Assembly: GCF_002161215.1 (NCBI RefSeq)
Contig: NZ_NFMB01000008.1
Span: 62,001 to 126,000 of the forward strand
Reading direction: 5' to 3'
Origin: Flavonifractor sp. An10
Lineage (GTDB): Bacteria; Bacillota; Clostridia; Oscillospirales; Oscillospiraceae
DNA length: 64,000 nt
Part shown: one piece after another, positions 1-64,000 of the stretch
How the letters are laid out: the number at the start of each line of letters is the position of its first letter
How positions within the stretch are numbered: position 1 is the stretch's first letter
The notes under the pieces: model-generated
What the model was told of the DNA's origin: nothing
Seen by the model: the letters and a program-made list of their open reading frames with translations, nothing else
The model's database searches: none
Position numbers and translations under genes: made by a program

Positions 1-750
1 GCCGCCCCGGCTGAGGATCACGTTCACCAGGAAGTTGGACAGAGGGAGCACGGCGGTGAGGCCGAAGAGCACCCCCGCCAGCATGAGGGTGAACCGGGGG
101 TTGCTCCGCAGCAGGGAGAGGGCCGACTGGGGCCGCTCCGCCGCGGCCCGGCCCTCCGCCGGGGCCTTGGGATGCCAGGTGGGGTAGGTGAACACCAGGG
201 CGATCTCCGCCGCGGTCAGGAGCAGGAAGGTGACCAGGGTGGTCTCCACCCCCCACTGCCCCACCTGCAGGCCCAGCAGCACGCACACCACCGCATAGGC
301 CAGGGAGCCCAGCCCCCGGCCCAGGCTGTACCGGATGGGCACGCCGTCGTTGATGAACTGCACGGCCATGGCGTCCATCAGGGGGTAGGAGGACACGCCC
401 AGCCCGCCGATGACCACCCACACCAGGGCGGTCTGGGCCAGGCCCATGGCCGGCTCGGCCCAGTACCACACTCCGGCGGCCAGGGAGAGGGCCAGGGACA
501 CGCCCACGATGCCCTTGAGGGGCACGCCGGGGTGCCGGTCGGCAAAGCCGCCCAGCAGGGGCTGGAACACGATGCCCGCCAGGCAGCGCACCGAGGTCAT
601 CAGCCCCGCCTCGCCGTTGGTAAAGCCCCGCTCCAGCAGCAAGGCGGTCTGGTAGGCCACGATGGCGGCGAACATGGCCCAGAAGCCCATCTGCATGGCG
701 ATGTAGTGCCAGTCCAGCCGCCGCAGGGAGGGGGATTTCACGGTATGCAA
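1..750 (-). CDS. MFS transporter, C-terminal part outside window
   Basis: The minus-strand frame encodes a hydrophobic protein that runs off the window edge; about 250 residues are visible, roughly the first six to seven membrane segments. The text resembles the MFS_1-like family of sugar/nucleoside and unknown-substrate permeases (for example the GGFADRHPG loop after the second helix). I chose a TTG start at 750 because GGAGGG lies 7 nt upstream; the next in-frame candidate, GTG at 741, would be 16 nt away. The gene starts 3 nt after the stop of the DHHW gene, so it is probably the last visible member of the O-acylation operon. The substrate cannot be read; export of a modified product is only an inference from context. 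Confidence 0.75.
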   Translation of the reverse strand, partial: MHTVKSPSLRRLDWHYIAMQMGFWAMFAAIVAYQTALLLERGFTNGEAGLMTSVRCLAGIVFQPLLGGFADRHPGVPLKGIVGVSLALSLAAGVWYWAEPAMGLAQTALVWVVIGGLGVSSYPLMDAMAVQFINDGVPIRYSLGRGLGSLAYAVVCVLLGLQVGQWGVETTLVTFLLLTAAEIALVFTYPTWHPKAPAEGRAAAERPQSALSLLRSNPRFTLMLAGVLFGLTAVLPLSNFLVNVILSRGG

Positions 751-753
751 CAG

Positions 754-1965
754 TTATCCCTCCGTCTTGTCAAACTGGAACATGTTCTCCAGGCCGGTGG
801 TGCTGGCCGTGTAGAGGGTGAGCACCAGGTCGGGGTCGTATGCCCCGATGGTCTCCATCAGATCTCCGTCAAAATGGCGCAGATCGATGGTAATCAGCTC
901 CGAGCAGGACAGGGACAGGAAGGGGGCCAGGGCACAGGCGAAGGAGTCCCGCAGCATGACGATCCGGGGCCCGTCCGGGTTGTTGTGGTTGGTGATGGCG
1001 GCGATGGGGTAGTCGCCCCCGGAATAGTAGGTGTAGGGGTTGCCGTTGAACCAGTCCCGCTCCGCCACCCGCTCCGGGAAGCACACGGAGGTCTCGAAGG
1101 GGCCGGTGCGGGAGAAGCCGTAGGCCTCACAGGCGTAGGTCAGGTTGGTGTCGAACAGGGGGGTGTAGAGGGTGATGTCGTCCGCCCCGGCATAGAGGGA
1201 GCCCACCCGCTTGCCCTGGCTGCCCAGGAAGAAGTCCTCCAGCACCTGGGTGCTCCAGCTGGCGGGGTCGGTCAGGCCCGGGCTGGTGCGGAAGCCGTAG
1301 CAGTCCTCCAGCACGCCGGCCAGCTCCTGCCAGGCGAAGAAGGCCGCCTCCGGCTTCCAGTGGTGGTCGGTCTTGAAAAACCAGCTGGAGTAGATGCCGT
1401 TGTTCTCAAAGAGGGGGCGGAGATCCAGATAGTCCGTCCCCTGCCTGTCCAGCTCCTCCAGAAAGGCGTCGGCGCTGGCGTTGCCGCTCTCCGCCAGGGG
1501 GGCGGGCAGCAGCTGCACCCCCCGCTGGAGCTTCTGGGGGGCACACAGGTAGAGGTAGGGGATGCCCAGCTCCTCCAGCTCCCGGGCAAACGCCGCGGTA
1601 TTGGCGGCATTTTCCGTGGTCTGGGGGCCCACCCACACGTGGGTGCCCATGTTCACAAAGTTCAGCGCTCCGTTGGACAGCTTTGCCACCGTGTTCTCGC
1701 TCACCGCGTCCTCCACGATCCGCCGGCCGGACAGACGCTGGACGCCCCCGTAGAGCTGGATGAACCAGTGCTCCCGATCCAGATCCTGGTTGACGGCGCT
1801 CTCCGCCCCGTCCACAAAGGTCATCACGTCCCGCTCCCGGACGAAGCTCTTGAGCAGGGTCTCAAACTTTCCCTCCCCGCCGAAGAAGGAGGTGAGCAGC
1901 AGGACAAAGCCCGCCGCCACCGCCAGCAGGAACACCACAGCGGTGATGGTATTGCGTCGTCTCAT
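754..1965 (-). CDS. DHHW/AlgX-AlgJ-like SGNH-type O-acetyltransfer protein
   Basis: 403 residues. An N-terminal membrane anchor lies at about residues 8-28 (hydrophobic after MRRRN), followed by an extracytoplasmic domain. The motif FFKTDHHWKPEAAF near residue 210 is the hallmark of the DHHW/AlgX-like SGNH family, in which Asp-His form the esterase/acyltransferase catalytic dyad. A later block with MLRDSFACALAPF carries the Ser expected for the same fold. In alginate, peptidoglycan and exopolysaccharide systems such proteins take acetyl groups from an MBOAT partner and place them on an extracellular polymer. The MBOAT gene lies 13 nt upstream in the same direction. The polymer is unknown. Confidence 0.85.
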   Translation of the reverse strand: MRRRNTITAVVFLLAVAAGFVLLLTSFFGGEGKFETLLKSFVRERDVMTFVDGAESAVNQDLDREHWFIQLYGGVQRLSGRRIVEDAVSENTVAKLSNGALNFVNMGTHVWVGPQTTENAANTAAFARELEELGIPYLYLCAPQKLQRGVQLLPAPLAESGNASADAFLEELDRQGTDYLDLRPLFENNGIYSSWFFKTDHHWKPEAAFFAWQELAGVLEDCYGFRTSPGLTDPASWSTQVLEDFFLGSQGKRVGSLYAGADDITLYTPLFDTNLTYACEAYGFSRTGPFETSVCFPERVAERDWFNGNPYTYYSGGDYPIAAITNHNNPDGPRIVMLRDSFACALAPFLSLSCSELITIDLRHFDGDLMETIGAYDPDLVLTLYTASTTGLENMFQFDKTEG

Positions 1966-1978
1966 GGCTCACACTCCT

Positions 1979-3385
1979 TTAGAAATTGAAGTAGATAAAG
2001 GGGTTGTAGGTGCCCTTGATGATGAAGGCGGCGGACACCAGGAACACCGCGGCCGCCCCCACGGCGTAGAGCAGATCCGTCAGGGGCCAGCCCTTTTTGG
2101 CCAGCCAGTCCCGCAGCCTGGGGGCCGCCGGCGCGGCGAACACCACCCCGGCCAGCAGCACCGTCCAGTTCTCCCGCAGATACAGCAGGGCCAGGCCCGC
2201 CCCGTCGCCGCTGGAAAAGCCGAACATGGCCTGGATATAGTGCCAGGCGGCAGGCAGGCTGTCCGCCCGGAAGATCACCCAGGCGAAGTTCACCATCAGG
2301 AGGGTGAACAGCCAGTTCAGCCACACCGGCCAGCCACGGCCCAGATGCCCGTATTTCTCCAGCACCAGCAGCACGAAGTAGAGCAGGCCCCAGGCGATGA
2401 AAGTCCAGTTGGCCCCGTGCCACACGCCGGTGAGCAGCCACACCACGAACAGGTTGCGGATGTGCTTCCATTTGGAGCTCACCCGGCTGCCCCCCAGGGG
2501 GAAGTACACATAGTCCCGGAAGCAGGTGGACAGGGAGATGTGCCACCGCCGCCAGAACTCGGTGATGGATTTGGAGATGTAGGGGTAGTTGAAGTTCTCC
2601 AGGAAGTGGAAGCCGAACATCTTGCCAAGGCCGATGGCCATGTCGGAGTAGCCGGAGAAGTCGTAGTAGATCTGCAGGGTGTAGCAGATGGCCCCCAGCC
2701 AGGCAAAACCGGCGGTGAGCCCCGTGTCCCCCCTGCCGAAGGCCCGGTCGGCCACCACGGCCACCTGGTTGGCGATGAGCACCTTCTTGCCCAGGCCGGC
2801 GATGAACCGGGCGCAGCCGGCGGCGAAGTCGTCCCAGCTCTCCTGCCGGTGGTCGATCTGCTCGGCCACCGTCTCATACTTGACGATGGGGCCGGCGATG
2901 AGCTGGGGAAAGAAGGAGATGTACAGCCCCACCTTCAGGGGGGATTTCTGCACCTGGCCCCGATCCCGGTGGACGTCCAGCACATAGCTCAGGGCCTGGA
3001 AGGTAAAGAAGGAGATGCCGATGGGCAGCTCGATGCCGGGGATGACGAAGTGTGCCCCCAGGCTGTTGAGAATCCCCAGGGTAAAGGTCAGGTATTTGAA
3101 TACAAAGAGGATACCCAGATTGGCCGTCACCGCCGCCACGATGGGGGGCCGGCAGGAGCGGCCCGCCCGCTTGCAGGCGTCCACCCACAGGCCGAAGCCG
3201 TAGTTGGCCAGGATGGAGGCGATCATCACCAGCACGAACCAGGGCTCCCCCCAGGCATAGAAGCCCAGGGAGGCCAGCAGGAGGAACACGTTCTGTCCCT
3301 GCCGCCACCGCCGCAGGGGCAGGTAGTAGATCAGCAGAACCAGGGGGAGAAACAGGAAGAGGAATACGGAACTGGAAAAGAGCAC
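1979..3385 (-). CDS. MBOAT-family O-acyltransferase (AlgI/DltB-like)
   Basis: 468 residues with about ten or more membrane segments. It shows the MBOAT signature: GISFFTFQALSYVLDV, then WRRWHISLSTCFRDYVYFPLGG, then the catalytic His in LLTGVWHGANWTFIAWG near residue 320. The length fits AlgI/PatA-type enzymes that move an acetyl group across the membrane. The downstream DHHW protein would be the extracellular acceptor-side partner and the upstream acyltransferase-3 a second modifying enzyme. The operon is tightly packed (13 nt or less between genes). A polymer O-acetylation role is well supported; the substrate is not. Confidence 0.9.
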   Translation of the reverse strand: MLFSSSVFLFLFLPLVLLIYYLPLRRWRQGQNVFLLLASLGFYAWGEPWFVLVMIASILANYGFGLWVDACKRAGRSCRPPIVAAVTANLGILFVFKYLTFTLGILNSLGAHFVIPGIELPIGISFFTFQALSYVLDVHRDRGQVQKSPLKVGLYISFFPQLIAGPIVKYETVAEQIDHRQESWDDFAAGCARFIAGLGKKVLIANQVAVVADRAFGRGDTGLTAGFAWLGAICYTLQIYYDFSGYSDMAIGLGKMFGFHFLENFNYPYISKSITEFWRRWHISLSTCFRDYVYFPLGGSRVSSKWKHIRNLFVVWLLTGVWHGANWTFIAWGLLYFVLLVLEKYGHLGRGWPVWLNWLFTLLMVNFAWVIFRADSLPAAWHYIQAMFGFSSGDGAGLALLYLRENWTVLLAGVVFAAPAAPRLRDWLAKKGWPLTDLLYAVGAAAVFLVSAAFIIKGTYNPFIYFNF

Positions 3386-3397
3386 AGCGACACCGCC

Positions 3398-4462
3398 TTA
3401 CATGAGATAGGGCCCCAGCAGGGGGATTTTGGACACCAGCCACGCCGCCGCCAGGGATACCAGCAGCAGCCCCAGCCCCCACGCCAGGGGGGACAGGGCG
3501 GCGGGCAGGGAAAACGCCGTCACGCCGAAGTGGTTCAGCAGCAGCCGGAGCAGCCCGGCGAACAGATAGGCGCCCAGGGCAGCCCGGGCCGCGCCGGACA
3601 TCCGCTGCCGGCGGGAGCGCTCATCGCTCACCCCCAGCACATAGCGGAAGAGCACGCACACCGCCAAAGCGGTGAGGGCCACGCAGGGGCTGGTGAAGCC
3701 GCACAGGGCGGTCACCGTCTCCCCCCGCCGGAGGGAGAGGGCCCAGGTGCCCCCCACGGTCACCGCCGCGCCCAGCGCGCCCAGCAGGTAGACCAGATAC
3801 TCCGCCGGACGGCTCAGGGTGTAGGCCTTCAGATAGTAGCCCAGCACGTAGTAGCCCGCAAAGCCCAGCACCAGGTGGATGTCCAGCTTGTCCAGCCACC
3901 GGCTGACCTCCCCGTTGGGCCACAGCTCCAGCAGGGTGGGCAGCAGGAAGGCGATAACAAACACCAGCAGGAAGAACACGTGGAAATCCCCGCGGCCGGC
4001 CCCCCGGACAAAGGCCCGGAGCACCGGCGTCACCAGGTAGAGGCCCAGGATGACATAGAGGAACCACAGCCATTCGTGGGTGTCCGCCCTCAGGGCGGCG
4101 GACAGGGCGGAGGCCGCCAGCCCCCAGCCGAACCGCCCGCCGGAAAGCAGGCCGTCCGCCAGCCGGTAGACGGCGCCCCACAGCACAATGGCAATCAGCA
4201 CCCGCAGCACCCGGCCCAGCAGCAGCCGGGGCAGGGTGAGCCCTGTCCTGGGCTCCAGCAGGAACATGCCCGAGAGCATGGCAAAGACGGGCACGCACCA
4301 GCGCAGCAGGCTGTTATAAAGCTGATAGGCCTGCCAGGATGCGGAACCCAATGCGCTCCCCGCCAGCCCCTCCTCCGCCAGCCACACCATCAGGCAGGCC
4401 AGCAGGGCCGCCATGCGGAGGAGATCCGCCCAGGCCAGGCGGCCGCCTGCCGTCTTACCCAT
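3398..4462 (-). CDS. Acyltransferase-3 family integral membrane protein
   Basis: 354 residues, about ten hydrophobic segments, starting with the typical AWADLLRMAALLACLMVW first helix of OafA/WecH-type acyltransferases (PF01757). The motif HEWLWFLYVILGLYLVTPVL near residue 130 matches the conserved helix before the active-site loop. The canonical N-terminal His found in many members is not obvious, since the first helix lacks the R-x10-H pattern, so activity is uncertain. It starts 3 nt after the stop of the VOC gene and ends 12 nt before the MBOAT gene, so it is part of the same operon. Likely substrate: a cell-surface glycan or lipid carrier. Confidence 0.75.
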   Translation of the reverse strand: MGKTAGGRLAWADLLRMAALLACLMVWLAEEGLAGSALGSASWQAYQLYNSLLRWCVPVFAMLSGMFLLEPRTGLTLPRLLLGRVLRVLIAIVLWGAVYRLADGLLSGGRFGWGLAASALSAALRADTHEWLWFLYVILGLYLVTPVLRAFVRGAGRGDFHVFFLLVFVIAFLLPTLLELWPNGEVSRWLDKLDIHLVLGFAGYYVLGYYLKAYTLSRPAEYLVYLLGALGAAVTVGGTWALSLRRGETVTALCGFTSPCVALTALAVCVLFRYVLGVSDERSRRQRMSGAARAALGAYLFAGLLRLLLNHFGVTAFSLPAALSPLAWGLGLLLVSLAAAWLVSKIPLLGPYLM

Positions 4463-4465
4463 GGC

Positions 4466-4834
4466 TCACGCCCGCTCCGGGACGATCTCAATCCAGTAGC
4501 CGTCCGGATCCTCGATGAAGTAGATGCCCATATCCGGGTTCTCAAAGCAGACGCAGCCCATGGCCCTGTGGCGCGCCAGCAGCTCGTCAAACCGGTCGGT
4601 GAGAAAGGCCAGGTGGAACTCCCCCTCCCCCAGGTCGTAGGGCTCGGTGCGGTCTCTCAGCCAGGTCAGCTCCAGGCGGAAGCCGGTCTCCCCGTCCCCC
4701 AGATACACCAGCTTGAAGGAGCCGTCGGCGGCGGTCTTCTCCTCCACCGCCTCCAGCTCCAGGGCCTGCCTGTAAAAGGCCAGGGAGCGGTCGAGATCCA
4801 GCACGTTGAAATTGAAATGGTTGAATTGCAGCAT
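4466..4834 (-). CDS. VOC-family (glyoxalase I-like) protein
   Basis: 122 residues covering two beta-alpha-beta-beta-beta modules. It begins LQFNHFNFNVLDLDRSLAFY, with His6 as the first metal ligand, and ends IYFIEDPDGYWIEIVPE, with the final Glu ligand typical of lactoylglutathione lyase-type members. Residues GFRLEL and GEFHLAF give the other two ligands. Methylglyoxal detoxification is the default guess, but many VOC proteins of this size act on other substrates. AAGGAG lies about 12 nt before the ATG. It heads the O-acylation operon; the link to that job is unclear. Confidence 0.85.
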   Translation of the reverse strand: MLQFNHFNFNVLDLDRSLAFYRQALELEAVEEKTAADGSFKLVYLGDGETGFRLELTWLRDRTEPYDLGEGEFHLAFLTDRFDELLARHRAMGCVCFENPDMGIYFIEDPDGYWIEIVPERA

Positions 4835-4890
4835 GGTTTTTTTCTCCTTTTCGCTTCTGCCAAAACGGGCGGCGCGTCAGGGATGCCGCG

Positions 4891-5195
4891 CCCTACATCT
4901 GCTCCGCGATCCTTCTCCCCGTGGGGGTGGCGGCCAGGCCGCCGCCGCCGGTCTCCCGCAGGGAGGCGGGCAGGGCGTCGTTCCCCATGGAACCGTGGGT
5001 TCCATGGGGGCCCCGGGCTCTGAATTTGCGCGGCGGAAGTGAATTCCGCCTTGCGCCAAGGTTTTTGCCAGGGCAAAAACGCTTGTTGTGGGCTCCGCCT
5101 GCCCGCCCTACATCTGTTCCGCGATTCTTCTGCCCGTGGGGGTTGCAGCCAGGCCGCCGCCGCCGGTCTCCCGCAGGGAGGCGGGCAGGGCGTCG
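4891..5195. repeat. Element E1: 125-bp three-hairpin insert between 90-bp direct repeats of the sdaAA 3' end
   Basis: Positions 4891-4980 and 5106-5195 are direct repeats of about 90 bp with a handful of mismatches; both carry the last ~28 codons of sdaAA in minus orientation. Between them, 4981-5105 holds three hairpins: CCATGGAACC/GGTTCCATGG (4985-5007), GGCGGAAGTGAATTCCGCC (5032-5050) and GTTTTTGCC/GGCAAAAAC (5061-5080). The right-hand copy completes the intact sdaAA gene; the left-hand copy is an orphan gene end. The insert is related, in opposite orientation, to the repeat upstream of sdaAB. Confidence 0.85.
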
Positions 5196-5956
5196 CCCAC
5201 GGCGCGCATGGCGTCGATCACCTCGTCGCAGGGGATGGCGCTCTCCACCCCGGACAGGGCCATCTCGGCACAGGACAGGGCGTTCACCGCCCCCATCACG
5301 TTGCGGTTGACGCAGGGCACCTCCACCAGCCCGGCCACCGGGTCGCACACCAGGCCCAGGGTGTTGGACAGGGCCATGGCGCAGGCGTGGGCCATCTGCT
5401 CCGGCGTGCCGCCCATCACAGCCGCCAGTGCGGCGGCCGCCATGCCGGAGGCGGAGCCCACCTCCGCCTGGCAGCCCCCCTCCGCCCCGGAGATGGAGGC
5501 CCGGGTGGCGATCACCTGTCCGAAACCGGCGGAGACATAGAGGGCCTGTACCATGGCCTCGTCCTCCAGGCCGTCCCTGGCCTGGAGGGGAATCAGCACC
5601 GCGGGCAGCACCCCGCTGGCCCCCGCCGTGGGGGCGGCCACGATGCGGCGCATGCAGGCGTTGCACTCGCCGGTTTTGAGGGCGGCGGCGATCACCTGCC
5701 GCAGGAAGGGCGGGCACAGGCCGGGGCCCGGGCCGTCCAGCCTGGCCCCCGCGCCGCCGGTGAGGCCGCTGCGGGAGCGGGCGGCTGGGTCGTACTCCGC
5801 CACCGGGGCCTTCATGGCCGTCCACAGGGCGGACATCTGCCTCCAGGAGCGGGCCTCGTCCACCCCCCGATCCCGCAGATCGTCCTCCAGCACCGCCCGC
5901 CACAGAGGCTTGTCCCTGGCCGCCTCCAGCAGGCCGGCCACCGAGGAAAAGGCCAT
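5108..5956 (-). CDS. sdaAA: L-serine dehydratase, iron-sulfur-dependent, alpha subunit
   Basis: 282 residues, the usual length of SdaAA. It converts L-serine to pyruvate and ammonia with a [4Fe-4S] cluster acting as Lewis acid. Diagnostic stretches are the Cys motif NACMRRIVAAPTAGASG near residue 110, then SAGFGQVIATRASISGAEGGCQAEVGSASGMAAAA and CDPVAGLVEVPCVNRN, which supply the cluster cysteines. It starts 1 nt after the sdaAB stop, so the two subunits are co-translated. The last ~28 codons are duplicated downstream by repeat element E1; the gene itself is intact and ends with TPTGRRIAEQM. Cytoplasmic, serine catabolism. Confidence 0.95.
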   Translation of the reverse strand: MAFSSVAGLLEAARDKPLWRAVLEDDLRDRGVDEARSWRQMSALWTAMKAPVAEYDPAARSRSGLTGGAGARLDGPGPGLCPPFLRQVIAAALKTGECNACMRRIVAAPTAGASGVLPAVLIPLQARDGLEDEAMVQALYVSAGFGQVIATRASISGAEGGCQAEVGSASGMAAAALAAVMGGTPEQMAHACAMALSNTLGLVCDPVAGLVEVPCVNRNVMGAVNALSCAEMALSGVESAIPCDEVIDAMRAVGDALPASLRETGGGGLAATPTGRRIAEQM

Positions 5957-5957
5957 G

Positions 5958-6629
5958 TCACTCTCCCCCTTCCGCCATGTTGAGATAGGTCACCCGTTCA
6001 ATGCCCGGGCAGGCGCGCAGCTCCTCCACCGCAGCCGCCCAGATGGGCTGGTCGCTCTCGATGACCATCACCGCCAAGCCGCCCCGGGTGTTGCGGTAGA
6101 GCTGCATGGTGGCGATGTTCACGCTCCGGCGGGACAGCACCCCGGTGACCTCCGCCACCATGCCGGGCCGATCCTGGTTGCGGATGATGAGGGTGGGCAG
6201 CTCGCCGGTGAACCGGGCCTCCAGCCCATCGATGGCGCACACCTGCACCCGGCCGCCCCCCAGGGAGGAGGCGGTGACCTCCAGGCGCTTGCCCGCCTCG
6301 TCCTCCACCTTCAGCAGCACCGTGTTGGGGTGGGCCCCCCGCAGCACGGTCTTGCCCAGCTTCAGCTCCATCCCCGCCGCCTCCGCCAGCTCGAAGGAGC
6401 GGGGCAGCCGGGCGTCGTCGGGCCGCATGCCCAGCAGGCCGGCCGCCAGGGCCCGGTCGGTGCCGTGGCCCGCCCCGGTGGCGGCAAAGGAGCCGTGGAG
6501 CAGCAGCTCCGCCCGCCTGGGCTGGCTCCCCAGCAGCTTCCGGGTCAGATACCCGATGCGGGCCGCCCCCGCCGTGTGGGACGACGACGGCCCGACCATG
6601 ATGGGCCCCATGATGTCGAAGATGTTCAT
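5958..6629 (-). CDS. sdaAB: L-serine dehydratase, iron-sulfur-dependent, beta subunit
   Basis: 223 residues: an N-terminal SDH-beta domain beginning MNIFDIMGPIMVGPSSSHTAGAA, followed by a C-terminal ACT domain (from about residue 150: IRNQDRPGMVAEVTGVLSRR) that probably senses serine. It is the partner of SdaAA encoded 1 nt downstream. The first 13 codons plus the ribosome-binding region occur three times in a 230-bp tandem repeat. Only the copy nearest the gene body is continuous with the rest of the protein. Transcription most likely starts at the TTGACA/TAAAAT promoter beyond the repeats, giving a leader of about 540 nt. Confidence 0.95.
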   Translation of the reverse strand: MNIFDIMGPIMVGPSSSHTAGAARIGYLTRKLLGSQPRRAELLLHGSFAATGAGHGTDRALAAGLLGMRPDDARLPRSFELAEAAGMELKLGKTVLRGAHPNTVLLKVEDEAGKRLEVTASSLGGGRVQVCAIDGLEARFTGELPTLIIRNQDRPGMVAEVTGVLSRRSVNIATMQLYRNTRGGLAVMVIESDQPIWAAAVEELRACPGIERVTYLNMAEGGE

Positions 6630-7161
6630 AGCCGGTCAAGGTTCCTTTCGTATATTCAGGCTTCCGTGGGGCCGTCGTCGGGCGCGGGAGCGCCCCGCGC
6701 CTGTGGCGCGTGCGAGCGTTTTGCCAGAGGCAAAACCTCGGCGCAGGCGGAATTCATTTCCGCCGAGCATGTGAAAGTATCTCAGGGAACCCATGGAGCG
6801 CCTGCGCTCCATGGAACCGGCCCGACCATGATGGGCCCCATGATGTCGAAGATGTTCATAGCCGGTCAAGGTTCCTTTCGTATATTCAGGCTTCCGTGGG
6901 GCCGTCGTCGGGCGCGGGAGCGCCCCGCGCCTGTGGCGCGTGCGAGCGTTTTGCCAGAGGCAAAACCTCGGCGCAGGCGGAATTCATTTCCGCCGAGCAT
7001 GTGAAAGTATCTCAGGGAACCCATGGAGCGCCTGCGCTCCATGGAACCGGCCCGACCATGATGGGCCCCATGATGTCGAAGATGTTCATAGCCGGTCAAG
7101 GTTCCTTTCGTATATTCAGGCTTCCATAGGGCCGTCGTCGGGCGCGGGAGCGCCCCGCGCC
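6591..7161. repeat. Element E2: 230-bp tandem repeat (x2.5) carrying the sdaAB 5' end and a three-hairpin insert
   Basis: A 111-bp block (6591-6701, 6821-6931, 7051-7161) alternates with a 119-bp block (6702-6820, 6932-7050). The 111-bp block is the native sdaAB start region: ribosome-binding site, ATG and 13 codons. The 119-bp block holds hairpins GTTTTGCC/GGCAAAAC (6718-6736), GGCGGAATTCATTTCCGCC (6746-6764) and CCATGGAGCG/CGCTCCATGG (6791-6814), related to E1 in the opposite orientation. The outermost (promoter-proximal) copy differs at two bases near 7126-7128; the other copies are identical, so the array is recent. Confidence 0.95.
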
Positions 7162-7175
7162 AATCGAAGGTGTCC

Positions 7176-7204
7176 ATTTTATGCGGATTTCCCTCCCCTG
7201 TCAA
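7176..7204 (-). promoter_or_regulatory. Sigma-A promoter of sdaAB-sdaAA
   Basis: On the minus strand TTGACA (7204-7199) and TAAAAT (7181-7176) are separated by exactly 17 bp. It lies just outside the repeat array and points into it, so the sdaA mRNA would begin near 7169 and carry two truncated sdaAB starts before the real one. Confidence 0.85.
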
Positions 7205-7253
7205 GTCCTGGGGAAGCGGCCCGGGCCGGCACGGCGGGGGGCAGGCCCCCGCC

Positions 7254-8558
7254 TTACTCGTCCTCGTTGGCCTTCTTGTTGATGAACTCCGGCCGGAGCT
7301 TGCTGTAGAGGATCTTCTGCTCGCTGTAGAGGCCGTAATAGCCGGAGAGCATGTAGGACACGGCGATGCACACGGCGAAGAGCCCCAGGCTCTGGCCGGT
7401 GAACATGCCGTAGCTGTCCCCGGCGAAGAGCTCCAGGGAGAGGAGCAGGGCCGTCAGGGGGCAGTTGGTGACGCCGCAGAACACGCTCACCATGCCCAGC
7501 CCGGCGCCAAAGGAGGGGTGGAGGCCCAGCAGGGGGGCCGCGGTGCAGCCGAAGGTGGCGCCGGTGAAGAACACGGGGACGATCTCGCCCCCCTTGAAGC
7601 CCGCCCCCAGGGTGATGGTGGTGAAGAGCATTTTCAGCAGGAAGGCCTCCGGCCGGGCCTGCCCCTCAATGGCGGCGTGGAGCACCGCCTCGCCGGCGCC
7701 GTTGTAGTCGTAAGTACCCGGGTTCCACAGCCACACCAGGAAGGTGAGGGCGATCACCACTCCGCCGCCCACGGCGGCCCGCACCAGGTGGTTGGGCAGG
7801 TACTTGTCGTACAGGTGGGGCGCGGCGTGCATCAGACGGCAGAAGAACACCGACAGCAGGGCGAACAGGATGCCCAGGCCGATGACCTGCACCAGGGTGA
7901 GGGGGGTCAGGTTGGGCACCCCGTCCAGGGAGAACTGGGTGGGGGGGACGTGGAAGGCCTGGGCCATCCACAGCCCCACGATGGAGGACAGGACGCAGGG
8001 GACGATGGCGGCGTAGTAGAGCACCCCCACGCTGGTGACTTCCATGGAGAACATGGCGGCGGTGAGGGGGGTGCCGAACAGGGCGGAGAAGGCGGCGGAC
8101 ATGCCGCACATGGTGATGATGCGCCGGTCCTTGTCGTCCAGGCGCATCCACCGCCCCACCTTGGAGGAGATGGAGCCGCCGATCTGGAGGATGGCCCCCT
8201 CCCGGCCGGAGGAGCCGCCGCACAGGTGGGTGATCATGGTGGCGGCAAAGACCAGGGGGGCGGTGCGCAGGCGGAGGGGCTGATCCTCCCGCACGGCCAC
8301 CAGCACGAAGTTGGTGCCCCGATCCCCCTCCATGCCGCACACGCGGTAGAGCAGCACGATGGCCACGCCCCCCAGGGGCAGCAGCCACAGCAGCCAGGGG
8401 TTGGCGTGCCGCAGGCCGGTAACGGCGTCAAAGGCGTAGTAAAACGCCGTGGCCACCCCGCCGCACAGCACGCCGCTGATGCCGGCAAAAACCAGCCATT
8501 TGACAAAGGTGCCCGGCTGCTCCAGAAGCTGCCGCAGGCGCGCGCTCCGATCCATCAT
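7254..8558 (-). CDS. CLC-family channel/antiporter, probably the fluoride-type (EriC-F) subfamily
   Basis: 434 residues with about ten or more membrane helices of the CLC fold. The first selectivity motif reads GGSSGREGAILQIGG; the later one reads GFKGGEIVPVFFTGATFG. A GGE-x-x-P in place of the chloride-type GxFxP, together with CGMSAAFSALFGTPLTAAMFSMEV, matches what I know of the F-/H+ antiporter CLC-F group rather than chloride EriC. The expected job is export of cytoplasmic fluoride. ATG is preceded by GGGGAGG at 6 nt. Upstream DNA leaves only a ~20-nt leader, so there is no room for a fluoride riboswitch. Fluoride specificity is inference from motifs. Confidence 0.85.
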   Translation of the reverse strand: MMDRSARLRQLLEQPGTFVKWLVFAGISGVLCGGVATAFYYAFDAVTGLRHANPWLLWLLPLGGVAIVLLYRVCGMEGDRGTNFVLVAVREDQPLRLRTAPLVFAATMITHLCGGSSGREGAILQIGGSISSKVGRWMRLDDKDRRIITMCGMSAAFSALFGTPLTAAMFSMEVTSVGVLYYAAIVPCVLSSIVGLWMAQAFHVPPTQFSLDGVPNLTPLTLVQVIGLGILFALLSVFFCRLMHAAPHLYDKYLPNHLVRAAVGGGVVIALTFLVWLWNPGTYDYNGAGEAVLHAAIEGQARPEAFLLKMLFTTITLGAGFKGGEIVPVFFTGATFGCTAAPLLGLHPSFGAGLGMVSVFCGVTNCPLTALLLSLELFAGDSYGMFTGQSLGLFAVCIAVSYMLSGYYGLYSEQKILYSKLRPEFINKKANEDE

Positions 8559-8587
8559 CTCTCGCCTCCCCGGGGATAGTCGGAGAT

Positions 8588-8596
8588 ATTATAGCA
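8588..8596 (-). promoter_or_regulatory. Extended -10 promoter of the CLC gene
   Basis: The minus strand reads TGCTATAAT, a consensus extended -10, about 30 nt before the ATG. No good -35 is visible at 16-18 bp, as is allowed for extended -10 promoters. The implied leader is short. Confidence 0.6.
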
Positions 8597-8643
8597 TGAA
8601 GCGCAACTTTTTTCCTCCCCTATATGGATTTTTTTCAGAAACA

Positions 8644-8652
8644 TGTTATACT
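8644..8652 (+). promoter_or_regulatory. Extended -10 promoter of the CNNM/CBS gene
   Basis: TGTTATACT (TGn plus TATACT) lies ~50 nt before the TTG start in the divergent intergenic region. The -35 region (ATGGAT) is poor, so the call rests on the extended -10. Confidence 0.5.
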
Positions 8653-8704
8653 ACTACTTAGTATGGCATCCGCCATGCAATCTATTTTTTGAGGAGGAAT
8701 CACC

Positions 8705-10051
8705 TTGCAACCCCCTTTATGGCCTCAGATATTACTCCAGGTCATACTCATCGCGCTCAACGCCTACTTTGCCGCCACGGAAATCGCGGTCATCTCCCTG
8801 AATGAGGCGGTGCTCCGCCGGCAGGCCGAGGACGGCGACAAAAAGGCCGCCCTGCTGCTGAAAATCACCGAGCAGCCCACCGGCTTTCTCTCCACCATCC
8901 AGATCGGCATCACCCTGGCCGGCTTCCTGGGCGCGGCCTTCGGCGCCGACAACCTGGCCGGCCGCCTGTCCCAGTGGCTCATCACCGAGTACCACCTGAC
9001 CGCCGCGGCGGCGGAGGCGGTGCACACCCTGTCGGTGATCCTGATTACCCTGATCCTCTCCTATTTTACCCTGATTTTCGGCGAGCTGGTGCCCAAGCGG
9101 GTGGCTATGAAGAAAAGCGACGCCGTGGCCCGCTTCACCTGCCGGGTGGTGGCCTTCCTGGCCGCCGTCATGCGCCCGGTGATCTGGCTGCTGACTGTCT
9201 CCACAAACGGCGTGCTCCGGCTGCTACATATCGACCCCAATGAGGAGGACGATGAGGTATCCGAGGAGGGCATCCGCATGATGGTGGACATCGGTGAGGA
9301 GAAGGGCGCCATCCAGGCCGGCGAGAAGGAGATGATCGAGAACATCTTCGAGTTTGACAACATGACCGCCGAGGACGTGATGGTTCACCGCACCGACATG
9401 GAGATGCTGTGGGTGGACGACACGCCCGAGGAGATCGAGGCCACCATAGAGTCCACCGGCCTGTCCCGGTTCCCGGTGTATGAGAAGGACGCCGACGATA
9501 TCATCGGCCTGCTCAGCACCCGGGAGTGGCTCATCAATTCCCGCAGGCCGGAGCCCAAGCCGGTGCGGGAGCTGCTCCGGCCGGCCTACTTCGTGCCCGA
9601 GTCGGTGCGCGCCGACAAGCTCTTCCGGGATATGCAGAGCCGGAAGGTTCACCTGGCCATCGTCATTGACGAGTACGGCGGCACCGCCGGCCTGGTGACC
9701 ATGGAGGATCTGCTGGAGGAGATCGTGGGCAACATCTACGACGAATTCGACCCCCTGGAGGATCAGGAGATTGTCCCCCTGGGTGAAAATACCTGGCGCA
9801 TCGCCGGCTCGGCGGATCTGGACGATGTGGCCGAGGCCCTGGACGTGGACTTCCCCGAAGACGAGGAGTCCGAGACCCTGGGTGGGCTGGTCTTCGCCCA
9901 GCTCAACGTGATCCCCGAGGACGGCAGCCACCCCGAGGTGGAGGTCTACGGCCTGCACATCCGGGTGGAGGTGCTCACCGACCGCCGGGTGGAGTGGGCC
10001 ACCGTCACCAAGCTGCCGCCGGCGGACGCCCCCGGGACGGAGCAGGCGTAA
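8705..10051 (+). CDS. CNNM/HlyC-CorC family membrane protein with CBS pair
   Basis: 448 residues. An N-terminal CNNM (DUF21) domain with four hydrophobic segments and the motif STIQIGITLAGFLGAAFG occupies about residues 1-190. A CBS pair follows at about 210-335, containing MVHRTDMEMLWVDDTPEE and IDEYGGTAGLVTMEDLLEEIVG, and a CorC_HlyC domain lies at about 350-440. Family members are implicated in Mg2+/Co2+ efflux or in membrane-damage responses, and the old hemolysin label is misleading. The start is TTG at 8705, fixed by GAGGAGGAA 5-6 nt upstream. It is transcribed alone and ends in a strong hairpin terminator. Confidence 0.9.
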   Translation: MQPPLWPQILLQVILIALNAYFAATEIAVISLNEAVLRRQAEDGDKKAALLLKITEQPTGFLSTIQIGITLAGFLGAAFGADNLAGRLSQWLITEYHLTAAAAEAVHTLSVILITLILSYFTLIFGELVPKRVAMKKSDAVARFTCRVVAFLAAVMRPVIWLLTVSTNGVLRLLHIDPNEEDDEVSEEGIRMMVDIGEEKGAIQAGEKEMIENIFEFDNMTAEDVMVHRTDMEMLWVDDTPEEIEATIESTGLSRFPVYEKDADDIIGLLSTREWLINSRRPEPKPVRELLRPAYFVPESVRADKLFRDMQSRKVHLAIVIDEYGGTAGLVTMEDLLEEIVGNIYDEFDPLEDQEIVPLGENTWRIAGSADLDDVAEALDVDFPEDEESETLGGLVFAQLNVIPEDGSHPEVEVYGLHIRVEVLTDRRVEWATVTKLPPADAPGTEQA

Positions 10052-10067
10052 TCCAGACATATCACAG

Positions 10068-10100
10068 AGGCCCCGGAGCCCATTGGGCTCCGGGGCCTTT
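10068..10100. terminator. Bidirectional hairpin terminator
   Basis: AGGCCCCGGAGCCCA pairs perfectly with the facing arm and is followed by TTT. It sits between convergent genes, the CNNM/CBS protein and the second chromate transporter. Confidence 0.75.
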
Positions 10101-10120
10101 CCGCCTTTTTGGCAAGCTGC

Positions 10121-10693
10121 TCAGAATTGGAATACCGCCCCAGCCACCGCCGAGGCGGCGATAAACACGATGGGGTGCAGCTTTTTCAGCGGCCCCGCCT
10201 GGAGGCAAAGGAACACGATCACGGCCAGCAGGATGCCCTTCCACTGGAACAGGGCGGCCATGCCCCCGCCGCCGGAGAAGGCGTTCAGGTTGAGCAGGGC
10301 GATGGAGCACACCTCCGCCAGGGCGGCGGCGATGAGGGCGGTGGAGGCGGGCCGGATGCCGTAGAACACCGCGTCCACCCCCCGGCTCTCCCGGAACTTT
10401 TTCAGAAAGCCGGCAATGATCAGGATGACAAGGATGGAGGGGCAGATCAGGCCCAGGGTGGCGGTGACGCCGCCGGGGATGCCCCGCAGGTGAAAGCCCA
10501 CATAGGTGGCCATGTTGACCCCCATGGGGCCGGGGGTGGACTCGGAGATGGCGATCATGTTGGCCAGCTCCCCGGAGGTGAACCAGCCGGTGCGGCTGCC
10601 CAGGTCGGTGAGGAAGGGGATGGTGGCCAGCCCGCCGCCGATGGAGAACAGGCCCACCTTGAAAAACTCAAAGAACAGGCGCAGGTAGATCAT
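10121..10693 (-). CDS. Chromate transporter family protein, second half-size subunit
   Basis: 190 residues, one CHR domain (PF02417). It opens LRLFFEFFKVGLFSIGGGLATIPFLTDL, with the conserved IGGG, and then GELANMIAISESTPGPMGVNMATYVG, the family's PGP motif. The ATG overlaps the stop of the preceding chrA-like gene by 4 nt (ATGA), so the two halves are translationally coupled. Paired short ChrA proteins are thought to assemble into one full transporter. True substrates in anaerobes are not established; chromate export is the family name rather than a shown function here. Confidence 0.85.
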   Translation of the reverse strand: MIYLRLFFEFFKVGLFSIGGGLATIPFLTDLGSRTGWFTSGELANMIAISESTPGPMGVNMATYVGFHLRGIPGGVTATLGLICPSILVILIIAGFLKKFRESRGVDAVFYGIRPASTALIAAALAEVCSIALLNLNAFSGGGGMAALFQWKGILLAVIVFLCLQAGPLKKLHPIVFIAASAVAGAVFQF

Positions 10694-11283
10694 TTCCGCA
10701 GTCCCCCCTTCGCCGCCCGGACGCACAGTCCGGCCACGCCGGCGGCCACCACCAGCACAATGGGGGAGGTGATGAAGCCAAGCACGGCCCCCGCCGCACC
10801 CTCCGGCACGGTGACAAAGTTCCCCACCACCGCCAGCACCAGCACCGCCGCAAAGATGGCGGTGGTGGGGCCGTCCACCACGCTGGACTTCCGCAGCTTG
10901 AGGATGCTGGACAGGATCAGGGCGCACACGCAGGCCCGCACGCCGTTGAAGGCGTGGATCACCACCGGCAGCTCCGCGAAGTTCTGGAGGAAGGCGGCCA
11001 CAATCATGATGATCACCAGGCAGGGGAACACCAGCCCCAGGGTGGCCGTCACGCCCCCGGCCGCCCCCCGCTGCTTGTGGCCCGCAAAGGTGGCGGTATT
11101 GACGGCGATGATGCCGGGGGTGCACTGGCCGATGGCGAAGTAGTCGGACAGCTCCTCCTCCGTGGCCCAGCCCCGCTTCTCCACCAGCTCACGCTGGAGG
11201 ATGGGCAGCATGGCGTACCCTCCGCCGAAGGTGCACGCGCCGATCTTGGAAAACGTCCAGAATAGATCCAGATAGATGTTCAC
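10690..11283 (-). CDS. Chromate transporter family protein, first half-size subunit
   Basis: 197 residues, one CHR domain: FSKIGACTFGGGYAMLPILQREL near the N-terminus and ELSDYFAIGQCTPGIIAVNTATFAG, the counterpart of the PGP motif. The start is GTG at 11283, directly after the nadE stop codon (TAA then GTG), so it is the second gene of an nadE-chrA-chrA operon. The pairing with the next gene is the standard short-chain ChrA arrangement. Why it is linked to NAD synthetase is not clear from the sequence. Confidence 0.85.
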   Translation of the reverse strand: MNIYLDLFWTFSKIGACTFGGGYAMLPILQRELVEKRGWATEEELSDYFAIGQCTPGIIAVNTATFAGHKQRGAAGGVTATLGLVFPCLVIIMIVAAFLQNFAELPVVIHAFNGVRACVCALILSSILKLRKSSVVDGPTTAIFAAVLVLAVVGNFVTVPEGAAGAVLGFITSPIVLVVAAGVAGLCVRAAKGGLRK

Positions 11284-13230
11284 TTACTCCAATCCCTCCA
11301 GTTCCTCCAGCCACAGGGAGGCCACCGCGTCGGAGGGCATTCTCCAGTCGCCCCGGGGGGAGAGGGTGACGGAGCCCACCTTGGGCCCGTCGGGCAGGCA
11401 GGAGCGCTTGAACTGCTGGGCGAAGAAGCGGCGGTAGAAGGTGCGCAGCCACTTGAGGATGGTGGCCCGGTCATAGCTGCGGCCAAAGGCGTGCTCCGCC
11501 AGGCGGAGCACCTTCCGGGGCGGGAAGGCCCAGCGGATGGCGTAGTAGAGGAAGAAGTCGTGGAGCTCGTAGGGCCCCACCAGATCCTCCGTCTTCTGGG
11601 CGATCTGCCCGCCCACGGCGGGGAGCAGCTCGGGGGAGACGGGGGTGTCCAGGATGTCCTCCAGCACGCTGGACAGGGCCTGATCCTCCTCCGCCTTGTC
11701 CCCGGCCACGTAGGACACCAGGTGGCGCACCAGGGTCTTGGGTATGCTGGCGTTGACGCCGTACATGCTCATGTGGTCGCCGTTGTAGGTGGCCCAGCCC
11801 AGGGCCAGCTCGGAGAGATCCCCGGTGCCCACCACCAGGCCGCCGTACTGGTTGGCGATGTCCATGAGCACCTGGGTGCGCTCTCTGGCCTGGCTGTTCT
11901 CAAAGGTCACGTCGTGGTTGTCCATGGACTGGCCGATGTCCCGGAAGTGCTGCTTCACCGCCGCGCCGATGTCGATGCGCTTGAGGGTGGCCCCCAGCCG
12001 CCCGGCCAGCTCCACGGCGTTGTCCCGGGTGCGGTCGGTGGTGCCGAAGCAGGGCATGGTGACGGCGATGATGTCGCTGGCCGGCCGATCCAGCAGCTTC
12101 ATGGCCACGGCGGTGATCAAAATCGCCAGGGTGGAGTCCAGCCCGCCGGACAGGCCCACCACCGCCGCCTTGGCGCCGGTGTGCTCCAGCCGTTTTTTCA
12201 GGCCCAGGGCGGACAGGAGGATGATCTCCTCGCAGCGATCCCGCCGCTCCCCCGCGTCCTCCGGGATGAAGGGCAGGGGGCTCACCGGCCTGGTCAGGGT
12301 GGTGGTGCACGGCTCCAGGGAGAAGTGAGCCCGGCAGATCCCCAGGCAGTGGGCCTCCCCCATGGGATCCCGCTCCGGGGGGGTGAAGGTGTTCATCCGC
12401 CTCCGCTCGTAGGCCAGGCGGCCGACGTCGATCTCACTGACGGTGAGGCCGGAGGCAAACCGCCGCTCGGCCAGGAGGGCGCCGTTCTCGGCGATCAGAT
12501 TGTGGCCGGAGAACACCAGGTCGGTGGTGGACTCCCCCTCCCCGGCGTTGGCATAGACGTAGCCGCACAGCAGCCGGGCGGACTGGCCGGTGACCAGGGT
12601 GCGGCGGTAATCCGCCTTGCCCACCACCTCGTCGGATGCGGACAGGTTAAGGATCACGGTGGCCCCCGCCTGGGCCAGGGCCACGGAGGGGGGCGTGGAG
12701 GCCCACAGATCCTCACAGATCTCCACCCCCACCACCAGGTCGGGCATGGTGTCGCAGGCCCAGATCTCCCTGTCCCATATGCTGACCTGCTGGCCGCACA
12801 GATTCAAGAGGACATCCAGGTTCTTGCCGGAGGTGAACCAGCGCCCCTCGTAGAACTCCCCATAGTTGGGGACATAGGTCTTGGGCACCAGGCCCAGGAT
12901 CTCCCCCTTGTGGATGACCGCCGCGCAGTTGTAGAGCTTGCCGTCCCACGGATTTTTCACCGGCAGGCCCAGGGCGGTGAGCATATCCAGGTTCTTGGTG
13001 GCCTCCAGAATGGTGGCCAGGCCCTCCTCGGCCCCCTTGAGCAGAGTGTCCTGGAGGAAGAGATCCCCGCAGGTGTACCCGGTGAGGCACAGCTCGGGCA
13101 GGGCCAGCACCCGCACCCCCTGCTTGTCCGCCTCCCGCATGAGGGTGAAAATCTGTTCGGCGTTATAGCGGCAGTCGGCCACCCGGATCTCCGGGGTGCC
13201 GGCGGCCACTTTGACAAATCCATCGCGCAT
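11284..13230 (-). CDS. nadE: Glutamine-hydrolysing NAD+ synthase
   Basis: 648 residues in two domains. Residues 1-~300 form a nitrilase-like glutaminase with Glu46 (LALPELCLTG), Lys117 (LVPKTYVPNYGEF) and Cys172 (GVEICEDLW) as the catalytic triad. The C-terminal NAD synthase domain carries the PP-loop SGGLDS at 361-366. It makes NAD+ from deamido-NAD+, ATP and glutamine. I set the start at the ATG at 13230, because no in-frame start codon lies between it and the upstream AGGAGG. The promoter TTGCAA/TATCAT lies ~50 nt upstream. It heads the operon with two chromate-transporter genes. Confidence 0.95.
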   Translation of the reverse strand: MRDGFVKVAAGTPEIRVADCRYNAEQIFTLMREADKQGVRVLALPELCLTGYTCGDLFLQDTLLKGAEEGLATILEATKNLDMLTALGLPVKNPWDGKLYNCAAVIHKGEILGLVPKTYVPNYGEFYEGRWFTSGKNLDVLLNLCGQQVSIWDREIWACDTMPDLVVGVEICEDLWASTPPSVALAQAGATVILNLSASDEVVGKADYRRTLVTGQSARLLCGYVYANAGEGESTTDLVFSGHNLIAENGALLAERRFASGLTVSEIDVGRLAYERRRMNTFTPPERDPMGEAHCLGICRAHFSLEPCTTTLTRPVSPLPFIPEDAGERRDRCEEIILLSALGLKKRLEHTGAKAAVVGLSGGLDSTLAILITAVAMKLLDRPASDIIAVTMPCFGTTDRTRDNAVELAGRLGATLKRIDIGAAVKQHFRDIGQSMDNHDVTFENSQARERTQVLMDIANQYGGLVVGTGDLSELALGWATYNGDHMSMYGVNASIPKTLVRHLVSYVAGDKAEEDQALSSVLEDILDTPVSPELLPAVGGQIAQKTEDLVGPYELHDFFLYYAIRWAFPPRKVLRLAEHAFGRSYDRATILKWLRTFYRRFFAQQFKRSCLPDGPKVGSVTLSPRGDWRMPSDAVASLWLEELEGLE

Positions 13231-13281
13231 AGAAAACCGCGCCTCCTTTTTTGCGTATTCATCGGAATCGTATCGGTGTAT

Positions 13282-13310
13282 ATGATACTCCAAAACGCCG
13301 CTGATTGCAA
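13282..13310 (-). promoter_or_regulatory. Sigma-A promoter of nadE
   Basis: Minus strand: TTGCAA (13310-13305), 17 bp, TATCAT (13287-13282). Spacing is ideal and four to five bases of each hexamer match consensus. Confidence 0.7.
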
Positions 13311-13319
13311 CGATTACAG

Positions 13320-13362
13320 AGGAAAGAGCGAGGCCGCCGGGCATTGCCCGGCGGCCTCGCTC
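13320..13362 (-). terminator. Intrinsic terminator of the aldo-keto reductase gene
   Basis: GAGCGAGGCCGCCGGGCA pairs with its facing arm, and the minus strand continues CTCTTTCC. It lies 22 nt beyond the aldo-keto reductase stop codon, before the nadE promoter. Confidence 0.7.
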
Positions 13363-13384
13363 TCGTGTATTTGCGGTATGGAGT

Positions 13385-14530
13385 TCAGCCCAGCTGCCTG
13401 GCGAAGTCGGCCAGGGCCTCGGAGATTTTCAGCTGCTGGGGACACACCCGTTCGCAGCTGCGGCAGCCGATGCAGGCGGAGGGCCGCTTGTCCTCGGGCA
13501 GGGCGCCCACCGCCATGGGGGCGATGAAGCCGCCGCCGGTGAAGGTGTGCTCGTTGTAGAGGGCGAGCAGGTTGGGAATGTCCAGGCCCCTGGGGCAGTG
13601 ATCCACGCAGTAGCGGCAGGCGGTGCAGGGGAGCGTCCGGCTGTTCACCATGCCGCCGGCCACTTTCAGGAGGGCGTCCATCTCGGCGTCGGTGAGGGGC
13701 GTTTCCGTCTCAAAGAGGTTCAGGTTGTCCTCCAGCTGCTCCTGGCTGGACATGCCGGAGAGGATCACCGTCACGCCGGGCACGCTCTGGAGGAAGCGGA
13801 AGGCCCAGCCCACGGGGCTCTCGCCGGGCCGCAGGGCGCGGAGCTTCTCCGCCTCCTCCTCGGTCAGCCGGGCCAGGCGGCCGCCCCGCAGGGGCTCCAT
13901 GACCCAGATGGGGATGTTCCGGCGGTTGAGTTCGGCCGCCTTGTCCCTGGCCTGCTGAAAGTCCCAGTCCAGATAGTTGAGCTGGAGCTGGCCAAACTCC
14001 ATGTGCTCCCCCACCGCGTCCAGGAACTTCCGGATCACCGGCAGGGCGCCGTGGGCGGAAAAGCCCAGGTGGCGGATGCGGCCGTTCCTCTTCTGCTCCA
14101 GCAGATACTCCACCACCCGGTTCTCGGGGTCGAGGTATGGCTCCACGTTGCGCTCGTACACATTGTGGAACAGATAGAAGTCGAAGTATTCCACACCGCA
14201 GCGGCGCAGCTGCTCCTCAAAAATGGCCTCCACCTTGTCGGCCCGGATGTTGTCCACATCGTAGCCGGGGAACTTGTCTGCCAGGAAGAAGCTCTCCCGG
14301 GGATAGCGGGACAGGGCCTTCCCTATCACCACCTCGGACTTGCCGCCGTGGTAGCCGTAGGCGGTGTCGAAGTAGTTGGCCCCCCGGGCCATGGCGGTGT
14401 CCACCATCCTGTCCACCGCGGCCTGGTCTGCATCCTCGTCCCCGCCGCCGGGCAGCAGGGGCAGGCGCATGCTGCCAAAGCCCAGCTGGGGCAGGGTCAG
14501 GTTCTGAAATTGCTTGGTAATCACAGGCAT
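13385..14530 (-). CDS. Aldo-keto reductase with C-terminal 4Fe-4S ferredoxin-like domain
   Basis: 381 residues. An AKR TIM barrel (about 1-270) carries DTAYGYHGGKSEVVIG, with catalytic Asp and Tyr, and FSAHGAL. It is followed by a helical domain with two cysteine clusters, CTACRYCVDHCPRG and CIGCRSCERVCP, expected to bind two [4Fe-4S] clusters. The family is common in anaerobes; substrate and electron partner are unknown. The start at 14530 is fixed by AGAGGAGT 2-3 nt upstream of the ATG, and the protein begins MPVITKQFQ. It has its own promoter with an unusual 19-bp spacer and its own terminator. Confidence 0.9.
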   Translation of the reverse strand: MPVITKQFQNLTLPQLGFGSMRLPLLPGGGDEDADQAAVDRMVDTAMARGANYFDTAYGYHGGKSEVVIGKALSRYPRESFFLADKFPGYDVDNIRADKVEAIFEEQLRRCGVEYFDFYLFHNVYERNVEPYLDPENRVVEYLLEQKRNGRIRHLGFSAHGALPVIRKFLDAVGEHMEFGQLQLNYLDWDFQQARDKAAELNRRNIPIWVMEPLRGGRLARLTEEEAEKLRALRPGESPVGWAFRFLQSVPGVTVILSGMSSQEQLEDNLNLFETETPLTDAEMDALLKVAGGMVNSRTLPCTACRYCVDHCPRGLDIPNLLALYNEHTFTGGGFIAPMAVGALPEDKRPSACIGCRSCERVCPQQLKISEALADFARQLG

Positions 14531-14555
14531 ACACTCCTCTGGTTTTGTTGTCCCC

Positions 14556-14586
14556 ATTTTACTACATGAAGTTGACTTTAGGTCAA
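14556..14586 (-). promoter_or_regulatory. MerR-type promoter (19-bp spacer) of the aldo-keto reductase
   Basis: Minus strand: TTGACC (14586-14581) and TAAAAT (14561-14556) are 19 bp apart. The spacer contains the dyad CTTGACCTAAAGTCAACTTC. Over-long spacers with a central dyad are typical of promoters untwisted by MerR-family activators. No merR gene lies nearby in the window. Confidence 0.6.
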
Positions 14587-14841
14587 GACCTTTTTGCAGG
14601 CAAAATGCCGAAACGCCCCGGCCTTCCGGCCGGGGCGTTTCGGGTGTGTGTGTTGTGCAAAGGTGTTGGAGAGGGATAAGAGAGGAATTGGTTTGGGAGG
14701 ATGGTCTCACGTTCGATTCATCTCTGAATCTGGGTATATCATACCCAGTAAATAAGGCTAAATCGTGTCTTTAATGTGAATAAACTGTAAATATCAGTTT
14801 TGGTGGGAAATTTCCCGGCGCCGCCGGCGGAAACTGGCCCC
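14587..14841. other. Intergenic stretch with a hairpin, no gene seen
   Basis: Divergent spacer between the aldo-keto reductase promoter and the thrS leader. It holds a strong GC hairpin (CGAAACGCCCCGGCC with facing arm, about 14609-14642) and an AT-richer tail. Small ORFs here lack ribosome-binding sites and family resemblance. I see no gene. Confidence 0.5.
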
Positions 14842-14870
14842 TTGACTTTCCCCGCCGGGGGTGATATAGT
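14842..14870 (+). promoter_or_regulatory. Sigma-A promoter of the thrS T-box leader
   Basis: TTGACT (14842-14847), 17 bp, TATAGT (14865-14870). Transcription would start near 14877, at the beginning of the leader RNA. Confidence 0.85.
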
Positions 14871-14876
14871 ACCTCT

Positions 14877-15236
14877 GTCAAACCGGCAAAGACGGAGACG
14901 AACCCGCACAGCGGCGGACAGAGAGGGGCGCGCACGGTGGAAGCGCCCCACGACACGCGGCGGCTGTACCACTCCCGAGCCGCCCGGGACAACCGGGCCG
15001 GGGCTTTCCCGTTACAGAAAGACACAAAGCGGCAAGTGATCACGTTTCGCCTGCTCGCGACGCGCGGCTTCCCTCCGACTCGGGCTGGTGTCCGGGCCTT
15101 GCGGCCCTCCCCTCGCCCTCGCTTCGGTCCATCCGCGCTGCTCGCGACGGCTCAAACGCTTCTTGCAAGCAGGGTGGAACCGTGGGACGTATGACGACGC
15201 CTCACCCCTGACACACTCAGGGGTGAGGCGTTTTTT
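14877..15236 (+). promoter_or_regulatory. T-box riboswitch upstream of thrS
   Basis: A ~360-nt structured leader ends with the T-box sequence AGGGTGGAACCGTG (15171-15184), which binds the uncharged tRNA acceptor end, and an intrinsic terminator: CGCCTCACCCCTGA with facing arm plus TTTTTT (about 15198-15236). An ACC triplet at 14968-14970, within the expected 3' side of stem I, is the best candidate for the Thr specifier. Low charged tRNA-Thr should stabilise the antiterminator and switch on thrS. The class call is firm; the specifier assignment is by eye. Confidence 0.9.
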
Positions 15237-15311
15237 GACTTCTTACCCCTCCCGCATCCCCTTTCCGGGCCGCCGAGGGCGGCGGCCCCTACTCTATCAG
15301 GAGGTATCACC

Positions 15312-17078
15312 ATGAGCGAAGAGAACAAAAACAACGAATTTTCCTTTGAGAACCCCGAATACCGCCAGACCTACTGGCACACCTGCTCCCACATCATGGC
15401 CCAGGCGGTGAAGCGCCTGTGGCCGGAGGTGAAGCTGGCCATCGGCCCCTCCATCGACGAGGGCTGGTACTACGACATGGACGCCCCCTTCGCCTTCACG
15501 CCGGAGCACCTGGAGCAGATCGAGGCGGAGATGCGCAAGATCTGCAAGGAGAAGCTGAAGCTGGAGCGGTTTGAGCTGCCCCGGGACGAGGCCCTGAAGT
15601 TCATGGAGGAGAAGGGCGAGCCCTTCAAGGTGGAGCTGATCAACGACCTACCCGAGGACGCCCACATCTCCTTCTACAAGCAGGGGGAGTTCACCGACCT
15701 GTGCGCCGGCCCCCATCTGGACTCCACCGGCCGGGTGAAGGGCAACGCCCTGAAGCTCACCGCCTGCAACGCCGCCTACTGGCGGGGCGACTCCAACCGG
15801 GAGACCCTGCAGCGCATCTACGGCATCGCCTTCCCCAAGAAGGACGAGCTGGACGCGTACCTCCAGCGCATTGAGGAGGCCAAGAAGCGGGATCACCGCA
15901 AGCTGGGCCGTGAACTGGGCCTGTTCATGCTGCGGGACGAGGGCCCCGGCTTCCCCTTCTTCCTGCCCAAGGGCATGGTGCTGAAGAACACCCTGCTGGA
16001 CTACTGGCGGCAGGTGCACAAGAAGTACGGCTATGTGGAGATCTCCACCCCCATCATCCTCAACCGCCAGCTGTGGGAGCGCTCCGGCCACTGGGATCAC
16101 TATAAGCAGAACATGTACACCACCGTCATTGACGACGAGGACTACGCCATCAAGCCCATGAACTGCCCCGGCGGCATGCTGGTCTACGCCAGCGAGCCCC
16201 ACTCCTACCGGGAGCTGCCCCTGCGGGTGGGCGAGATCGGCCTGGTTCACCGGCACGAGCTGTCCGGCGCCCTCCACGGCCTGTTCCGGGTGCGCTGCTT
16301 CAACCAGGACGACGCCCACATCTTCATGACCCCGGATCAGCTGAAAGACGTGATCCAGGAGACCGTCCGCCTGTTTGACGAGGTGTACTCCACCTTCGGC
16401 CTGACCTACACCATTGAGCTGTCCACCATGCCCGAGGATCACATCGGCACTGTGGAGCAGTGGGAGCACAACCAGGACATCCTGAAGAACGCCATCACCG
16501 ACATGGGCAAGGAGTTCGTCATCAACGAGGGCGACGGCGCCTTCTACGGCCCCAAGCTGGACTTCCATCTGGCCGACTCCCTGGGCCGCACCTGGCAGTG
16601 CGGCACCATTCAGCTGGACTCCCAGCTGCCCGAGCGGTTCGAGCTGGAGTACACCGGCGAGGACGGCGAGAAGCACCGCCCCGTCATGATCCACCGGGTG
16701 GTGCTGGGCTCCATCGAGCGGTTCATCGGCGTGATCACCGAGCACTTCGCCGGCGCCTTCCCCGCCTGGCTGGCCCCCGTGCAGGTGAAGGTGCTCCCCG
16801 TCACTGACCGGGCCGCTGAGTACGCCGACTCCGTGGCCGCCCAGCTGGACGCGCAGGGCTTCCGGGTGGAGGTGGATCACCGCAGCGAGAAGATCGGCAA
16901 GAAGATCCGCGAGGCCACCCTGGAGAAGATCCCCTACATGCTGGTGGTGGGCGACCGGGACATGGAGAACGGCACCGTCTCCCCCCGCCGCCGCTCCGGC
17001 GAGGATCTGGGCGCCATGGCCCTGGCCGACTTCGCCGCCATGCTGAAGGAAGAAGTGGACACCAAGGCCATCCGGTAA
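15312..17078 (+). CDS. thrS: Threonyl-tRNA synthetase, TGS-less
   Basis: 588 residues. It charges tRNA-Thr. The protein begins directly with the editing domain (YWHTCSHIMAQAVKRLWP, HxxxH at about 22-27; CAGPHLDSTG later). The class II catalytic core follows (motif 2 region VHRHELSGALHGLFRVRCFNQDDAHIF; zinc ligands Cys in MNCPGGM and His residues) and then the C-terminal anticodon-binding domain (VKVLPVTDRAAEYA onward). The usual ~60-residue N-terminal TGS domain is absent; the AGGAGG 6 nt before the ATG and the upstream leader rule out a missed extension. Expression is controlled by the T-box. Confidence 0.96.
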   Translation: MSEENKNNEFSFENPEYRQTYWHTCSHIMAQAVKRLWPEVKLAIGPSIDEGWYYDMDAPFAFTPEHLEQIEAEMRKICKEKLKLERFELPRDEALKFMEEKGEPFKVELINDLPEDAHISFYKQGEFTDLCAGPHLDSTGRVKGNALKLTACNAAYWRGDSNRETLQRIYGIAFPKKDELDAYLQRIEEAKKRDHRKLGRELGLFMLRDEGPGFPFFLPKGMVLKNTLLDYWRQVHKKYGYVEISTPIILNRQLWERSGHWDHYKQNMYTTVIDDEDYAIKPMNCPGGMLVYASEPHSYRELPLRVGEIGLVHRHELSGALHGLFRVRCFNQDDAHIFMTPDQLKDVIQETVRLFDEVYSTFGLTYTIELSTMPEDHIGTVEQWEHNQDILKNAITDMGKEFVINEGDGAFYGPKLDFHLADSLGRTWQCGTIQLDSQLPERFELEYTGEDGEKHRPVMIHRVVLGSIERFIGVITEHFAGAFPAWLAPVQVKVLPVTDRAAEYADSVAAQLDAQGFRVEVDHRSEKIGKKIREATLEKIPYMLVVGDRDMENGTVSPRRRSGEDLGAMALADFAAMLKEEVDTKAIR

Positions 17079-17092
17079 TCCATTGTTGCAGA

Positions 17093-17126
17093 GCCTGGGC
17101 CGCCCTGTTGGGCGGCCCAGGCTTTT
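17093..17126 (+). terminator. Intrinsic terminator of thrS
   Basis: GCCTGGGCCGCCC and its perfect complement around a TGTT loop, followed by TTTT, 15 nt after the thrS stop. Confidence 0.85.
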
Positions 17127-17187
17127 CTGCATTTCATGGGGGAAAGCCGGCTCAGGCATACATTTCGACAAACTTCTAAATATCTGA

Positions 17188-17238
17188 TTGACAGGCTCCC
17201 GGCCGTATGCTATCCTTTATTTAGATAAATATCTAAAT
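17188..17238 (+). promoter_or_regulatory. Promoter and probable SdpR operator
   Basis: TTGACA (17188-17193), 17 bp, TATCCT (17211-17216) form a promoter. Immediately downstream, ATTTAGATAAATATCTAAAT (17219-17238) is an almost perfect inverted repeat (arms TTTAGATA/TATCTAAA). A half-similar CTAAATATCT lies at 17176-17185 ahead of the -35. This is the expected layout for autorepression by the ArsR-type protein encoded next. Confidence 0.8.
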
Positions 17239-17256
17239 GAAAGGAGGGCGGCCGCT

Positions 17257-17562
17257 GTGGGCTTTCAGGAGACCTTCAAGGCCCTCAGCGACCCCACCCG
17301 CCGGGAGATCCTCCGGCTGCTGCGGGACCGGGCCAAGACCGCCGGGGAGATCGGCTCCCATTTCGATATGACCGGGGCCACCATCTCCCACCACCTGTCT
17401 GTACTGCGGGAGGCGGGGCTCATCTCCGACCGGCGGCAGGGGAAATATATCTATTACGAACTCAACCTGTCCGTGCTGGATGAGCTCACCGGCTGGATCG
17501 CCAGCCTGCGGGGAGGCCCACCTGGCGGCGGGGACCCAGGCGGTCCGCCTGGCATGACGTGA
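17257..17562 (+). CDS. ArsR/SdpR-family autorepressor
   Basis: 101 residues, a winged helix-turn-helix of the ArsR family. FKALSDPTRREILRLLRDRAK leads into the recognition region (MTGATISHHLSVLREAGLIS) and the wing (RRQGKYIYYELN). The start is GTG at 17257, 9 nt after AAAGGAGG; longer in-frame versions would begin upstream of the operator. The gene stops 15 nt before sdpI. As in the B. subtilis sdpRI pair it probably represses its own operon. A poly-Gly/Pro tail follows the domain. Confidence 0.88.
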   Translation: MGFQETFKALSDPTRREILRLLRDRAKTAGEIGSHFDMTGATISHHLSVLREAGLISDRRQGKYIYYELNLSVLDELTGWIASLRGGPPGGGDPGGPPGMT

Positions 17563-17577
17563 AAGGAGGCTGCGCCT

Positions 17578-18195
17578 ATGAAACGGAGAAAGTATCCACT
17601 CCCGCTGTGGCTCCTGGCCCTGTGGCCCCTGGTGCTGGTGGCGATGTACTATCACCTTTCCCTCCGCTGGGGCAGCGGGGAAACGGGCGTCAATGCCTGG
17701 CTGTGGCTCCTGGCGGTCCCGGGGCCGATGCTGGCCCTGCTGCCCCGGCTTGGCCGGGGCAGGCTCCGCAGCCGCCTTGAGACCGCCGCCCTGGTTCTCC
17801 TGCTCCTCCTGGACGTGTGCACTACTGCCCTGACCGCGGGCCTGTTCCGGCCCGACGAGATCGCCTGGGCCCGGATGGGCATTGCCCTGATCGGCCTGCT
17901 GTACCTGTCCCTAGGCTGCGAGGAGGGCAAGTGGAAGCCCAACGAGTACATGGGCATCCGAACCCGCTGGACCCTGACCGACCCGGACGTGTGGAACCGC
18001 ACCCAGCGGCTGTCGGGCAGGCTGTCCTTCGTCTCGGGCCTGCTGATCCTCCTCTCCTCCCTCCTGATGGGGGCGATCGTCATCATCTTCCTGTTGTTCC
18101 TCTGTTCCGTCCTCTGCATTGCGGTGCCTGCGGTCATGAGCCGGGTGTGGTACAAGCGCCTGCATCCCCCCGGCGGCCCGCCGCCCGACGCCTGA
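17578..18195 (+). CDS. SdpI-family membrane protein (immunity/sensor)
   Basis: 205 residues with about six membrane segments. It has an N-terminal DUF1648-like pair, then the SdpI hallmark NEYMGIRTRWTLTDPDVWNR (~residues 120-140) followed by TQRLSGRLSF. In Bacillus SdpI confers immunity to the SdpC cannibalism toxin and sequesters SdpR at the membrane. No sdpABC toxin genes lie nearby, so here the pair may respond to a foreign peptide or to envelope stress. It is co-transcribed with the repressor and followed by a terminator. Confidence 0.88.
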   Translation: MKRRKYPLPLWLLALWPLVLVAMYYHLSLRWGSGETGVNAWLWLLAVPGPMLALLPRLGRGRLRSRLETAALVLLLLLDVCTTALTAGLFRPDEIAWARMGIALIGLLYLSLGCEEGKWKPNEYMGIRTRWTLTDPDVWNRTQRLSGRLSFVSGLLILLSSLLMGAIVIIFLLFLCSVLCIAVPAVMSRVWYKRLHPPGGPPPDA

Positions 18196-18214
18196 AAAAT
18201 TTCCTCTGTCCTGG

Positions 18215-18243
18215 GGGGCGCCTGCGCAGGCGCCCCTATTTTT
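18215..18243 (+). terminator. Intrinsic terminator of sdpRI operon
   Basis: Perfect 22-nt palindrome GGGGCGCCTGC/GCAGGCGCCCC followed by TATTTTTC, ~20 nt after the sdpI stop. Confidence 0.8.
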
Positions 18244-18396
18244 CAAAGAAAAAGGAGGGGGAAAGGGTACCGGGGGTTGCTTTTCCACCGGCCCCCCTAA
18301 ACGGGAGTTCATGGCGGCGGTGCCCTGCCTCTGAAATACCAAGACAGCCGCAGCATCCGTTTATGGGGCGCACCGAGTCGTCGTGCCCCGCGCCTC

Positions 18397-18425
18397 TTGC
18401 AGCACCTTCCAAAAAGTGCTATGAT
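18397..18425 (+). promoter_or_regulatory. Sigma-A promoter of the GDPD gene
   Basis: TTGCAG (18397-18402), 17 bp, TATGAT (18420-18425). A start near 18432 excludes the upstream in-frame ATG at 18421 and supports the GTG at 18460. Confidence 0.7.
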
Positions 18426-18459
18426 TCGTGTTTGGATTTTGTGTTGTGAGGTGGCGCGT

Positions 18460-20310
18460 GTGAAGCTGAGAAACGCCGTGTGGAGCGTGCTGAAATTCGA
18501 ACTGCTGTGGAAGCTGGTGACCCTGGTGGTCATCAGCCCGCTGCTGCGGGAGATCTACCAGACCTATGTGTCGTCGGTGGGGATCTCCTTCAACGCGGAT
18601 GTGCTGGGTACCTTCCTGAACCTGAAGGGCGCCTTGATCTTCCTGGCCCTGTTCTTCGCCGCCGGGCTGCTGGCCTTCTATGAGCTGAGCGTGGTCATCC
18701 GCCTGGTGGCCCTCGCCCGCCAGGGGGAGGAGGTCGCCGTGCGCCGGGTGATGAAGCAGGCCCTGTGGGCCCTGGGTGCCATGAAGGGCTGGTCTGTGGT
18801 GCCAAGCTCCCTGTACTATCTGCTGCTCCTCCCCCTGGCCCAAACGGTGTACCTCCACTCCCTGGTGCCCGCCATCACCATTCCCTGGTTCATCCTGGGG
18901 GAGATGATCAACACCGCCGTCGGCACGGCGGGGGTCATCGCCATCTACGCCGCCTATTACGGGGCCCACTTCCTGCTGTTCTTCGTCCCCATCTTTATGG
19001 CCCTGCGGCGGGAGAGGTTCGGGCAGGCGGCCCGGAGCAGCGTGGGCTGCCTGCGGCGCATGGGCTGGAAGCGGCTGGCGGTGCTGGCGGGAGGGCTTCT
19101 CCTGTGGATGCAGGCCGACTCGGAGCTGGCCCGGTACTGGCGGCGCAACGTACTGGAGCCCGGGGACTTTGACCGGTTTTTCCTGAAATATCTGGTGTAC
19201 TCCGAGGCCTTCCGCATCGATCTGCTCTACTGGCTGGTCACCACGCTGCTCCACACCGTGCTGATGGCCGCCTTCCTCTATCTGGTTCTGTCCTGGATCC
19301 TGTCCCGGGAGAACCTGGCGATTCCGGCGGAGGCCCCGTGGAGCGAGGACAGCCGCACCATCCTGGCCATCTGGTCGAAGCGGTGGGCCCGCTTCAAGGC
19401 GGCTGTCCGGGCCCGCTGGGCCAAACGGCGCTGGAAGGCCGTGTCCGCTGCGGTGTGCGCCCTGCTGGCCGGCTACCTGGTCATCAACTGCTACCAGCCG
19501 CCGCTGCTCCACGCCCCCATCGTCATGGGCCACCGGGGCAGCATCTACGGCGTGGAGAACACCCTGCCGGCGGTGGAGGCGGCGGCGGACATGGGGGCCG
19601 ACTACGCGGAGGTGGACATCCAGCTTACCGCCGACGGCGTGCCCGTGGCCTTCCACGACGGAAGCCTCCTGCGGCTGGCGGGGCGGATGGAGAGCGTGTC
19701 CGCCCTGACCTGGGAGGAGCTGCGCGCCCTGCCCCTCCACGACGCCTCCAGCTATCAGGACACCGGATACATCGCCTCCCTGGAGGAGCTCATCCGGTTC
19801 TGCCAGGCCGATGAGAGCGGCATGGGCCTGCTCATCGAGCTCAAGCCGGAGGCCGGCCAGGGGGAGGCCCTGGCCCGGGCCATCCTGGAGGTGGTGGAGG
19901 CCCATGACTTCGGGGAGCGGGCCATCTTCATGTCCCTGGACTACCCCTGCCTCACCACCATCCACGAGACCCACCCGGAGTGGTGGGTGGGCTACTGCGC
20001 CTACGCCAGCGCCGGGGATCTGGACGAGACCATCTGGCAGTACGACATCGACTTCCTGGCGGTGGAGGAGAGCCTGGTGAGCAACCGCCTGGTGGCCCAG
20101 GCCCGGGAGCTGGGCCTGCCGGTCTACGTGTGGACGGTATACGATACGGATAAGATGGAGCAGTATCTGCAGATGGGCGTCACCGGCCTCATCAGCGACT
20201 GGCCGGATCTGGCCGCCGGGGTGGTGGAGGAATACAACGCCTCCCACGGCACCGGCCGGTACCTCTGGCAGGGGGAGGGCCTCCCCGCAGGGGAGATGGC
20301 CGCCGCCTGA
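18460..20310 (+). CDS. Membrane-anchored glycerophosphodiester phosphodiesterase
   Basis: 616 residues. The first ~350 residues form a multi-helix membrane domain of the GPDPase_memb type. A cytosolic or exterior GDPD barrel follows, with the signature IVMGHRGSIYGVENT (catalytic His-Arg), ADYAEVDIQLTADGVPVAFHD (metal-binding Glu-x-Asp and second His) and LLIELKPE. It hydrolyses glycerophosphodiesters, or lipoteichoic/glycolipid headgroups, to glycerol-3-phosphate and an alcohol. The GTG start is chosen because GAGGTG lies 6 nt before it and the promoter overlaps the earlier ATG. Confidence 0.92.
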   Translation: MKLRNAVWSVLKFELLWKLVTLVVISPLLREIYQTYVSSVGISFNADVLGTFLNLKGALIFLALFFAAGLLAFYELSVVIRLVALARQGEEVAVRRVMKQALWALGAMKGWSVVPSSLYYLLLLPLAQTVYLHSLVPAITIPWFILGEMINTAVGTAGVIAIYAAYYGAHFLLFFVPIFMALRRERFGQAARSSVGCLRRMGWKRLAVLAGGLLLWMQADSELARYWRRNVLEPGDFDRFFLKYLVYSEAFRIDLLYWLVTTLLHTVLMAAFLYLVLSWILSRENLAIPAEAPWSEDSRTILAIWSKRWARFKAAVRARWAKRRWKAVSAAVCALLAGYLVINCYQPPLLHAPIVMGHRGSIYGVENTLPAVEAAADMGADYAEVDIQLTADGVPVAFHDGSLLRLAGRMESVSALTWEELRALPLHDASSYQDTGYIASLEELIRFCQADESGMGLLIELKPEAGQGEALARAILEVVEAHDFGERAIFMSLDYPCLTTIHETHPEWWVGYCAYASAGDLDETIWQYDIDFLAVEESLVSNRLVAQARELGLPVYVWTVYDTDKMEQYLQMGVTGLISDWPDLAAGVVEEYNASHGTGRYLWQGEGLPAGEMAAA

Positions 20311-20324
20311 GGCTCCGCAGGGGG

Positions 20325-20353
20325 TGGACTTTTCCACCTGCCCATGCTACAAT
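20325..20353 (+). promoter_or_regulatory. Probable promoter of the lysO-like gene
   Basis: TGGACT (20325-20330), 17 bp, TACAAT (20348-20353), about 40 nt before the ATG. Confidence 0.6.
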
Positions 20354-20392
20354 GTGGAGGCCCCTAATTATCATAAAAAAGGATGGATCACT

Positions 20393-21367
20393 ATGGGAAC
20401 TACCCTCGGCACCCTGAGCAATCTGGCGATCTACATCGGTCTTGTTGTCCTCGGCGCGTTTCTGGGCTCCCGGAAGGCCCTGCGCAGCCGCCCCCTGGTG
20501 TGGGTGAGCAAGCTCCAGTTCGTGGCCCTCATGATCCTGATTGTCACCCTGGGCGTGAACCTGGGCGCCAATGACGAGGTGGTCTCCTCCCTGGGGGAGA
20601 TCGGCCTGTCCGCCCTGGTGATCACCGTGTTCGCCATGGCGGGCTCCCTGGTCGCCCTCACCCTGCTGCGGCGGTTTGTCCTCAAGCTGGATCGCTACGG
20701 CCTGCCCCGGGGCAGCGAGGCGGCCCGGGAGGAGGAGGCCCACCAGGCCGGCAAGGCGGACAACTCCCTGACCCTGTGGATCGTCATCGCCGTGGTGCTG
20801 GGCATGCTGGCCGGCCGCTTCGTCCTGCCCGCCGCCGTCACCGTCCACTGCGGCACGATCATCAACTTCGGCCTCTACCTGCTGCTGTTCATGGTGGGCA
20901 TGGACATGGGCAAGCAGGGCACCTTCCTCAGCGACGTGAAGACCGCCGGGTTCCAGGTGCTGCTGGTGCCCGTTGCGGTCTGCCTGGGCTCCCTGGTGTG
21001 CGCGGCCATTGCGGGGCTCTTCCTCCCCCTGGGGATCAAGGACTCCATGGCCGCCGCCTCCGGCATGGGGTGGTACTCCCTGGCCCCCACCCTGCTGGCC
21101 CCCTACTCCCTGTCGGTGTCCGCCGTGGCCTTCCTGTCCAATGTGATGCGGGAGATCTTCTCCATCATCTCCATCCCCTTTGTGGCCAAGTACATCGGCT
21201 ATGTGGAGTGCGCCTCCCTCCCTGGCGCGGCGGCCATGGACACGGTGCTCCCCGTGGTGGTGGGCGCCACCCATGAGCGCATCACCATCTACTCCTTCAC
21301 CTCCGGCGTGGTGCTCTCCCTGGCGGTGCCCATCCTGGTGCCCGCCATCGTGGCCATCCCCTTCTGA
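20393..21367 (+). CDS. LysO-family (DUF340) amino acid exporter
   Basis: 324 residues, about eight to nine membrane helices. It has the two LysO halves: an N-terminal repeat (LGAFLGSRKALRSRPLVWVSKLQ, LILIVTLGVNLGANDEVV) and the conserved C-terminal stretch with MAAASGMGWYSLAPTLL and LSNVMREIFSIISIPFVAKYIG. In E. coli LysO exports L-lysine and toxic analogues; the specificity here is inferred from family. ATG at 20393 sits 10 nt after AAAAAGGAT. The CYTH gene begins 10 nt after its stop, so the two are co-transcribed. Confidence 0.88.
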   Translation: MGTTLGTLSNLAIYIGLVVLGAFLGSRKALRSRPLVWVSKLQFVALMILIVTLGVNLGANDEVVSSLGEIGLSALVITVFAMAGSLVALTLLRRFVLKLDRYGLPRGSEAAREEEAHQAGKADNSLTLWIVIAVVLGMLAGRFVLPAAVTVHCGTIINFGLYLLLFMVGMDMGKQGTFLSDVKTAGFQVLLVPVAVCLGSLVCAAIAGLFLPLGIKDSMAAASGMGWYSLAPTLLAPYSLSVSAVAFLSNVMREIFSIISIPFVAKYIGYVECASLPGAAAMDTVLPVVVGATHERITIYSFTSGVVLSLAVPILVPAIVAIPF

Positions 21368-21377
21368 GGCGGCGCCC

Positions 21378-21863
21378 ATGGAGATTGAACGCCGCTGGCT
21401 GGTAAACGGCTGGCCGGAGGGAACCCCCGCCCAAGTCTGGCACATGGCTCAGGGCTATTTCGCCGTCTGCCCCGCCGTGCGCATCCGCCGGGAGGCCCTG
21501 GCGGGCGGGCCGGTACAGTATGTCCTCTGCTTCAAGGGCAAGGGCGGCCTGGTGCGTGAGGAGATTGAGCTGCCGGTGGAGGAGAAGGAATACGCCCGGC
21601 TGATCACCCTGCTCTCCGGCCCCATGATCGAAAAAGAGCAGCGCCGCTATCCCCTCCCCGGCGGCCTCACCCTGGAGGTCAACTCGGTGGATCCGGCACT
21701 GGAGACCGGCTTCTTCTACGCCGAGGTGGAGTTCCCCGACGAGGACGCCGCCCGCTCCTGGGCCCCGCCTGGGGCGTGGGCCGCCTACCTGTCCCGCGAG
21801 ACCACCGGGCAGCCCGGCGAGAGCATGGCCGCCTACTGGGCCCGCACCCGGCCACAGCCGTGA
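21378..21863 (+). CDS. CYTH-domain protein
   Basis: 161 residues, one CYTH triphosphate-tunnel domain. It opens MEIERRWLV, the ExExR/K-type signature, followed by strands with VRIRRE, YVLCFKGKGGLVREEIE and LTLEVNSV-type alternating charged residues that line the tunnel. Family members hydrolyse inorganic triphosphate or other triphosphates, or act as adenylate cyclase IV; bacterial single-domain proteins like this are most often tripolyphosphatases. It lies directly downstream of the LysO-like exporter. No CHAD domain is fused. Confidence 0.85.
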   Translation: MEIERRWLVNGWPEGTPAQVWHMAQGYFAVCPAVRIRREALAGGPVQYVLCFKGKGGLVREEIELPVEEKEYARLITLLSGPMIEKEQRRYPLPGGLTLEVNSVDPALETGFFYAEVEFPDEDAARSWAPPGAWAAYLSRETTGQPGESMAAYWARTRPQP

Positions 21864-22120
21864 GCGGGGCCCGTCCGGCCTGCGCAGAAACTTGACCGAC
21901 TCTTTACACGAACACGGTGGAGCGCCCCGGCCGCCGCCTTTATACTGGAGGCAGATGCCGCGGTGCATCGGTTGGGAGCGGTTGGATGGAGCGGAGCAGC
22001 GGACGGCCCGGAACAGAATATTATGTCCTTTTCATCAGCGCCGGCTTGCGCCCTTACAGGGCGGGCCGGCGCTGATTTTCCGTCCTCCCGCCCACACCAA
22101 ACAGAAAGGCTGGAGCGATC
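21864..22120 (+). promoter_or_regulatory. phoH leader with long hairpin (possible attenuator)
   Basis: A -10-like TATACT lies at 21941-21946 with a weak -35. The leader then holds a 12-bp perfect inverted repeat (ATCAGCGCCGGC at 22034-22045 and its complement at 22065-22076), with an inner GCCC/GGGC stem, ending in TTTT (22076-22079). This looks like an intrinsic terminator ~40 nt ahead of the phoH-like start, so attenuation or a ~130-nt separate RNA is possible. I do not recognise a known riboswitch class. Confidence 0.5.
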
Positions 22121-23491
22121 ATGCAGAAAACCTATGTGCTGGACACCAACGTACTCACCCAGGCCCCCTACGCCCTGGAGTCCTTTGAGGACAACCACAT
22201 TGTGCTGCCCCTGGTGGTGCTGAAGGAGCTTGACCGCCTGAAGGGGGCGGAGGGCGAGCAGGGCGGCAACGCCCGGCAGGTGATCCGCTTTCTGGAGGGG
22301 CTGCGCCTGCGGGGCAGCCTGGTGGACGGGGTGCCCCTGGCCGGGGGCGGCACGCTGCGGCTGGAGGTCAACCACGTGGACGTCCCGCTCCCCCGGGGGC
22401 TGTCGCCCTACAGCCGGGAGGGCCGTATCCTGAAGGTGTGCCGGGGCCTGCTGGATGAGGGGATCCCCGCCGTCCTGGTCACCCGGGACATCGTCTCCCG
22501 CATCCAGGCCCAGATGATGGGGGTGCCGGCGGAGGACTTTACCACCGACCGCATGCCTGACGACGGGCGGCCCTACACCGGCCGGGCGGACGCCTACGTG
22601 CCCGACGCCCTGTTCTCCGGCTTCAAGAAAAAGGGGATCCCGGCGCAGGCGCTCTATGCCGCGGACGAGTCCGGGCGGCAGCTCCCCCTGGCCCTGACGG
22701 AAAACCAGTTTGTGGTTCTGCACTCGGACACCGCGGAAAAGAAGACCCTGCTGGGCCGGATCCGGGACGGCATGGCCGTGCCGCTGCGCCGCGGCGGCGC
22801 GCGCCCCTTTGGCGTCCGGCCCCGCAGCGTGGGGCAGCAGTTCCTGCAGGAGGCCCTGCTCCTCCCCGCCGAAGAGGCACCCCTCACCATCGTCCAGGGG
22901 CCGGCCGGCACGGCCAAGACCTTTTACGCCCTGGCCGCGGGGCTGGAGCTGGTGCTGGAGGCGGAGGAGCGGCAGTACCGGAAGATTCTGGTGTGCCGGC
23001 CCAACGCCCAGTTTGACCAGGACATCGGCTTCCTCCCGGGCAGTGAGCAGGACAAGATTTCCCCCCTCCTGCGGCCCGTGGTGGATAACCTGGAGATCCT
23101 CCTGGATCTGGAGGGCCGGAAGGAAAAGCGCAGCGAGGAGGAGCTGCGCGGCCGCATCGACTATCTCTTTGACACCGGCGTGATCACCGCAGAGGCCATG
23201 AACTTCATGCGGGGCCGCTCCATCACCGACACCTGGCTTATCATCGACGAGGCCCAGAACCTCACCCCCCGCCAGGTGAAGGGCATTGTCACCCGGGTGG
23301 GGAGGGGAACCAAGGTGGTGCTGCTGGGGGATCCGGCCCAGATCGACCATCCGCTGCTGGATGAGCGCAGCAACGGCCTGACCTACGCCAGCCAGCGCAT
23401 GAAGGGCAGCCCGCTGTGCGTCCAGCTCACCATGCTTCCGGACGAGTGTGAGCGCTCCGCCCTGGCCCTGGACGCGGCCATGCGGATGTAG
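22121..23491 (+). CDS. PIN-PhoH fusion ATPase (YlaK-type)
   Basis: 456 residues. The N-terminal PIN domain (about 1-150) starts KTYVLDTNVLTQ and has VVLKELDRLK and DAYVPD-type acidic positions expected of a metal-dependent RNase. The C-terminal PhoH domain has Walker A GPAGTAKT (~residues 265-272), Walker B WLIIDEAQNLTP and VVLLGDPAQID. PhoH2-type proteins couple ATP-driven RNA unwinding to PIN cleavage. AGAAAGG precedes the ATG at ~13 nt. Possible role: RNA quality control; conditions unknown. Confidence 0.92.
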   Translation: MQKTYVLDTNVLTQAPYALESFEDNHIVLPLVVLKELDRLKGAEGEQGGNARQVIRFLEGLRLRGSLVDGVPLAGGGTLRLEVNHVDVPLPRGLSPYSREGRILKVCRGLLDEGIPAVLVTRDIVSRIQAQMMGVPAEDFTTDRMPDDGRPYTGRADAYVPDALFSGFKKKGIPAQALYAADESGRQLPLALTENQFVVLHSDTAEKKTLLGRIRDGMAVPLRRGGARPFGVRPRSVGQQFLQEALLLPAEEAPLTIVQGPAGTAKTFYALAAGLELVLEAEERQYRKILVCRPNAQFDQDIGFLPGSEQDKISPLLRPVVDNLEILLDLEGRKEKRSEEELRGRIDYLFDTGVITAEAMNFMRGRSITDTWLIIDEAQNLTPRQVKGIVTRVGRGTKVVLLGDPAQIDHPLLDERSNGLTYASQRMKGSPLCVQLTMLPDECERSALALDAAMRM

Positions 23492-23523
23492 GACGGGACG
23501 GCCCGGGCGCCGCCGGGCGCGGA

Positions 23524-23558
23524 CAAAAGCCTGCCGGCGTCCGGGGACGCCGGCAGGC
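23524..23558 (-). terminator. Terminator of coaBC
   Basis: GCCTGCCGGCGTCC with facing arm; the minus strand continues into TTTTGTCC, 27 nt beyond the coaBC stop. The plus strand lacks a T run, so its value for the phoH-like gene is doubtful. Confidence 0.7.
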
Positions 23559-23584
23559 CTGTGTCCGAGATATACGGGGCGGGC

Positions 23585-24796
23585 CTATGCTCTCCGGGGC
23601 TGCCGCCGGGCGAGGATGTGATCCAGCAGGGCGTGGGCGGCCTCCTCCTTGTCCAGGATGGGCAGCTCCACGGTCTCATCCCGGGCGATGAGGGTAAGCA
23701 GGTTGGTGGAGGTGCCGAAGCCCGCCCCGGGATCCCGCAGGTTGTTGGCGGCGATCAGATCCAGGTGCTTTTTCTCCAGCTTCTTCCGGGAGTTTTCCAC
23801 CAGATCCCGCGTCTCCATGGAAAACCCGCACAGGAACTGCCCCGGCACCCTGTGCTCCCCCAGCCAGGCCAGAATGTCCCTGGTGCGGGCCAGGGGCAGG
23901 GCGGGCACCGAGTCGTCCCCGTCCTTTTTCAGCTTGTCCTCCGAGCAGACCGCGGGCCGGTAGTCGGCCACGGCGGCGGCCTTGATGATGATGTCCTGTC
24001 CGGCGGCCCGGGCGGTGACCGCCTCAAACATGTCCTGGGCGGATACCACATCCACCGTGTCCACGCAGACGGGCTTTCTCAGGCCGGTGGGGCCGGACAC
24101 CAGCGTGACCTCCGCCCCGCGGGCGGCGGCGGCCCGGGCGATGGCGTAGCCCATGCGCCCGGTGGAGTGGTTGGTGAGATAGCGCACCGGATCCAGCGCC
24201 TCCTGGGTGGGGCCGGCGGTGACCAGAACCCGCAGGCCCTCCATGTCCCGCCCGTGGCCTATGGCGTGCTCCACGTACTCCAGAAGCTCCTCCGGCTCCG
24301 GCATCTTGCCCTTGCCCACCGCGCCGCAGGCCAGCCGGCCGCTGGCCGGCTCAATCAGCTGCCAGCCGTACCGCCGCAGGAGGGCCAGGTTGTCCTGGGT
24401 CACCGGGTTCTCATACATGCGGGTGTTCATGGCGGGGGCCGCCAGCTTGGGGCAGTCGCAGGCCAGGATGGTGGTGGTGAGCATATCGTCCGCCAGCCCG
24501 TGGGCCAGCTTGGCCAGCACATTGGCCGTGGCGGGGGCCACCAGCACCGCGTCCGCCTGGTCGGCCAGGGCGATGTGCTCCACCTGGAACGGATAGTTCC
24601 GGTCGAAGGTGTCCACGCTCACGCGGTTGCCGGTCAGGGACTCAAAGGTGTGGGGGCCGATGAACTCGGTGGCGTTCCGGGTCATCAGCACATGGACATT
24701 GGCGCCCCGCTTCACCAGGGCGGAGGCCAGGCCGGCGGATTTATAGCAGGCGATGCCGCCGGTGACGGCCAGCAGCACGGTTTTCCCCTTCAGCAT
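23585..24796 (-). CDS. coaBC: Bifunctional phosphopantothenoylcysteine decarboxylase / phosphopantothenate-cysteine ligase
   Basis: 403 residues. The N-terminal CoaC flavoprotein domain (about 1-185) has VTGGIACYKSAGLASALVKRG, LVAPATANVLAKLAHGLADD, PAMNTRMYENPVTQDN (the PXMNXXMW-type motif) and catalytic Cys in GRLACGAVGKG. The C-terminal CoaB domain begins LRVLVTAGPTQEALDPVRYL and contains NHSTGRMG and KAAAVADYRP. It performs steps two and three of CoA synthesis. The start at 24796 has GGAG 9 nt upstream. Divergent from panT-coaX, giving a compact CoA cluster. Confidence 0.96.
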   Translation of the reverse strand: MLKGKTVLLAVTGGIACYKSAGLASALVKRGANVHVLMTRNATEFIGPHTFESLTGNRVSVDTFDRNYPFQVEHIALADQADAVLVAPATANVLAKLAHGLADDMLTTTILACDCPKLAAPAMNTRMYENPVTQDNLALLRRYGWQLIEPASGRLACGAVGKGKMPEPEELLEYVEHAIGHGRDMEGLRVLVTAGPTQEALDPVRYLTNHSTGRMGYAIARAAAARGAEVTLVSGPTGLRKPVCVDTVDVVSAQDMFEAVTARAAGQDIIIKAAAVADYRPAVCSEDKLKKDGDDSVPALPLARTRDILAWLGEHRVPGQFLCGFSMETRDLVENSRKKLEKKHLDLIAANNLRDPGAGFGTSTNLLTLIARDETVELPILDKEEAAHALLDHILARRQPRRA

Positions 24797-24850
24797 AAAA
24801 AAGCACTCCTTTGCCCGGGGCGGGCGCCCCGGCGTCTGGGTTTGTCCAGC

Positions 24851-24879
24851 ATTATAGCAGAAATCCCGGCGGCTTTCCA
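24851..24879 (-). promoter_or_regulatory. Promoter of coaBC
   Basis: Minus strand TGGAAA (24879-24874), 17 bp, TATAAT (24856-24851), preceded by TGC (extended -10). Confidence 0.75.
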
Positions 24880-24887
24880 CAATGCCG

Positions 24888-24916
24888 TTGCATTTTGTGG
24901 GCGGATTGCCTATAAT
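24888..24916 (+). promoter_or_regulatory. Promoter of panT-coaX
   Basis: TTGCAT (24888-24893), 17 bp, TATAAT (24911-24916). It is back-to-back with the coaBC promoter, only 8 bp apart, so the two are likely to be co-regulated. The ~125-nt leader before the ATG is not obviously a known riboswitch. Confidence 0.8.
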
Positions 24917-25050
24917 GGCTTTGACTGCTTCGGACAGAGGATCTCTGTACTCGGACGCGAGACGGAAGATCCCGCCCCTGCCCGCGGCGGCCGCATAAAA
25001 TTTTGCGCTGTATCCCGCAGGACGGGAACGGCAGCAGGAGGAAATTGCAT

Positions 25051-25743
25051 ATGAAACACACGCAGACCCGCGCGCAGCGCACCCGGCAGGTGCAGAGCCT
25101 GGCCATCCTGGCCATGTTCACCGCCATCCTTTTCCTGCTCACCTTCACCCCGCTGGGCCTCATTGATCTGCCGGTCATCAAGGCCACGGTGCTCCACGTG
25201 CCGGTGATCATCGGCTCCATCCTGCTTGGGCCGAAGAAGGGGGCGTTTCTCGGCGGCATGTTCGGGCTGGCCAGCCTGCTGAAGAACACCCTGGTGCCCG
25301 GCCTGTCCTCCTTCGTCTTTACCCCTCTCATCCCGGCCCCCGGCCTGGATCGGGGCAGCCCCTGGGCCCTGTTCATCTGCTTTGTGCCGCGCATCCTGGT
25401 GGGGGTGACGCCCTGGCTGGTGTACGCCCTGTTCCGCCGCCTGCCCGGCAGGCGCGGCGCCGGGGTGCAGGCCGGCACCATGGCCCTGGCCGGCGTGGTG
25501 GGGGCCTTCACCAACACCGCCCTGGTGATGGGCTCCATCTGCGTCCTCTTTACCGAGGCCTACGCCGCGGCCCAGGGCATCCCGGCGGAGGCCGTCACCG
25601 GCTTTGCCATGGGCATCGTGGCCGCCAACGGCATCCCGGAGGCCGCCGTGGCCGCCGTGGTCACCCCCGCCGTGTGCGTGCCCCTGGTCAAGGCCCTCAA
25701 GCTGGAGCGGCGGGTGCTCCCCGCCGCCGGGCAGCCGGTCTGA
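25051..25743 (+). CDS. ECF transporter S component, probably pantothenate-specific (PanT-like)
   Basis: 230 residues with about six membrane helices, the size and layout of ECF S components. The first helix (LAILAMFTAILFLLTFTPLGLIDLP) and LGPKKGAFLGGMFGLASLLKNT match the substrate-binding S-component core. No ATPase/T genes are adjacent, so it would use a shared ECF module. Pantothenate as substrate is inferred from being 1 nt ahead of coaX and divergent from coaBC. AGGAGG lies 9 nt before the ATG, which I chose over an earlier non-ATG start. Confidence 0.85.
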   Translation: MKHTQTRAQRTRQVQSLAILAMFTAILFLLTFTPLGLIDLPVIKATVLHVPVIIGSILLGPKKGAFLGGMFGLASLLKNTLVPGLSSFVFTPLIPAPGLDRGSPWALFICFVPRILVGVTPWLVYALFRRLPGRRGAGVQAGTMALAGVVGAFTNTALVMGSICVLFTEAYAAAQGIPAEAVTGFAMGIVAANGIPEAAVAAVVTPAVCVPLVKALKLERRVLPAAGQPV

Positions 25744-25744
25744 C

Positions 25745-26497
25745 ATGCTGCTGACAGTGGATATCGGCAACACCACCGTGGCCGTGGCCGGCTTTGTGGG
25801 GGAGCGGCCGGCCTTCCTGCGCCGCCTGCCCGCCGGCCGGGAGGAGGGGCCCCGGGACTGGGCCGCCGCCCTGAGGGCCCTGCTGGCCGGGGCGGGCCCC
25901 TTCCGCGGGGCGGCGCTGTCCTCGGTGGTGCCGGCCCTCACCGGCCCGGTGGCCGATGCCCTCGCCTGCGTCACGGGCGGGCGCGTGCTGACGGTGGGCA
26001 GGGATACCCCCACCGGCCTGCCCCTGGGGGACTATGACGGGGCGGCCCTGGGCATGGATCGGGTGGTGGACTGTGTGGCCGCCCTGGCCCGGTACGCCCC
26101 GCCCCTGGCCGTGTTTGACATGGGCACCGCCACCACCCTGTCGGTGGTGGACAGGGAGGGGGTGTTCCGGGGCGGCATGATCCTCGCCGGCCTGTCCCTC
26201 TCCCTGGACGCCCTCAGCGCCAGGGCGGCCCAGCTTCCCCCGGTCACCCTCTCCCCGCCGGAGGGGCTTGTGGGCACCGATACGGAGCGCTGCATGCGAT
26301 ACGGCGCCATCTACGGCGCCGCCGGGGCCGTGGAGGGGATTGCGGCCCGGCTGGAGGAGCAGTTCGGCCCACTTACGGTGGTGCTCACAGGGGGGAACGG
26401 CGCCTATGTGCGCCCCCTGCTGCGCATCCCGGTGGTGTGGGAGCCCATGCTCACCCACCTGGGTCTGCGGGAGCTGTGGCTGCGGCAGGAGCCGTGA
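25745..26497 (+). CDS. coaX: Type III pantothenate kinase
   Basis: 250 residues. It has the acetate-kinase-fold motifs of CoaX: LTVDIGNTTVAVAG (phosphate 1), GMDRVVDCVAALARYAPPLAVFDMGTATTLSVVD (GxDR and phosphate 2) and VLTGGNGAYVRP near the C-terminus. It phosphorylates pantothenate in the first CoA step, is insensitive to CoA feedback and needs a monovalent cation. It starts 1 nt after the panT stop, so the pair is translationally coupled. Confidence 0.95.
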   Translation: MLLTVDIGNTTVAVAGFVGERPAFLRRLPAGREEGPRDWAAALRALLAGAGPFRGAALSSVVPALTGPVADALACVTGGRVLTVGRDTPTGLPLGDYDGAALGMDRVVDCVAALARYAPPLAVFDMGTATTLSVVDREGVFRGGMILAGLSLSLDALSARAAQLPPVTLSPPEGLVGTDTERCMRYGAIYGAAGAVEGIAARLEEQFGPLTVVLTGGNGAYVRPLLRIPVVWEPMLTHLGLRELWLRQEP

Positions 26498-26567
26498 CGG
26501 CCGGCCGGAGGCGCGCGGCCCCTTTGCCGGGTCGGACATGACGGGATTTTGGAAAGGCGGGAGCAGC

Positions 26568-27791
26568 ATGGACGGTTACATATCCATCCGGGAGGCGGCG
26601 GAAAAATGGGGCGTATCAGAGCGCCTGGTTCAGAAGCTGTGCACAGAGGGCCGCATCCCCGGGGCCCAGAAATTCAGCGGCTCCTGGGCCGTCCCTGCGG
26701 ATGCCGGGAAGCCGGAGGATCAGCGGCGGGCCAGGCACAGGGCGGCAGCCCCGCAGGAGGCGCCGGCGGCCACGCCCCACCCGGCGGCCCAGACCGCCGG
26801 GCGGACGCTCATGCCCCTGATGAACACCCCCTTTGCGCCCGGCCAGTGCCTTGCCGCCGTGGAGGCCATGGAGGAGGGGCCCCGGCGGGACATCGCCCTG
26901 GCGGAGTACCACTATTTCAGCGGGCACCCGGAGGAGGCGGCCAGGGAGGTGAAGGGCTACTTTACCAGCCCGGATCTGGGGACGCGGCTGTCCGCCTGCC
27001 TGATTTTCGCCTTTGCCAGCCTGTCCCTGGGGGACATCCCGCAGGCCCGTTCCGCCCTGGGGGAGGTGGAGCGCACCCTGTACGCCGCCGGCGAGGCGTC
27101 CCCCACATACCGGGCGGCGGCGGGCTTTGTGGCGGCCACGGCCGCGGTGCTCCTCCACCTGCCCATGCCGGACAGGCTGCCCCCCGCGGAGGACTTCATG
27201 TCCCTGCTGCCGCCGGGCCTGCGGGCCTTTGCCCTGTATGTCCATTCCCACTATCTCTATCTCCAGAAGGACTACGGCCGGAGCGCCGGCATGGCGGAGG
27301 CCACCCTGGCCATGGGGGCCGCCCAATACCCCATTCCCGCCATCTATCTGAACCTGGTGGCGGTAATGGACTATATGAGCCTGAAGCAGACCGACCGGGC
27401 GGAGAGCCATCTGCTGGCCGCCTGGGAGCTGGCCCGGCCCGATGATCTCATCGAGGGCTTCGGGGAGCACCACGGCCTGCTGGGCGGGATGCTGGAGTCC
27501 GTGCTCAAGAAGGAGTGGCCGGAGGAGTTCAGGCGGATCATTTCCATCACCTACCGGTTCTCCTGGGGCTGGCGGCGGATCCACAACCCGGACACCGGCC
27601 ACCAGGTGGCCGACAACCTGACCACCACCGAGTTTGCGGTCGCCATGCTGGCGGCCCGGGGCTGGACGAACGAGGAGATTGCAGGGCACATGGGCATTTC
27701 CTCCCATACGGTCAAGCGCCACCTGGCGGAGGCCAAGCGGAAGCTGCAGATCAATACCCGGCAGGAGCTGGGGAAATATATGCTGCAATAG
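26568..27791 (+). CDS. Regulator with N-terminal excisionase/MerR-like HTH and C-terminal LuxR HTH
   Basis: 407 residues. Residues 1-45 (YISIREAAEKWGVSERLVQKLCTEGRIPGAQKFSGSWAVP) are a DNA-binding-domain helix-turn-helix of the excisionase/MerR type. The middle (about 90-330) is helical and TPR-like (repeated A-x-Y and LxxA patterns). The C-terminus (about 345-407) is a LuxR/GerE domain: LTTTEFAVAMLAARGWTNEEIAGHMGISSHTVKRHLAEAKRKL. Having DNA-binding modules at both ends is unusual. The ATG at 26568 follows GGCGGGAG. It lies 70 nt after coaX and may read through from it. Target genes unknown. Confidence 0.85.
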   Translation: MDGYISIREAAEKWGVSERLVQKLCTEGRIPGAQKFSGSWAVPADAGKPEDQRRARHRAAAPQEAPAATPHPAAQTAGRTLMPLMNTPFAPGQCLAAVEAMEEGPRRDIALAEYHYFSGHPEEAAREVKGYFTSPDLGTRLSACLIFAFASLSLGDIPQARSALGEVERTLYAAGEASPTYRAAAGFVAATAAVLLHLPMPDRLPPAEDFMSLLPPGLRAFALYVHSHYLYLQKDYGRSAGMAEATLAMGAAQYPIPAIYLNLVAVMDYMSLKQTDRAESHLLAAWELARPDDLIEGFGEHHGLLGGMLESVLKKEWPEEFRRIISITYRFSWGWRRIHNPDTGHQVADNLTTTEFAVAMLAARGWTNEEIAGHMGISSHTVKRHLAEAKRKLQINTRQELGKYMLQ

Positions 27792-28214
27792 CGCCTCCTC
27801 CGCCCGGACTGTCCCGAACAGTTCGCTTTGCCGCACACTGCGGGCGCAGCTTCCGGCCCCGAGCCCTGCTGTTTCCGGGGAACCGGGCCGGCCGCGGAAA
27901 TCTGTGTTCTCCGGCGGCGGGCCGCCGCGGCGGGGCTGAAAAATGGTCTGATTTTCTCAATTTTATGAAATATGATACTTTTTTGGAAAAAGACGATTTG
28001 CGAAAGCCGACAATGTCCCAGGGCGGGACTTCAAAAAGAAAGGAAGGGCCATATCTGTACACACGTGCAGATATGGCCCTTTTTTGGGGGGAAAATGGGC
28101 AATAGAACAGGAAAACCCGCTGTATTATAATAAAAGTAAATATAATCTTGCCAAAACCACATTGCGCGGCTGTCCTGGGCCATGACGCCGACCGTACGGA
28201 GGAGGATGGGTTCC
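27792..28214 (+). other. Intergenic region with a terminator and two -10-like boxes
   Basis: No ORF with a ribosome-binding site is visible. An AT-rich stretch at about 27945-28000 contains a TATGAT box. Transcription from there to the terminator at 28046-28085 would make an RNA of ~100 nt, a speculative small RNA. Beyond the terminator, TATAAT occurs at 28126-28131 and again at 28141-28146; either may be the -10 of the LytTR operon, but no convincing -35 is present. Confidence 0.4.
28046..28085 (+). terminator. Intrinsic terminator
   Basis: AGGGCCATATCTG pairs perfectly with CAGATATGGCCCT around a 10-nt loop, followed by TTTTT. It stands 255 nt after the LuxR-type gene. Confidence 0.85.
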
Positions 28215-28913
28215 ATGCAGTTTACCATACATATGGGAGATCCCGCGGAGCGCACAGCCCTTCTCCGCATGCTGGAGACCTGGAGAGGGCTCACCTGCGC
28301 TTCGGTGGAATTTGCGGACTGGACGCCGGAGCACCGGCCGGAGCCCGGCGGGATCCTCTTCTGGGATCTGGACGACTGCCCCCCGCCGGTCGCCGCCGTC
28401 GGGAAGTGCGCGCTGTTTCTCTGCTCCTCCAGCAGCGGGGCGGCCATCGCCAGCTATCCGCTCCATCCCGCCGGCCTTCTGCGGAAGCCCGTCGGGATGG
28501 ATAAGCTCTGGGCCGCCCTGCACCGCAGCGTCAAGCTCTGGTGGGACTCCCTGGAGCGGCTGGAGATCACCAGCGACCGCTGCCGGATCCGGCTCCCGCT
28601 CTGCGACCTGGTCTGGGTGGAGAGCACCCGGCGGAACAGCCTTGTCCACAGCACGCAGGGGCCCATCGCCACCCGGGAGGCCCTGACCGCCCTGGAGGGG
28701 CGGTTGCCCAGGGGGCTCTTTCTCCGCTGCCAGCGGAGCTTCCTGGTCAACCTGCGCCATGTCCGGCGCCTGGACAGCGAGGGCCTGTGCATGTCCGACG
28801 GGGCCGTCGTCCCGCTGAGCCGGAGCAGCCGGAGCGAGGTTGCGGAGGCGTACCGGCAGTTCTGCCTGCTCTGGGACGGCGGAAAGGGAGACGGGGAGAC
28901 GCGCTATGGATGA
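28215..28913 (+). CDS. LytTR-type response regulator with degenerate receiver
   Basis: 232 residues. The N-terminal ~115 residues resemble a receiver: ILFWDLDD keeps an Asp at the phosphoacceptor position and LLRKPVG keeps the Lys. The early acidic pair is replaced (IHMGD). The C-terminal LytTR DNA-binding domain (about 120-215) has RRNSLVHSTQG, LFLRCQRSFLVNLRHVRRLD and VVPLSRS. I start at the ATG at 28215, because GGAGG ends 9 nt before it and abuts the alternative ATG at 28206. It is the first gene of a three-gene operon overlapping the next gene by 8 nt. Confidence 0.85.
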   Translation: MQFTIHMGDPAERTALLRMLETWRGLTCASVEFADWTPEHRPEPGGILFWDLDDCPPPVAAVGKCALFLCSSSSGAAIASYPLHPAGLLRKPVGMDKLWAALHRSVKLWWDSLERLEITSDRCRIRLPLCDLVWVESTRRNSLVHSTQGPIATREALTALEGRLPRGLFLRCQRSFLVNLRHVRRLDSEGLCMSDGAVVPLSRSSRSEVAEAYRQFCLLWDGGKGDGETRYG

Positions 28914-29637
28914 GCTGTGGATCGCCGTCTGTGACGATCTGGAGGAGGAGCGCCGATCCCTGGCCCGGATGATCCACAGCTATGCCCAGCGGCGGAACCG
29001 CACGGTGCGGTTTCGCTTCTACTCCAGCGGGGAGGAGCTGCTGGCGTCCGGGCAGCAGGTTGCGGCCTGCCGGATCCTCTTTCTGGACATCTATATGCCC
29101 GGCCTGTCCGGCGTGGAGGCGGCCCGCCGGCTCCGCGCCGCCGGCTGCGGCACGGCCATTGTCTTTGCCACCACCAGCCTGGATCACGGACTGGAGAGCT
29201 TCGATGTCTGGGCCGCCGACTACCTGACGAAGCCCTTCCGGCAGGAGGATATCGACCGCGCCCTGGACTGGTGCCTGGAGCACCTGCCGGAACCGATGCA
29301 GGTTCTGCCCGTCTATACCGAGGGGGAGACCCAGGAGCTTCCCCTGGCCTCTGTCTGCTACCTGGAGGTATATGGACACCATACCCACATCCACACCCTC
29401 CAGAGGATTGTGGTGGTGCGGCGGAGCCTGGACGATCTGGAGGCCGCCATCGACAGCCCGGATTTTCTCCGCTGCCACCGCAGCTTCCTGATCAATATGA
29501 ACCACGTGCAGGGCCTGGAGGGCAGCGATTTCCGCATGTCCGACAGGGCACTGATTCCCATCAGCATCGCCAATCAGCGCCAGATCCGCGGCGCCTTCAT
29601 TGACTGGACTTACCGCAAGGCTTGGGAGAAGCAATGA
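28906..29637 (+). CDS. LytTR-family response regulator (AgrA/ComE-like)
   Basis: 243 residues. A complete receiver (IAVCDDLEEER acidic pair; RILFLDIYMPGLSGVEAARRLR phosphoacceptor Asp; YLTKPF Lys) is followed by a LytTR domain (about 140-240: CYLEVYGHHTHIHTLQ, DFLRCHRSFLINMNHVQGLEG, LIPISI). It overlaps the upstream LytTR gene by 8 nt and the kinase gene by 4 nt, so all three are co-translated. Such regulators usually control peptide-quorum or bacteriocin loci. No obvious peptide gene is seen nearby; the nearest candidate targets are the DUF4157 genes. Confidence 0.93.
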   Translation: MDELWIAVCDDLEEERRSLARMIHSYAQRRNRTVRFRFYSSGEELLASGQQVAACRILFLDIYMPGLSGVEAARRLRAAGCGTAIVFATTSLDHGLESFDVWAADYLTKPFRQEDIDRALDWCLEHLPEPMQVLPVYTEGETQELPLASVCYLEVYGHHTHIHTLQRIVVVRRSLDDLEAAIDSPDFLRCHRSFLINMNHVQGLEGSDFRMSDRALIPISIANQRQIRGAFIDWTYRKAWEKQ

Positions 29638-30389
29638 ACGAATCCTCTCTGATCATGGCGGCCCTGGCAGTCCTGCTGGCCTGGGCGGCAGTTGCCCTGC
29701 ACCGCCTGCGCCGCGCCCTGCACCGGGAGCGGGCGGAGAACCGCCGCCTGCGGGAGCTGATCCGGACGGGCTCCCGGGAGGCGGACGCAGAGCTGGAACG
29801 GGCGAGGCGGCTCCGCCACGATCTGCGCCACTATCTCCAGATTGTGGGCGGAGGGACTCCGCCCGAGGCCCTTCTGCCCGAACTGTCGGCCGGGCAGGAG
29901 CGGTCTGCGGCCGACTGGGGAGGCAGCTGGGCGGTCTCCAGCCTGGTCTGCTATTACCAGGCCCAGGCGGAGGCCGAGGGCTTCCTGGCAGATCTCCAGC
30001 TGGAACACACCCCTGTCCCGGAGGCGCTGCTCCCCGATGTGTGCCTGGTTCTGAGCAATCTGCTGGAAAACGCGGTGGAGGCCCTCCGGCGGGAGGGAGG
30101 CGGCTGGCTCCGGGCCAGAAGCGCCTCCGCCGAGGGGTATCTCACCATTGTGGTGGGCAACGCCTCCTCCGCCAGGCTCCGGTGGGTCAACGGCCGGTGC
30201 CTCTCCAGCAAGGCGGAGGGGCGTTTTGGCGTCGGCCTGGCTACCGTTCAGGACATCGCGCGCAAATACGGCGGCCGTGCGGAGTTCTCCGCTGACGGGA
30301 AGGAGTTCCGGGCCTCAGTATTTCTGTCCTGCCCGGCTCCGGCGGCGCAGGAGGCCGCCCCCACCCGCGCGGACTACATAGACAGATGA
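29634..30389 (+). CDS. GHKL-type sensor kinase with minimal sensor
   Basis: 251 residues. One N-terminal hydrophobic helix (about 6-24) and a coiled-coil lead to a phosphoacceptor motif RRLRHDLRHYLQIVGGG (His near residue 63). A GHKL ATPase follows: VCLVLSNLLENAVEAL (N box), then RFGVGLATVQDIARKYGG. The five-to-seven-helix sensor domain of AgrC/ComD kinases is missing, so signal input must come through the single helix or a partner protein. It overlaps the response-regulator stop by 4 nt (ATGA) and is followed by a terminator. Confidence 0.88.
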   Translation: MNESSLIMAALAVLLAWAAVALHRLRRALHRERAENRRLRELIRTGSREADAELERARRLRHDLRHYLQIVGGGTPPEALLPELSAGQERSAADWGGSWAVSSLVCYYQAQAEAEGFLADLQLEHTPVPEALLPDVCLVLSNLLENAVEALRREGGGWLRARSASAEGYLTIVVGNASSARLRWVNGRCLSSKAEGRFGVGLATVQDIARKYGGRAEFSADGKEFRASVFLSCPAPAAQEAAPTRADYIDR

Positions 30390-30393
30390 TGGG

Positions 30394-30434
30394 AACAGGG
30401 TGGAGCACTCCCTTGGGAGTGTCTCCACCCTGTT
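30394..30434. terminator. Hairpin terminator between convergent transcripts
   Basis: AACAGGGTGGAG...CTCCACCCTGTT with an inner CACTCCC/GGGAGTG stem, followed by GTTTCC. It separates the kinase operon from the DUF4157 gene that ends at 30457. Confidence 0.75.
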
Positions 30435-30456
30435 GTTTCCAGAACCTATGCCGGCC

Positions 30457-31776
30457 TTACTTCCAGAACTGCCACCACTTCTTCTGTCCTCTTTTCTTGA
30501 TCATCTCGTCGTATTGGAGATTGGCGCCCTCCTCCGGCCCATTTTTCCCGGCCATCAGATCCATGTAGGACTTATCCATCCGCCCCGCGATCCCCATGGC
30601 CCTCTGCATGTCCTTTCCCTTTTTGGCGGAGGTCACCTGTTTCTGCGCAAACTCCACCGGATCAATGCCGAGCTGGCTGAGCGCCCGGCCCTGAATATCG
30701 AAATTGGGTGGGAGGTGCGGTTTCATCTGATGCCGCATGTCACCCAGAGTATTCAACCGCCCCACCAGCTCGTTGTTTTCCAGATAATGCTGGCGGACGC
30801 TGGCCTCGTCGGTTCCCAGCGTATCCATATCCAGAGCCATGAGCTGCTGGAAGATGGGGGCGGCCAGGGCGGTATAGCGGTTCATTAACTCGTCCTGACT
30901 CTGCCCGGGCCGCAGGCCCTGATCGGGGGTCCAGAACTGTTCCAGCGTCTGGTTATACTGGTCGTCCCCCGGCCGGAACGCGCTGAGATACTGCCGCCCG
31001 CCGCTCGTGTCCGTAATGCGGCCATCTCCGGCCATGCTGCCCGTGGATCTGGCGTATGCCTTAGCGGCTGCGCCCTGCTGCTCCCTGGCCTGGTGGGTAG
31101 CCATGATCATGTCCCTGCGGGCCCCGATGGCCGGGAAATATTTTTTCTGCTCCTGGAGCTCCCTGTCCGCCTTCTGGCTCTCGCTGGGCTGGAAGAAGGA
31201 TTTGATGCGGCTCCCGGCGGCCTTTGCCGCCTGTGCGACGCTGTGGCCGAACGCCTTCAGGCGCTTGGGCAGCATCTGCACCTGCCCCGCGGGGGCGGAG
31301 ACGGTGGGCGCGCTGCTCTCCACCTGCCCCTGCTGGACGGTGTGAACCAGCTCGTGGGCGGCCACGGCGGGGTCAAAGCCCCCCTGGCCGAAGTAGATAT
31401 CCCGCCCTGTGGCGTAGGCCCGGGCCCCCATATCCTCGGCGGTGCGGAGGGCGCCGGAATCGGCGTGGAAGCGGACGCCGGAGAAGTCGGCCCCCAGCCG
31501 CTGGCCCATCCTGGCCTTGACCTCCTCCGGGGTGCGGGCCCCCTGGGCGGCGAAGGCGAGCCGGTCGGCCTCCCGCTCCGCCTCCGGGATCTGGTTGTCC
31601 AGAAAATGCTGCCGCATTTTCTCCTGCATCAGTTCGTCCAGCCGGGAGCCCATGCCGCCCCCGTCCAGGCTCAGGCTGCCCTGGTTGACTTCCGGCTGCC
31701 GTGCCTTGCTGGATGGGGCGGCCGGCTCCGCGCTGTTCGGCGCTGCCCGGCGGCGCGTCGTATATACCTGAGACAT
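30457..31776 (-). CDS. DUF4157 (HExxH) protein A, polymorphic C-terminus
   Basis: 439 residues, no signal peptide. Residues ~45-150 form a DUF4157 domain: FSGVRFHADSGALRTAEDMGARAYATG, then the zinc-protease-like HELVH at 141-145. DUF4157 is known from extracellular contractile injection system (eCIS) cargo and other polymorphic effectors. The first ~184 residues are nearly identical to those of the neighbouring protein B (only a few substitutions), then the sequence switches to an unrelated helical, charged C-terminus (about 190-439) ending in a Lys/Trp-rich tail (KKWWQFWK). I do not recognise the C-terminal domain. AGGAGG-type site 7-8 nt before the ATG. No eCIS structural genes are in the window. 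Confidence 0.8.
   Translation of the reverse strand: MSQVYTTRRRAAPNSAEPAAPSSKARQPEVNQGSLSLDGGGMGSRLDELMQEKMRQHFLDNQIPEAEREADRLAFAAQGARTPEEVKARMGQRLGADFSGVRFHADSGALRTAEDMGARAYATGRDIYFGQGGFDPAVAAHELVHTVQQGQVESSAPTVSAPAGQVQMLPKRLKAFGHSVAQAAKAAGSRIKSFFQPSESQKADRELQEQKKYFPAIGARRDMIMATHQAREQQGAAAKAYARSTGSMAGDGRITDTSGGRQYLSAFRPGDDQYNQTLEQFWTPDQGLRPGQSQDELMNRYTALAAPIFQQLMALDMDTLGTDEASVRQHYLENNELVGRLNTLGDMRHQMKPHLPPNFDIQGRALSQLGIDPVEFAQKQVTSAKKGKDMQRAMGIAGRMDKSYMDLMAGKNGPEEGANLQYDEMIKKRGQKKWWQFWK
31238..31776. repeat. Near-identical ~540-bp duplication, copy 1 (DUF4157 gene A 5' part)
   Basis: Matches 33624-34162 over its length with few differences. It encodes the shared N-terminal 184 residues; identity stops abruptly at the AQAAK codons, where the two proteins diverge. 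Recent duplication or ongoing gene conversion explains this. Confidence 0.9.
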
Positions 31777-31845
31777 CCGTATTCCTCCTGTCTTCGTACG
31801 TGGCGGGCAGGATTCTGCACCGTCTCTGCCGGTTTCGGGTGTCTG

Positions 31846-31987
31846 GTGCCTGTTTGGAAGATATCAACATGCCTGATCGACGGGCCGTCTGCCCCCTGGA
31901 CGGTGCAATCTTTCCTTGAAATCCGCCAGGATTCCCGCGGAAAATCCCTCGCCGCCGGGTACATTTCCCGGTTTCAAACAAGGCCTA
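31846..31987. repeat. MITE-like repeat, copy 1
   Basis: About 140 bp lying between the two DUF4157 genes. The right end reads, on the minus strand, TAGGCCTTGTTTGAAA; the left end is a diverged GCCTGTTTGGAAG. Internal sequence (GGGCCGTCTGCCCCCTGGAC, CCTTGAAATCCGCCAGGATTC) matches the copy at 63338-63503. The TAG at its right end is the stop codon of DUF4157 gene B. A spurious ORF runs through the element in both copies. Confidence 0.85.
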
Positions 31988-34162
31988 GGCGGGGTAGTTC
32001 CGCCGCATGTGCTTCAGCTTGGCCAGCAGGGCCTCATTTTCCTCTCCGGCCAGCATCTGGCCCAGCAGGGCGTTCATGGAGTCCGCGTCCATCCGCTTTC
32101 CGGAAATCCGCTCCAGCAGGTCGTTGTAGGCGCCCTCATCCTCGTCCCGCAGACGGCTGAAATGGCTGGTAAACGCATGCAGCGTGGCCACCATCTCCTG
32201 GTTGGTCAGGCCGCTGAGATCCACCGTCCGCCCGCCGTATTTGTTGCCCTGAATGTCCGTCTTGAGTCCGCCGGTGCTGGAGCCCTCCTCGGCCTGGGCG
32301 GCCGCGTTGTGCATGTGGCCGGTCTGGTTCATGCGATAGGGGGAGTCCGACTCCAGCCCCACCAGCAGGCCGCCCTTTCGGGAGGCCGTCCCCATTCTCC
32401 GGCCGATGTACATATGGCCGCTCCGGCCGTCCGCGTTGATCATCTGGCCCTGGCCGCCCGCTCCGGCGGTTCCCAGGTTGCCCACTCCGCCGATGCCCAT
32501 GTCCATGCCGAAGTGCTGGTAGTCGGGGTCTGCTTTCGACCCCAGCGCAGCGCCGATGCCGCCCTTTTCCTTGTAGCCGGCCATCCCCTTCCCCGCCTTG
32601 GGGGTGTTCATGTGGTGGGTTCCGGCGGCGCGCACATGGACGCCGGCGCCGGCACCGCCCTGGCCGCCGAATACTGCGTCGAAAACCGCGTCGGTTCCCG
32701 TTCCGCCTGCCTCCTCGGTGTCCTTCCCGGCAAAGACAAATCCGGTGCGCCCGCCGTGGGAGAAGGCGTTGGCCATGGTCTGATCCCAGGCCCGGCTCGT
32801 CTTGGCCTTTTTGGAGCCGTCGGTTCGCTGGAAATTCCCCAGCTGCATCATGAACATCAGCCGCAGCATGGCGTCGCCGGAATTCTGCGCCCGGTCGATA
32901 TCCGACTGGGCCAGGGCCTGCGCCTCCTGGATAGAGCGGGTGTTCTGCTGCTCCACGTTGGCCAGAGCCTGTTCCCGCGCCGCCACCGCCCCCAGCAGAG
33001 TGCCGTCGCCCTCGCCGCCCAGGTAGGTCTTGCCGTGTTTGCTGCGCGCATACTCCTGGGCCAGGCGCTTCTGGTCATCCATGTTCTGGTAATGCTGAAC
33101 CATCCGCTGTGCCTGCCCGTCGGACACCTTTTTCATGGTGTTCACAATCATCCGCTGATCCATGACCTCTCCGGCCTCCCGGAACTGCCGGCGCTGCGTA
33201 TCCGGAATCTGAAGCTTTTCATCCCCGGCTATCTGGCTCATGGCCTTTCGGGTGACCGGATTCAGCATCTCCGTTGTGCTGAGCTGCTTCGGATCGGGCA
33301 TGCCGTTGGCGAGGAACTCGGCCTTTTTTGCGTCCACCATCGCCTGCGCGTCGGCTTTGCGCAGGATGGCAAACTGGCTGTAGTCCCCCTGCTGCGCCTT
33401 CGCCAGCGCCTGATCCCGCTGCTCCTCGCTGGGCTTGAGCAGGCCGGCCTTTCCACCCACAAACTCCCCGATTCCGGTTCCAACCTTGGCGAACGAGTGG
33501 CCGACGATTTTCAGGGCATGCGCAAGACCGCTCCCGACTGTCCTGGCTCCCTGGGCGATGCCGTTCCCGGCGGCCTTCGCCACCCGCGCAATGCCGCCGC
33601 CGACCGTCTTCGCCGCCTGTGCGACGCTGTGGCCAAACGCCTTCAGGCGCTTGGGCAGCATCTGCACCTGCCCCGCGGGGGCGGAGACGGTGGGCGCGCT
33701 GCTCTCCACCTGCCCCTGCTGGACGGTGTGAACCAGCTCGTGGGCGGCCACGGCGGGGTCAAAGCCCCCCTGGCCGAAGTAGATATCCCGCCCTGTGGCG
33801 TAGGCCCGGGCCCCCATATCCTCGGCGGTGCGGAGGGCGCCGGAATCGGCGTGGAAGCGGACGCCGGAGAAGTCGGCCCCCAGCCGCTGGCCCATCCTGG
33901 CCTTGACCTCCTCCGGGGTGCGGGCCCCCTGGGCGGCGAAGGCGAGCCGGTCGGCCTCCCGCTCCGCCTCCGGGATCTGGTTGTCCAGAAAATGCTGCCG
34001 CATTTTCTCCTGCATCAGTTCGTCCAGCCGGGAGCCCATGCCGCCCCCGTCCAGGCTCAGGCTGCCCTGGTTGACTTCCGGCTGCTGTGTCTTGCTGGAT
34101 GGGGCGGCCGGCTCCGCGCCGTTTGGCGCTGCCCGGCGGCGCGTCGTATATACCTGAGACAT
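31985..34162 (-). CDS. DUF4157 (HExxH) protein B, long polymorphic C-terminus
   Basis: 725 residues, no signal peptide. The N-terminus to residue ~184 is essentially that of protein A, including HELVH at 141-145. A low-complexity linker of repeated small-residue/aliphatic units (about 185-240, VGGGIARVAKAAGNGIAQ-like) follows, then a helical segment (240-450). A Gly/His/Met-rich region (about 470-640) contains GTHHMN, YQHFGMDMGIGG, GHMYIGRRMG and TGHMHN. The last ~80 residues (TNQEMVATLHAFTSHFSRL...) are helical. The 470-640 region looks like a folded catalytic or binding domain I cannot name. The stop codon lies in the MITE end. A -10-like TATAAT is at 34280-34275. Confidence 0.8.
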   Translation of the reverse strand: MSQVYTTRRRAAPNGAEPAAPSSKTQQPEVNQGSLSLDGGGMGSRLDELMQEKMRQHFLDNQIPEAEREADRLAFAAQGARTPEEVKARMGQRLGADFSGVRFHADSGALRTAEDMGARAYATGRDIYFGQGGFDPAVAAHELVHTVQQGQVESSAPTVSAPAGQVQMLPKRLKAFGHSVAQAAKTVGGGIARVAKAAGNGIAQGARTVGSGLAHALKIVGHSFAKVGTGIGEFVGGKAGLLKPSEEQRDQALAKAQQGDYSQFAILRKADAQAMVDAKKAEFLANGMPDPKQLSTTEMLNPVTRKAMSQIAGDEKLQIPDTQRRQFREAGEVMDQRMIVNTMKKVSDGQAQRMVQHYQNMDDQKRLAQEYARSKHGKTYLGGEGDGTLLGAVAAREQALANVEQQNTRSIQEAQALAQSDIDRAQNSGDAMLRLMFMMQLGNFQRTDGSKKAKTSRAWDQTMANAFSHGGRTGFVFAGKDTEEAGGTGTDAVFDAVFGGQGGAGAGVHVRAAGTHHMNTPKAGKGMAGYKEKGGIGAALGSKADPDYQHFGMDMGIGGVGNLGTAGAGGQGQMINADGRSGHMYIGRRMGTASRKGGLLVGLESDSPYRMNQTGHMHNAAAQAEEGSSTGGLKTDIQGNKYGGRTVDLSGLTNQEMVATLHAFTSHFSRLRDEDEGAYNDLLERISGKRMDADSMNALLGQMLAGEENEALLAKLKHMRRNYPA
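33624..34162. repeat. Near-identical ~540-bp duplication, copy 2 (DUF4157 gene B 5' part)
   Basis: Partner of 31238-31776. The ~15 nt upstream of both start codons, including the AGGAGG ribosome-binding region, are also similar, so translation signals were duplicated with the coding part. Confidence 0.9.
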
Positions 34163-34675
34163 CCGTACTCCTCCTGTTCCTGTCCGTTAGAGGCGGGATC
34201 CTGCGCCGGTCTATGGCCTGGGCTTCTGTAAAAATGCTGAAGGATAGGTCTCCACACAGTATTTCTTTTTACCTATTATACCATGCCGCAGGTTTTCTGG
34301 ATCTGCCGTATGTCCCTGTTGGTCAATGTTTGGGACAGCACGGCCTTCATTCTGCGCAGATTCAGGAGCTGCGGCTCAGAGACAGAAGTCCCCGCCGGAA
34401 TCGGCTGATTCCGGCGGGGGCGAAACTGACAGGCAGCTCCAGGCATTTTCTCCAGGAAAATTCCGGTGGCAGCACCCCGGAATAGCAAGAGAGATACAGT
34501 TCATGTTCGACACGGTAAGCTAAGATACAGGGGGATTTGAGGGCGTATGCGGAGTCGAATTGACGGGGGACGCGCTTCAAGTGCCTGTTCAGGGCAAGGT
34601 ATTGCCATGCACTATGATTGACTATAGCACACATTAGATATTTGTTATAGCTTTTACAGATTAACCGCAGCAGAG
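34163..34675. other. Intergenic region between etfA and DUF4157 gene B, no gene seen
   Basis: It contains a minus-strand TATAAT (34280-34275) that may drive the DUF4157 genes, with a poor -35. A strong hairpin CCCCGCCGGAATC/GATTCCGGCGGGG (about 34391-34420) follows, then an AT-rich tail near 34600-34670 after the etfA stop. Short ORFs here lack ribosome-binding sites. Confidence 0.5.
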
Positions 34676-35779
34676 TTACTTGGAAGCCTTGACGGCGCGG
34701 ATGGCCTCGATGAGCATGGGGGTGACCTTGTAGAGGTCGCCCACGATGCCGTAGGAGGCAACGTCGAAGATGGGGGCGGTCTCGTTCTTGTTCACCGCGA
34801 TGATGCACTCGGAGTCCTGCATGCCCGCCAGGTGCTGGATGGCGCCGGAGATGCCCAGGGCCACATAGATGCGGGGGTGCACGGTCTTGCCGGTCTGGCC
34901 CACCTGGTGGTCGGCGGAGATCCAGCCCGCGTCAACCACGGCACGGCTGGAGCCAACCACGCCGCCCAGGACGCCGGCCAGCTCCTCGGCCAGCTTGATG
35001 CCGCCCTCCACGTCCTTGGAGATGCCGCGGCCCACGGAAACCACCACGTCGGCGCCGATCAGATCCACCATCTTCTTGGCGGCCTTCACGACCTCCACGA
35101 CCTCCACGTGGATGTCCTCCTTGGACAGCTTCACATCCACGTTCTCGATCACGGTCTTGGCAGCGCCGGCCTCGTCATAGGGCTGGGTCTGCATCACGCC
35201 GGGACGCACGGTGGACATCTGGGGACGGAACCGGGGGCAGATGATGGTGGCCATCAGGTGACCGCCGAAGGCCGGACGGGTCATCTTCAGGTTGGTGTTC
35301 TCCTCGAACTTGGTGTTGTCCACGTCGATGGTGGAGGTGGTCTTCAGGAAGGCCTTGTACTTCTCCACATCCACATCCAGGTGGGTGCAGTCGGCGGTCA
35401 GGCCGGTGTGCAGACGGGCCGCGCAGCGGGGGCCCAGGTCACGGCCGATGTTGGTGGCGCCAATCAGGAAGATCTCCGGCTTCTTGTCCTCCACCAGGTC
35501 GCAGATGACCTTGGTGTAGGCGTCGGTGGTGTACACGTCCAGCAGCTCGTGGTTGCAGTAGTAGACCTTGTCCGCGCCGTAGCCGCCCAGCGCCTTCAGG
35601 TAGTCCTCCTTGATGTCCTTGCCCAGCACCACGCCGCACAGCTCCACGCCCAGGTCGTTGGCCAGCTTCCGGCCCTCGCTCAGCAGCTGGTAGCTGGTGG
35701 ACATGATCACGCCCTCGCGCTGCTCACAGAATACCCATACGCCCTTGAAGGCGGCGGTGTCTTTACTATCAAAAGCCAT
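34676..35779 (-). CDS. etfA: Electron transfer flavoprotein, alpha subunit
   Basis: 367 residues. The N-terminal ETF domain (GVWVFCEQREGVIMSTSYQLLSEGRKLA) and the C-terminal FAD-binding domain (from about residue 245: VVSVGRGISKD, then GSSRAVVDAGW, GQTGKTVHPRIYVALGISGAIQHLAGM) are complete. It accepts or donates electrons to acyl-CoA dehydrogenase with EtfB; in clostridia such complexes may bifurcate electrons from NADH to ferredoxin and crotonyl-CoA. AAAGGAGAGC precedes the ATG. It is the last gene of the acd-etfB-etfA run. Slightly longer than the usual ~340 residues because of its N-terminus. Confidence 0.95.
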   Translation of the reverse strand: MAFDSKDTAAFKGVWVFCEQREGVIMSTSYQLLSEGRKLANDLGVELCGVVLGKDIKEDYLKALGGYGADKVYYCNHELLDVYTTDAYTKVICDLVEDKKPEIFLIGATNIGRDLGPRCAARLHTGLTADCTHLDVDVEKYKAFLKTTSTIDVDNTKFEENTNLKMTRPAFGGHLMATIICPRFRPQMSTVRPGVMQTQPYDEAGAAKTVIENVDVKLSKEDIHVEVVEVVKAAKKMVDLIGADVVVSVGRGISKDVEGGIKLAEELAGVLGGVVGSSRAVVDAGWISADHQVGQTGKTVHPRIYVALGISGAIQHLAGMQDSECIIAVNKNETAPIFDVASYGIVGDLYKVTPMLIEAIRAVKASK

Positions 35780-35798
35780 TGTGTTGCTCTCCTTTCAA

Positions 35799-36599
35799 TT
35801 AGATGATGTGCTTGTCGTTGAGGATGGAGACCAGCTTTTCCACGGTCGCCTTGTCAGCGCCCTCCATCATCATTCCGGCGCCCTTCACCGGGGGAGAGAA
35901 GGACTTGTACACATTCGTGGGAGAGCCCTTCAGACCGATGGTGTCCACATCGATCAGGGGATCGTCCTTCAGCGTCTCGTAGTTGTAGATCTCCAGAGGC
36001 TTCTGATAGCACTCCATGATGCCGCCCACGCTCATGTAACGGGCGGTGTTCAGCTCCTTCACGCAGGTGATCAGGCAGGGAGTCTGCACCTTGATGGTCA
36101 TGTAGCCGTCCTCCAGCAGGCGCTTCACGGTGACGGTCTTGCCCTCCACCTTGATCTCGGCGGCGTAGGACACCTGGGGCAGGTGCAGCTTCTCGGCGAT
36201 CTGGGGGCCCACCTGGGCGGTATCGCCGTCGATGGCCTGACGGCCGCAGAAGATGATGTCGTCATCCTCCACGCCGATCTTCTTCACAGCGGCGGCGAGG
36301 ATCTGAGAGGTGGCGTAGGTATCGGAGCCGCCGAACTCACGGGCGGACACCAGCACGGCCTCGTCCGCGCCCATGGCCAGCAGCTCGCGCAGCATGCCCT
36401 CGGCGGGCGGGGGGCCCATGGACACCACGACCACCTTGCAGCCGGTGGCGTCCTTGATCCGCAGGGCGGCCTCAACTGCCGCCAGGTCGTCGTGGTTGGT
36501 GATGGTCGCCATGGCGGCACGATCCATGGTGCCGTCTTCCTTCACCGCCACCACGCCGGACGTATCCGGAACCTGCTTCACACAAACAATGCATTTCAT
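35799..36599 (-). CDS. etfB: Electron transfer flavoprotein, beta subunit
   Basis: 266 residues, the typical length. It starts MKCIVCVKQVPDTSGVVAVKEDG and contains the conserved adenine-nucleotide-binding stretches VVVSMGPPPAEGMLRELLAMGADEAVLVS and FCGRQAIDGDTAQVGPQIAEKL. Forms the heterodimer with EtfA encoded 19 nt downstream; acd lies 21 nt upstream. The complex is cytoplasmic and passes electrons in butyrate-type acyl-CoA reduction. Confidence 0.96.
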   Translation of the reverse strand: MKCIVCVKQVPDTSGVVAVKEDGTMDRAAMATITNHDDLAAVEAALRIKDATGCKVVVVSMGPPPAEGMLRELLAMGADEAVLVSAREFGGSDTYATSQILAAAVKKIGVEDDDIIFCGRQAIDGDTAQVGPQIAEKLHLPQVSYAAEIKVEGKTVTVKRLLEDGYMTIKVQTPCLITCVKELNTARYMSVGGIMECYQKPLEIYNYETLKDDPLIDVDTIGLKGSPTNVYKSFSPPVKGAGMMMEGADKATVEKLVSILNDKHII

Positions 36600-36620
36600 A
36601 TTCTTTCGCTCCCCCGTTCT

Positions 36621-37763
36621 TTACTTCAGGCCCATGTTGCTGGAGATGACGATGCGCTGCACCTCAGAGGTGCCCTCATAGATCTCGGTGATCTTGGCGT
36701 CACGCATCATGCGCTCCATGGGATAGTCCTTGGTGTAGCCGTAGCCGCCGAACATCTGGAGGGCCTTGGTGGTGATCTGCATGGCGTTTTCCGAGGTGAA
36801 CAGCTTGGCCATGGCGGCCTCCACGGTGAAGGGCTTTCCGGCGGTCTTGAGCTCGGCGGCCTGATAGGTCAGCAAGCGGCCGGCCTCCACGGCCACCTTC
36901 ATGTCCGCGAACACGAACTGGGTGTTCTGGAAGCGGGAAATGGGCTTGCCGAACTGGACGCGGCCCTTGGTGTAGCCGATGGCCTCCTCCATGGCGCCCT
37001 CGGTGATGCCCAGGGCCTGGGCCGCAATGCCGATGCGGCCGCCGTCCAGGGTCTGCATGGCGATCTTGAAGCCCTTGCCCTCCTGGCCCAGCAGGTTCTC
37101 TTTGGGCACAATGCAGTCGGTGAACACCAGCTCGGCGGTGGGGGAGCCGTGGAGGCCCATCTTCTCCTCGTGCTTGCCCACGGAGTAGCCGGGGAAGCCG
37201 CTCTCCACGATGAAGGCGGAGATACCGCGGGTGCCCTTGCTGGGGTCGGTCATGGCGAACACCACGGCCACATCGGCCACATAGCCGTTGGTGATGAAGA
37301 TCTTGGAGCCGTTGAGGACATAGTGATCCCCGTCCAGCACCGCCGTGGTGGTGCCCTTGGAGGCGTCGGAGCCCGCGTTGGGCTCGGTGAGGGCGAAGGC
37401 CCCCACCTTGTGCCCCTCGGTGAGCATCCGCAAGTACTTCTGCTTCTGCTCCTCGGTGCCGTTGCGCAGGATGGGGTCGCAGCACAGGCCGTTGTGGGTG
37501 GCCACGATATCGCCGGTGGAGGCGCAGGCCTTGCTCAGCTCCTCAATGGCCAGCGCGGAGGACAGATCGTCCGCGCCGGAGCCGCCATACTCCTTGGGCA
37601 CGCACATGCCCATAATGCCGTAGCGGAACAGCTTCTCGATGTTCTCCCGGGGATACTCGCAGGACTTGTCCGTCTCGGCCGCGATGGGCTTTACCTCGTT
37701 CTCCGTAAAAGCGCGAACCATTTTTTGAATCAGCGTCTGCTCTCTTGTCAGATTAAAATCCAC
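36621..37763 (-). CDS. Acyl-CoA dehydrogenase (butyryl-CoA dehydrogenase-like)
   Basis: 380 residues, a full Acd fold. It has MDFNLTREQTLIQKMVRAF, then the FAD/substrate signatures GAFALTEPNAGSDASKGTTTA and FITNGYVADVAVVFA, QFGKPISRFQNTQFVFADM, and the C-terminal MFGGYGYTKDYPMERMMRDAKITEIYEGTSEVQRI with the catalytic Glu of short-chain members. The start is GTG at 37763, 10 nt after AAAGGAG. It lies directly upstream of etfB and etfA, so reduction of crotonyl-CoA or another enoyl-CoA through Etf is likely. The chain specificity is inferred from operon neighbours (AbfD). Confidence 0.93.
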   Translation of the reverse strand: MDFNLTREQTLIQKMVRAFTENEVKPIAAETDKSCEYPRENIEKLFRYGIMGMCVPKEYGGSGADDLSSALAIEELSKACASTGDIVATHNGLCCDPILRNGTEEQKQKYLRMLTEGHKVGAFALTEPNAGSDASKGTTTAVLDGDHYVLNGSKIFITNGYVADVAVVFAMTDPSKGTRGISAFIVESGFPGYSVGKHEEKMGLHGSPTAELVFTDCIVPKENLLGQEGKGFKIAMQTLDGGRIGIAAQALGITEGAMEEAIGYTKGRVQFGKPISRFQNTQFVFADMKVAVEAGRLLTYQAAELKTAGKPFTVEAAMAKLFTSENAMQITTKALQMFGGYGYTKDYPMERMMRDAKITEIYEGTSEVQRIVISSNMGLK

Positions 37764-37799
37764 TGTGGTACTACTCCTTTCCTGCAACTCCAGCAACAA

Positions 37800-37982
37800 T
37801 CAATTTCCTGTGCATGGTTTTAGTGGTATGTATGAGATTTCACGCATGGGTCTTGCCGGGCGGAATGGTTCAAAGGACACCTCCGGGAAGCAGGCCTCCA
37901 GGCTTTGTACCAACGCCGACCGGTCATAGCGGGGATTGCATCCGCCGCAATAGCGGACACCGACAACACAGTTATCCGGCAT
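37800..37982 (-). pseudogene. Truncated small CGGCNP-motif protein (remnant)
   Basis: A 60-residue frame starting MPDNCVVGVRYCGGCNPRYDRSA. I recall this Cys-rich CGGCNPRYDR start from small, conserved, uncharacterised clostridial proteins of about 100 or more residues that end in a second Cys motif. Here the similarity seems to fade after FPEVSFEPF, and the second motif is absent, so it looks cut short. The start is uncertain: AGAACCGCTGC upstream is not a good ribosome-binding site. It sits between abfD and the acyl-CoA dehydrogenase gene in the same direction. No function is claimed. Confidence 0.5.
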
Positions 37983-38149
37983 GCCGCGCCCGGGCCCGCG
38001 GCAGCGGTTCTCCGGCATGCCCGGGCGTCCCGCTGCGGCCGCGCAGCCGGGAGCGCACAGCCTCCGCACCTCTGCGATTCATACCGTTTCCCTCCTTGTC
38101 CAGATGAGAAAGGGGCGGCGGTCTCCCGCCGCCCCGGGGCTGTGGCTGT

Positions 38150-39601
38150 TTACTCCTTGATGTGGGCGATGGCCTTGGCCAGTTCTTTTTTGTGCTCCAG
38201 GTTGCCCTGGCGTGCGATCATGATGCGCTGGGCCTGGGGAGAGCCGGCGCCGTGCATGGACTCGGTGCGGTAACCCACCGCCGCCGTGCCCAGGGCCAGG
38301 TTCTCAATCAGCCGCAGAACCCGCAGACGGTTTTCGGTGGACACGGAGGCCACGCCCCGCAGATACTTGTCGATCACAGGGCCCAGCTTGGGATCGCGGA
38401 AGTCCGCCTCGGAGGGGGCGGTGACCACCAGGCCGCCGGCGATGTCCTCGGCCAGGCGGACGATCTCATAGGGGAATCGGGTGACGTTCTGCTTGCACAC
38501 ATTGGCCAGCAGCAGGTCGATGATGTAGTTGCCGCTCTCGGTGGGATGGCCCTCGGCGGAACAGGCGATGCCGCAGCAGTACAGGGTCTCGTTCAGGTGG
38601 GTCATCTCGATGAGCTTGTCCTTGATGTGGCTGGCCTTGGCCGCACCGTTGTAGTCGGCGGCCAGGGCGGCGGCGCCGATGAGCACGTCGCCCACGCCCA
38701 CCTTGCAGCCGCCGTAGCTCTGCCGGTGGTAGCCGGCGAACCGCTCCACCAGCATGCCGGCAAACTCGGCCTCGCCGTTCAGGAAGATTCGCTCATTGGG
38801 CACAAACACGTGGTCGAAGACGGTCAGGGCCTCCACCCCGCCGAACTCACTGTTGCCCACGTCCAGCTCGCTGCCCTCCAGCTTGCGGGTGTCGCAGCTC
38901 TGGCGGCCGACGATCATGTAGATGCCCGGGGTGTCCGCCGGCACGGCGAAGGAGACGGCGTAATCCCTGTCATCCGGCCCCATGGACTGGGTGGGCATGA
39001 CAATGACCTCATGGCTGTTGATGATGCCGGTCTGGTGGGCCTTGGCCCCGCACACCACCACGCCGTCAGGGCGGCGCTCCACCACGCGGAGGAACAGATC
39101 GGGGTCATCCTGGGCATGAGGCGCCTTGGAGCGGTCGCCCTTGGGGTCGGTCATGGCGCCGTCCACGGTCAGGTCGTTCTCCTGCACGTAGGCGGCAAAT
39201 TTCCGGAAGTTCTCGTGGTAGCCGGTGCCGTACTTCTGATCCACCTCATAGGTGGTGGAGAACACCGCGTTGAAGGCGTCCATGCCCACGCAGCGCTGGA
39301 AGCAGGCGGCGGTCTTCTGCCCCAGCAGCCGCTGCATCTTTACCTTCTTCACCAGATCCTCGGTGGACTGGTGGATGTGGGTGAAGCGGTTGACCCGCTT
39401 CCCGGTCAGGGGGGATACCGCGGTCATCAGATCCTGGTACTCCGGCTTCTGCGCCAGATCATAGGTCATGCGCACGCTGTTCAGCGCGGGGCGCAGGATG
39501 GGATCGTCCACGGGGTTGTCGATCTTCTTGCCGAACATGTACACCTGCATGTTCAGCTTACGGATGCTCTCGATGTACTGTTCTCCAGTCATAAGGGGCA
39601 T
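38150..39601 (-). CDS. abfD: 4-hydroxybutyryl-CoA dehydratase / vinylacetyl-CoA delta-isomerase
   Basis: 483 residues, full length for AbfD. It dehydrates 4-hydroxybutyryl-CoA to crotonyl-CoA through a ketyl radical using a [4Fe-4S] cluster and FAD. Cluster ligands are visible as Cys100, Cys104 (ACFQRCVGMDAF), His292 and Cys299 (YHRQSYGGCKVG), matching the known C99/C103/H292/C299 set of the Clostridium aminobutyricum enzyme within one residue. Operon with the acyl-CoA dehydrogenase and etfBA downstream gives a route to butyryl-CoA. Other family members (4-hydroxyphenylacetate hydroxylase) lack the cluster residues. Confidence 0.95.
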   Translation of the reverse strand: MPLMTGEQYIESIRKLNMQVYMFGKKIDNPVDDPILRPALNSVRMTYDLAQKPEYQDLMTAVSPLTGKRVNRFTHIHQSTEDLVKKVKMQRLLGQKTAACFQRCVGMDAFNAVFSTTYEVDQKYGTGYHENFRKFAAYVQENDLTVDGAMTDPKGDRSKAPHAQDDPDLFLRVVERRPDGVVVCGAKAHQTGIINSHEVIVMPTQSMGPDDRDYAVSFAVPADTPGIYMIVGRQSCDTRKLEGSELDVGNSEFGGVEALTVFDHVFVPNERIFLNGEAEFAGMLVERFAGYHRQSYGGCKVGVGDVLIGAAALAADYNGAAKASHIKDKLIEMTHLNETLYCCGIACSAEGHPTESGNYIIDLLLANVCKQNVTRFPYEIVRLAEDIAGGLVVTAPSEADFRDPKLGPVIDKYLRGVASVSTENRLRVLRLIENLALGTAAVGYRTESMHGAGSPQAQRIMIARQGNLEHKKELAKAIAHIKE

Positions 39602-39643
39602 GGTATCTCGTCCTTTCTGTGCAGAAATTATGGCGGTGACGGC

Positions 39644-40534
39644 TCAGATGAACGCGGCGAAGGGAGAGAGGGCCGACTCCTCCAGTTCCTCCTTGGTGTA
39701 CAGGCGGTCAAATCCGCAGATGATCCGGCCAGCAAAGGACTGGCCCGCCGCCAGAGAGAGCCCGTCCTGCAGGAAAGGCCTGACCTCTACGCCGTTCAGG
39801 TCGGGCTGAGGGGACACCTGCATGGCGGTCATGGTGCTATACGCGGAGACGGTCAGGGCTGCCTCGACGTGGGATAGCTCCGCCATGGGTTTAATCTCCT
39901 CCTTGTCAAAGACAAAGGTCTGGGGGCGGTTCGCCAGGGGGACGAAGGCCAGCTCTCCATAGGAGGTCTGGGCAACGGGAACTTTCTGCCCGCCCAGGAG
40001 GACCTCCGGACAGAAGGTGCGCAGCGTATAACCGGCGAATGACGGGGACTCTTGTAGCCGAAGAACTAAGGCGGAGGTGAGGGAGATGCAGGCATCCTGT
40101 TCCGGGGTAGCGAACAGGTCAATGACGATCCGGTTCAGGTTGACCCACATGACCCGCGCGCCCAGGGCACAGGCAATGCCCGCCGGGGTGCTCTCTGCCG
40201 GGAGGCGGCAGGAGAGAAACAGATGGTTCTCCCCGACTTCCTCCACGTTCCAGTGCCGGTGGGCCGTGGGGAGTGGGTGGCCGTTCAGCGTGCCGGTTAC
40301 CGCCCCCAGATCCAACCGGCCGGTCTGGTACTCTTCCAGGGTGTCATACCCGCACAGGACGTTGTGCATCTGCCCATCCCTGCCGTGGATGTGGATTCCC
40401 TTTATGGTGCATCCATAATCGGAGACCTCAATATAGTCGTTGGTGTTGTTCGGGATCCGGAAGATGGACACCTCCGCCCCGTCGACTGTCCCAAAGTGAG
40501 CCGTCACAATCTTCTGCTCCACTGGTACACTCAT
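39644..40534 (-). CDS. Aldose 1-epimerase (GalM)-like protein
   Basis: 296 residues of galactose-mutarotase fold. The start region IFRIPNNTNDYIEVSDYGCTIKGIHIHGRDGQMHNVLCGYDTLEEY is clear GalM. The segment where GalM has its first catalytic His (NGHPLPTAHRHWN) is altered and shortened, and the total is ~40 residues shorter than usual, so the substrate or activity may differ. Start uncertain: AAAGGA abuts the ATG at 40534, while a GTG four codons further in would have 12-nt spacing. First gene after the minus-strand sigma-54 promoter, ahead of abfD. Confidence 0.75.
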   Translation of the reverse strand: MSVPVEQKIVTAHFGTVDGAEVSIFRIPNNTNDYIEVSDYGCTIKGIHIHGRDGQMHNVLCGYDTLEEYQTGRLDLGAVTGTLNGHPLPTAHRHWNVEEVGENHLFLSCRLPAESTPAGIACALGARVMWVNLNRIVIDLFATPEQDACISLTSALVLRLQESPSFAGYTLRTFCPEVLLGGQKVPVAQTSYGELAFVPLANRPQTFVFDKEEIKPMAELSHVEAALTVSAYSTMTAMQVSPQPDLNGVEVRPFLQDGLSLAAGQSFAGRIICGFDRLYTKEELEESALSPFAAFI

Positions 40535-40585
40535 TCCTTTCTGTCGTTGTGAATTATCTGCGAAAAACCAGCTGTCAATTGAACA

Positions 40586-40601
40586 AGCATATTTCATGCC
40601 A
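40586..40601 (-). promoter_or_regulatory. Sigma-54 promoter, galM-abfD-acd-etfBA arm
   Basis: Minus strand reads TGGCATGAAATATGCT: the -24 GG and -12 GC are spaced exactly as in sigma-54 promoters. It gives a ~40-nt leader before the galM-like ATG. It is one arm of a ~19-bp inverted repeat shared with the plus-strand promoter. Confidence 0.75.
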
Positions 40602-40629
40602 ACTATGAAAAGCTGCCGGAAGCAAAAGT

Positions 40630-40645
40630 TGGCACGAAATGTGCT
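40630..40645 (+). promoter_or_regulatory. Sigma-54 promoter, cupin-aldolase arm
   Basis: TGGCACGAAATGTGCT matches TGGCAC-N5-TTGCW with one mismatch. It points at the cupin gene (leader ~105 nt). Confidence 0.8.
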
Positions 40646-40759
40646 TATTTCATGAGCAAAGACGCAGGGCAGCCCGCCCACCTCCACGAGGCGGCTGTTC
40701 CACCCGGGGGGAAAGCCGGCTGCCTGCTGCGGCTGTGAAAACAGAAAGGATGCGTGACT

Positions 40760-41236
40760 ATGGCTAAAATCATGTACGGGAACTACAACGACCTGCCCTG
40801 GATGCCCAACCACAAGAAAGACGTGGATGGCAAGGTGATGTGCTACATGAAGTGTTTCGCCATGGAGGCCGCCAACATGCACATGTGCATCGGCAAGATG
40901 TACAACGGCATGCCCATCGGCCCCCACACCCACCCCAACGAGCAGATCGCCACGGTGGTGAAGGGCGAGTGCGACTACTGGGTGGACGGCGTGCCCTACC
41001 GTCTGGCCCCCGGCTGCTGGGTCAACGTTCCCCCCCACTATGTCCACTATGCCCACGTCTATCGCTCCCAGGGCCCCTGCTACCAGATGGACATCATGTC
41101 CCCTAAGCGCTCTTCTAGCTGCGACGAGTACAAGGCCTGGCTGAAGGCGGAGTTTGACATCGACTGGGACGCCGGTGGACGGGAAGTGCCCGACCTGACC
41201 GCGCCCCAGGATCCCAAGGCGGAGGTCAGGGCGTAA
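40760..41236 (+). CDS. Cupin-domain protein
   Basis: 158 residues. A single cupin beta-barrel: MPIGPHTHPNEQIATVVKGECDYWVDG (motif 1 with two His and a Glu as metal ligands), then LAPGCWVNVPPHYVHYAHVY (motif 2 with His). Such small cupins act as isomerases, dioxygenases or lyases on sugars and carboxylates; the substrate is not readable. ATG at 40760 lies 9 nt after AAAGGA. It opens the plus-strand arm of the catabolic island and is followed by a hairpin and the HpcH/HpaI aldolase. Confidence 0.85.
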   Translation: MAKIMYGNYNDLPWMPNHKKDVDGKVMCYMKCFAMEAANMHMCIGKMYNGMPIGPHTHPNEQIATVVKGECDYWVDGVPYRLAPGCWVNVPPHYVHYAHVYRSQGPCYQMDIMSPKRSSSCDEYKAWLKAEFDIDWDAGGREVPDLTAPQDPKAEVRA

Positions 41237-41241
41237 ATTCC

Positions 41242-41271
41242 GGCGGGCCCCGCCGCCGGGGCCCGCCTTTT
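41242..41271 (+). terminator. Hairpin after cupin gene
   Basis: GGCGGGCCCC and facing arm followed by TTTT, 6 nt after the stop. The next gene, 50 nt on, has no clear promoter, so this may act as a partial terminator within an operon. Confidence 0.65.
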
Positions 41272-41321
41272 CCCTCATTTTATCCGGCTGCCGGCCGGGA
41301 AAGAAAGGAATCTCGTCCGCT

Positions 41322-42119
41322 ATGAAAATGCGTAACTTTGTCAAGGAAAAAATCGCCGCAAACGGGTATGCTTTGGGAGCCTTTGTGGCCTCCGGATCCC
41401 CCACCAACTGCGAATTGCTGGGTCTCAACGGCCTGGACTTCATCATCATCGACTGCGAGCACGCCGAGACCAACACCGAGACCATCGTGCAGATGTGCCG
41501 GGCCGCTGAGATGTACGGCACCGCCCCCCTGGTGCGGGTGTATGACCCGGACGATGGCCCCATGATGAGCCGGATGCTGGACGTGGGCCTTCACGGGGTC
41601 ATGGCTCCCCTCATCGGCACCCCGGAGCAAGCACAAAACCTGGTGAATTTCACCAAATACGCCCCCCTGGGCAAGCGGGGCGCCAACGGCGGCCGCGGCC
41701 CCCGCTGGGGCCTCTATGAGGACTATATCCACGTCGCCAACGACAACTGCCTGGCCATCGCTCAGTGCGAGTCCATCGAGGGGCTGGAGAATGTGGAGAA
41801 GATTGCCGCCACGCCCGGCCTGGATGCCATTTTCATTGGTACGGGTGACCTGTCTCTGGAGATGGGCATCGCCTTCAAGGCCGACTCCTCCGCCAGCCAC
41901 ACGGTGGACGCCCCTCAGATCGTGGCTGCTATTGACCGGGTGCTGGCCGCCTGCCGGAAGAATCATGTCATCCCCGGCATCGTCACCGCCAGCGCAGAAG
42001 ATGCTGCCCGCCGCATTCGCCAGGGTTTCCAGTTTGTCACCTGCATGAACGATCTGGGATTTTTCCGGAGCCGCAGTGCCCAGCATATCAACACCGTGCG
42101 GGAACTGGCCGGAAAATAG
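41322..42119 (+). CDS. HpcH/HpaI-family (class II pyruvate) aldolase
   Basis: 265 residues. Family motifs: GAFVASGSPTNCELLGLNGLDFIIIDCEHAETN (metal/pyruvate-binding region), VRVYDPDDGPMMSRMLDVGLHGVMAPLIGT (Arg and the VxAP motif), IAQCESIEGLENVEKIA (metal-binding Glu) and IFIGTGDLSLEMG (Asp ligand). These enzymes reversibly cleave 2-keto-3-deoxy or 4-hydroxy-2-oxo acids to pyruvate and an aldehyde. With the enolase-superfamily dehydratase further downstream it could form a dehydrate-then-cleave pathway for a sugar acid. Confidence 0.92.
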   Translation: MKMRNFVKEKIAANGYALGAFVASGSPTNCELLGLNGLDFIIIDCEHAETNTETIVQMCRAAEMYGTAPLVRVYDPDDGPMMSRMLDVGLHGVMAPLIGTPEQAQNLVNFTKYAPLGKRGANGGRGPRWGLYEDYIHVANDNCLAIAQCESIEGLENVEKIAATPGLDAIFIGTGDLSLEMGIAFKADSSASHTVDAPQIVAAIDRVLAACRKNHVIPGIVTASAEDAARRIRQGFQFVTCMNDLGFFRSRSAQHINTVRELAGK

Positions 42120-42144
42120 ACCGCCCTGTTCGGCCGAAACAGCC

Positions 42145-42176
42145 AAAAAACAGGCGGAAAAAGCCGCCTGTTTTTT
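42145..42176 (+). terminator. Intrinsic terminator of the cupin-aldolase operon
   Basis: ACAGGCGG/CCGCCTGT stem flanked by A6 and T6, 25 nt after the aldolase stop. It works in either direction by sequence. Confidence 0.9.
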
Positions 42177-42401
42177 GTGTTTTGTGATTTGATTTTGAAT
42201 TATAGCAATAAAACTGAATTACAGCGGAAAAAACCTGATAGCATTGGAATTTTCCTCGCCGGAGCTGAATTTTGATTCACAATTAAATTATTTGTCGGTT
42301 TTCCACAGAAGACTGCGTGATAGGTGAGTATGGGCTCAACAAATCCACAGAACCCTTATATTGCGGGGTTTGCAGAGAACATCCATGTAAAAATTGGATA
42401 T
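42177..42401. other. AT-rich regulatory spacer upstream of the second sigma-54 promoter
   Basis: 225 bp of unusually low GC between the terminator and the sigma-54 promoter. It holds the palindrome TGAATTTTGATTCA (about 42267-42280) and several GAATTxxxAATT-like patches, a plausible place for enhancer sites of the neighbouring sigma-54 activators. No gene is seen. Confidence 0.45.
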
Positions 42402-42417
42402 TGGCACGTTCTTTGCT
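42402..42417 (+). promoter_or_regulatory. Sigma-54 promoter of the MBL-TRAP operon
   Basis: TGGCACGTTCTTTGCT is an exact TGGCAC-N5-TTGCT sigma-54 promoter, giving a start near 42428, about 90 nt before the MBL-fold gene. Confidence 0.9.
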
Positions 42418-42518
42418 TCCTTTTATGGTGTCTGTTATAATAACAGTATACATAACAACGTAGCACCGGCGCCGTTCAGTGCCGGGCACGGAGTATGAGA
42501 AAGGGAGTGAGAGTCTGT

Positions 42519-43265
42519 ATGGGCCTCAAAGTAGACTACCTCGGGTGGGCGGCCTTTATCCTGACAGGTCCAACTGGGACACGTCTGGTTACCGATCCAT
42601 ATCTGAGTGGGAATCCACAGACCAAGGTGCCGCCCAGCCCTGTGAGGCCGGAGGATGTCCATGTGGATCTGGTCGTCGTTTCACACTGCGCAGGTGATCA
42701 TTTCGGACAAGCTCTGGAGATTTTGGCCAACTCTGATACCACAAAACTGTTAGGTGACCACAGTACCCTGTGTTTGGCGGAGCGTGCAGGATATGGCGGT
42801 ACATGGGATCCACGCATGGAATTGACCACCAGCGGTGCTACCTATGTCCAAGGAGATTTTACCATCCACGCCGTGGATGCCCGACACATCGCCTTCAAGC
42901 ATTTTTCGGATGGCTCCTACATGACCGGCGAACCGCTTTGTTACATCATCCGGGCAAAGGACGGCCCAACCTGCTTCTTCGGCGGTGATACATCACTGAC
43001 TTACGATATGAAGCTCTGGGGTGAGCTCTTCCATCCGGATGTGGCGTTCCTGGGTATCGGAGGAGTTGATCTGCAAGGAAGAAGCCTGGATGAGATGGAT
43101 CCCCCTGCCGCCGCGATCTGCGCGGAAATGCTGGGTGTCAAAACAGTCATCCCGATGCACTACCGCACGCAGGAATACCTGGAGCAGTTCCAACAGCATC
43201 TCTCAGTGCGCTGCCCCGGGTGCCGCTGCCTCGCTATGAGGGCAGGAGATTCGGTCACTTTATAA
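42519..43265 (+). CDS. MBL-fold (UlaG/UPF0173-like) hydrolase with altered metal motif
   Basis: 248 residues, metallo-beta-lactamase fold of the UlaG/UPF0173 group, which includes lactonases. The N-terminal DYLGWAAFILTGPTGTRLVTDPYLSG is typical. The metal motif HxHxDH reads SHCAGDHFG, so the second His is replaced by Ala. Later positions look normal: HAVDARHIAF, CFFGGDTSLT and VIPMHYRTQEY. Reduced or single-metal activity is possible. I start at 42519, where AAAGGGAG lies ~11 nt upstream; the ATG at 42495 has no usable spacing. First gene after the perfect sigma-54 promoter. Confidence 0.82.
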   Translation: MGLKVDYLGWAAFILTGPTGTRLVTDPYLSGNPQTKVPPSPVRPEDVHVDLVVVSHCAGDHFGQALEILANSDTTKLLGDHSTLCLAERAGYGGTWDPRMELTTSGATYVQGDFTIHAVDARHIAFKHFSDGSYMTGEPLCYIIRAKDGPTCFFGGDTSLTYDMKLWGELFHPDVAFLGIGGVDLQGRSLDEMDPPAAAICAEMLGVKTVIPMHYRTQEYLEQFQQHLSVRCPGCRCLAMRAGDSVTL

Positions 43266-43337
43266 GATGCTCAATCCCGTTGACCGCTTTGTCCTGTTTC
43301 AGGGCGAAGTGAGAAAAATTATGGAGGAGAAGAACAC

Positions 43338-44492
43338 ATGAAAAAAAGATTTGGAAGGATCTTGGCACTGGTCTCTGTTTTCAGCCTGTTGTGTACCAGC
43401 TGTTTGGGAGGCGGCGGCACCACAGCCGCTAATGAGACCGACAGCGGCAGCAGTGAGGAACCCAGCGGCAATAGCGAGGTCACAGTAGGCCTGGAGCGCG
43501 ATGTTTACGCCATTCCCGACTATACCAACGTGGGGGACGACGTGCGGGTGATCCGGATGTCCGTCTCCATGAGTGCCTCTGACTATGGCACCTCTGCCTC
43601 CGGCGTGATGGTCAAGACCTTTGTGGACCGGGTGGAGGAACTCTCCGGCGGCAAGATGGTGGTTCAGGTGTTTCCGGCCAACCAGCTGGCCTCCACCACC
43701 GACGATATCGTCAACGGCCTGATCACCGGCGCCTTCGAAATGTCTGAGGTCGGTCAGGCCAACTGGGGCGATTACACCACCGCGTTTACCGCTCTGAATG
43801 TTCCCTTCCTGTATCCCGATGAACAGACCGCCTATAACATCATGAACAGCGAGATCGGCGATGGCATGCGGGAACAGCTGCTGACCGACACGGGCCTGCG
43901 GGCGGTTGGCTTTATGCACCTGGGTATGCGTACCCTCACCAATAATACGAAGGAGATCCACTCCCCCAGCGACATGGCAAACATGAAGCTCCGTGTACAG
44001 AGTGATCCCACTCAGATCGCAGCCTTTGAGGAACTTGGCGCTTCTGTCATGACGACCTCCTTCTCCGAGCTGTTCACCGCCCTGCAGCAGGGCCTGTGCG
44101 ATGGCCAGGACAACCCCATCATCACCATCGTGTCCCAGAAGTTCTATGAGGTGCAGAACTACATCACCATGCTCAACCACCTGCCCAACCTCTCCATGGT
44201 GGTCATCAGCGACGCTTATTATCAGTCTCTGTCCGCTGACGAGCAGAGCTGGGTCGACCAGGCCGGCCAGGAGGCCACCGAGGCATGCTACCAGACCATG
44301 CTGGACACCACCCAGACCCTGATCGACCAGCTGACGGAGTATGGCATCAATATTACCTACCTCACCGACGAGGAGTATCAGGTCTTCGTCGACTCCGTAC
44401 CCAACACCTGGGCCCTGTGTGAGGAAACCATGGGTACTGATGCCTGGAACGAGCTGCTGGCCGCCGTGGAGGCCGCCCAGAGCGAGGCATAA
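43338..44492 (+). CDS. TRAP transporter solute-binding lipoprotein (DctP family)
   Basis: 384 residues. A lipoprotein signal (LLCTSC lipobox, Cys near residue 22) and a Ser/Gly/Glu-rich linker are followed by the DctP fold. Helix-hinge features include EMSEVGQANWGDYTTAFTALNVPFLYPDEQTAYNI, and a conserved Arg lies in MKLRVQSDPTQIAAFEELGASV, which in the family contacts the ligand carboxylate. GGAGGAG precedes the ATG. It captures an organic acid outside the membrane for the DctQM permease encoded next. Confidence 0.95.
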   Translation: MKKRFGRILALVSVFSLLCTSCLGGGGTTAANETDSGSSEEPSGNSEVTVGLERDVYAIPDYTNVGDDVRVIRMSVSMSASDYGTSASGVMVKTFVDRVEELSGGKMVVQVFPANQLASTTDDIVNGLITGAFEMSEVGQANWGDYTTAFTALNVPFLYPDEQTAYNIMNSEIGDGMREQLLTDTGLRAVGFMHLGMRTLTNNTKEIHSPSDMANMKLRVQSDPTQIAAFEELGASVMTTSFSELFTALQQGLCDGQDNPIITIVSQKFYEVQNYITMLNHLPNLSMVVISDAYYQSLSADEQSWVDQAGQEATEACYQTMLDTTQTLIDQLTEYGINITYLTDEEYQVFVDSVPNTWALCEETMGTDAWNELLAAVEAAQSEA

Positions 44493-44571
44493 GAGATCAC
44501 TGAACGGCAGGACGGCCGCCCGGGGGGGTAGCTGCCCCGCCTAAAAATCAGAAAGGAAAGGAGTTTGCAAG

Positions 44572-45177
44572 GTGCGTACAGAGAAAAACTGGGCCAAAGA
44601 AATGCTGATGCACTTTGAGACCTATATCGGCTTGGCCGCCTTCCTCTTTATTACCGTAATTCTCACGGTACAGGTGGTGGGCCGGTACATCTTCGGCCAT
44701 TCCTGGGCCTGGATCGAGGAGACCAGTGTCATCGCATTTGTCATCATGATCTACTGCGGCGTGTCCGGTGCCGTCACCACCCGGCAGAACATGCGCATCG
44801 ACATGGTGCTCACCGTGGTGCCCTTCATGGCCAAAAAGGTGCTCATGATCCTGGACACCATCATCAACGCCGTCTTTGTGGGTTGGCTGACCTACTACCT
44901 GTATGAGATCGTCCTGAACATGCTGGAGTTGAACCAGGTGTACTCCGTCACCCGCATCCCCCGCGTGTCCGTCTATATTTTTATTGTTGTCATGATGGTC
45001 CTGGGCATCATCCGCTCTGTCCAGGAGGTCATCAAGCTGTCCAAAGAGAAGGAGAAGGAGCTGGGCAAGGCAGAGCCTGCCTTTGACCTGGACGCCATCT
45101 GGGAGAAGGGCAAGGCCGCCCGCGACGCCTACTTCGCCCAGCAGAAACTGAAAGGAACGGAGGGATCTGATAAATGA
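44572..45177 (+). CDS. TRAP transporter small permease (DctQ family)
   Basis: 201 residues with four membrane helices (ETYIGLAAFLFITVILTVQVVGRYIFGHSWAW first) as in DctQ. The GTG start at 44572 has GGAG 7-8 nt upstream. The stop overlaps the DctM start by 4 nt (ATGA). A charged C-terminal tail (KEKEKELGKAEPAFDLDA) is cytoplasmic. Works with DctP and DctM to import a carboxylate with Na+. Confidence 0.93.
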   Translation: MRTEKNWAKEMLMHFETYIGLAAFLFITVILTVQVVGRYIFGHSWAWIEETSVIAFVIMIYCGVSGAVTTRQNMRIDMVLTVVPFMAKKVLMILDTIINAVFVGWLTYYLYEIVLNMLELNQVYSVTRIPRVSVYIFIVVMMVLGIIRSVQEVIKLSKEKEKELGKAEPAFDLDAIWEKGKAARDAYFAQQKLKGTEGSDK

Positions 45178-46466
45178 ACGGTACTATGGTCGCGTTCGCG
45201 TTCGTCCTGCTGTTCATCCTGCTGTTCATGGGCGTGCCCATCGGCACCTCCCTGGGCATCCCGGTGGCCATCCTGGTGGCCGCCACGCAGATCACCAGCT
45301 TTGAGTACATCGCCCAGTTCCTCTACACCAAAATCGCCGACTTCACCATGCTGAGCCTGCCCTTCTTCCTGCTGGCCGGCGACATCATGGATGTGGGAGG
45401 CCTGTCAAAACGATTGGTCGCCGTGGCAAACTCCCTCATCGGCAACGTCACCGGCGCCCTGGGCACCGTGACGGTCATCGCCTGCATGTTCTTCGGCGCC
45501 GTCTCCGGCTCTGCCCCTGCCACTGTGGCCGCCATAGGCACCATCATGATCCCCCAGATGGTGTACGACGGCTATGACAAGGGTTACGCCGTGGGCCTGG
45601 TCTGCGTGGCCGGCGGCCTGGGCATTATCGTGCCCCCCTCCTTCCCCATGGTGCTCTACGGCGTGACCAACGGCGTGTCCATCGGCGACATGTTCCTGGC
45701 CGGCTGGGGCCCCTCCTTCGTGGTGGGCGGCGTGCTCATCCTCATCAACTACATCATCTGCAAGAAGCGCGGCTACAAGAGCCCCATCCCCAAGGAGACC
45801 AGCCTGAAGCTGTTCGGCAAGGCCCTGTGGGACGGCAAGTGGGCCCTGCTGATGCCCATCATCGTCCTGGGCGGCATCTACACCGGCGCCTTCTCCCCCA
45901 CCGAGGCCGGCGTGGTCTCCTGTGTGTACGGCCTGATCGTGGGCCTGTTCCTGTACAAGGAACTGGACTATAAGCGAATCCTTCCCATGTTCAAGTCCAA
46001 GGTCAACTTCCTGGGCGGCATGATGTTCTGCTTCGCTCCCGCAGGCGCCCTGGGTGCGGTGTTCGCCTACCTGGGCTATACCACCGTCATCAAAAACTTC
46101 TTCCTGAACATCTCCAGCAACCCCTACATCATCGTGCTGCTGATCTATGCCTTCCTGTTTGTGGCCGGCATGTTCGTGCAGACCGCCCCCATCATCGTCA
46201 TCATCTCTCCCCTGCTGCTGCCTGTGGCGGAGGCGGTGGGCATCGACCCCGTCCACTTCGGCATCATCATCACTCTGGCCCTGGCCGTGGCCTTTGTTAC
46301 CCCGCCCGTGGCCTACAACCTGTTTGTGGGGGCCTCCATGTCGGGCATGAGCATAAACAAGATCTCCCAAGCGGCACTCCCGTTCTTGGGTGGCCTGGTT
46401 CTGGCAGAGATTATCGTGGGCTTTATCCCCCAGATCAGTATGTTTACCGTCAACCTGTTTGGTTAG
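45174..46466 (+). CDS. TRAP transporter large permease (DctM family)
   Basis: 430 residues, about twelve membrane segments. DctM landmarks: LLFILLFMGVPIGTSLGIPVAILV, SLPFFLLAGDIMDVGGLSKRLV, FGAVSGSAPATVAAIGTIMIPQM and GGLGIIVPPSFPMVLYG in the elevator domain, and VAFVTPPVAYNLFVGASMSGM near the end. It is the transport subunit of the sigma-54-regulated TRAP system. The substrate is unknown; the neighbouring genes point to a hydroxy or keto acid. Confidence 0.96.
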   Translation: MNGTMVAFAFVLLFILLFMGVPIGTSLGIPVAILVAATQITSFEYIAQFLYTKIADFTMLSLPFFLLAGDIMDVGGLSKRLVAVANSLIGNVTGALGTVTVIACMFFGAVSGSAPATVAAIGTIMIPQMVYDGYDKGYAVGLVCVAGGLGIIVPPSFPMVLYGVTNGVSIGDMFLAGWGPSFVVGGVLILINYIICKKRGYKSPIPKETSLKLFGKALWDGKWALLMPIIVLGGIYTGAFSPTEAGVVSCVYGLIVGLFLYKELDYKRILPMFKSKVNFLGGMMFCFAPAGALGAVFAYLGYTTVIKNFFLNISSNPYIIVLLIYAFLFVAGMFVQTAPIIVIISPLLLPVAEAVGIDPVHFGIIITLALAVAFVTPPVAYNLFVGASMSGMSINKISQAALPFLGGLVLAEIIVGFIPQISMFTVNLFG

Positions 46467-46482
46467 AGGCCGCAGAGACAAA

Positions 46483-46514
46483 CTTGGAGAAGGCCCGGCC
46501 GGGCCTTCTCCAAG
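46483..46514. terminator. Hairpin after the TRAP operon
   Basis: Perfect palindrome CTTGGAGAAGGCCCGG/CCGGGCCTTCTCCAAG, 16 nt after the dctM stop. It lacks a T run on the plus strand, so termination may be partial. Confidence 0.55.
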
Positions 46515-46616
46515 TATTCCAAGGAGAGCGTTTTGACTTGCGGCCGTTCGTCCGCCCGCTGTTTCTGGCAGACCACCGGAGCTGCGTGTCGCTGTGAACG
46601 AGTTTGGGAAAGGAAC

Positions 46617-47801
46617 GTGAGGCCTACGAAAATTGTAGAACCGGAAAAGAAATATGACTTCTGGCTGAGAGGGGGCCATGTGATCGATCCTGCACGGAAT
46701 CTGGATGATGAGATGGATGTTCTGATTTCAGGATGCAGGATCGTGCCCGTACCCGAAAACGGCCATATCGACCCCGCGGATGTGAAGGAGCTTATTGACT
46801 GCTCCGGCTGTTATGTGTTTCCCGGCCTGATCGACCACCATGTCCACTTTTCCTGGAATACCTCTGGGATTACACCGGATCTGTTCTGCCTTCCCAACGG
46901 AGTTACCGCAGCCTGCGACGCGGGGAGCATAGGCACCAATGCCTTTGAGAACTTTGTTCGCTTCCGCATCCTGCCGGCCATCACCACCCTGCAGGCCTCG
47001 GTCAACGTGACCACCGGAGGTATGGCCGGGGCTGGGTATATGGAGAACATCGACCCGGCTCTCTATGACGAGCGGGCCATGACCTATCTGTTTGACCAAT
47101 ACCGGCCCTATCTCTATGGGTTCAAGCTGCGCATTGGTAAGGACATCTCCGAGGGTATGGGGCTGAAGCCCCTGGAGGAGAGCGTGAAACTGGCCCGCAA
47201 GTTTCATACCCGGCTTTCCCTCCACGCCACGTGCCCTCTGGAACCTGTCCCGGAGATCGTGAACTGTCTGGGCCGGGGGGACGTGCTATGCCACACTTTC
47301 CAGGCAAAGGGCCCCTACAGTATTCTGGACGAGAACGGCAGCATCTATCCGGAAGTTTGGAGCGCCCGGGAGCGGGGCGTCCTCTTCGACAGCGCCCAGG
47401 GCCGCATTCACTGTTCCTTCCGCGTGGCCAGGGCTGCCGTTGAGCAGGGTTTCCTCCCCGATGTGATCAGCACCGACCTGACCACCTTCAGCGTTTATCA
47501 GGAGCGTCTGTTCTCTCTGCCTGTCACCATGGCCCGCTTCTTGGCGCTGGGCATGAGCTTATACGATGTGGTTCGCTGCTGTACCGCCACTCCCGCCGAG
47601 CTCATGGGGATGGAGGAGAAGATCGGTACCCTTCGCCCGGGGGCTATGGCAGATGTAGCCATCATGAAGCTGGAAACAAGAAAATTTGAATTCCAAGACT
47701 CTTATGGCAACCATCTGCCCGCAGCCCAGCTCCTGCTGCCCCAGATGACCATCAAAGCCGGGCGGTGCTGCTGGCGGAACACTGCGTTTGCCGCCTTCTG
47801 A
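46617..47801 (+). CDS. Amidohydrolase-family enzyme (dihydroorotase/deacetylase-like)
   Basis: 394 residues. The metal motif GLIDHHVHF follows the small N-terminal beta-sandwich (DFWLRGGHVIDPARNLDDEMDVLISGCRIV). FKLRIGKDISEG carries the bridging Lys position, LSLHATCP and LCHTFQAKG the His ligands, and PDVISTDLTTF the catalytic Asp. It resembles the uncharacterised amidohydrolase/deacetylase group related to dihydroorotase and adenine deaminase. It probably opens a ring or an amide of the imported compound. The start GTG at 46617 is the best in-frame option but sits close to AAAGGA (2-3 nt), so the start is uncertain. Confidence 0.82.
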   Translation: MRPTKIVEPEKKYDFWLRGGHVIDPARNLDDEMDVLISGCRIVPVPENGHIDPADVKELIDCSGCYVFPGLIDHHVHFSWNTSGITPDLFCLPNGVTAACDAGSIGTNAFENFVRFRILPAITTLQASVNVTTGGMAGAGYMENIDPALYDERAMTYLFDQYRPYLYGFKLRIGKDISEGMGLKPLEESVKLARKFHTRLSLHATCPLEPVPEIVNCLGRGDVLCHTFQAKGPYSILDENGSIYPEVWSARERGVLFDSAQGRIHCSFRVARAAVEQGFLPDVISTDLTTFSVYQERLFSLPVTMARFLALGMSLYDVVRCCTATPAELMGMEEKIGTLRPGAMADVAIMKLETRKFEFQDSYGNHLPAAQLLLPQMTIKAGRCCWRNTAFAAF

Positions 47802-47811
47802 CGGTGATGGC

Positions 47812-49257
47812 CTACCACTCCAGTCCGTAAAGCTTGGCCTTCCGGGCCACGGTGGGCTGGGAGGTGTTCAGCGCCTGGGCCGCCTTATAGGTGGTGCCGT
47901 AGCGGGTGAGGGCCTCCTTGAGCAGCTTCTTTTCGTAGTCGGCCACCATATCCTTCAAGGAGGAGCCAGAGGGCTCCAGTCGGAGCGCTGCTCCATCTCC
48001 GTTCTCCAGGATCGCCATCAAGCGGGAGGCAGTGAGCCAGTGTTCTTCCCCGATGATCACAAGGCGCTCCAGCAGGTTTTCCATCTCCCGGATGTTTCCG
48101 GGCCACTGGTATTCCTTCATGATCTGCAGAGCCTCTTCGGTAAACTTCTTCTCTCTGCCGTATTTGGCGTTGAATTTCTCTAGAAAGTGCGTGGCCAGCA
48201 GAGGGATGTCGTCCCCCCGCTCCCGCAGCGGCGGGATATGGAGGGGAACCAGGTTGAGACGGTAGTACAGATCCCGGCGGAAGCTGCCCTCCTCCACCAT
48301 AGACTCCAGGTTCTGGTTGGTGGCGGCGATAAGACGCACGTCAATGGGAATGGTGTTGGTTCCGCCCACCCGGATGATCTCCCGCTCCTGCAGAGCACGG
48401 AGCAGCTTGGGCTGGAGTGCACGGGGCAATTCCCCTACCTCGTCCAGCAGCAGGGTGCCGTGGTTGGCCAACTCGAACATACCGGGCTTACTCTTCACTG
48501 CCCCGGTGAACGCGCCCCGTTCATAGCCGAACAGCTCGCTCTCCATCAGGGATTCTGGGATGGAGGCACAATTCACCCGGATAAAGGGCTTGCCCTTCCG
48601 GTTGCTGCGCTGGTAGATTTCGTTGGTGAGAACCTCCTTGCCCACGCCAGACTCCCCTGTGATAAGCACGGTGACATCCGTACCTGCCACATATTCCACG
48701 GTATTCATCAAAGCCAGCATCTGCGGGCAGTTGCCGATCACGTTCTGGGATGCGGCCATCTTGCTGCGGTAGAATTCCAGTTCCTCAGAGATCAGCTTGT
48801 TTTTCTCTATGGCGCTTTGCAGATCATCGCACAGCTGGGAAAAGTTGGTCAGATCCCGGCACCAGGTGAGGATGTACTGCAGCCTCCCCTCCTGAAAGAG
48901 AGGGATACTGGTGAGCATGAACCGATTTTTAGTAGAAGAATAGGCGAACATGGACACCCGTTTCTGCTTCTGCAGGGCGGTAAGAGCAATGGAGTCGAAC
49001 ATTTTCTGGTCAAAGTGGGTGAACTGGGCGGCTCGGTTGTCCGCATCCTTCTCGATGGAGAAGTAGAAGCCCTGGTTTCCCTTACTGATGGCGTCGTTGA
49101 TGTAGAGGCCAACAGCGTTTTCCCGGGGCAAACCGATGAGCTGCTCCCAAGCTCGGTTGGCAAATACCAGGATCCCGTCGGTGTTGATGATGTGGATGGG
49201 ATCCTCCAGCGCGTCCAGAATGGCATACAGGTCGATATTCAGACCGTCAAAATCCAT
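47812..49257 (-). CDS. Sigma-54-dependent activator with PAS domain (EBP1)
   Basis: 481 residues: PAS domain (about 8-130, ILDALEDPIHIINTDGILVFANRAWEQLIG), then an AAA+ domain with Walker A GESGVGKE (201-208), the sigma-54-contacting GAFTGA (248-253) and arginine-finger region FRRDLYYRLN, then a Fis/TyrR-type HTH at the C-terminus (YGTTYKAAQALNTSQPTVARKA). It activates -24/-12 promoters such as those at 40.6 and 42.4 kb. I start at 49257, because AGGAGG is 6 nt upstream; the longer version abuts it. Own sigma-A promoter at 49291-49319. Its PAS domain probably binds a pathway compound. Confidence 0.95.
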   Translation of the reverse strand: MDFDGLNIDLYAILDALEDPIHIINTDGILVFANRAWEQLIGLPRENAVGLYINDAISKGNQGFYFSIEKDADNRAAQFTHFDQKMFDSIALTALQKQKRVSMFAYSSTKNRFMLTSIPLFQEGRLQYILTWCRDLTNFSQLCDDLQSAIEKNKLISEELEFYRSKMAASQNVIGNCPQMLALMNTVEYVAGTDVTVLITGESGVGKEVLTNEIYQRSNRKGKPFIRVNCASIPESLMESELFGYERGAFTGAVKSKPGMFELANHGTLLLDEVGELPRALQPKLLRALQEREIIRVGGTNTIPIDVRLIAATNQNLESMVEEGSFRRDLYYRLNLVPLHIPPLRERGDDIPLLATHFLEKFNAKYGREKKFTEEALQIMKEYQWPGNIREMENLLERLVIIGEEHWLTASRLMAILENGDGAALRLEPSGSSLKDMVADYEKKLLKEALTRYGTTYKAAQALNTSQPTVARKAKLYGLEW

Positions 49258-49290
49258 TTCCATCCTCCTGCACATTTTTGTTTAAATTTA

Positions 49291-49319
49291 ATTATAACAT
49301 TTCTACCCGGGCCTGTCTA
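49291..49319 (-). promoter_or_regulatory. Sigma-A promoter of EBP1
   Basis: Minus strand TAGACA (49319-49314), 17 bp, TATAAT (49296-49291). The regulator is thus expressed by the housekeeping polymerase while its targets use sigma-54. Confidence 0.8.
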
Positions 49320-49404
49320 TGAAATAATTCAATTTTAAATCAAATGCCGCGCCCGGTGCCAATGGCGCGCCGCTGCCCGGCATCTTGCCAAGGAGGTAAT
49401 TTCT

Positions 49405-50283
49405 ATGGACAGAGAAAAGCTTTTGAAAGGCGTCATCGATATCCACGTGCATGCGGGTCCCTCTGTGGCCGCACGTGAACTGGACGCCGCCGACATGCTG
49501 AAGGAGGCGGAGGCTGCCGGTTACCGTGGCTTTCTGGTGAAGGATCACTACTTTCCCAGCATGATGGGCTGCCAAATGGTACAGAACCACCTGGGCAACG
49601 GCAGCGTGCAGGTATTCGGCAGCATGTGCCTAAACAACGCCATGGGACTGTTCAACCTGAACGCCGTGGACGTGGCCTACGGCATGGGCGCCAAGATGAT
49701 CTACTTTCCCACTGTGTCCAGTAAGAATCACATCGATGCCCACAAAGGCCATTTCGCCGGTGCGGGGAAGATGTCCGTGCCTGAGACCCCGGTGGTCTAT
49801 GTGGACGAGAACGGTCAGTTGGATCCCGCCGCTGTGCGGGTTCTGGAGTACATGGCCGAGAAAGACATGGCCCTGGGCACCGGCCACGGCAGCGCCCGGG
49901 AGGTGGACGTCTTGGTTCGGAAAGCGGTGGAAGTTGGCGTGAAGAAGATCCTGGTCAACCACCCTCACTTCCACATCGGCGCTACTTATGAGCAGATGCG
50001 CCAGTGGGCCGCTCTGGGTGCCTACATCGAGCTGAACGTGTGTGTGTTCTCCGAGGGCTCCAAGATGGGCCCCCTGCCCACCTCTATCCTGGAGGAAATG
50101 CTCTTGGAGGTGCCCCACGACCGGATGGTACTGGACTCTGATATGGGCCAGAAGGGCAATGGCTCCCCCGTGGAGGGCATGTACAACTTTATGTGCCTGA
50201 TGATGGAGCGTTTCGGGATCACTGAAGAGGAACTGGAGATTATGGCCAAGAAGAACCCAGCCATCCTGATGGGGCTGGAATAG
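49405..50283 (+). CDS. DUF6282-family amidohydrolase-like protein
   Basis: 292 residues. The N-terminal IDIHVHAGPSVAARELDAADMLKEAEAAGYRGFLVKDHYFP gives an HxH metal pair and a Lys/His site. Later ALGTGHGSAREV and LVNHPHFHIGATYEQM supply further His ligands and DRMVLDSDMGQKG the Asp, in the order expected of a TIM-barrel metallohydrolase. This matches what I know of the uncharacterised DUF6282 family. AAGGAGG lies 8 nt before the ATG. It begins the second plus-strand block of the island, 28 nt ahead of the LarA-like gene. Confidence 0.82.
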   Translation: MDREKLLKGVIDIHVHAGPSVAARELDAADMLKEAEAAGYRGFLVKDHYFPSMMGCQMVQNHLGNGSVQVFGSMCLNNAMGLFNLNAVDVAYGMGAKMIYFPTVSSKNHIDAHKGHFAGAGKMSVPETPVVYVDENGQLDPAAVRVLEYMAEKDMALGTGHGSAREVDVLVRKAVEVGVKKILVNHPHFHIGATYEQMRQWAALGAYIELNVCVFSEGSKMGPLPTSILEEMLLEVPHDRMVLDSDMGQKGNGSPVEGMYNFMCLMMERFGITEEELEIMAKKNPAILMGLE

Positions 50284-50310
50284 GCCCGCAGACGTGGAGG
50301 TGGAGTCCAG

Positions 50311-51537
50311 ATGTCTCAGACTTTCCGCCTGTGGCAGAACGCATGGAGGGACGACCCGGAGGCCTCCGTTATCCTAGAGCTGCCGGAGGACTGGATTGTC
50401 ACAGAGTACCGGATGCCGGCGGATAACCGCAAACCGCTGACCGGGGAGGAACTGGCTGACCGCATCCGGCATCCAGTGGGCATGCCATCCATTCGATCCT
50501 TGGCGGCTGGCGGCCGGGAGGCCGCAATTGTGTTCGACGACCTGAGCCGCGGCACGCCGGCAGGCGTGCTGGTGCGGCTGGTCATTGAGGAACTCCTGAC
50601 CGGGGGTCTGGGCCGGGAGCACATCCGCCTGCTCTGTGCTCTGGGAAACCATGCACCGCTGACCAGGGCCGACTTCGTACAGAAGCTGGGGGAGGAGCTG
50701 GTGGAGCAGTTCCCCATCTATAACCACAACCCCTATGAGAACCTGGTCTGCGTCGGCACGGATCGCTTTGGAGACGAGGTTCTGGTAAACCGAGAGTTCA
50801 TGCAGTGCGATGTGCGCATCGGCGTAGGCTCGGTTTCCCCTCACCCCATGAACGGCTTCGGCGGCGGAGGAAAGCTGATCTTTCCCGGCCTGGCCGGTAT
50901 CCGTACCACCCATGCCAACCACACTCGCCGAGAGTTTCGGCCCTTCTCCCCGGAGCCCTGCGGGCTGCGCCGGGATATTGAGACCATGACGGAGATGGTG
51001 ATGCCCTTCTTCAAGATCGATGCCATTCTCAACTCCCGGCTGGAGATCGTGGAACTCAGGGCGGGCGAGCCCCGACAGGAACACCGACAGGCAGTGGCCC
51101 TCTCCATGGAACTGAACGGAATGCACCGGGCGGAGGGCACACGGGATGTGGTTTTTGTCAACGCCAATGCCAAATACAACGAAGCACTGATTGCGATCCG
51201 TATTGCTGCCATGGATCTGAAACCCGGGGGTGACGTCGTGCTCGTCAACCACTGCCCGGCAGGGCAGGTGGTCCATTACCTGTACAGCGCCTTCGGCAGC
51301 GATTACGGCGGTGGCTGCTGGCAGCCATACGACAGGCGGCCTCGGTCGGAGATCGGGCGGATCATCTACTACACTCCCTACCCGGACGTGGCCAGCCGGA
51401 TGAGTCTGAGCGAACCTGATAAAGTGGTGTTCGCGAAAACCTGGAACCAGGTAATGTCCCTGTTGAGGGCGCATGGGCCGGAGACGCGGGCCTCCGTCAT
51501 CACTGACGGAACGATCTCCTGCTTTCTGCCCTCCTGA
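50311..51537 (+). CDS. LarA-like nickel-pincer racemase/epimerase
   Basis: 408 residues. LarA N-terminal domain motifs FDDLSRGTP and ALGNHAPLT (His114) are followed by HPMNGFGGGGKLIFPG with His178 and Lys188, and HANH (His201/204). This aligns with the LarA active set H108/H174/K184/H200 at a constant offset of ~4, so the covalent nickel-pincer cofactor attachment Lys is kept. The family racemises 2-hydroxy acids by hydride transfer. The substrate is likely a 2-hydroxy acid from this pathway. No larB/larC/larE cofactor genes are in the window, so they must be elsewhere. Confidence 0.85.
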   Translation: MSQTFRLWQNAWRDDPEASVILELPEDWIVTEYRMPADNRKPLTGEELADRIRHPVGMPSIRSLAAGGREAAIVFDDLSRGTPAGVLVRLVIEELLTGGLGREHIRLLCALGNHAPLTRADFVQKLGEELVEQFPIYNHNPYENLVCVGTDRFGDEVLVNREFMQCDVRIGVGSVSPHPMNGFGGGGKLIFPGLAGIRTTHANHTRREFRPFSPEPCGLRRDIETMTEMVMPFFKIDAILNSRLEIVELRAGEPRQEHRQAVALSMELNGMHRAEGTRDVVFVNANAKYNEALIAIRIAAMDLKPGGDVVLVNHCPAGQVVHYLYSAFGSDYGGGCWQPYDRRPRSEIGRIIYYTPYPDVASRMSLSEPDKVVFAKTWNQVMSLLRAHGPETRASVITDGTISCFLPS

Positions 51538-51582
51538 TACCAACCTTAAAAGCAACCGATTCTGAACAAAGGAGCGATTGAC

Positions 51583-52767
51583 ATGAAAATTACCAGCATT
51601 GACGTGTTCCTTGTCACCATTGGCCAACCCTCCGTCCCTGGAAGCCCTTGGAACCCGGTGGTCGTGCGCATCAACACAGAGGACGGCATCAGCGGCTACG
51701 GCGAGGTGGGTCTGGCCTACGGCGACACCAAAGAGTCCGCAGTGGGCATGTGCCGGGATTTTGCCAAGCTGATCATCGGCATGGATGCCATGAACAATGA
51801 GGCCATTTGGGCCCGCCTGCACAACACCTTCTGGGGCCTGGGCGGCGGCCCGGTGGTCTACGGCGCCATGAGTGCCATTGACATTGCCCTGTGGGATATC
51901 AAAGGCAAGGCGTTTAATACCCCTGTCTACAATCTGCTGGGCGGCAAGACCAATCAGAAGCTGCGGGCCTATGCCAGCCAGATTCAGTTTGACTGGGGCA
52001 AGGTGGCCAAGCCTCTTATCTACCCCGAGGAGTATGGCGAGGCCTGCATCAAGGCCAAGGAGGATGGCTATGACTGCGTCAAGGTAGACCCCCTGTGCTT
52101 CAACATGCAGGGCAAGTACAAGGGGTGGCCCTGCAGCGGCATCCTCCAGCAGAACCAACTGAAAATCGCCTATGAGCGCGTCAAGGCCATCCGCGATGCT
52201 GGCGGCCCTGACATGGACATTATCATAGAGCTCCATTCTCTCACTGATGCCAACTCTGCCGTGCAGCTGGCACGGGCCGTGGAGGAGCTGGGTATCTACT
52301 ACTACGAGGAGCCCACCATGCCCATGAATGTGGGCAATATGAAGGAGATCGCCCAGCGTATTAACATCCCTGTGGCCAGTGGTGAGCGCATCTACACACG
52401 TTGGGGCTACCGGCCCTTCCTTGAGGAGCACGCCCTCCATGTCATCCAGCCGGATCTGGGCAACATGGGCGGCCTCACCGAGGGCAAGAAGGTGTGCGAC
52501 ATGGCCCGCGTGTATGACGTTGGCGTCCAGGTTCACGTGTGCGGCGGTCCCCAGGCTACGGCAGCGGCCCTCCAGCTGGAGGCGGTCATTCCCAACTTCC
52601 TGATCCATGAGCACCACCAGGCAGCCCTGCTGGAGGCCAATATCCTTACTGGCACACACGATTACCAGCCTGTCAACGGCTACTTCACTGTACCCGACCT
52701 ACCCGGCCTCGGCCAGGAGCTGAGTCAGAAGGCGATGGATACCGCCATCAAAGTCACCGTGAAATAG
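51583..52767 (+). CDS. Enolase-superfamily dehydratase (mandelate racemase/muconate lactonising type)
   Basis: 394 residues. The N-terminal capping domain (KITSIDVFLVTIG...) is followed by the barrel with GAMSAIDIALWDIKGK, a Lys-rich second strand region (GYDCVKVDP), metal ligands IIIELHS and YEEPTMP and VASGERIYTRWG, and a His in HVCGGPQATAAALQ. The pattern resembles acid-sugar dehydratases (galactonate/mannonate type). It would dehydrate an aldonic or other 2-hydroxy acid to a 2-keto-3-deoxy acid, a substrate type for the HpcH/HpaI aldolase. The exact substrate is not determined. Confidence 0.92.
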   Translation: MKITSIDVFLVTIGQPSVPGSPWNPVVVRINTEDGISGYGEVGLAYGDTKESAVGMCRDFAKLIIGMDAMNNEAIWARLHNTFWGLGGGPVVYGAMSAIDIALWDIKGKAFNTPVYNLLGGKTNQKLRAYASQIQFDWGKVAKPLIYPEEYGEACIKAKEDGYDCVKVDPLCFNMQGKYKGWPCSGILQQNQLKIAYERVKAIRDAGGPDMDIIIELHSLTDANSAVQLARAVEELGIYYYEEPTMPMNVGNMKEIAQRINIPVASGERIYTRWGYRPFLEEHALHVIQPDLGNMGGLTEGKKVCDMARVYDVGVQVHVCGGPQATAAALQLEAVIPNFLIHEHHQAALLEANILTGTHDYQPVNGYFTVPDLPGLGQELSQKAMDTAIKVTVK

Positions 52768-52841
52768 AAAACACCGCGCACATGCCCGGCCGCGCTGCGG
52801 GTCACGCAGGGCGGCCGGGCGTTCCAGAAGGAGATTCAGTC

Positions 52842-53765
52842 ATGAAAAAAGTAATTATCACGGCCGCCGTGGTGGGTACCGCTCATATGGCCAGCATGAG
52901 TCCGTATTTCCCGGTCAAGCCGGAGGATATCATCCAGCAGGCTGTGGACGCCTGTGCCGCCGGTGCTGCATCCATCCACATCCATGGTCGAGATCGGGAA
53001 ACGGGGGAGCCAACCTCTGACATCGGCCTGATTCGGGAGGTGGTCAGCGGGATCAAGGAGCGATGTGACGCCATCATCTGCATCACTACGGGTGGAAGCC
53101 AGATGATGACGGTGGAGGAGCGTATCTCCGTCGTCCCTGCCCTTAAGCCGGAGTTGGCCTCCTGCAACGCCGGTTCCATGAATTTTGTGCTCTCTGATCT
53201 TGTGTCCCACCTGAAGCCGGACGATCCGGAGTGGGAATACGAGTACCTGGGCGGTACCTACGATAATGTATTTGCCAATACCTACTACGGCATTGAGACC
53301 TATATCAGAACCATGCAGGAGAACAGCACTGTCCCGGAATTTGAGGTCTACGATGCGGGCATGATCAACAACATCGCCTATTTCCGGAATAAGGGTATCC
53401 TTACTGGCCCTGTGTACATCCAGTTTGTCATGGGGATCCAAGGCGGCATCCCCGCTACGGTGGACAACTTGGTTTTCCTGCGAGCCACAGCGGAGCGCCT
53501 GCTGGGGGACAGTTTCACCTGGTCTGTGGCCGCCGCAGGGAAGCATCAGATGCCCATTGCCGCAGCAGCGCTTGCCATGGGCGGCAACGTGCGCGTGGGA
53601 CTTGAGGACAATCTGTATATCCGCCCCCACCAGTTGGCCCGCTCCAACGCCGAGCAGGTGCGCGCGGTTGCCACGATGGCTGGGATTTTGGGACGCGAAG
53701 TAGCCACACCGGATGAGGCGAGAGCAATCCTGGGCCTGAAGGGCAAGGATCAGGTCAACTATTAA
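52842..53765 (+). CDS. BKACE-family beta-keto acid cleavage enzyme
   Basis: 307 residues. BKACE features: KVIITAAVVGTAHMASMSPYFPVKPEDIIQQAVDACAAGAASIHIHGRD (HxH zinc ligands), ITTGGS, ELASCNAGSMNF (Glu ligand), YDAGMINN and RVGLEDNLYI near the end. These zinc enzymes convert a beta-keto acid plus acetyl-CoA into acetoacetate plus a new CoA ester. It can therefore feed CoA esters to central metabolism and to the Acd-Etf arm. AAGGAG is 9 nt before the ATG. The specific beta-keto acid is unknown. Confidence 0.93.
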   Translation: MKKVIITAAVVGTAHMASMSPYFPVKPEDIIQQAVDACAAGAASIHIHGRDRETGEPTSDIGLIREVVSGIKERCDAIICITTGGSQMMTVEERISVVPALKPELASCNAGSMNFVLSDLVSHLKPDDPEWEYEYLGGTYDNVFANTYYGIETYIRTMQENSTVPEFEVYDAGMINNIAYFRNKGILTGPVYIQFVMGIQGGIPATVDNLVFLRATAERLLGDSFTWSVAAAGKHQMPIAAAALAMGGNVRVGLEDNLYIRPHQLARSNAEQVRAVATMAGILGREVATPDEARAILGLKGKDQVNY

Positions 53766-53777
53766 GGGGGAGTTACC

Positions 53778-54539
53778 ATGGAAAAATACGATTGGACTGA
53801 CATAACAGGCCGTCTTGCCCGGCTGCTACGGCCCCAGACCACCCCAGTGGGTATGAAGTGGATACGCACGGAGGAGGAACTCGACGCCATCCCCAAGGTG
53901 CGTATCCACGACAAGCATCTGCCCCCCTGCACCATCGTCAGCCATGCGGCCCAGTTCAACTGGACCAGTGCGTGCAGGGCTGAAAACGTCCACGCAAACT
54001 ATTGCCGGGGCATCAACGGCATGTTCGCTCCTGACGAGAAGTGGTATTCCGGCAAGATGTTTGAGAACGTGTGGTACGACAATCTGGAGGCGTCCAGGGC
54101 CCACAACCGGGCTTTGGATTGCGTGCCGCCGGAGTACGTGGCCTTGGTGGCCTCCCCTCTGACAGCGGGGCGTATCCAGCCCGACGTATGCGTACTCTAT
54201 CTCTCGCCCGCCCAGGCATTCCTATTTCTGGCCGGGTACCAGTACCACGAGTACGAGAAGCTGGAGTTCACATTTGTGGGAGAGTCCACCTGCTCGGACT
54301 CCTGGGTGCGCACCTTCCTCACCGGCAAGCCCGCCATGGCTCTGCCCTGCTACGCGGACAAGAAGTTCGCCGGCGTGGGAGAGAACGACCTGCGTATCAC
54401 CGTCACCCCGGCGGGCCTGGTGCGGGCTGTGGAAGGGCTGGAGGGCCTTTACAAAAGCGGACTGCGCTATCCCATTGGCTCTTATAGCCTGACCAGCGAC
54501 ATTCTTGCCGGCCTGCCTGAGCATTATCTGGAATTCTAA
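53778..54539 (+). CDS. DUF169-family protein
   Basis: 253 residues. The DUF169 start pattern ITGRLARLLRPQTTPVGMKWIR is followed by LPPCTIVSHAAQF and a CRG motif (YCRGINGMF), and by later Cys residues (ESTCSDSW, LPCYADKKF). Members occur beside redox and one-carbon genes, but their biochemical job is unsettled. It lies 12 nt downstream of the BKACE gene as the last gene of the plus-strand arm. It may bind a metal or Fe-S centre; that is a guess from cysteines only. Confidence 0.82.
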   Translation: MEKYDWTDITGRLARLLRPQTTPVGMKWIRTEEELDAIPKVRIHDKHLPPCTIVSHAAQFNWTSACRAENVHANYCRGINGMFAPDEKWYSGKMFENVWYDNLEASRAHNRALDCVPPEYVALVASPLTAGRIQPDVCVLYLSPAQAFLFLAGYQYHEYEKLEFTFVGESTCSDSWVRTFLTGKPAMALPCYADKKFAGVGENDLRITVTPAGLVRAVEGLEGLYKSGLRYPIGSYSLTSDILAGLPEHYLEF

Positions 54540-54772
54540 ATATGCGGGACGGCGTACTTGCTGCGTTCTGTGGGTGAGGATATTAGCCTTATCCTCCTTT
54601 TGTGGAAGTGGTATACCTTGTTTTTATGCAAGCCACCTGCCAACTGAAGTATATTTCTGCAGAAAAGAGCAGAGCCTGCAAAAATACAGGTATAACAAGC
54701 TTGACGGGCGAGTCCTTCCCGATAGATTTGGGTATTTTTGCACTCAAACGTCCGGAATATTCACTGTGTCCT
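54540..54772. other. Spacer after the catabolic arm, no gene seen
   Basis: Low-GC spacer holding a minus-strand sigma-54-like promoter (54627-54642), the palindrome TTTCTGCAGAAA close to it (about 54653-54664) and no supported ORF. Confidence 0.5.
54627..54642 (-). promoter_or_regulatory. Sigma-54-like promoter facing into the 3' end of the DUF169 gene
   Basis: Minus strand TGGCAGGTGGCTTGCA fits TGGCAy/r-N5-TTGCA with correct spacing. It would start an RNA near 54616 running antisense to the DUF169 gene. No coding target on that strand is visible. Confidence 0.5.
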
Positions 54773-54827
54773 CAAAGCAAAATGGGATAAACGGGATATC
54801 AAATCCCGTTTATCCCATTTTGCTTTG
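54773..54827. terminator. Long palindromic bidirectional terminator
   Basis: About 25-bp arms (CAAAGCAAAATGGGATAAAC... and complement) around a short AT loop, with A and T tracts at the base. It ends EBP2 transcription from the right and any read-through from the left. Confidence 0.85.
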
Positions 54828-54848
54828 TTTGCCTGAAGGCCCTGACAG

Positions 54849-56810
54849 TTATCTGTTTGTTCGCTGTAAGAAATCCTCGCCCTGCTGTGTAATGACCGTG
54901 CCCGCCCGGCCAGAATTGAGCTGTACAAGTTTTCGAGCGGACAGCGCTATCAGCATTGTGCGCAATTCGTGTTCTGTGAAATAGTATCCCCAGCGCTCCA
55001 GGCTCTGGCATAGGCTTCTCCGACCCAGACGGCGATGCTGATGTTTGGCCTCCAGCAGAGCCAGCAAAATAGCCTGTTCCGGCTGCTCGGCCTTTGAAGC
55101 TCCGTCCTTGGCTGGCAGTGAAGCCTCCTGAGCCATATAATCGGGCAAATCCGCTGCAGAGATAACAGGTTGGTATAGGTTGCCAAGGTAGTCCACACAG
55201 TTGATCAGCTCCCGAACATTTCCATACCATGGATAGTGTAGCAGAAAAGACACGGCATCTGGTGCCAGGACAAAGTGGTATCCACGCTCCTCCTGAAAAT
55301 GAGCCGTCAACATCGGGATGTCCTCCGGATGTGCACGCAAAGGTGCTAAATGAAGGGGGAGGGCATTGAGACGGTAATAGAGATCTGCCCGAAAGCGATT
55401 CTTCTGTACCATTGTAAACAGATCCTTGTTTGTGGCAGCAATAATTCTACAGTCTGTATGGATCACCCGCTCTCCACCTAAACGGACAATTTCCTTTTCC
55501 TGAATAGCCCGCAGGAGACGGCCCTGCAGATGAAAAGGGAGATCTCCGATTTCGTCTAGAAACAGGGTACCGTTGTCAGCTAATTCAAACTTTCCTGCTT
55601 TGCCCTCCTTGGAGGCACCGGTAAATGCCCCCCGCTCATAGCCGAAAAGTTCGCTCTCTAACAGATTTTGCGGCACAGCGGCACAGTTGATGGCCACAAA
55701 ATTCTGACTGCGCCGGGCAGACAGATTGTGGATGGCCTGAGCTGCGACCTCTTTCCCTGTACCGGTTTCCCCGGTGATCAGGACAGGTACCGCCGAGAGA
55801 GAAAAACGGTGGATCATGCGGCGCTGATCCACCATGACCTGACTGTCTCCCAGCATATTGTCAAGCCCATAGCGTGGCCGATAGATGTTATTGACAAGCT
55901 GACTCTTTAACCGGTTCTGCCTGCGTTCGTTTTGAACAAAATCTTCCGTTAAAAGCAGGGCTCCCACGTACTCGCCATTCCGGTACAGAGGGTGGACGGA
56001 GACTGAATAATAAAGGCCATTGACCTGTAAAAGATGATTGGAGAGTTCCCGATGTTCCAGCAGACATTGACAGAGATCCGCATCCTGAATCAGGTCTGTG
56101 AGCTTTTTCCCTACAATCTCCTGCCTGTTCCGTCCGAGACAGACTTCCTCTGCGCCGTTGATACGGATGACAGTAAAATCTTTGTCTGCAAAAATGACTC
56201 CTTTCTCAATCAACTGCATTAACTCGTCTAACTGTCGCTCCATGAACCCTGAGCGGTCCAACAGGGACTCCAACCCAGATTCGCAAACCATAACCGACCG
56301 GAAGTAGGCCTGAATATGCTCTTCTTGAAGCAGATCCCGGCGGTTCAGTTTTGTCAGTAGTTCCACCACTGTCTGTGGGGAGATTTCTCTGTGTCCCAGA
56401 TCGATGACCCGCTCCGCACCCGGCGGTGCATACTGGCTCTCTCCATTTGTGATGATGGTTTTTGCCCTCGGGTAGTGCTTCTTTCCCGGATAATAGAGAG
56501 CATAATCCAGATGAGTCAGTCCTAGGTTCTGAAACAGCAGAATGGAGTCCATGGCCATGGCCCGGTTGAGATTGACGTACAGAACTTTTGAATGGTCTTT
56601 TACACGCTTTAGAGTCTGATAGGCTTCACAGCTGATTGTGAGATCAATAATAATAATCTGTGTCTGGGAGGGGATTCGACTGGAGACCATCCGATAGTGG
56701 GAGTAAACATTGAACATGGCGGCATCCAGCGCTACATTGGGCGGCTGATAAAGGAATTCATCCAGGGAATACTCTGCAAAGTCAAACCACGCTCCGAGAA
56801 GACGATCCAA
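54849..56810 (-). CDS. Sigma-54-dependent activator with sensory N-terminus and PAS domain (EBP2)
   Basis: 653 residues from the TTG at 56810. An N-terminal ~180-residue sensor region of the PrpR_N-like type precedes a PAS domain (about 195-295, LIEKGVIFADKDFTVIRINGAEEVCLG), an AAA+ core with Walker A GETGTGKE (347-354) and GAFTGA (394-399), then a C-terminal HTH-like region. The start is weak: no ATG, no clear ribosome-binding site, and an in-frame stop lies ~54 nt upstream, so the true N-terminus may be lost or begin downstream. It is probably the second activator of the sigma-54 island. Confidence 0.85.
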   Translation of the reverse strand: MDRLLGAWFDFAEYSLDEFLYQPPNVALDAAMFNVYSHYRMVSSRIPSQTQIIIIDLTISCEAYQTLKRVKDHSKVLYVNLNRAMAMDSILLFQNLGLTHLDYALYYPGKKHYPRAKTIITNGESQYAPPGAERVIDLGHREISPQTVVELLTKLNRRDLLQEEHIQAYFRSVMVCESGLESLLDRSGFMERQLDELMQLIEKGVIFADKDFTVIRINGAEEVCLGRNRQEIVGKKLTDLIQDADLCQCLLEHRELSNHLLQVNGLYYSVSVHPLYRNGEYVGALLLTEDFVQNERRQNRLKSQLVNNIYRPRYGLDNMLGDSQVMVDQRRMIHRFSLSAVPVLITGETGTGKEVAAQAIHNLSARRSQNFVAINCAAVPQNLLESELFGYERGAFTGASKEGKAGKFELADNGTLFLDEIGDLPFHLQGRLLRAIQEKEIVRLGGERVIHTDCRIIAATNKDLFTMVQKNRFRADLYYRLNALPLHLAPLRAHPEDIPMLTAHFQEERGYHFVLAPDAVSFLLHYPWYGNVRELINCVDYLGNLYQPVISAADLPDYMAQEASLPAKDGASKAEQPEQAILLALLEAKHQHRRLGRRSLCQSLERWGYYFTEHELRTMLIALSARKLVQLNSGRAGTVITQQGEDFLQRTNR

Positions 56811-57061
56811 TTTATCTTTGTAAAAATTCCGAACGGCGCCGGGGGCTCTTTTTTGCTGGGTTTATGGCCGCGGCCGGCTCCAGAATCCCCGCCGGAGTGT
56901 GGAACAGCGGTCTCGGCGGGGAGAGGAGGAGCGGCGGACTGAGGGAGTTCCGCCGTCGACGGCCTCGAAGGGGCTGGAGATTATAGGGCGTTACGGGGAC
57001 TGCGGCCTGACATCGGCCCGGGGCGCGCAGGGAGACGGCATTGCGGACGAGGACGAGACGG
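56811..57061. other. GC-rich spacer, no gene seen
   Basis: The spacer between the 5' end of EBP2 and the terminator of the 5'-nucleotidase gene has sharply higher GC than EBP2. ORFs here lack ribosome-binding sites. The abrupt composition change fits a junction between island and backbone and may have removed the EBP2 start. Confidence 0.45.
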
Positions 57062-57100
57062 AAAAAGCTCCCGATTCCCAGAAGGAATCGGGAGCTTTTG
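57062..57100. terminator. Intrinsic terminator of the SLH nucleotidase gene
   Basis: AAAAGCTCCCGATTCC/GGAATCGGGAGCTTTT around a 5-nt loop; T tracts on both strands. It lies 14 nt beyond the gene's stop. Confidence 0.85.
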
Positions 57101-57113
57101 GCTGACAAGCAGC

Positions 57114-59456
57114 TCAGGCGGCGGCCTCAGTGCTCTCGGCGGGAGTCTCAGCCGCGGGAGTCTCGGGAACCGCAGCGGCCTCACCACTCTCGGTGGTCAG
57201 GTCGCCGAAGTTCACCAGCACCTGGGCGAACTCGGCGCGGGTCAGCTGGCCGTTGGGGTTCAGGTTGCCCTTCTGGTCGCCGGTCATGACGTCGGCGTAG
57301 AAGCAGAAGGTCATGCCGTCCAGGCTCTCGGCGGGGATGGAGGCGTAGTCGGGCGCGCTCTCCATGGAGCCGTCGGCCTCAGGGGCGGTGATGCCCTTGT
57401 AGGCGGCGTAGTCGGCGATGATGCCGGCGATGCCGGCGCGGGTGATCACGGCGTCGTCGCCGAACTCGGTGCCCTCGAACAGGCCCGCCTGGGCGGCCCA
57501 GTTGACGGCGTCGGCATACCACTTGCCGTCTACGTCGGTGACGGTGGAGTTGGCCTCGGGCTGGCCCTCCATGTTGTACAGGGTCTGGTACACAGTGGCG
57601 CGGGTGACGGTGCCGCTGGCCTCAAAGCCCTTGTTGGTGCCGTTCATGATGCCGGCGTCCAGAACCTCAACAGCGGCGTTGTAGTACCAGGCGCTCTCGT
57701 CCAGGTCGGCGGGATACTGGGTCTCGGGGGTCTCGGGAGTCTCGGCGGAGCCGTCCACGATGGTGATGCGGCCGGCGGGCTCGGCATAGCCGGTGACCAC
57801 GCCGTTCTCGAAGGACTGGACGTAGTTGGCCAGGACCATGTAGTCCTCCATCACGTAGTCCAGCACGTTGACGGCGCCCTCGAACATGGCGAAGCCGTCG
57901 CCCAGGTCGCGCAGGGTGTAGTTGTAGCCGGCCAGGTTGTAGCTGGCGGTCAGATCCAGGGGCTCATAGGCGCCGGTCTCGTTGTTGAGCACCTGCACGT
58001 CGGTGACGCGGTACTCGCCGGTGGGGCCGCCGGTCCAAACGCCGATGTCGTCCTGCTGGACGGTGGAGGGGATGGAGGTGTCGATGGTGTAGGTCAGGCC
58101 GGAGACCTGGAGGAAGCCGCCGTTCTCCACGGCGCCGTCAGCGGTGACGTCCTTGGCGCCCCACTCCAGGGCGTCCAGGATCTGCTGGCCGGTGACGGTC
58201 TGCAGGCAGGCCACGTTGCCGAAGGTGTGGATCTCCTTGCAGGTCAGGTAGGAGATGTCGCCGGTGATGGCCCCGTTGCGGATGCCGCCGCCGTTCATGA
58301 CGGCCACGTCCACATCCAGGCCCATGTTGTCAAAGAGGTAGTACAGGGCGTCGGCGGCGAAGTCGCCGGTGTTGGTCTCCTGCTTGCGCACCAGGCGGTT
58401 GCCCTCGGCGTCATAGTTGTCCAGGGTGTCGGCGGTGGAGCCGATGACCTGGCCCAGCTCGGTGTTGATCTCGGCGATCCAGGCATCCTCAATGGCCTTC
58501 ACGTCGGCGTCGGGGGTCACGCCGGCCAGATCCTCGCCGGTGAGCAGCTGGGTGGTGATGGTGCCGTCGGCGGAGATGGTCATCTGGCCCAGGGCGTTCA
58601 GGTACTCGCCGGTCTGGGTGAGGACCACGGTGTTGCCCTCGGCGTCGGCCACCTCCTGCATCTCCATGGTGGTCTGGGAGTGGCCGTCGATGAAGGCGTC
58701 CAGGCCGGTGGTGTTGGCGATGACCTCCTCAGAGGTCCAGGGCTTGGAGGAGGGGTCCACGCCCAGGTGGCCCAGGCCGATGACGTAGTCGGCCTCGGCA
58801 GAGGCGGCGTCGATGGCGGCCTGCACGGCCTCGTACAGCTCGGAGCCGTCCTCACCGCCGGCGATGCCGTAGATGTAGTTGCCCGCGTCGTCCTGGAAGT
58901 AGGCGGGGGTGGACTTGGTGAAGGACTCGGGGGTGGTGATGCCCACGAAGGCGATCTTCACGCCGTTCACCTCAAACACCACGTAGCTGTCCAGCACGTT
59001 GTCGCCCTTCACACCATTCTCCTCGTGGTAGAAGTTGCAGGACACATAGGGGAAGTCGGCGGCCTCGATGGCGGCCAGAGCGCCCTCCATGTCGTAGTCG
59101 AACTCATGGTTGCCCAGGGTGGCCACGTCGTAACCGGCGGCGTTCATCAGCTCGATGATGGTGGCGCCCTTGTCCATGGAGCCGTAGGCGGTGCCCTGGA
59201 TGTGGTCGCCGGCGTCCACCAGCAGAGCGTTGTCCAGGGAGTCCTTATAAGCGGCTACCTTGGAGTAGGTCAGGCCGTTCTCGTTGCCCTCGCCCACATT
59301 GTTGTCAATGTAGGTGTGCACGTCGTTGGTGTAGAGCACCACGACGTCGCCGTCGGCCTGCGTCGTTCCCTCCGCCGCCATCGCGGTCCCGAACAGGGAG
59401 CACACCATGGCAAGCACCAGGAACAGGGACAGGAATTTGCTTGCGCGTTTTCTCAT
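57114..59456 (-). CDS. SLH-anchored 5'-nucleotidase-family metallophosphatase
   Basis: 780 residues. The signal peptide (MRKRASKFLSLFLVLAMVCSLFGTAMA, cleavage after AMA) is followed by a calcineurin-like domain (VVVLYTNDVHTYID, LLVDAGDHIQG, ATLGNHEFDYD, IGLGHLGVD, FIDGHSQT: the metal-binding series). The 5_nucleotid_C domain (NTGDFAADALYYLF, AVMNGGGIRNGAITGD, LQVSGLTYTID) follows. From about residue 590 there are two to three SLH repeats (TVTRATVYQTLYNMEG, ITRAGIAGIIADYA, LTRAEFAQVLVNF) that bind cell-wall polymer. It hydrolyses extracellular nucleotides. Start at 59456 with GGTGG ~10 nt upstream. Confidence 0.93.
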   Translation of the reverse strand: MRKRASKFLSLFLVLAMVCSLFGTAMAAEGTTQADGDVVVLYTNDVHTYIDNNVGEGNENGLTYSKVAAYKDSLDNALLVDAGDHIQGTAYGSMDKGATIIELMNAAGYDVATLGNHEFDYDMEGALAAIEAADFPYVSCNFYHEENGVKGDNVLDSYVVFEVNGVKIAFVGITTPESFTKSTPAYFQDDAGNYIYGIAGGEDGSELYEAVQAAIDAASAEADYVIGLGHLGVDPSSKPWTSEEVIANTTGLDAFIDGHSQTTMEMQEVADAEGNTVVLTQTGEYLNALGQMTISADGTITTQLLTGEDLAGVTPDADVKAIEDAWIAEINTELGQVIGSTADTLDNYDAEGNRLVRKQETNTGDFAADALYYLFDNMGLDVDVAVMNGGGIRNGAITGDISYLTCKEIHTFGNVACLQTVTGQQILDALEWGAKDVTADGAVENGGFLQVSGLTYTIDTSIPSTVQQDDIGVWTGGPTGEYRVTDVQVLNNETGAYEPLDLTASYNLAGYNYTLRDLGDGFAMFEGAVNVLDYVMEDYMVLANYVQSFENGVVTGYAEPAGRITIVDGSAETPETPETQYPADLDESAWYYNAAVEVLDAGIMNGTNKGFEASGTVTRATVYQTLYNMEGQPEANSTVTDVDGKWYADAVNWAAQAGLFEGTEFGDDAVITRAGIAGIIADYAAYKGITAPEADGSMESAPDYASIPAESLDGMTFCFYADVMTGDQKGNLNPNGQLTRAEFAQVLVNFGDLTTESGEAAAVPETPAAETPAESTEAAA

Positions 59457-59627
59457 GGGTTTCTTTCCACCTTTCCTATTTGCCTCTCTCGGAATAAGGC
59501 ATATTTGGGACAAGCTAATGGTAACAAAATGGTAACAAAATTGCAAGGCCGCGAGGCAAAAAAGTATGCAAAAAAACACACACTTCTGCGGATATTTCCG
59601 CAAAAGTGTGTGAATGGAAATTCCTGT

Positions 59628-60755
59628 TTATTTTTCGGCCCAGACTCCGGTGGCCTCGGCCTTCAGATAGGCGTTGATAAAGCCGTCCAGATCCCCGTCC
59701 ATGACGGCGTTGATGTTGCTGGTCTCATAGCCGGTGCGGTTGTCCTTCACCAGCTGGTAGGGCATGAATACGTAGGAGCGGATCTGGCTGCCCCACTCGA
59801 TTTTGAGCTGCACGCCCTTCAGATCGGAGATCTTCTCGGCGTGCTGCTGCATCTTCAGCTCCACCAGGCGGGAGCGGAGCATCTTCATACAGGTGTCCCG
59901 GTTCTGGAACTGGCTGCGCTCGGTCTGGCAGGAAACCACGATGCCGGTGGGCTTGTGGATCAGGCGGACGGCAGAGGAGGTCTTGTTGATGTGCTGGCCG
60001 CCGGCGCCGGAGGAGCGGAACACCTGCATCTCGATGTCCTCGGGGCGGATATCCACCTCCACGTCGTCGGGGATCTCGGGCATGACCTCCAGCGCGGCGA
60101 AGGAGGTCTGCCGCCGGGCGTTGGCGTCAAAGGGGGACACCCGCACCAGCCGGTGGACGCCGTGCTCCCCCTTCAGGTGTCCGTAGGCGTTCTCCCCCTC
60201 CACCATGATGGTGGCGCTCTTGATGCCCGCCTCGTCCCCGTCCAGGTAGTCCAGTACCTTGTAGCTGTAACCGTGGCGCTCGGCCCAGCGGGTGTACATG
60301 CGGTAGAGCATCTGGGCCCAGTCCTGGGCCTCGGTGCCGCCGGCGCCGGCGTGGAAGGTGAGGATGGCGTTGGAGGCGTCGTACTCCCCGGTGAGCAGGG
60401 TGGACAGCTTGGCCTCCTCGATCTCCGCCTCCAGCTTGGCGAAGCCCTCCTCCACCTCGGGCACCAGGCTCTCGTCCTCCATCTCATTGCCCAGCTCGCA
60501 CAGGGTCATGAGATCGTCCCACTGGGTGCGGCGCTTCTGCTGCCCCTCCAGCTTGTCCCGCAGGTGCTTCACCCGCTGCTGCACCTTCTGGGCCTTCTCC
60601 AGGTTGTCCCAGAAGCCGTCGGAGGCGCTCTCCGACTCCAGCATCTCCGCCTCCCGCTGGGCGGCCTCCAGGCCCAGGGCCTGCTCCAGCTCGTCCAGTT
60701 CTGGCTTGAGATTGTTGAGTTTTACCTTGTATTCGTCAAATTGAAGCATGATCAT
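59628..60755 (-). CDS. prfB: Peptide chain release factor 2
   Basis: 375 residues in one continuous frame. It has the GGQ motif RSSGAGGQHINKTSSAVRLIH for peptidyl-tRNA hydrolysis and the RF2-type codon-recognition region VRVSPFDANARRQTSFAALEV (SPF in place of RF1's PxT). Recognises UGA and UAA. The usual internal UGA and +1 programmed frameshift near codon 26 is absent: no TGA interrupts the frame from the ATG at 60755, which has GAGGAA 8 nt upstream. Autoregulation by frameshifting is therefore missing here. Confidence 0.97.
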   Translation of the reverse strand: MIMLQFDEYKVKLNNLKPELDELEQALGLEAAQREAEMLESESASDGFWDNLEKAQKVQQRVKHLRDKLEGQQKRRTQWDDLMTLCELGNEMEDESLVPEVEEGFAKLEAEIEEAKLSTLLTGEYDASNAILTFHAGAGGTEAQDWAQMLYRMYTRWAERHGYSYKVLDYLDGDEAGIKSATIMVEGENAYGHLKGEHGVHRLVRVSPFDANARRQTSFAALEVMPEIPDDVEVDIRPEDIEMQVFRSSGAGGQHINKTSSAVRLIHKPTGIVVSCQTERSQFQNRDTCMKMLRSRLVELKMQQHAEKISDLKGVQLKIEWGSQIRSYVFMPYQLVKDNRTGYETSNINAVMDGDLDGFINAYLKAEATGVWAEK

Positions 60756-60825
60756 TCACTCGTTTCCTCAAATTAGCCCTACTATTATATCCAAGGAAGA
60801 GACGCTTGTAAAGGGAAGGAGAGGA

Positions 60826-61102
60826 AAAAACCGCCCGGAGGCGGGCGGTTTTCTGGATGTCGATAAACCATCCGGCTAAAGGATTCGGAGGGAAGGATAG
60901 TGTGAAAGGCTGCCCCCGCAGGGCGTTTCGGAGCGCAACCGCCGCAAAGCGGCGGCACTTGGCGCGGAGATGAACCGTCAGGGTTCCCTTTCGCGTTGGA
61001 TCAAACAACTTTTTGAAACTTTTTTGAAGTTTCAAAAAGTTCAGCAGCCTGTCGAAAAGACTTTTTCGACAGGCTGAAACCGCCCGGAGGCGGGCGGTTT
61101 TA
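60826..61102. repeat. Element E3: 224-bp hairpin-rich insert between two copies of one terminator
   Basis: AACCGCCCGGAGGCGGGCGG with flanking A/T tracts occurs at about 60828-60852 and again at about 61078-61101. The DNA between holds CCGCCGCAAAGCGGCGG (about 60938-60955), AACTTTTTGAAAC with facing arm GTTTCAAAAAGTT (about 61007-61041) and CAGCCTGTCGAAAAG with facing arm (about 61046-61076). The layout resembles E1 and E2 (insert between direct copies of a gene end), but the insert sequence differs and the repeats are short. Confidence 0.7.
61077..61102 (-). terminator. Terminator of the 35-residue ORF
   Basis: CCGCCCGCCTCCGGGCGG palindrome with A tract before and T tract after on the minus strand, overlapping the stop codon of the small ORF at 61100. 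Confidence 0.75.
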
Positions 61103-61207
61103 TCGTTCGCTGACCGTCCGGCCGGAGTCGGCGCGGAAGATCAGATCGTCAATATCCCCCTTGGGCTTGCCGCCCGGGGCGGTTTCAATGGGCTTGGTCT
61201 GCTGCAT
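61100..61207 (-). CDS. Small 35-residue hydrophilic protein
   Basis: Starts MQQTKPIETAPGGKPKGDID and ends RADSGRTVSER. AAGGAGG lies 8 nt before the ATG and a strong intrinsic terminator follows the stop immediately, which is good evidence for a real transcription-translation unit despite the size. It has no membrane segment or signal peptide and is rich in Lys, Asp and Gly. I do not recognise it. A TATACT box lies ~30 nt upstream without a clear -35. Divergent to the manA-like gene. Confidence 0.6.
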   Translation of the reverse strand: MQQTKPIETAPGGKPKGDIDDLIFRADSGRTVSER

Positions 61208-61387
61208 GCTGTCAGCCTCCTTCGTAAGCGATGTACACACCAGTATATGCAAAAGAGGGCGGCGGATGTGACCGATCCCTGTCGCCGGAAAGCAAAAAAT
61301 TTCCAGAACAATCCGCCCCTTGCAGGGCGACCGGCGGCCTGCTATACTGAAAAGACCGATACTGTGCAGAAAAGGGAGGAAATGACG

Positions 61388-62452
61388 ATGCAGGTGTCGC
61401 CCAAACAGATCCTCAGAATGGCGCCCAACAAGGTGGACTATCTGATCCCCGGGGGCGAGATGATCAACGAGTTCCTGGGGGACGGGCCGGGGGAGAAGGT
61501 TTGCTCCCAGCTGTGGCTGGCCTCCCTGGTGACCTCGGCCCTGGCGCCGGGCACCACCACCGGCCTGTCCCGCATCGCGGGGACGGACGAGTTCCTGAAG
61601 GACTGCCTGGAGGCCGCCCCGGCGGAGTGGCTGGGGGAGGCCCATGCCGCCCGGTGGGGGGCCAGCCTGGGCTTCCTGCTCAAGCTGCTCAACTCCCGGG
61701 ACAGGCTGCTCATTCAGACCCACCCGGACGGGGAGCGGGCCCGGAAATACTTCGGTCTGCCCTGCGGCAAGGACGAGGCGTGGTACGTGCTGGCCGCCCG
61801 GCCGGAGGCCTGCATCTGGCTGGGCTTCCGCCCCGGCGTCACGCCGGAGCGGTTCCGCGCCCTGATCGAGAAGCAGGATACCGCCGGCCTGCTGGACTGC
61901 CTCCACCGGGTGCCCATTCACCCGGGAGAGGTGTACTTCATCCCGGCGGGCACCGTCCACGCCATGGGCAGCGGCTCTCTGGTGGCGGAGATCCAGGAGC
62001 CGGTGGACATCACCCTGCGGGCGGAGTACATCCGGCCCGACGGCTCCCGCCTGCCGGTGGAGAGCATGTACGGCCCGGCGGGGATGGACGGCCTGCTGGA
62101 CTGCTTCAACTTCGACTGCCTGTCCCGGGAGGAGATGCTGTCTGCCCACCTGTCCCGGCCTGAGGAGGAGCCCGGCCAGCCCTGGCGCCGGCGGCTGATC
62201 TCCCGGCGGCAGACCGGCCGCTTCTGCATGGATGAGCTCACCGCCCGGGCCGCGGCCCCGGCGGACTGTCCCAACCGGAGCTTCCAGGTGGTGCTGGTGC
62301 TGGAGGGGGAGGGCACCCTCCGCTGGGAGGGCGGCAGCCTGCCCGTCAAGCGGGGGGACGAGCTCTTCGTCCCCCACGGCGTGGAAGCCTACCGCTGCGA
62401 GACAGAGGGGAGCTGCCGCCTGCTGGCGTGCGGCGTGCCGGAGGAGGGCTAG
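61388..62452 (+). CDS. manA: Class I mannose-6-phosphate isomerase-like protein
   Basis: 354 residues. Type I PMI motifs: LLKLLNSRDRLLIQTHPDG (Gln/His zinc ligands), GKDEAWYVLAARPEACIWLG (Glu ligand) and VYFIPAGTVHAMGSGSLVAEIQEPVDITLR (His ligand and active site). The C-terminal jelly-roll domain (FQVVLVLEGEGTLRWEGGSLPVKRGDELFVPHGV) is cupin-like. It interconverts mannose-6-phosphate and fructose-6-phosphate. I start at 61388, where GGGAGG has 8-nt spacing; the ATG at 61382 has only 2. Confidence 0.88.
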   Translation: MQVSPKQILRMAPNKVDYLIPGGEMINEFLGDGPGEKVCSQLWLASLVTSALAPGTTTGLSRIAGTDEFLKDCLEAAPAEWLGEAHAARWGASLGFLLKLLNSRDRLLIQTHPDGERARKYFGLPCGKDEAWYVLAARPEACIWLGFRPGVTPERFRALIEKQDTAGLLDCLHRVPIHPGEVYFIPAGTVHAMGSGSLVAEIQEPVDITLRAEYIRPDGSRLPVESMYGPAGMDGLLDCFNFDCLSREEMLSAHLSRPEEEPGQPWRRRLISRRQTGRFCMDELTARAAAPADCPNRSFQVVLVLEGEGTLRWEGGSLPVKRGDELFVPHGVEAYRCETEGSCRLLACGVPEEG

Positions 62453-62455
62453 AAG

Positions 62456-63340
62456 GTGGAGCCGCTGAGCATCGCGCTGCTGCAGCTCTCGCCCGCCGGC
62501 ACCGTGGCGGGGAATCTGGAGAAGGGGCTGGCGGCCTGCCGCCGGGCCAGAGCCCTGGGGGCGGACATCGCCCTGTTTCCCGAGATGTGGAGCAGCGGCT
62601 ACAACATCTGCGGCCGCCCGCCGGAGGTGTGGAAGAGGGAGGCGGTGCCCGCCGGCGGGGACTTCGTCCGCGCCTTTCAGGCCCTGGCGGCGGAGCTGGG
62701 CATGGCAATCGGCATCACCTTTCTGGAGGCGTACCAGGGCGGGCCCCGCAACACCCTGACCCTCTTTGACCGGTTTGGCAGAGAGGCGTTCACCTATGCC
62801 AAGGTACACACCTGCGACTTCGGGGAGGAGCGGTACCTGACCCCGGGGGATGATTTTTATGTGGCGGAGCTGGACACCGCCAGGGGCCCCGTGCGGGTGG
62901 GGGCCATGATCTGCTATGACCGGGAATTTCCGGAGAGCGCCCGGATCCTCATGCTCAAGGGGGCGGAGCTGATCCTGGTGCCCAACGCCTGCCCCATGGA
63001 GCTCAACCGGCTCTCCCAGCTGCGGGGCCGGGCCTTTGAGAACATGACGGCCATCGCCACCTGCAACTACCCGGACACGGTGCCCGACTGCAACGGCCGC
63101 TCCACCGTCTTTGACGGGGTGGCCTATCTCCCGGATCAGGAGGACTCCCGGGACACCTGCATCCTCCGGGCCGGCGGGGAGGAGGGGATCTGCCTGGCCG
63201 CCCTGGATCTGGAGCAGCTGCGGGCCTACCGCGCCAGCGAAGTCCACGGAAACGCCTACCGCCGCCCCGGCAGGTACGGCCTGCTGACCGAGTGTGCAAT
63301 CGAGCCGCCCTTTGTGCGGCCGGACTACCGGCCCTCCTAG
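62456..63340 (+). CDS. Carbon-nitrogen hydrolase (nitrilase superfamily)
   Basis: 294 residues with the Glu-Lys-Cys triad: ALFPEMWSSGY (Glu ~43), YAKVHTCDFGEE (Lys ~117) and GAMICYDREFPESARIL (Cys ~152). Such amidases act on omega-amides, N-carbamoyl compounds or similar; the substrate is not readable. The GTG start is 3 nt after the manA stop, so the genes are coupled. The TAG stop codon is supplied by the inverted-repeat end of the MITE-like element that follows. Confidence 0.9.
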   Translation: MEPLSIALLQLSPAGTVAGNLEKGLAACRRARALGADIALFPEMWSSGYNICGRPPEVWKREAVPAGGDFVRAFQALAAELGMAIGITFLEAYQGGPRNTLTLFDRFGREAFTYAKVHTCDFGEERYLTPGDDFYVAELDTARGPVRVGAMICYDREFPESARILMLKGAELILVPNACPMELNRLSQLRGRAFENMTAIATCNYPDTVPDCNGRSTVFDGVAYLPDQEDSRDTCILRAGGEEGICLAALDLEQLRAYRASEVHGNAYRRPGRYGLLTECAIEPPFVRPDYRPS

Positions 63341-63503
63341 GGCTTGTTTGAAACATGTCAGCATGCCTAATCGGCGGGCCTTTTGCCCCCTGGACGGCGC
63401 AATTTTTCCTTGAAATCCGTCAGGATTCCTGCGAAAAAATTGCTTGCCAGCGGCCCAAAATCCCTCGCCGCTGGACACATCGCCAATTTTCAAACAAGCC
63501 TTA
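63338..63503. repeat. MITE-like repeat, copy 2
   Basis: 166 bp bounded by terminal inverted repeats TAGGGCTTGTTTGAAA (63338-63353) and TTTCAAACAAGCCTTA (63488-63503), 15 of 16 matching. The interior (GGGCCTTTTGCCCCCTGGAC, CCTTGAAATCCGTCAGGATTC) matches the copy at 31846-31987. No transposase ORF is inside. The left TAG is the stop codon of the nitrilase-family gene. Confidence 0.88.
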
Positions 63504-63513
63504 GGGAAACATG

Positions 63514-63552
63514 AGGCCGGGAGCGGAACATAGTTCCGCTCCCGGCCTTTTT
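63514..63552 (+). terminator. Intrinsic terminator between convergent genes
   Basis: AGGCCGGGAGCGGAAC and facing arm around a short loop, followed by TTTTT. It ends the manA-nitrilase transcript. Confidence 0.85.
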
Positions 63553-63571
63553 GTGCCTTGCTTGGGGGCGC

Positions 63572-64000
63572 TCAACCGCCCAGATATGCCTTTTTGACGG
63601 CCTCGTCGGCCAGCAGTTCCTTACCCGGGCCGGTGAGGGTGACCCGGCCGGTTTCCAGCACGTAGCCCCGGTCGGCCACGCTGAGGGCCATCTGGGCGTT
63701 CTGCTCCACCAGCAGGATGGTGGTGCCCTTCTGGTGCAGGCGCTGGATGATCTCAAAGATCTGCTCCACCAGGATGGGGGCCAGGCCCATGGACGGCTCA
63801 TCCAGCATGAGCAGCTTGGGGTTGGACATGAGGGCGCGGCCCATAGCCAGCATCTGCTGCTCGCCGCCGGACAGGGTGCCCGCCACCTGGCGGCGCCGCT
63901 CCTTCAGGCGGGGAAACTGGTCGTATACCCGCTCCAGATTGGGGGCGATGGTGGAATTGGGCTGGGTGAAGCCGCCCATCTCCAGGTTCTCCTCCACCGT
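63572..64000 (-). CDS. livF: Branched-chain amino acid ABC transporter ATP-binding protein, N-terminus outside window
   Basis: The last 142 residues are visible. Signature LSGGEQQMLAMGRALMSNPKLLMLDEPSMGLAP (ABC signature plus Walker B), then LLVEQNAQMALSVADRGYVLETG (H-loop region changed to Gln-Asn, typical of LivF) and a C-terminal VKKAYLGG, the usual LivF ending. It powers import of branched-chain amino acids or related compounds with LivG/H/M/K. Walker A lies beyond the window edge. Confidence 0.92.
   Translation of the reverse strand, partial: TVEENLEMGGFTQPNSTIAPNLERVYDQFPRLKERRRQVAGTLSGGEQQMLAMGRALMSNPKLLMLDEPSMGLAPILVEQIFEIIQRLHQKGTTILLVEQNAQMALSVADRGYVLETGRVTLTGPGKELLADEAVKKAYLGG

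Follow-up and report, generated by a model that had tools for sequence, protein, structure and literature searches.

A Candidate Hydroxy Acid Catabolic Module of Oscillospiraceae Beside a Separate AbfD-Acd-EtfBA Gene Set in Flavonifractor sp. An10

Gene Content of the Locus

The DNA analyzed is a 64,000-nucleotide stretch of Flavonifractor sp. An10 (hereafter the window), in which the genes at 34676-54539 form two modules and not one pathway: an AbfD-Acd-EtfBA arm (34676-39601) and a right-hand module (39644-54539) which recurs, with gene order unchanged, in three other Oscillospiraceae genomes. Family searches confirmed the gene families listed in an earlier note on this DNA, namely EtfA, EtfB, Acd, AbfD, cupin, HpcH/HpaI aldolase, MBL-fold, DctP/DctQ/DctM, amidohydrolase, DUF6282, LarA-type, MR/MLE enolase-superfamily, BKACE, and DUF169. 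The arm lies on the minus strand and comprises EtfA (34676..35779; above the NF042970 cut-off), EtfB (35799..36599; above the NF042971 cut-off), the acyl-CoA dehydrogenase Acd (36621..37799), and the 4-hydroxybutyryl-CoA dehydratase AbfD (38150..39601; phmmer 818 bits to 1u8v). Judged by cut-off, an AcrABC acryloyl-CoA reductase set is incomplete here, with both Etf subunits passing and Acd scoring 553.6 bits against the AcrC model (cut-off 640). AbfD has C100 and C104 (CxxxC), H292, and C299, presumably the cluster ligands, and a second copy, 89% identical, is present on another contig of the genome.

The module opens with a divergent gene (39644..40534, minus strand) that adjoins the cupin gene in all four loci. 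The earlier label of this gene, GalM-like, finds one subfamily match (PRK11055, 22.9 bits over 66 residues), but the model cut-off is 240 and none of the four orthologues has a Pfam match, leaving the assignment weak. On the plus strand are the cupin protein (40754..41236; PF07883), the HpcH/HpaI class II aldolase (41322..42119; PF03328), a PRK00685/UlaG-like MBL-fold hydrolase (42519..43265; PF12706/PF13483; below the NCBIfam cut-off), the TRAP solute-binding protein DctP (43338..44492) with its small and large permeases DctQ (44572..45177; PF04290) and DctM (45174..46466; TIGR00786), and a PRK12394-like amidohydrolase (46617..47801; 417 bits, cut-off 442). Beyond a minus-strand sigma-54 activator gene (47812..49275) lies a further plus-strand group encoding a DUF6282 amidohydrolase-type protein with an HxH motif (49405..50283; PF19799), a LarA-type 2-hydroxyacid epimerase/racemase (50311..51537; PF09861), an MR/MLE protein of acid-sugar dehydratase type (51583..52767; PF13378/PF02746), a long-insert beta-keto acid cleavage enzyme, BKACE (52842..53765; PF05853), and a DUF169 protein (53778..54539; PF02596). 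The HpcH aldolase has 1dxe as its top PDB match and GarL and HpaI as its nearest NCBIfam models, with scores below cut-off. None of the HpcH, MR/MLE, amidohydrolase, MBL, LarA, and BKACE proteins reaches the cut-off of any named equivalog that it matched.

The MR/MLE protein, which aligns to 2o56 and 4e6m, has the E-x-H, EEP, GER, and D/H dyad motifs at 215, 241, 266, 289, and 316. We take the first three to be metal ligands and D/H to be the dyad of GalD-type acid-sugar dehydratases; the galactonate dehydratase equivalog itself was not reached (228.8 bits, cut-off 311). DUF169 co-occurs with this dehydratase type in 4/4 other sampled genomes having it.

Two Modules Rather Than One Island

The region had previously been described as a single island, which was not confirmed, with base composition, conservation, and linkage in relatives all dividing it at ~39.6 kb. 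GC3 averages 77.5% over the 14 module genes vs. 90.5% over the 31 other genes of the window (p 5e-7), and therefore the module was probably acquired, whereas the four arm genes (90.0%, p 0.48) have the native composition of the window. The relatives carrying the module are Oscillibacter sp. 1-3, which is the named isolate among the four carriers, one Oscillibacter MAG, and one Flavonifractor MAG, with protein identities of 64-99% for the genes seen, excepting the GalM-like protein (37-44%); gene boundaries in these relatives are approximate, one of the 21 training genes of the gene caller having been out of frame. At least four Oscillospiraceae genomes thus carry the module, and the literature searched, with partial coverage, yielded no description of this gene set. 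Taken together, 39644-54539 is probably a self-contained, horizontally acquired catabolic module.

The earlier note had also linked the module to 4-hydroxybutyryl-CoA/butyrate chemistry. In such an integrated route the aldolase, acting as an HpaI-type enzyme, would supply succinic semialdehyde; reduction would give 4-hydroxybutyrate, which AbfD, Acd, and Etf would convert to butyryl-CoA. The aldolase matches four models, HpaI among them, with every score below cut-off, and 5/83 LarA loci, each of them from Dehalococcoidia, have AbfD-like and Acd-like genes close to LarA. In addition, AbfD follows the GalM-like gene on the same strand, its start lying 42 bp downstream, which makes read-through from a sigma-54 promoter possible. 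However, a terminator-like hairpin (38112-38135) separates AbfD from Acd, the base composition of the two arms differs, and AbfD stands beside Acd without the module in seven of ten loci examined. The earlier note had counted a lack of joint conservation of the arms as refuting, and they proved not to be conserved together, being unlinked, or AbfD not being found, in all three module-carrying relatives. The two arms occupy separate contigs in Oscillibacter sp. 1-3 (670 kb and 813 kb) and different contigs in the Oscillibacter MAG, where the 14 kb examined beyond the module start held no AbfD, while the Flavonifractor MAG, possibly an incomplete assembly, carries the module but gave no AbfD match at E 1e-40. 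The link to butyrate was consequently not borne out and a shared route is distinctly improbable. AbfD-Acd-EtfBA looks like a separate butyrate-type module, native in composition and next to the catabolic module only incidentally here.

Probable Sigma-54 Control

Sigma-54 control, proposed earlier for the whole island, is strongly supported by sequence motifs for the right-hand module. Putative promoters lie before the GalM-like gene (40586..40601, minus strand, two mismatches), the cupin gene (40630..40645, plus strand, one mismatch), and the MBL-Dct genes (42402..42417, plus strand, no mismatches), each at the same position in 4/4 loci, and perfect matches are expected by chance at 0.025 per simulated window. 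The module's activator, with a GAFTGA motif at residue 254, is likewise found in all four loci, such that both a -24/-12 promoter and a GAFTGA activator, the marks of a sigma-54 regulon, are in place. Upstream of DUF6282, which opens the LarA-MR/MLE-BKACE-DUF169 group, no such site was detected; this and a terminator-like hairpin between the cupin and HpcH genes (41242-41267) count against the explanation that we favor below. Two activators had been reported and both exist, but the second (54849..56810, minus strand, a family match; GC3 55%) is outside the 34676-54539 interval and is not beside the module in the two relatives with DNA covering that side (L064 and L065).

The LarA-Type Protein and Its Neighborhoods

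The LarA-type protein scores 150 bits for the Lar_N domain (PF09861, cut-off 23.3), with no Pfam match past this N-terminal domain. In an alignment of 88 rows H114 is kept in 87, H178 in 85, and K188 and H204 in all; presumably these are the catalytic His pair, the NPN lysine, and a Ni-binding His, respectively. R80 is also conserved. Its best score to the named NCBIfam LarAH groups (malate, lactate, and others) is 169.8 bits, against a cut-off of 500. A dihydroxy-acid dehydratase gene was detected within 6 kb of LarA in 10 of 83 loci (duplicates L039-L042 of L073, L074, L080, and L086 being left out) and was lacking within that distance in the other 73. These neighbors belong to three unrelated families, of MR/MLE, IlvD/EDD, and UxaA/GarD type, and in a tree of 81 rows, from which two loci with proteins of <250 residues were omitted, all ten loci group in a single clade of 18. 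Such neighbors thus recur among the nearest LarA relatives. Four of the ten are copies of this module, with seven independent contexts remaining, and the same queries found no gene of these dehydratase families in 22 control loci (342 kb).

LarB and LarC make the LarA cofactor. Both are present in the window genome and in G314, but neither was found in G315 and G316, and with two of four module genomes lacking a detected LarB or LarC, LarA may not carry the known cofactor there. Among 50 LarA-locus genomes, 16 have neither protein above cut-off.

Proposed Pathway

Our favored explanation, to which we assign a probability of about 0.55, is that the module couples TRAP import to stepwise breakdown of a hydroxy acid under sigma-54 control. 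The TRAP system would import this compound, which is probably a sugar acid, either free, acylated, or as a lactone, and the MBL and amidohydrolase-type proteins could remove its acyl group or open its ring. Inversion of C2 by the LarA-type nickel enzyme may follow, giving stereochemistry proposed to suit the MR/MLE enzyme, which would dehydrate a 2,3-dihydroxy acid to a 2-keto-3-deoxy acid for the HpcH aldolase to split into pyruvate and an aldehyde. BKACE, which has no clear place in this order, might complete a branch giving a beta-keto acid, and DUF169 may help the dehydratase branch. The sequence of import, epimerization, dehydration, and aldol cleavage, as suggested earlier, draws its support from gene context only.

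It is also conceivable, though unlikely, that the key C-C cleavage is made by BKACE on a C5-C6-type beta-keto acid, with LarA, MR/MLE, and HpcH preparing or salvaging side products. The BKACE gene adjoins the MR/MLE gene in all four loci, and the protein aligns over its length with BKACE15 (8rip); C5-C6 beta-keto acids are among the substrates on which BKACE15 was tested (PMC11961710). On the other hand, no module enzyme is an obvious maker of beta-keto acids, and family searches of the module turned up neither a CoA-transferase nor a thiolase family. A route for phloroglucinol or another polyketide-aromatic ring, in which BKACE would be a triacetate acetoacetate-lyase, agrees with the top NCBIfam match of BKACE, the 3,5-dioxohexanoate:acetyl-CoA enzyme (409 bits, cut-off 430), yet is highly improbable. 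According to PMC10470551, this lyase has Trp16 and the lysine-type KCE has Glu14; the window BKACE has neither, its specificity column holding Ala, as in L063, with Val in L064 and L065. The module also lacks any reductase or cyclase family in our searches, and a cyclase-family gene sits beside a Trp-type BKACE elsewhere in the genome (L049); the genome also encodes a BKACE with the lysine-type Glu (L050).

Within the hydroxy acid explanation, a more specific and tentative version, on balance unlikely, is an undescribed non-phosphorylative sugar-acid-type pathway. In this version, a nickel-pincer epimerase would feed the enolase-superfamily dehydratase, DUF169 would be a partner specific to this dehydratase type, perhaps binding a metal or a cluster, and the Oscillibacter epimerase would work without LarB and LarC, its cofactor being scavenged, made otherwise, or not NPN.

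What emerges is a compact candidate pathway of gut bacteria that lends itself to testing and is known in four copies, one of them in Oscillibacter sp. 1-3. Through it, DUF169 and DUF6282, both uncharacterized families, become connected with dihydroxy-acid dehydration, as does a LarA clade so far unassigned. It also prompts one to ask how genomes with no detected LarB and LarC supply a LarA-type enzyme.

Comparison With Known Systems

The arm matches AbfD-Acd-Etf operons of Oscillospiraceae (67-73% identity for AbfD and 79-91% for Acd where adjacent), although genes for a crotonase, a CoA-transferase, rpoN, and an activator, which accompany it in relatives such as L174, are missing here. In the phloroglucinol cluster of Clostridium scatologenes (PMC10470551), an anaerobic clostridium likewise encodes a BKACE-family enzyme; the module differs in its specificity residue, and no reductase, cyclohydrolase, or dehydrogenase was found in it. 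Some LarA homologues act as D-gluconate 2-epimerases (GntE; PMC7583248, PMC11770544), with which the module LarA has in common the N-terminal domain and both catalytic histidines, features to be expected in a 2-hydroxyacid epimerase, while scoring below every NCBIfam LarAH cut-off. The proposed pathway is also comparable to the non-phosphorylative aldonate pathways. Rhamnonate-, fuconate-, and galactonate-type clusters of this kind combine a lactonase/hydrolase, an enolase-superfamily dehydratase, and a pyruvate aldolase, and the module has this clustering in common with them. Unlike these pathways, no sugar dehydrogenase was found in the module, and to their shared core it adds a LarA-type nickel epimerase, BKACE, DUF169, DUF6282, and probable sigma-54 control.

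Two Modules in One Locus

The locus is made up of two modules, a right-hand module extending from the GalM-like gene to DUF169 (39644-54539, including an embedded sigma-54 activator at 47812-49275) and an arm of EtfA, EtfB, Acd, and AbfD genes (34676-39601, minus strand). Family searches recovered every enzyme listed in the earlier note. EtfA, EtfB, Acd, AbfD, and the GalM-like gene form one minus-strand run, followed on the plus strand by cupin, HpcH, MBL, DctP, DctQ, DctM, and amidohydrolase genes. The embedded activator (minus strand) then precedes a last module run of DUF6282, LarA, MR/MLE, BKACE, and DUF169 (plus strand), and a second sigma-54 activator (minus strand) follows DUF169, beyond the interval previously described. 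The GalM-like gene is present, but its label is weak, with 22.9 bits to one subfamily model and no Pfam match in 4/4 orthologues. Two eCIS-core-domain paralogues are also encoded at 30457-31776 and 31985-34162 (minus strand), the longer additionally matching PF15521; these are putative contractile-injection-type cargo.

A genome scan using an alignment of five LarA proteins as query returned 79 loci, three of which hold the right-hand module in the same gene order: those of a Flavonifractor MAG (L063, truncated on both sides by contig ends), Oscillibacter sp. 1-3 (L064), and an Oscillibacter MAG (L065). Protein identities to the window are 64-93% in one set of genes compared and 95-99% for the cupin. 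The GalM-like gene lies divergent to the cupin gene in 4/4 module loci and is 44, 44, and 37% identical to that of the window in the three relatives, in all of which a permease gene absent from the window separates DctM from the amidohydrolase gene (PF03547 in L064, the only one checked). Among 300 family genomes searched, no close LarA relative was found in the five congeners listed, with weak matches (E ~1e-22) in two.

In none of the three relatives was AbfD seen beside the module. The Flavonifractor MAG, a 2.3 Mb and possibly incomplete assembly, gave no AbfD hit at E 1e-40, and an enoate-reductase/BaiCD-type gene shares 4 bases with the GalM-like gene there. Each Oscillibacter genome has one AbfD copy, on a contig other than that of the module. 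In Oscillibacter sp. 1-3 the arm is accompanied by rpoN, activator, crotonase, and CoA-transferase genes. The proposed link to butyrate chemistry therefore found no support beyond juxtaposition in the window genome, AbfD being unlinked or not found in three relatives. Acd adjoins AbfD in 7/10 loci examined (L174, L175, L176, L178, L179, L181, L182), and AbfD is matched at E 1e-60 in 15/20 genus genomes, the window's counted.

Several further arrangements were observed. A further AbfD, sharing 89% identity with the first, is encoded on a different contig of the window genome (L142, C1, ~6500-15000), near sigma-54 activator, NifU-like, glycerol-dehydrogenase-like, and CoA-transferase genes. The GalM-like overlap noted above in the Flavonifractor MAG, at 454-3416 of L190, involves a flavoenzyme gene resembling BaiCD and bilirubin reductase that scores under the cut-offs of both kinds of model. 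In five Dehalococcoidia loci (L084, L085, L102, L135, L141), LarA, AbfD-like (46-49% identity), and acyl-CoA dehydrogenase-like genes lie side by side. In five relatives, the Acd genes most like that of the window (G064, G254, G016, G155, G210; L154-L158) sit ~1 kb or less from a contig end, and may be repeated copies breaking the assembly.

Mean GC3 is 77.5% in 14 module genes vs. 90.5% in the 31 other window genes longer than 450 bases (Mann-Whitney p 5e-7), with the cupin and DctM alone in the host range (88-89%), and 55% in the second activator. Given this deviation from host genes, the module was probably acquired, as perhaps, in a separate event, was the second activator. The four arm genes (mean 90.0%, p 0.48) are not distinguishable from the host by GC3.

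Regulatory Signals

The pattern TGGCAC-N5-TTGCW occurs without mismatch at 42402-42417, vs. 0.025 occurrences expected per window (40 first-order Markov simulations), and four matches vs. 2.8 expected were found at ≤1 mismatch. Sites lie 5' of the GalM-like, cupin, and MBL genes in 4/4 loci (12 in total, three perfect), and this recurrence at the same three places supports sigma-54 control, as earlier suggested, for the right-hand module. The weaker sites rest on conserved position, since the window is not enriched at ≤2 mismatches (22 vs. 36.5 expected). No site was seen upstream of DUF6282 in the scan. For the embedded activator a sigma-70-like promoter was matched at 49319-49291 (11/12), the scan total of seven being at chance level. 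AbfD begins 42 bases past the stop codon of the GalM-like gene, in the same orientation, so transcripts from the sigma-54 promoter could run on into AbfD. A terminator-like hairpin does, however, lie 3' of AbfD (38135-38112). Such hairpins also lie 3' of the cupin and HpcH genes (23 vs. 13.9 expected in the scan).

LarA and Its Neighbors

The window LarA reached the score of no named LarAH group, but its catalytic histidine pair, NPN-binding lysine, and nickel-binding histidine are conserved. A dihydroxy-acid dehydratase family gene lies ≤6 kb from LarA in 10/83 loci: MR/MLE in six (window, L063-L066, and L073, there on the opposite strand), IlvD/EDD in two (L068, L069), and UxaA/GarD in two (L067, L071, the latter by BLAST only). 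In the 81-row LarA tree these ten loci share a single 18-row clade, whose other eight loci are without such a gene. This label changes three times on the tree vs. 9.6 when shuffled (0/500 shuffles as low), although four loci are near copies, and the same queries matched nothing in 22 control loci. Given this clustering in one LarA clade, a C2-epimerase feeding a dehydratase is the best reading of the context. The MR/MLE motifs fit the acid-sugar dehydratase type. Overall, a sugar-acid-like catabolic module is supported.

The window genome and the Flavonifractor MAG both have the cofactor genes LarC and LarB, whereas no LarC or LarB was found in either Oscillibacter genome. Of 50 genomes with this LarA or a related one, 18 are without LarC above cut-off, and 16 of the 18 are without LarB above cut-off as well. 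Many of these are MAGs that may be incomplete, but one is a 4.5 Mb isolate draft. Both are likewise missing in 3/4 LarA-holding records titled chromosome, and the NPN residues of LarA are kept even where neither is detected.

DUF169 occurs in 17/291 class genomes and the MR/MLE type (E 1e-90) in 5/391. DUF169 is present in 4/4 MR/MLE genomes besides the window's vs. 16/290 genomes (hypergeometric 6e-6, kinship uncorrected); these represent four families, and the two genes are not adjacent there. Another twelve genomes encode DUF169 but show no MR/MLE gene of this type at the E 1e-90 threshold. In L073, which shares its record with L039, DUF169, LarA, and two MR/MLE genes occur in one locus. 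One DUF169 cysteine is invariant and one nearly so (21 sequences), and of the PDB chains compared, none is a clear relative of the confident structure model.

Aldolase and BKACE

In the window genome, a locus on contig C11 (L049, ~6300-10100) encodes a cyclase-family protein, a short-chain dehydrogenase, and a BKACE whose residue at the triacetate-lyase position is Trp, and these are candidate phloroglucinol degradation genes. Another BKACE copy of this genome (L050) has the lysine-type Glu. The module BKACE carries neither this Glu nor the triacetate-type Trp. The nearest models to HpcH are GarL and HpaI, below every cut-off. The module BKACE, a long-insert type, can be aligned along its length with BKACE15.
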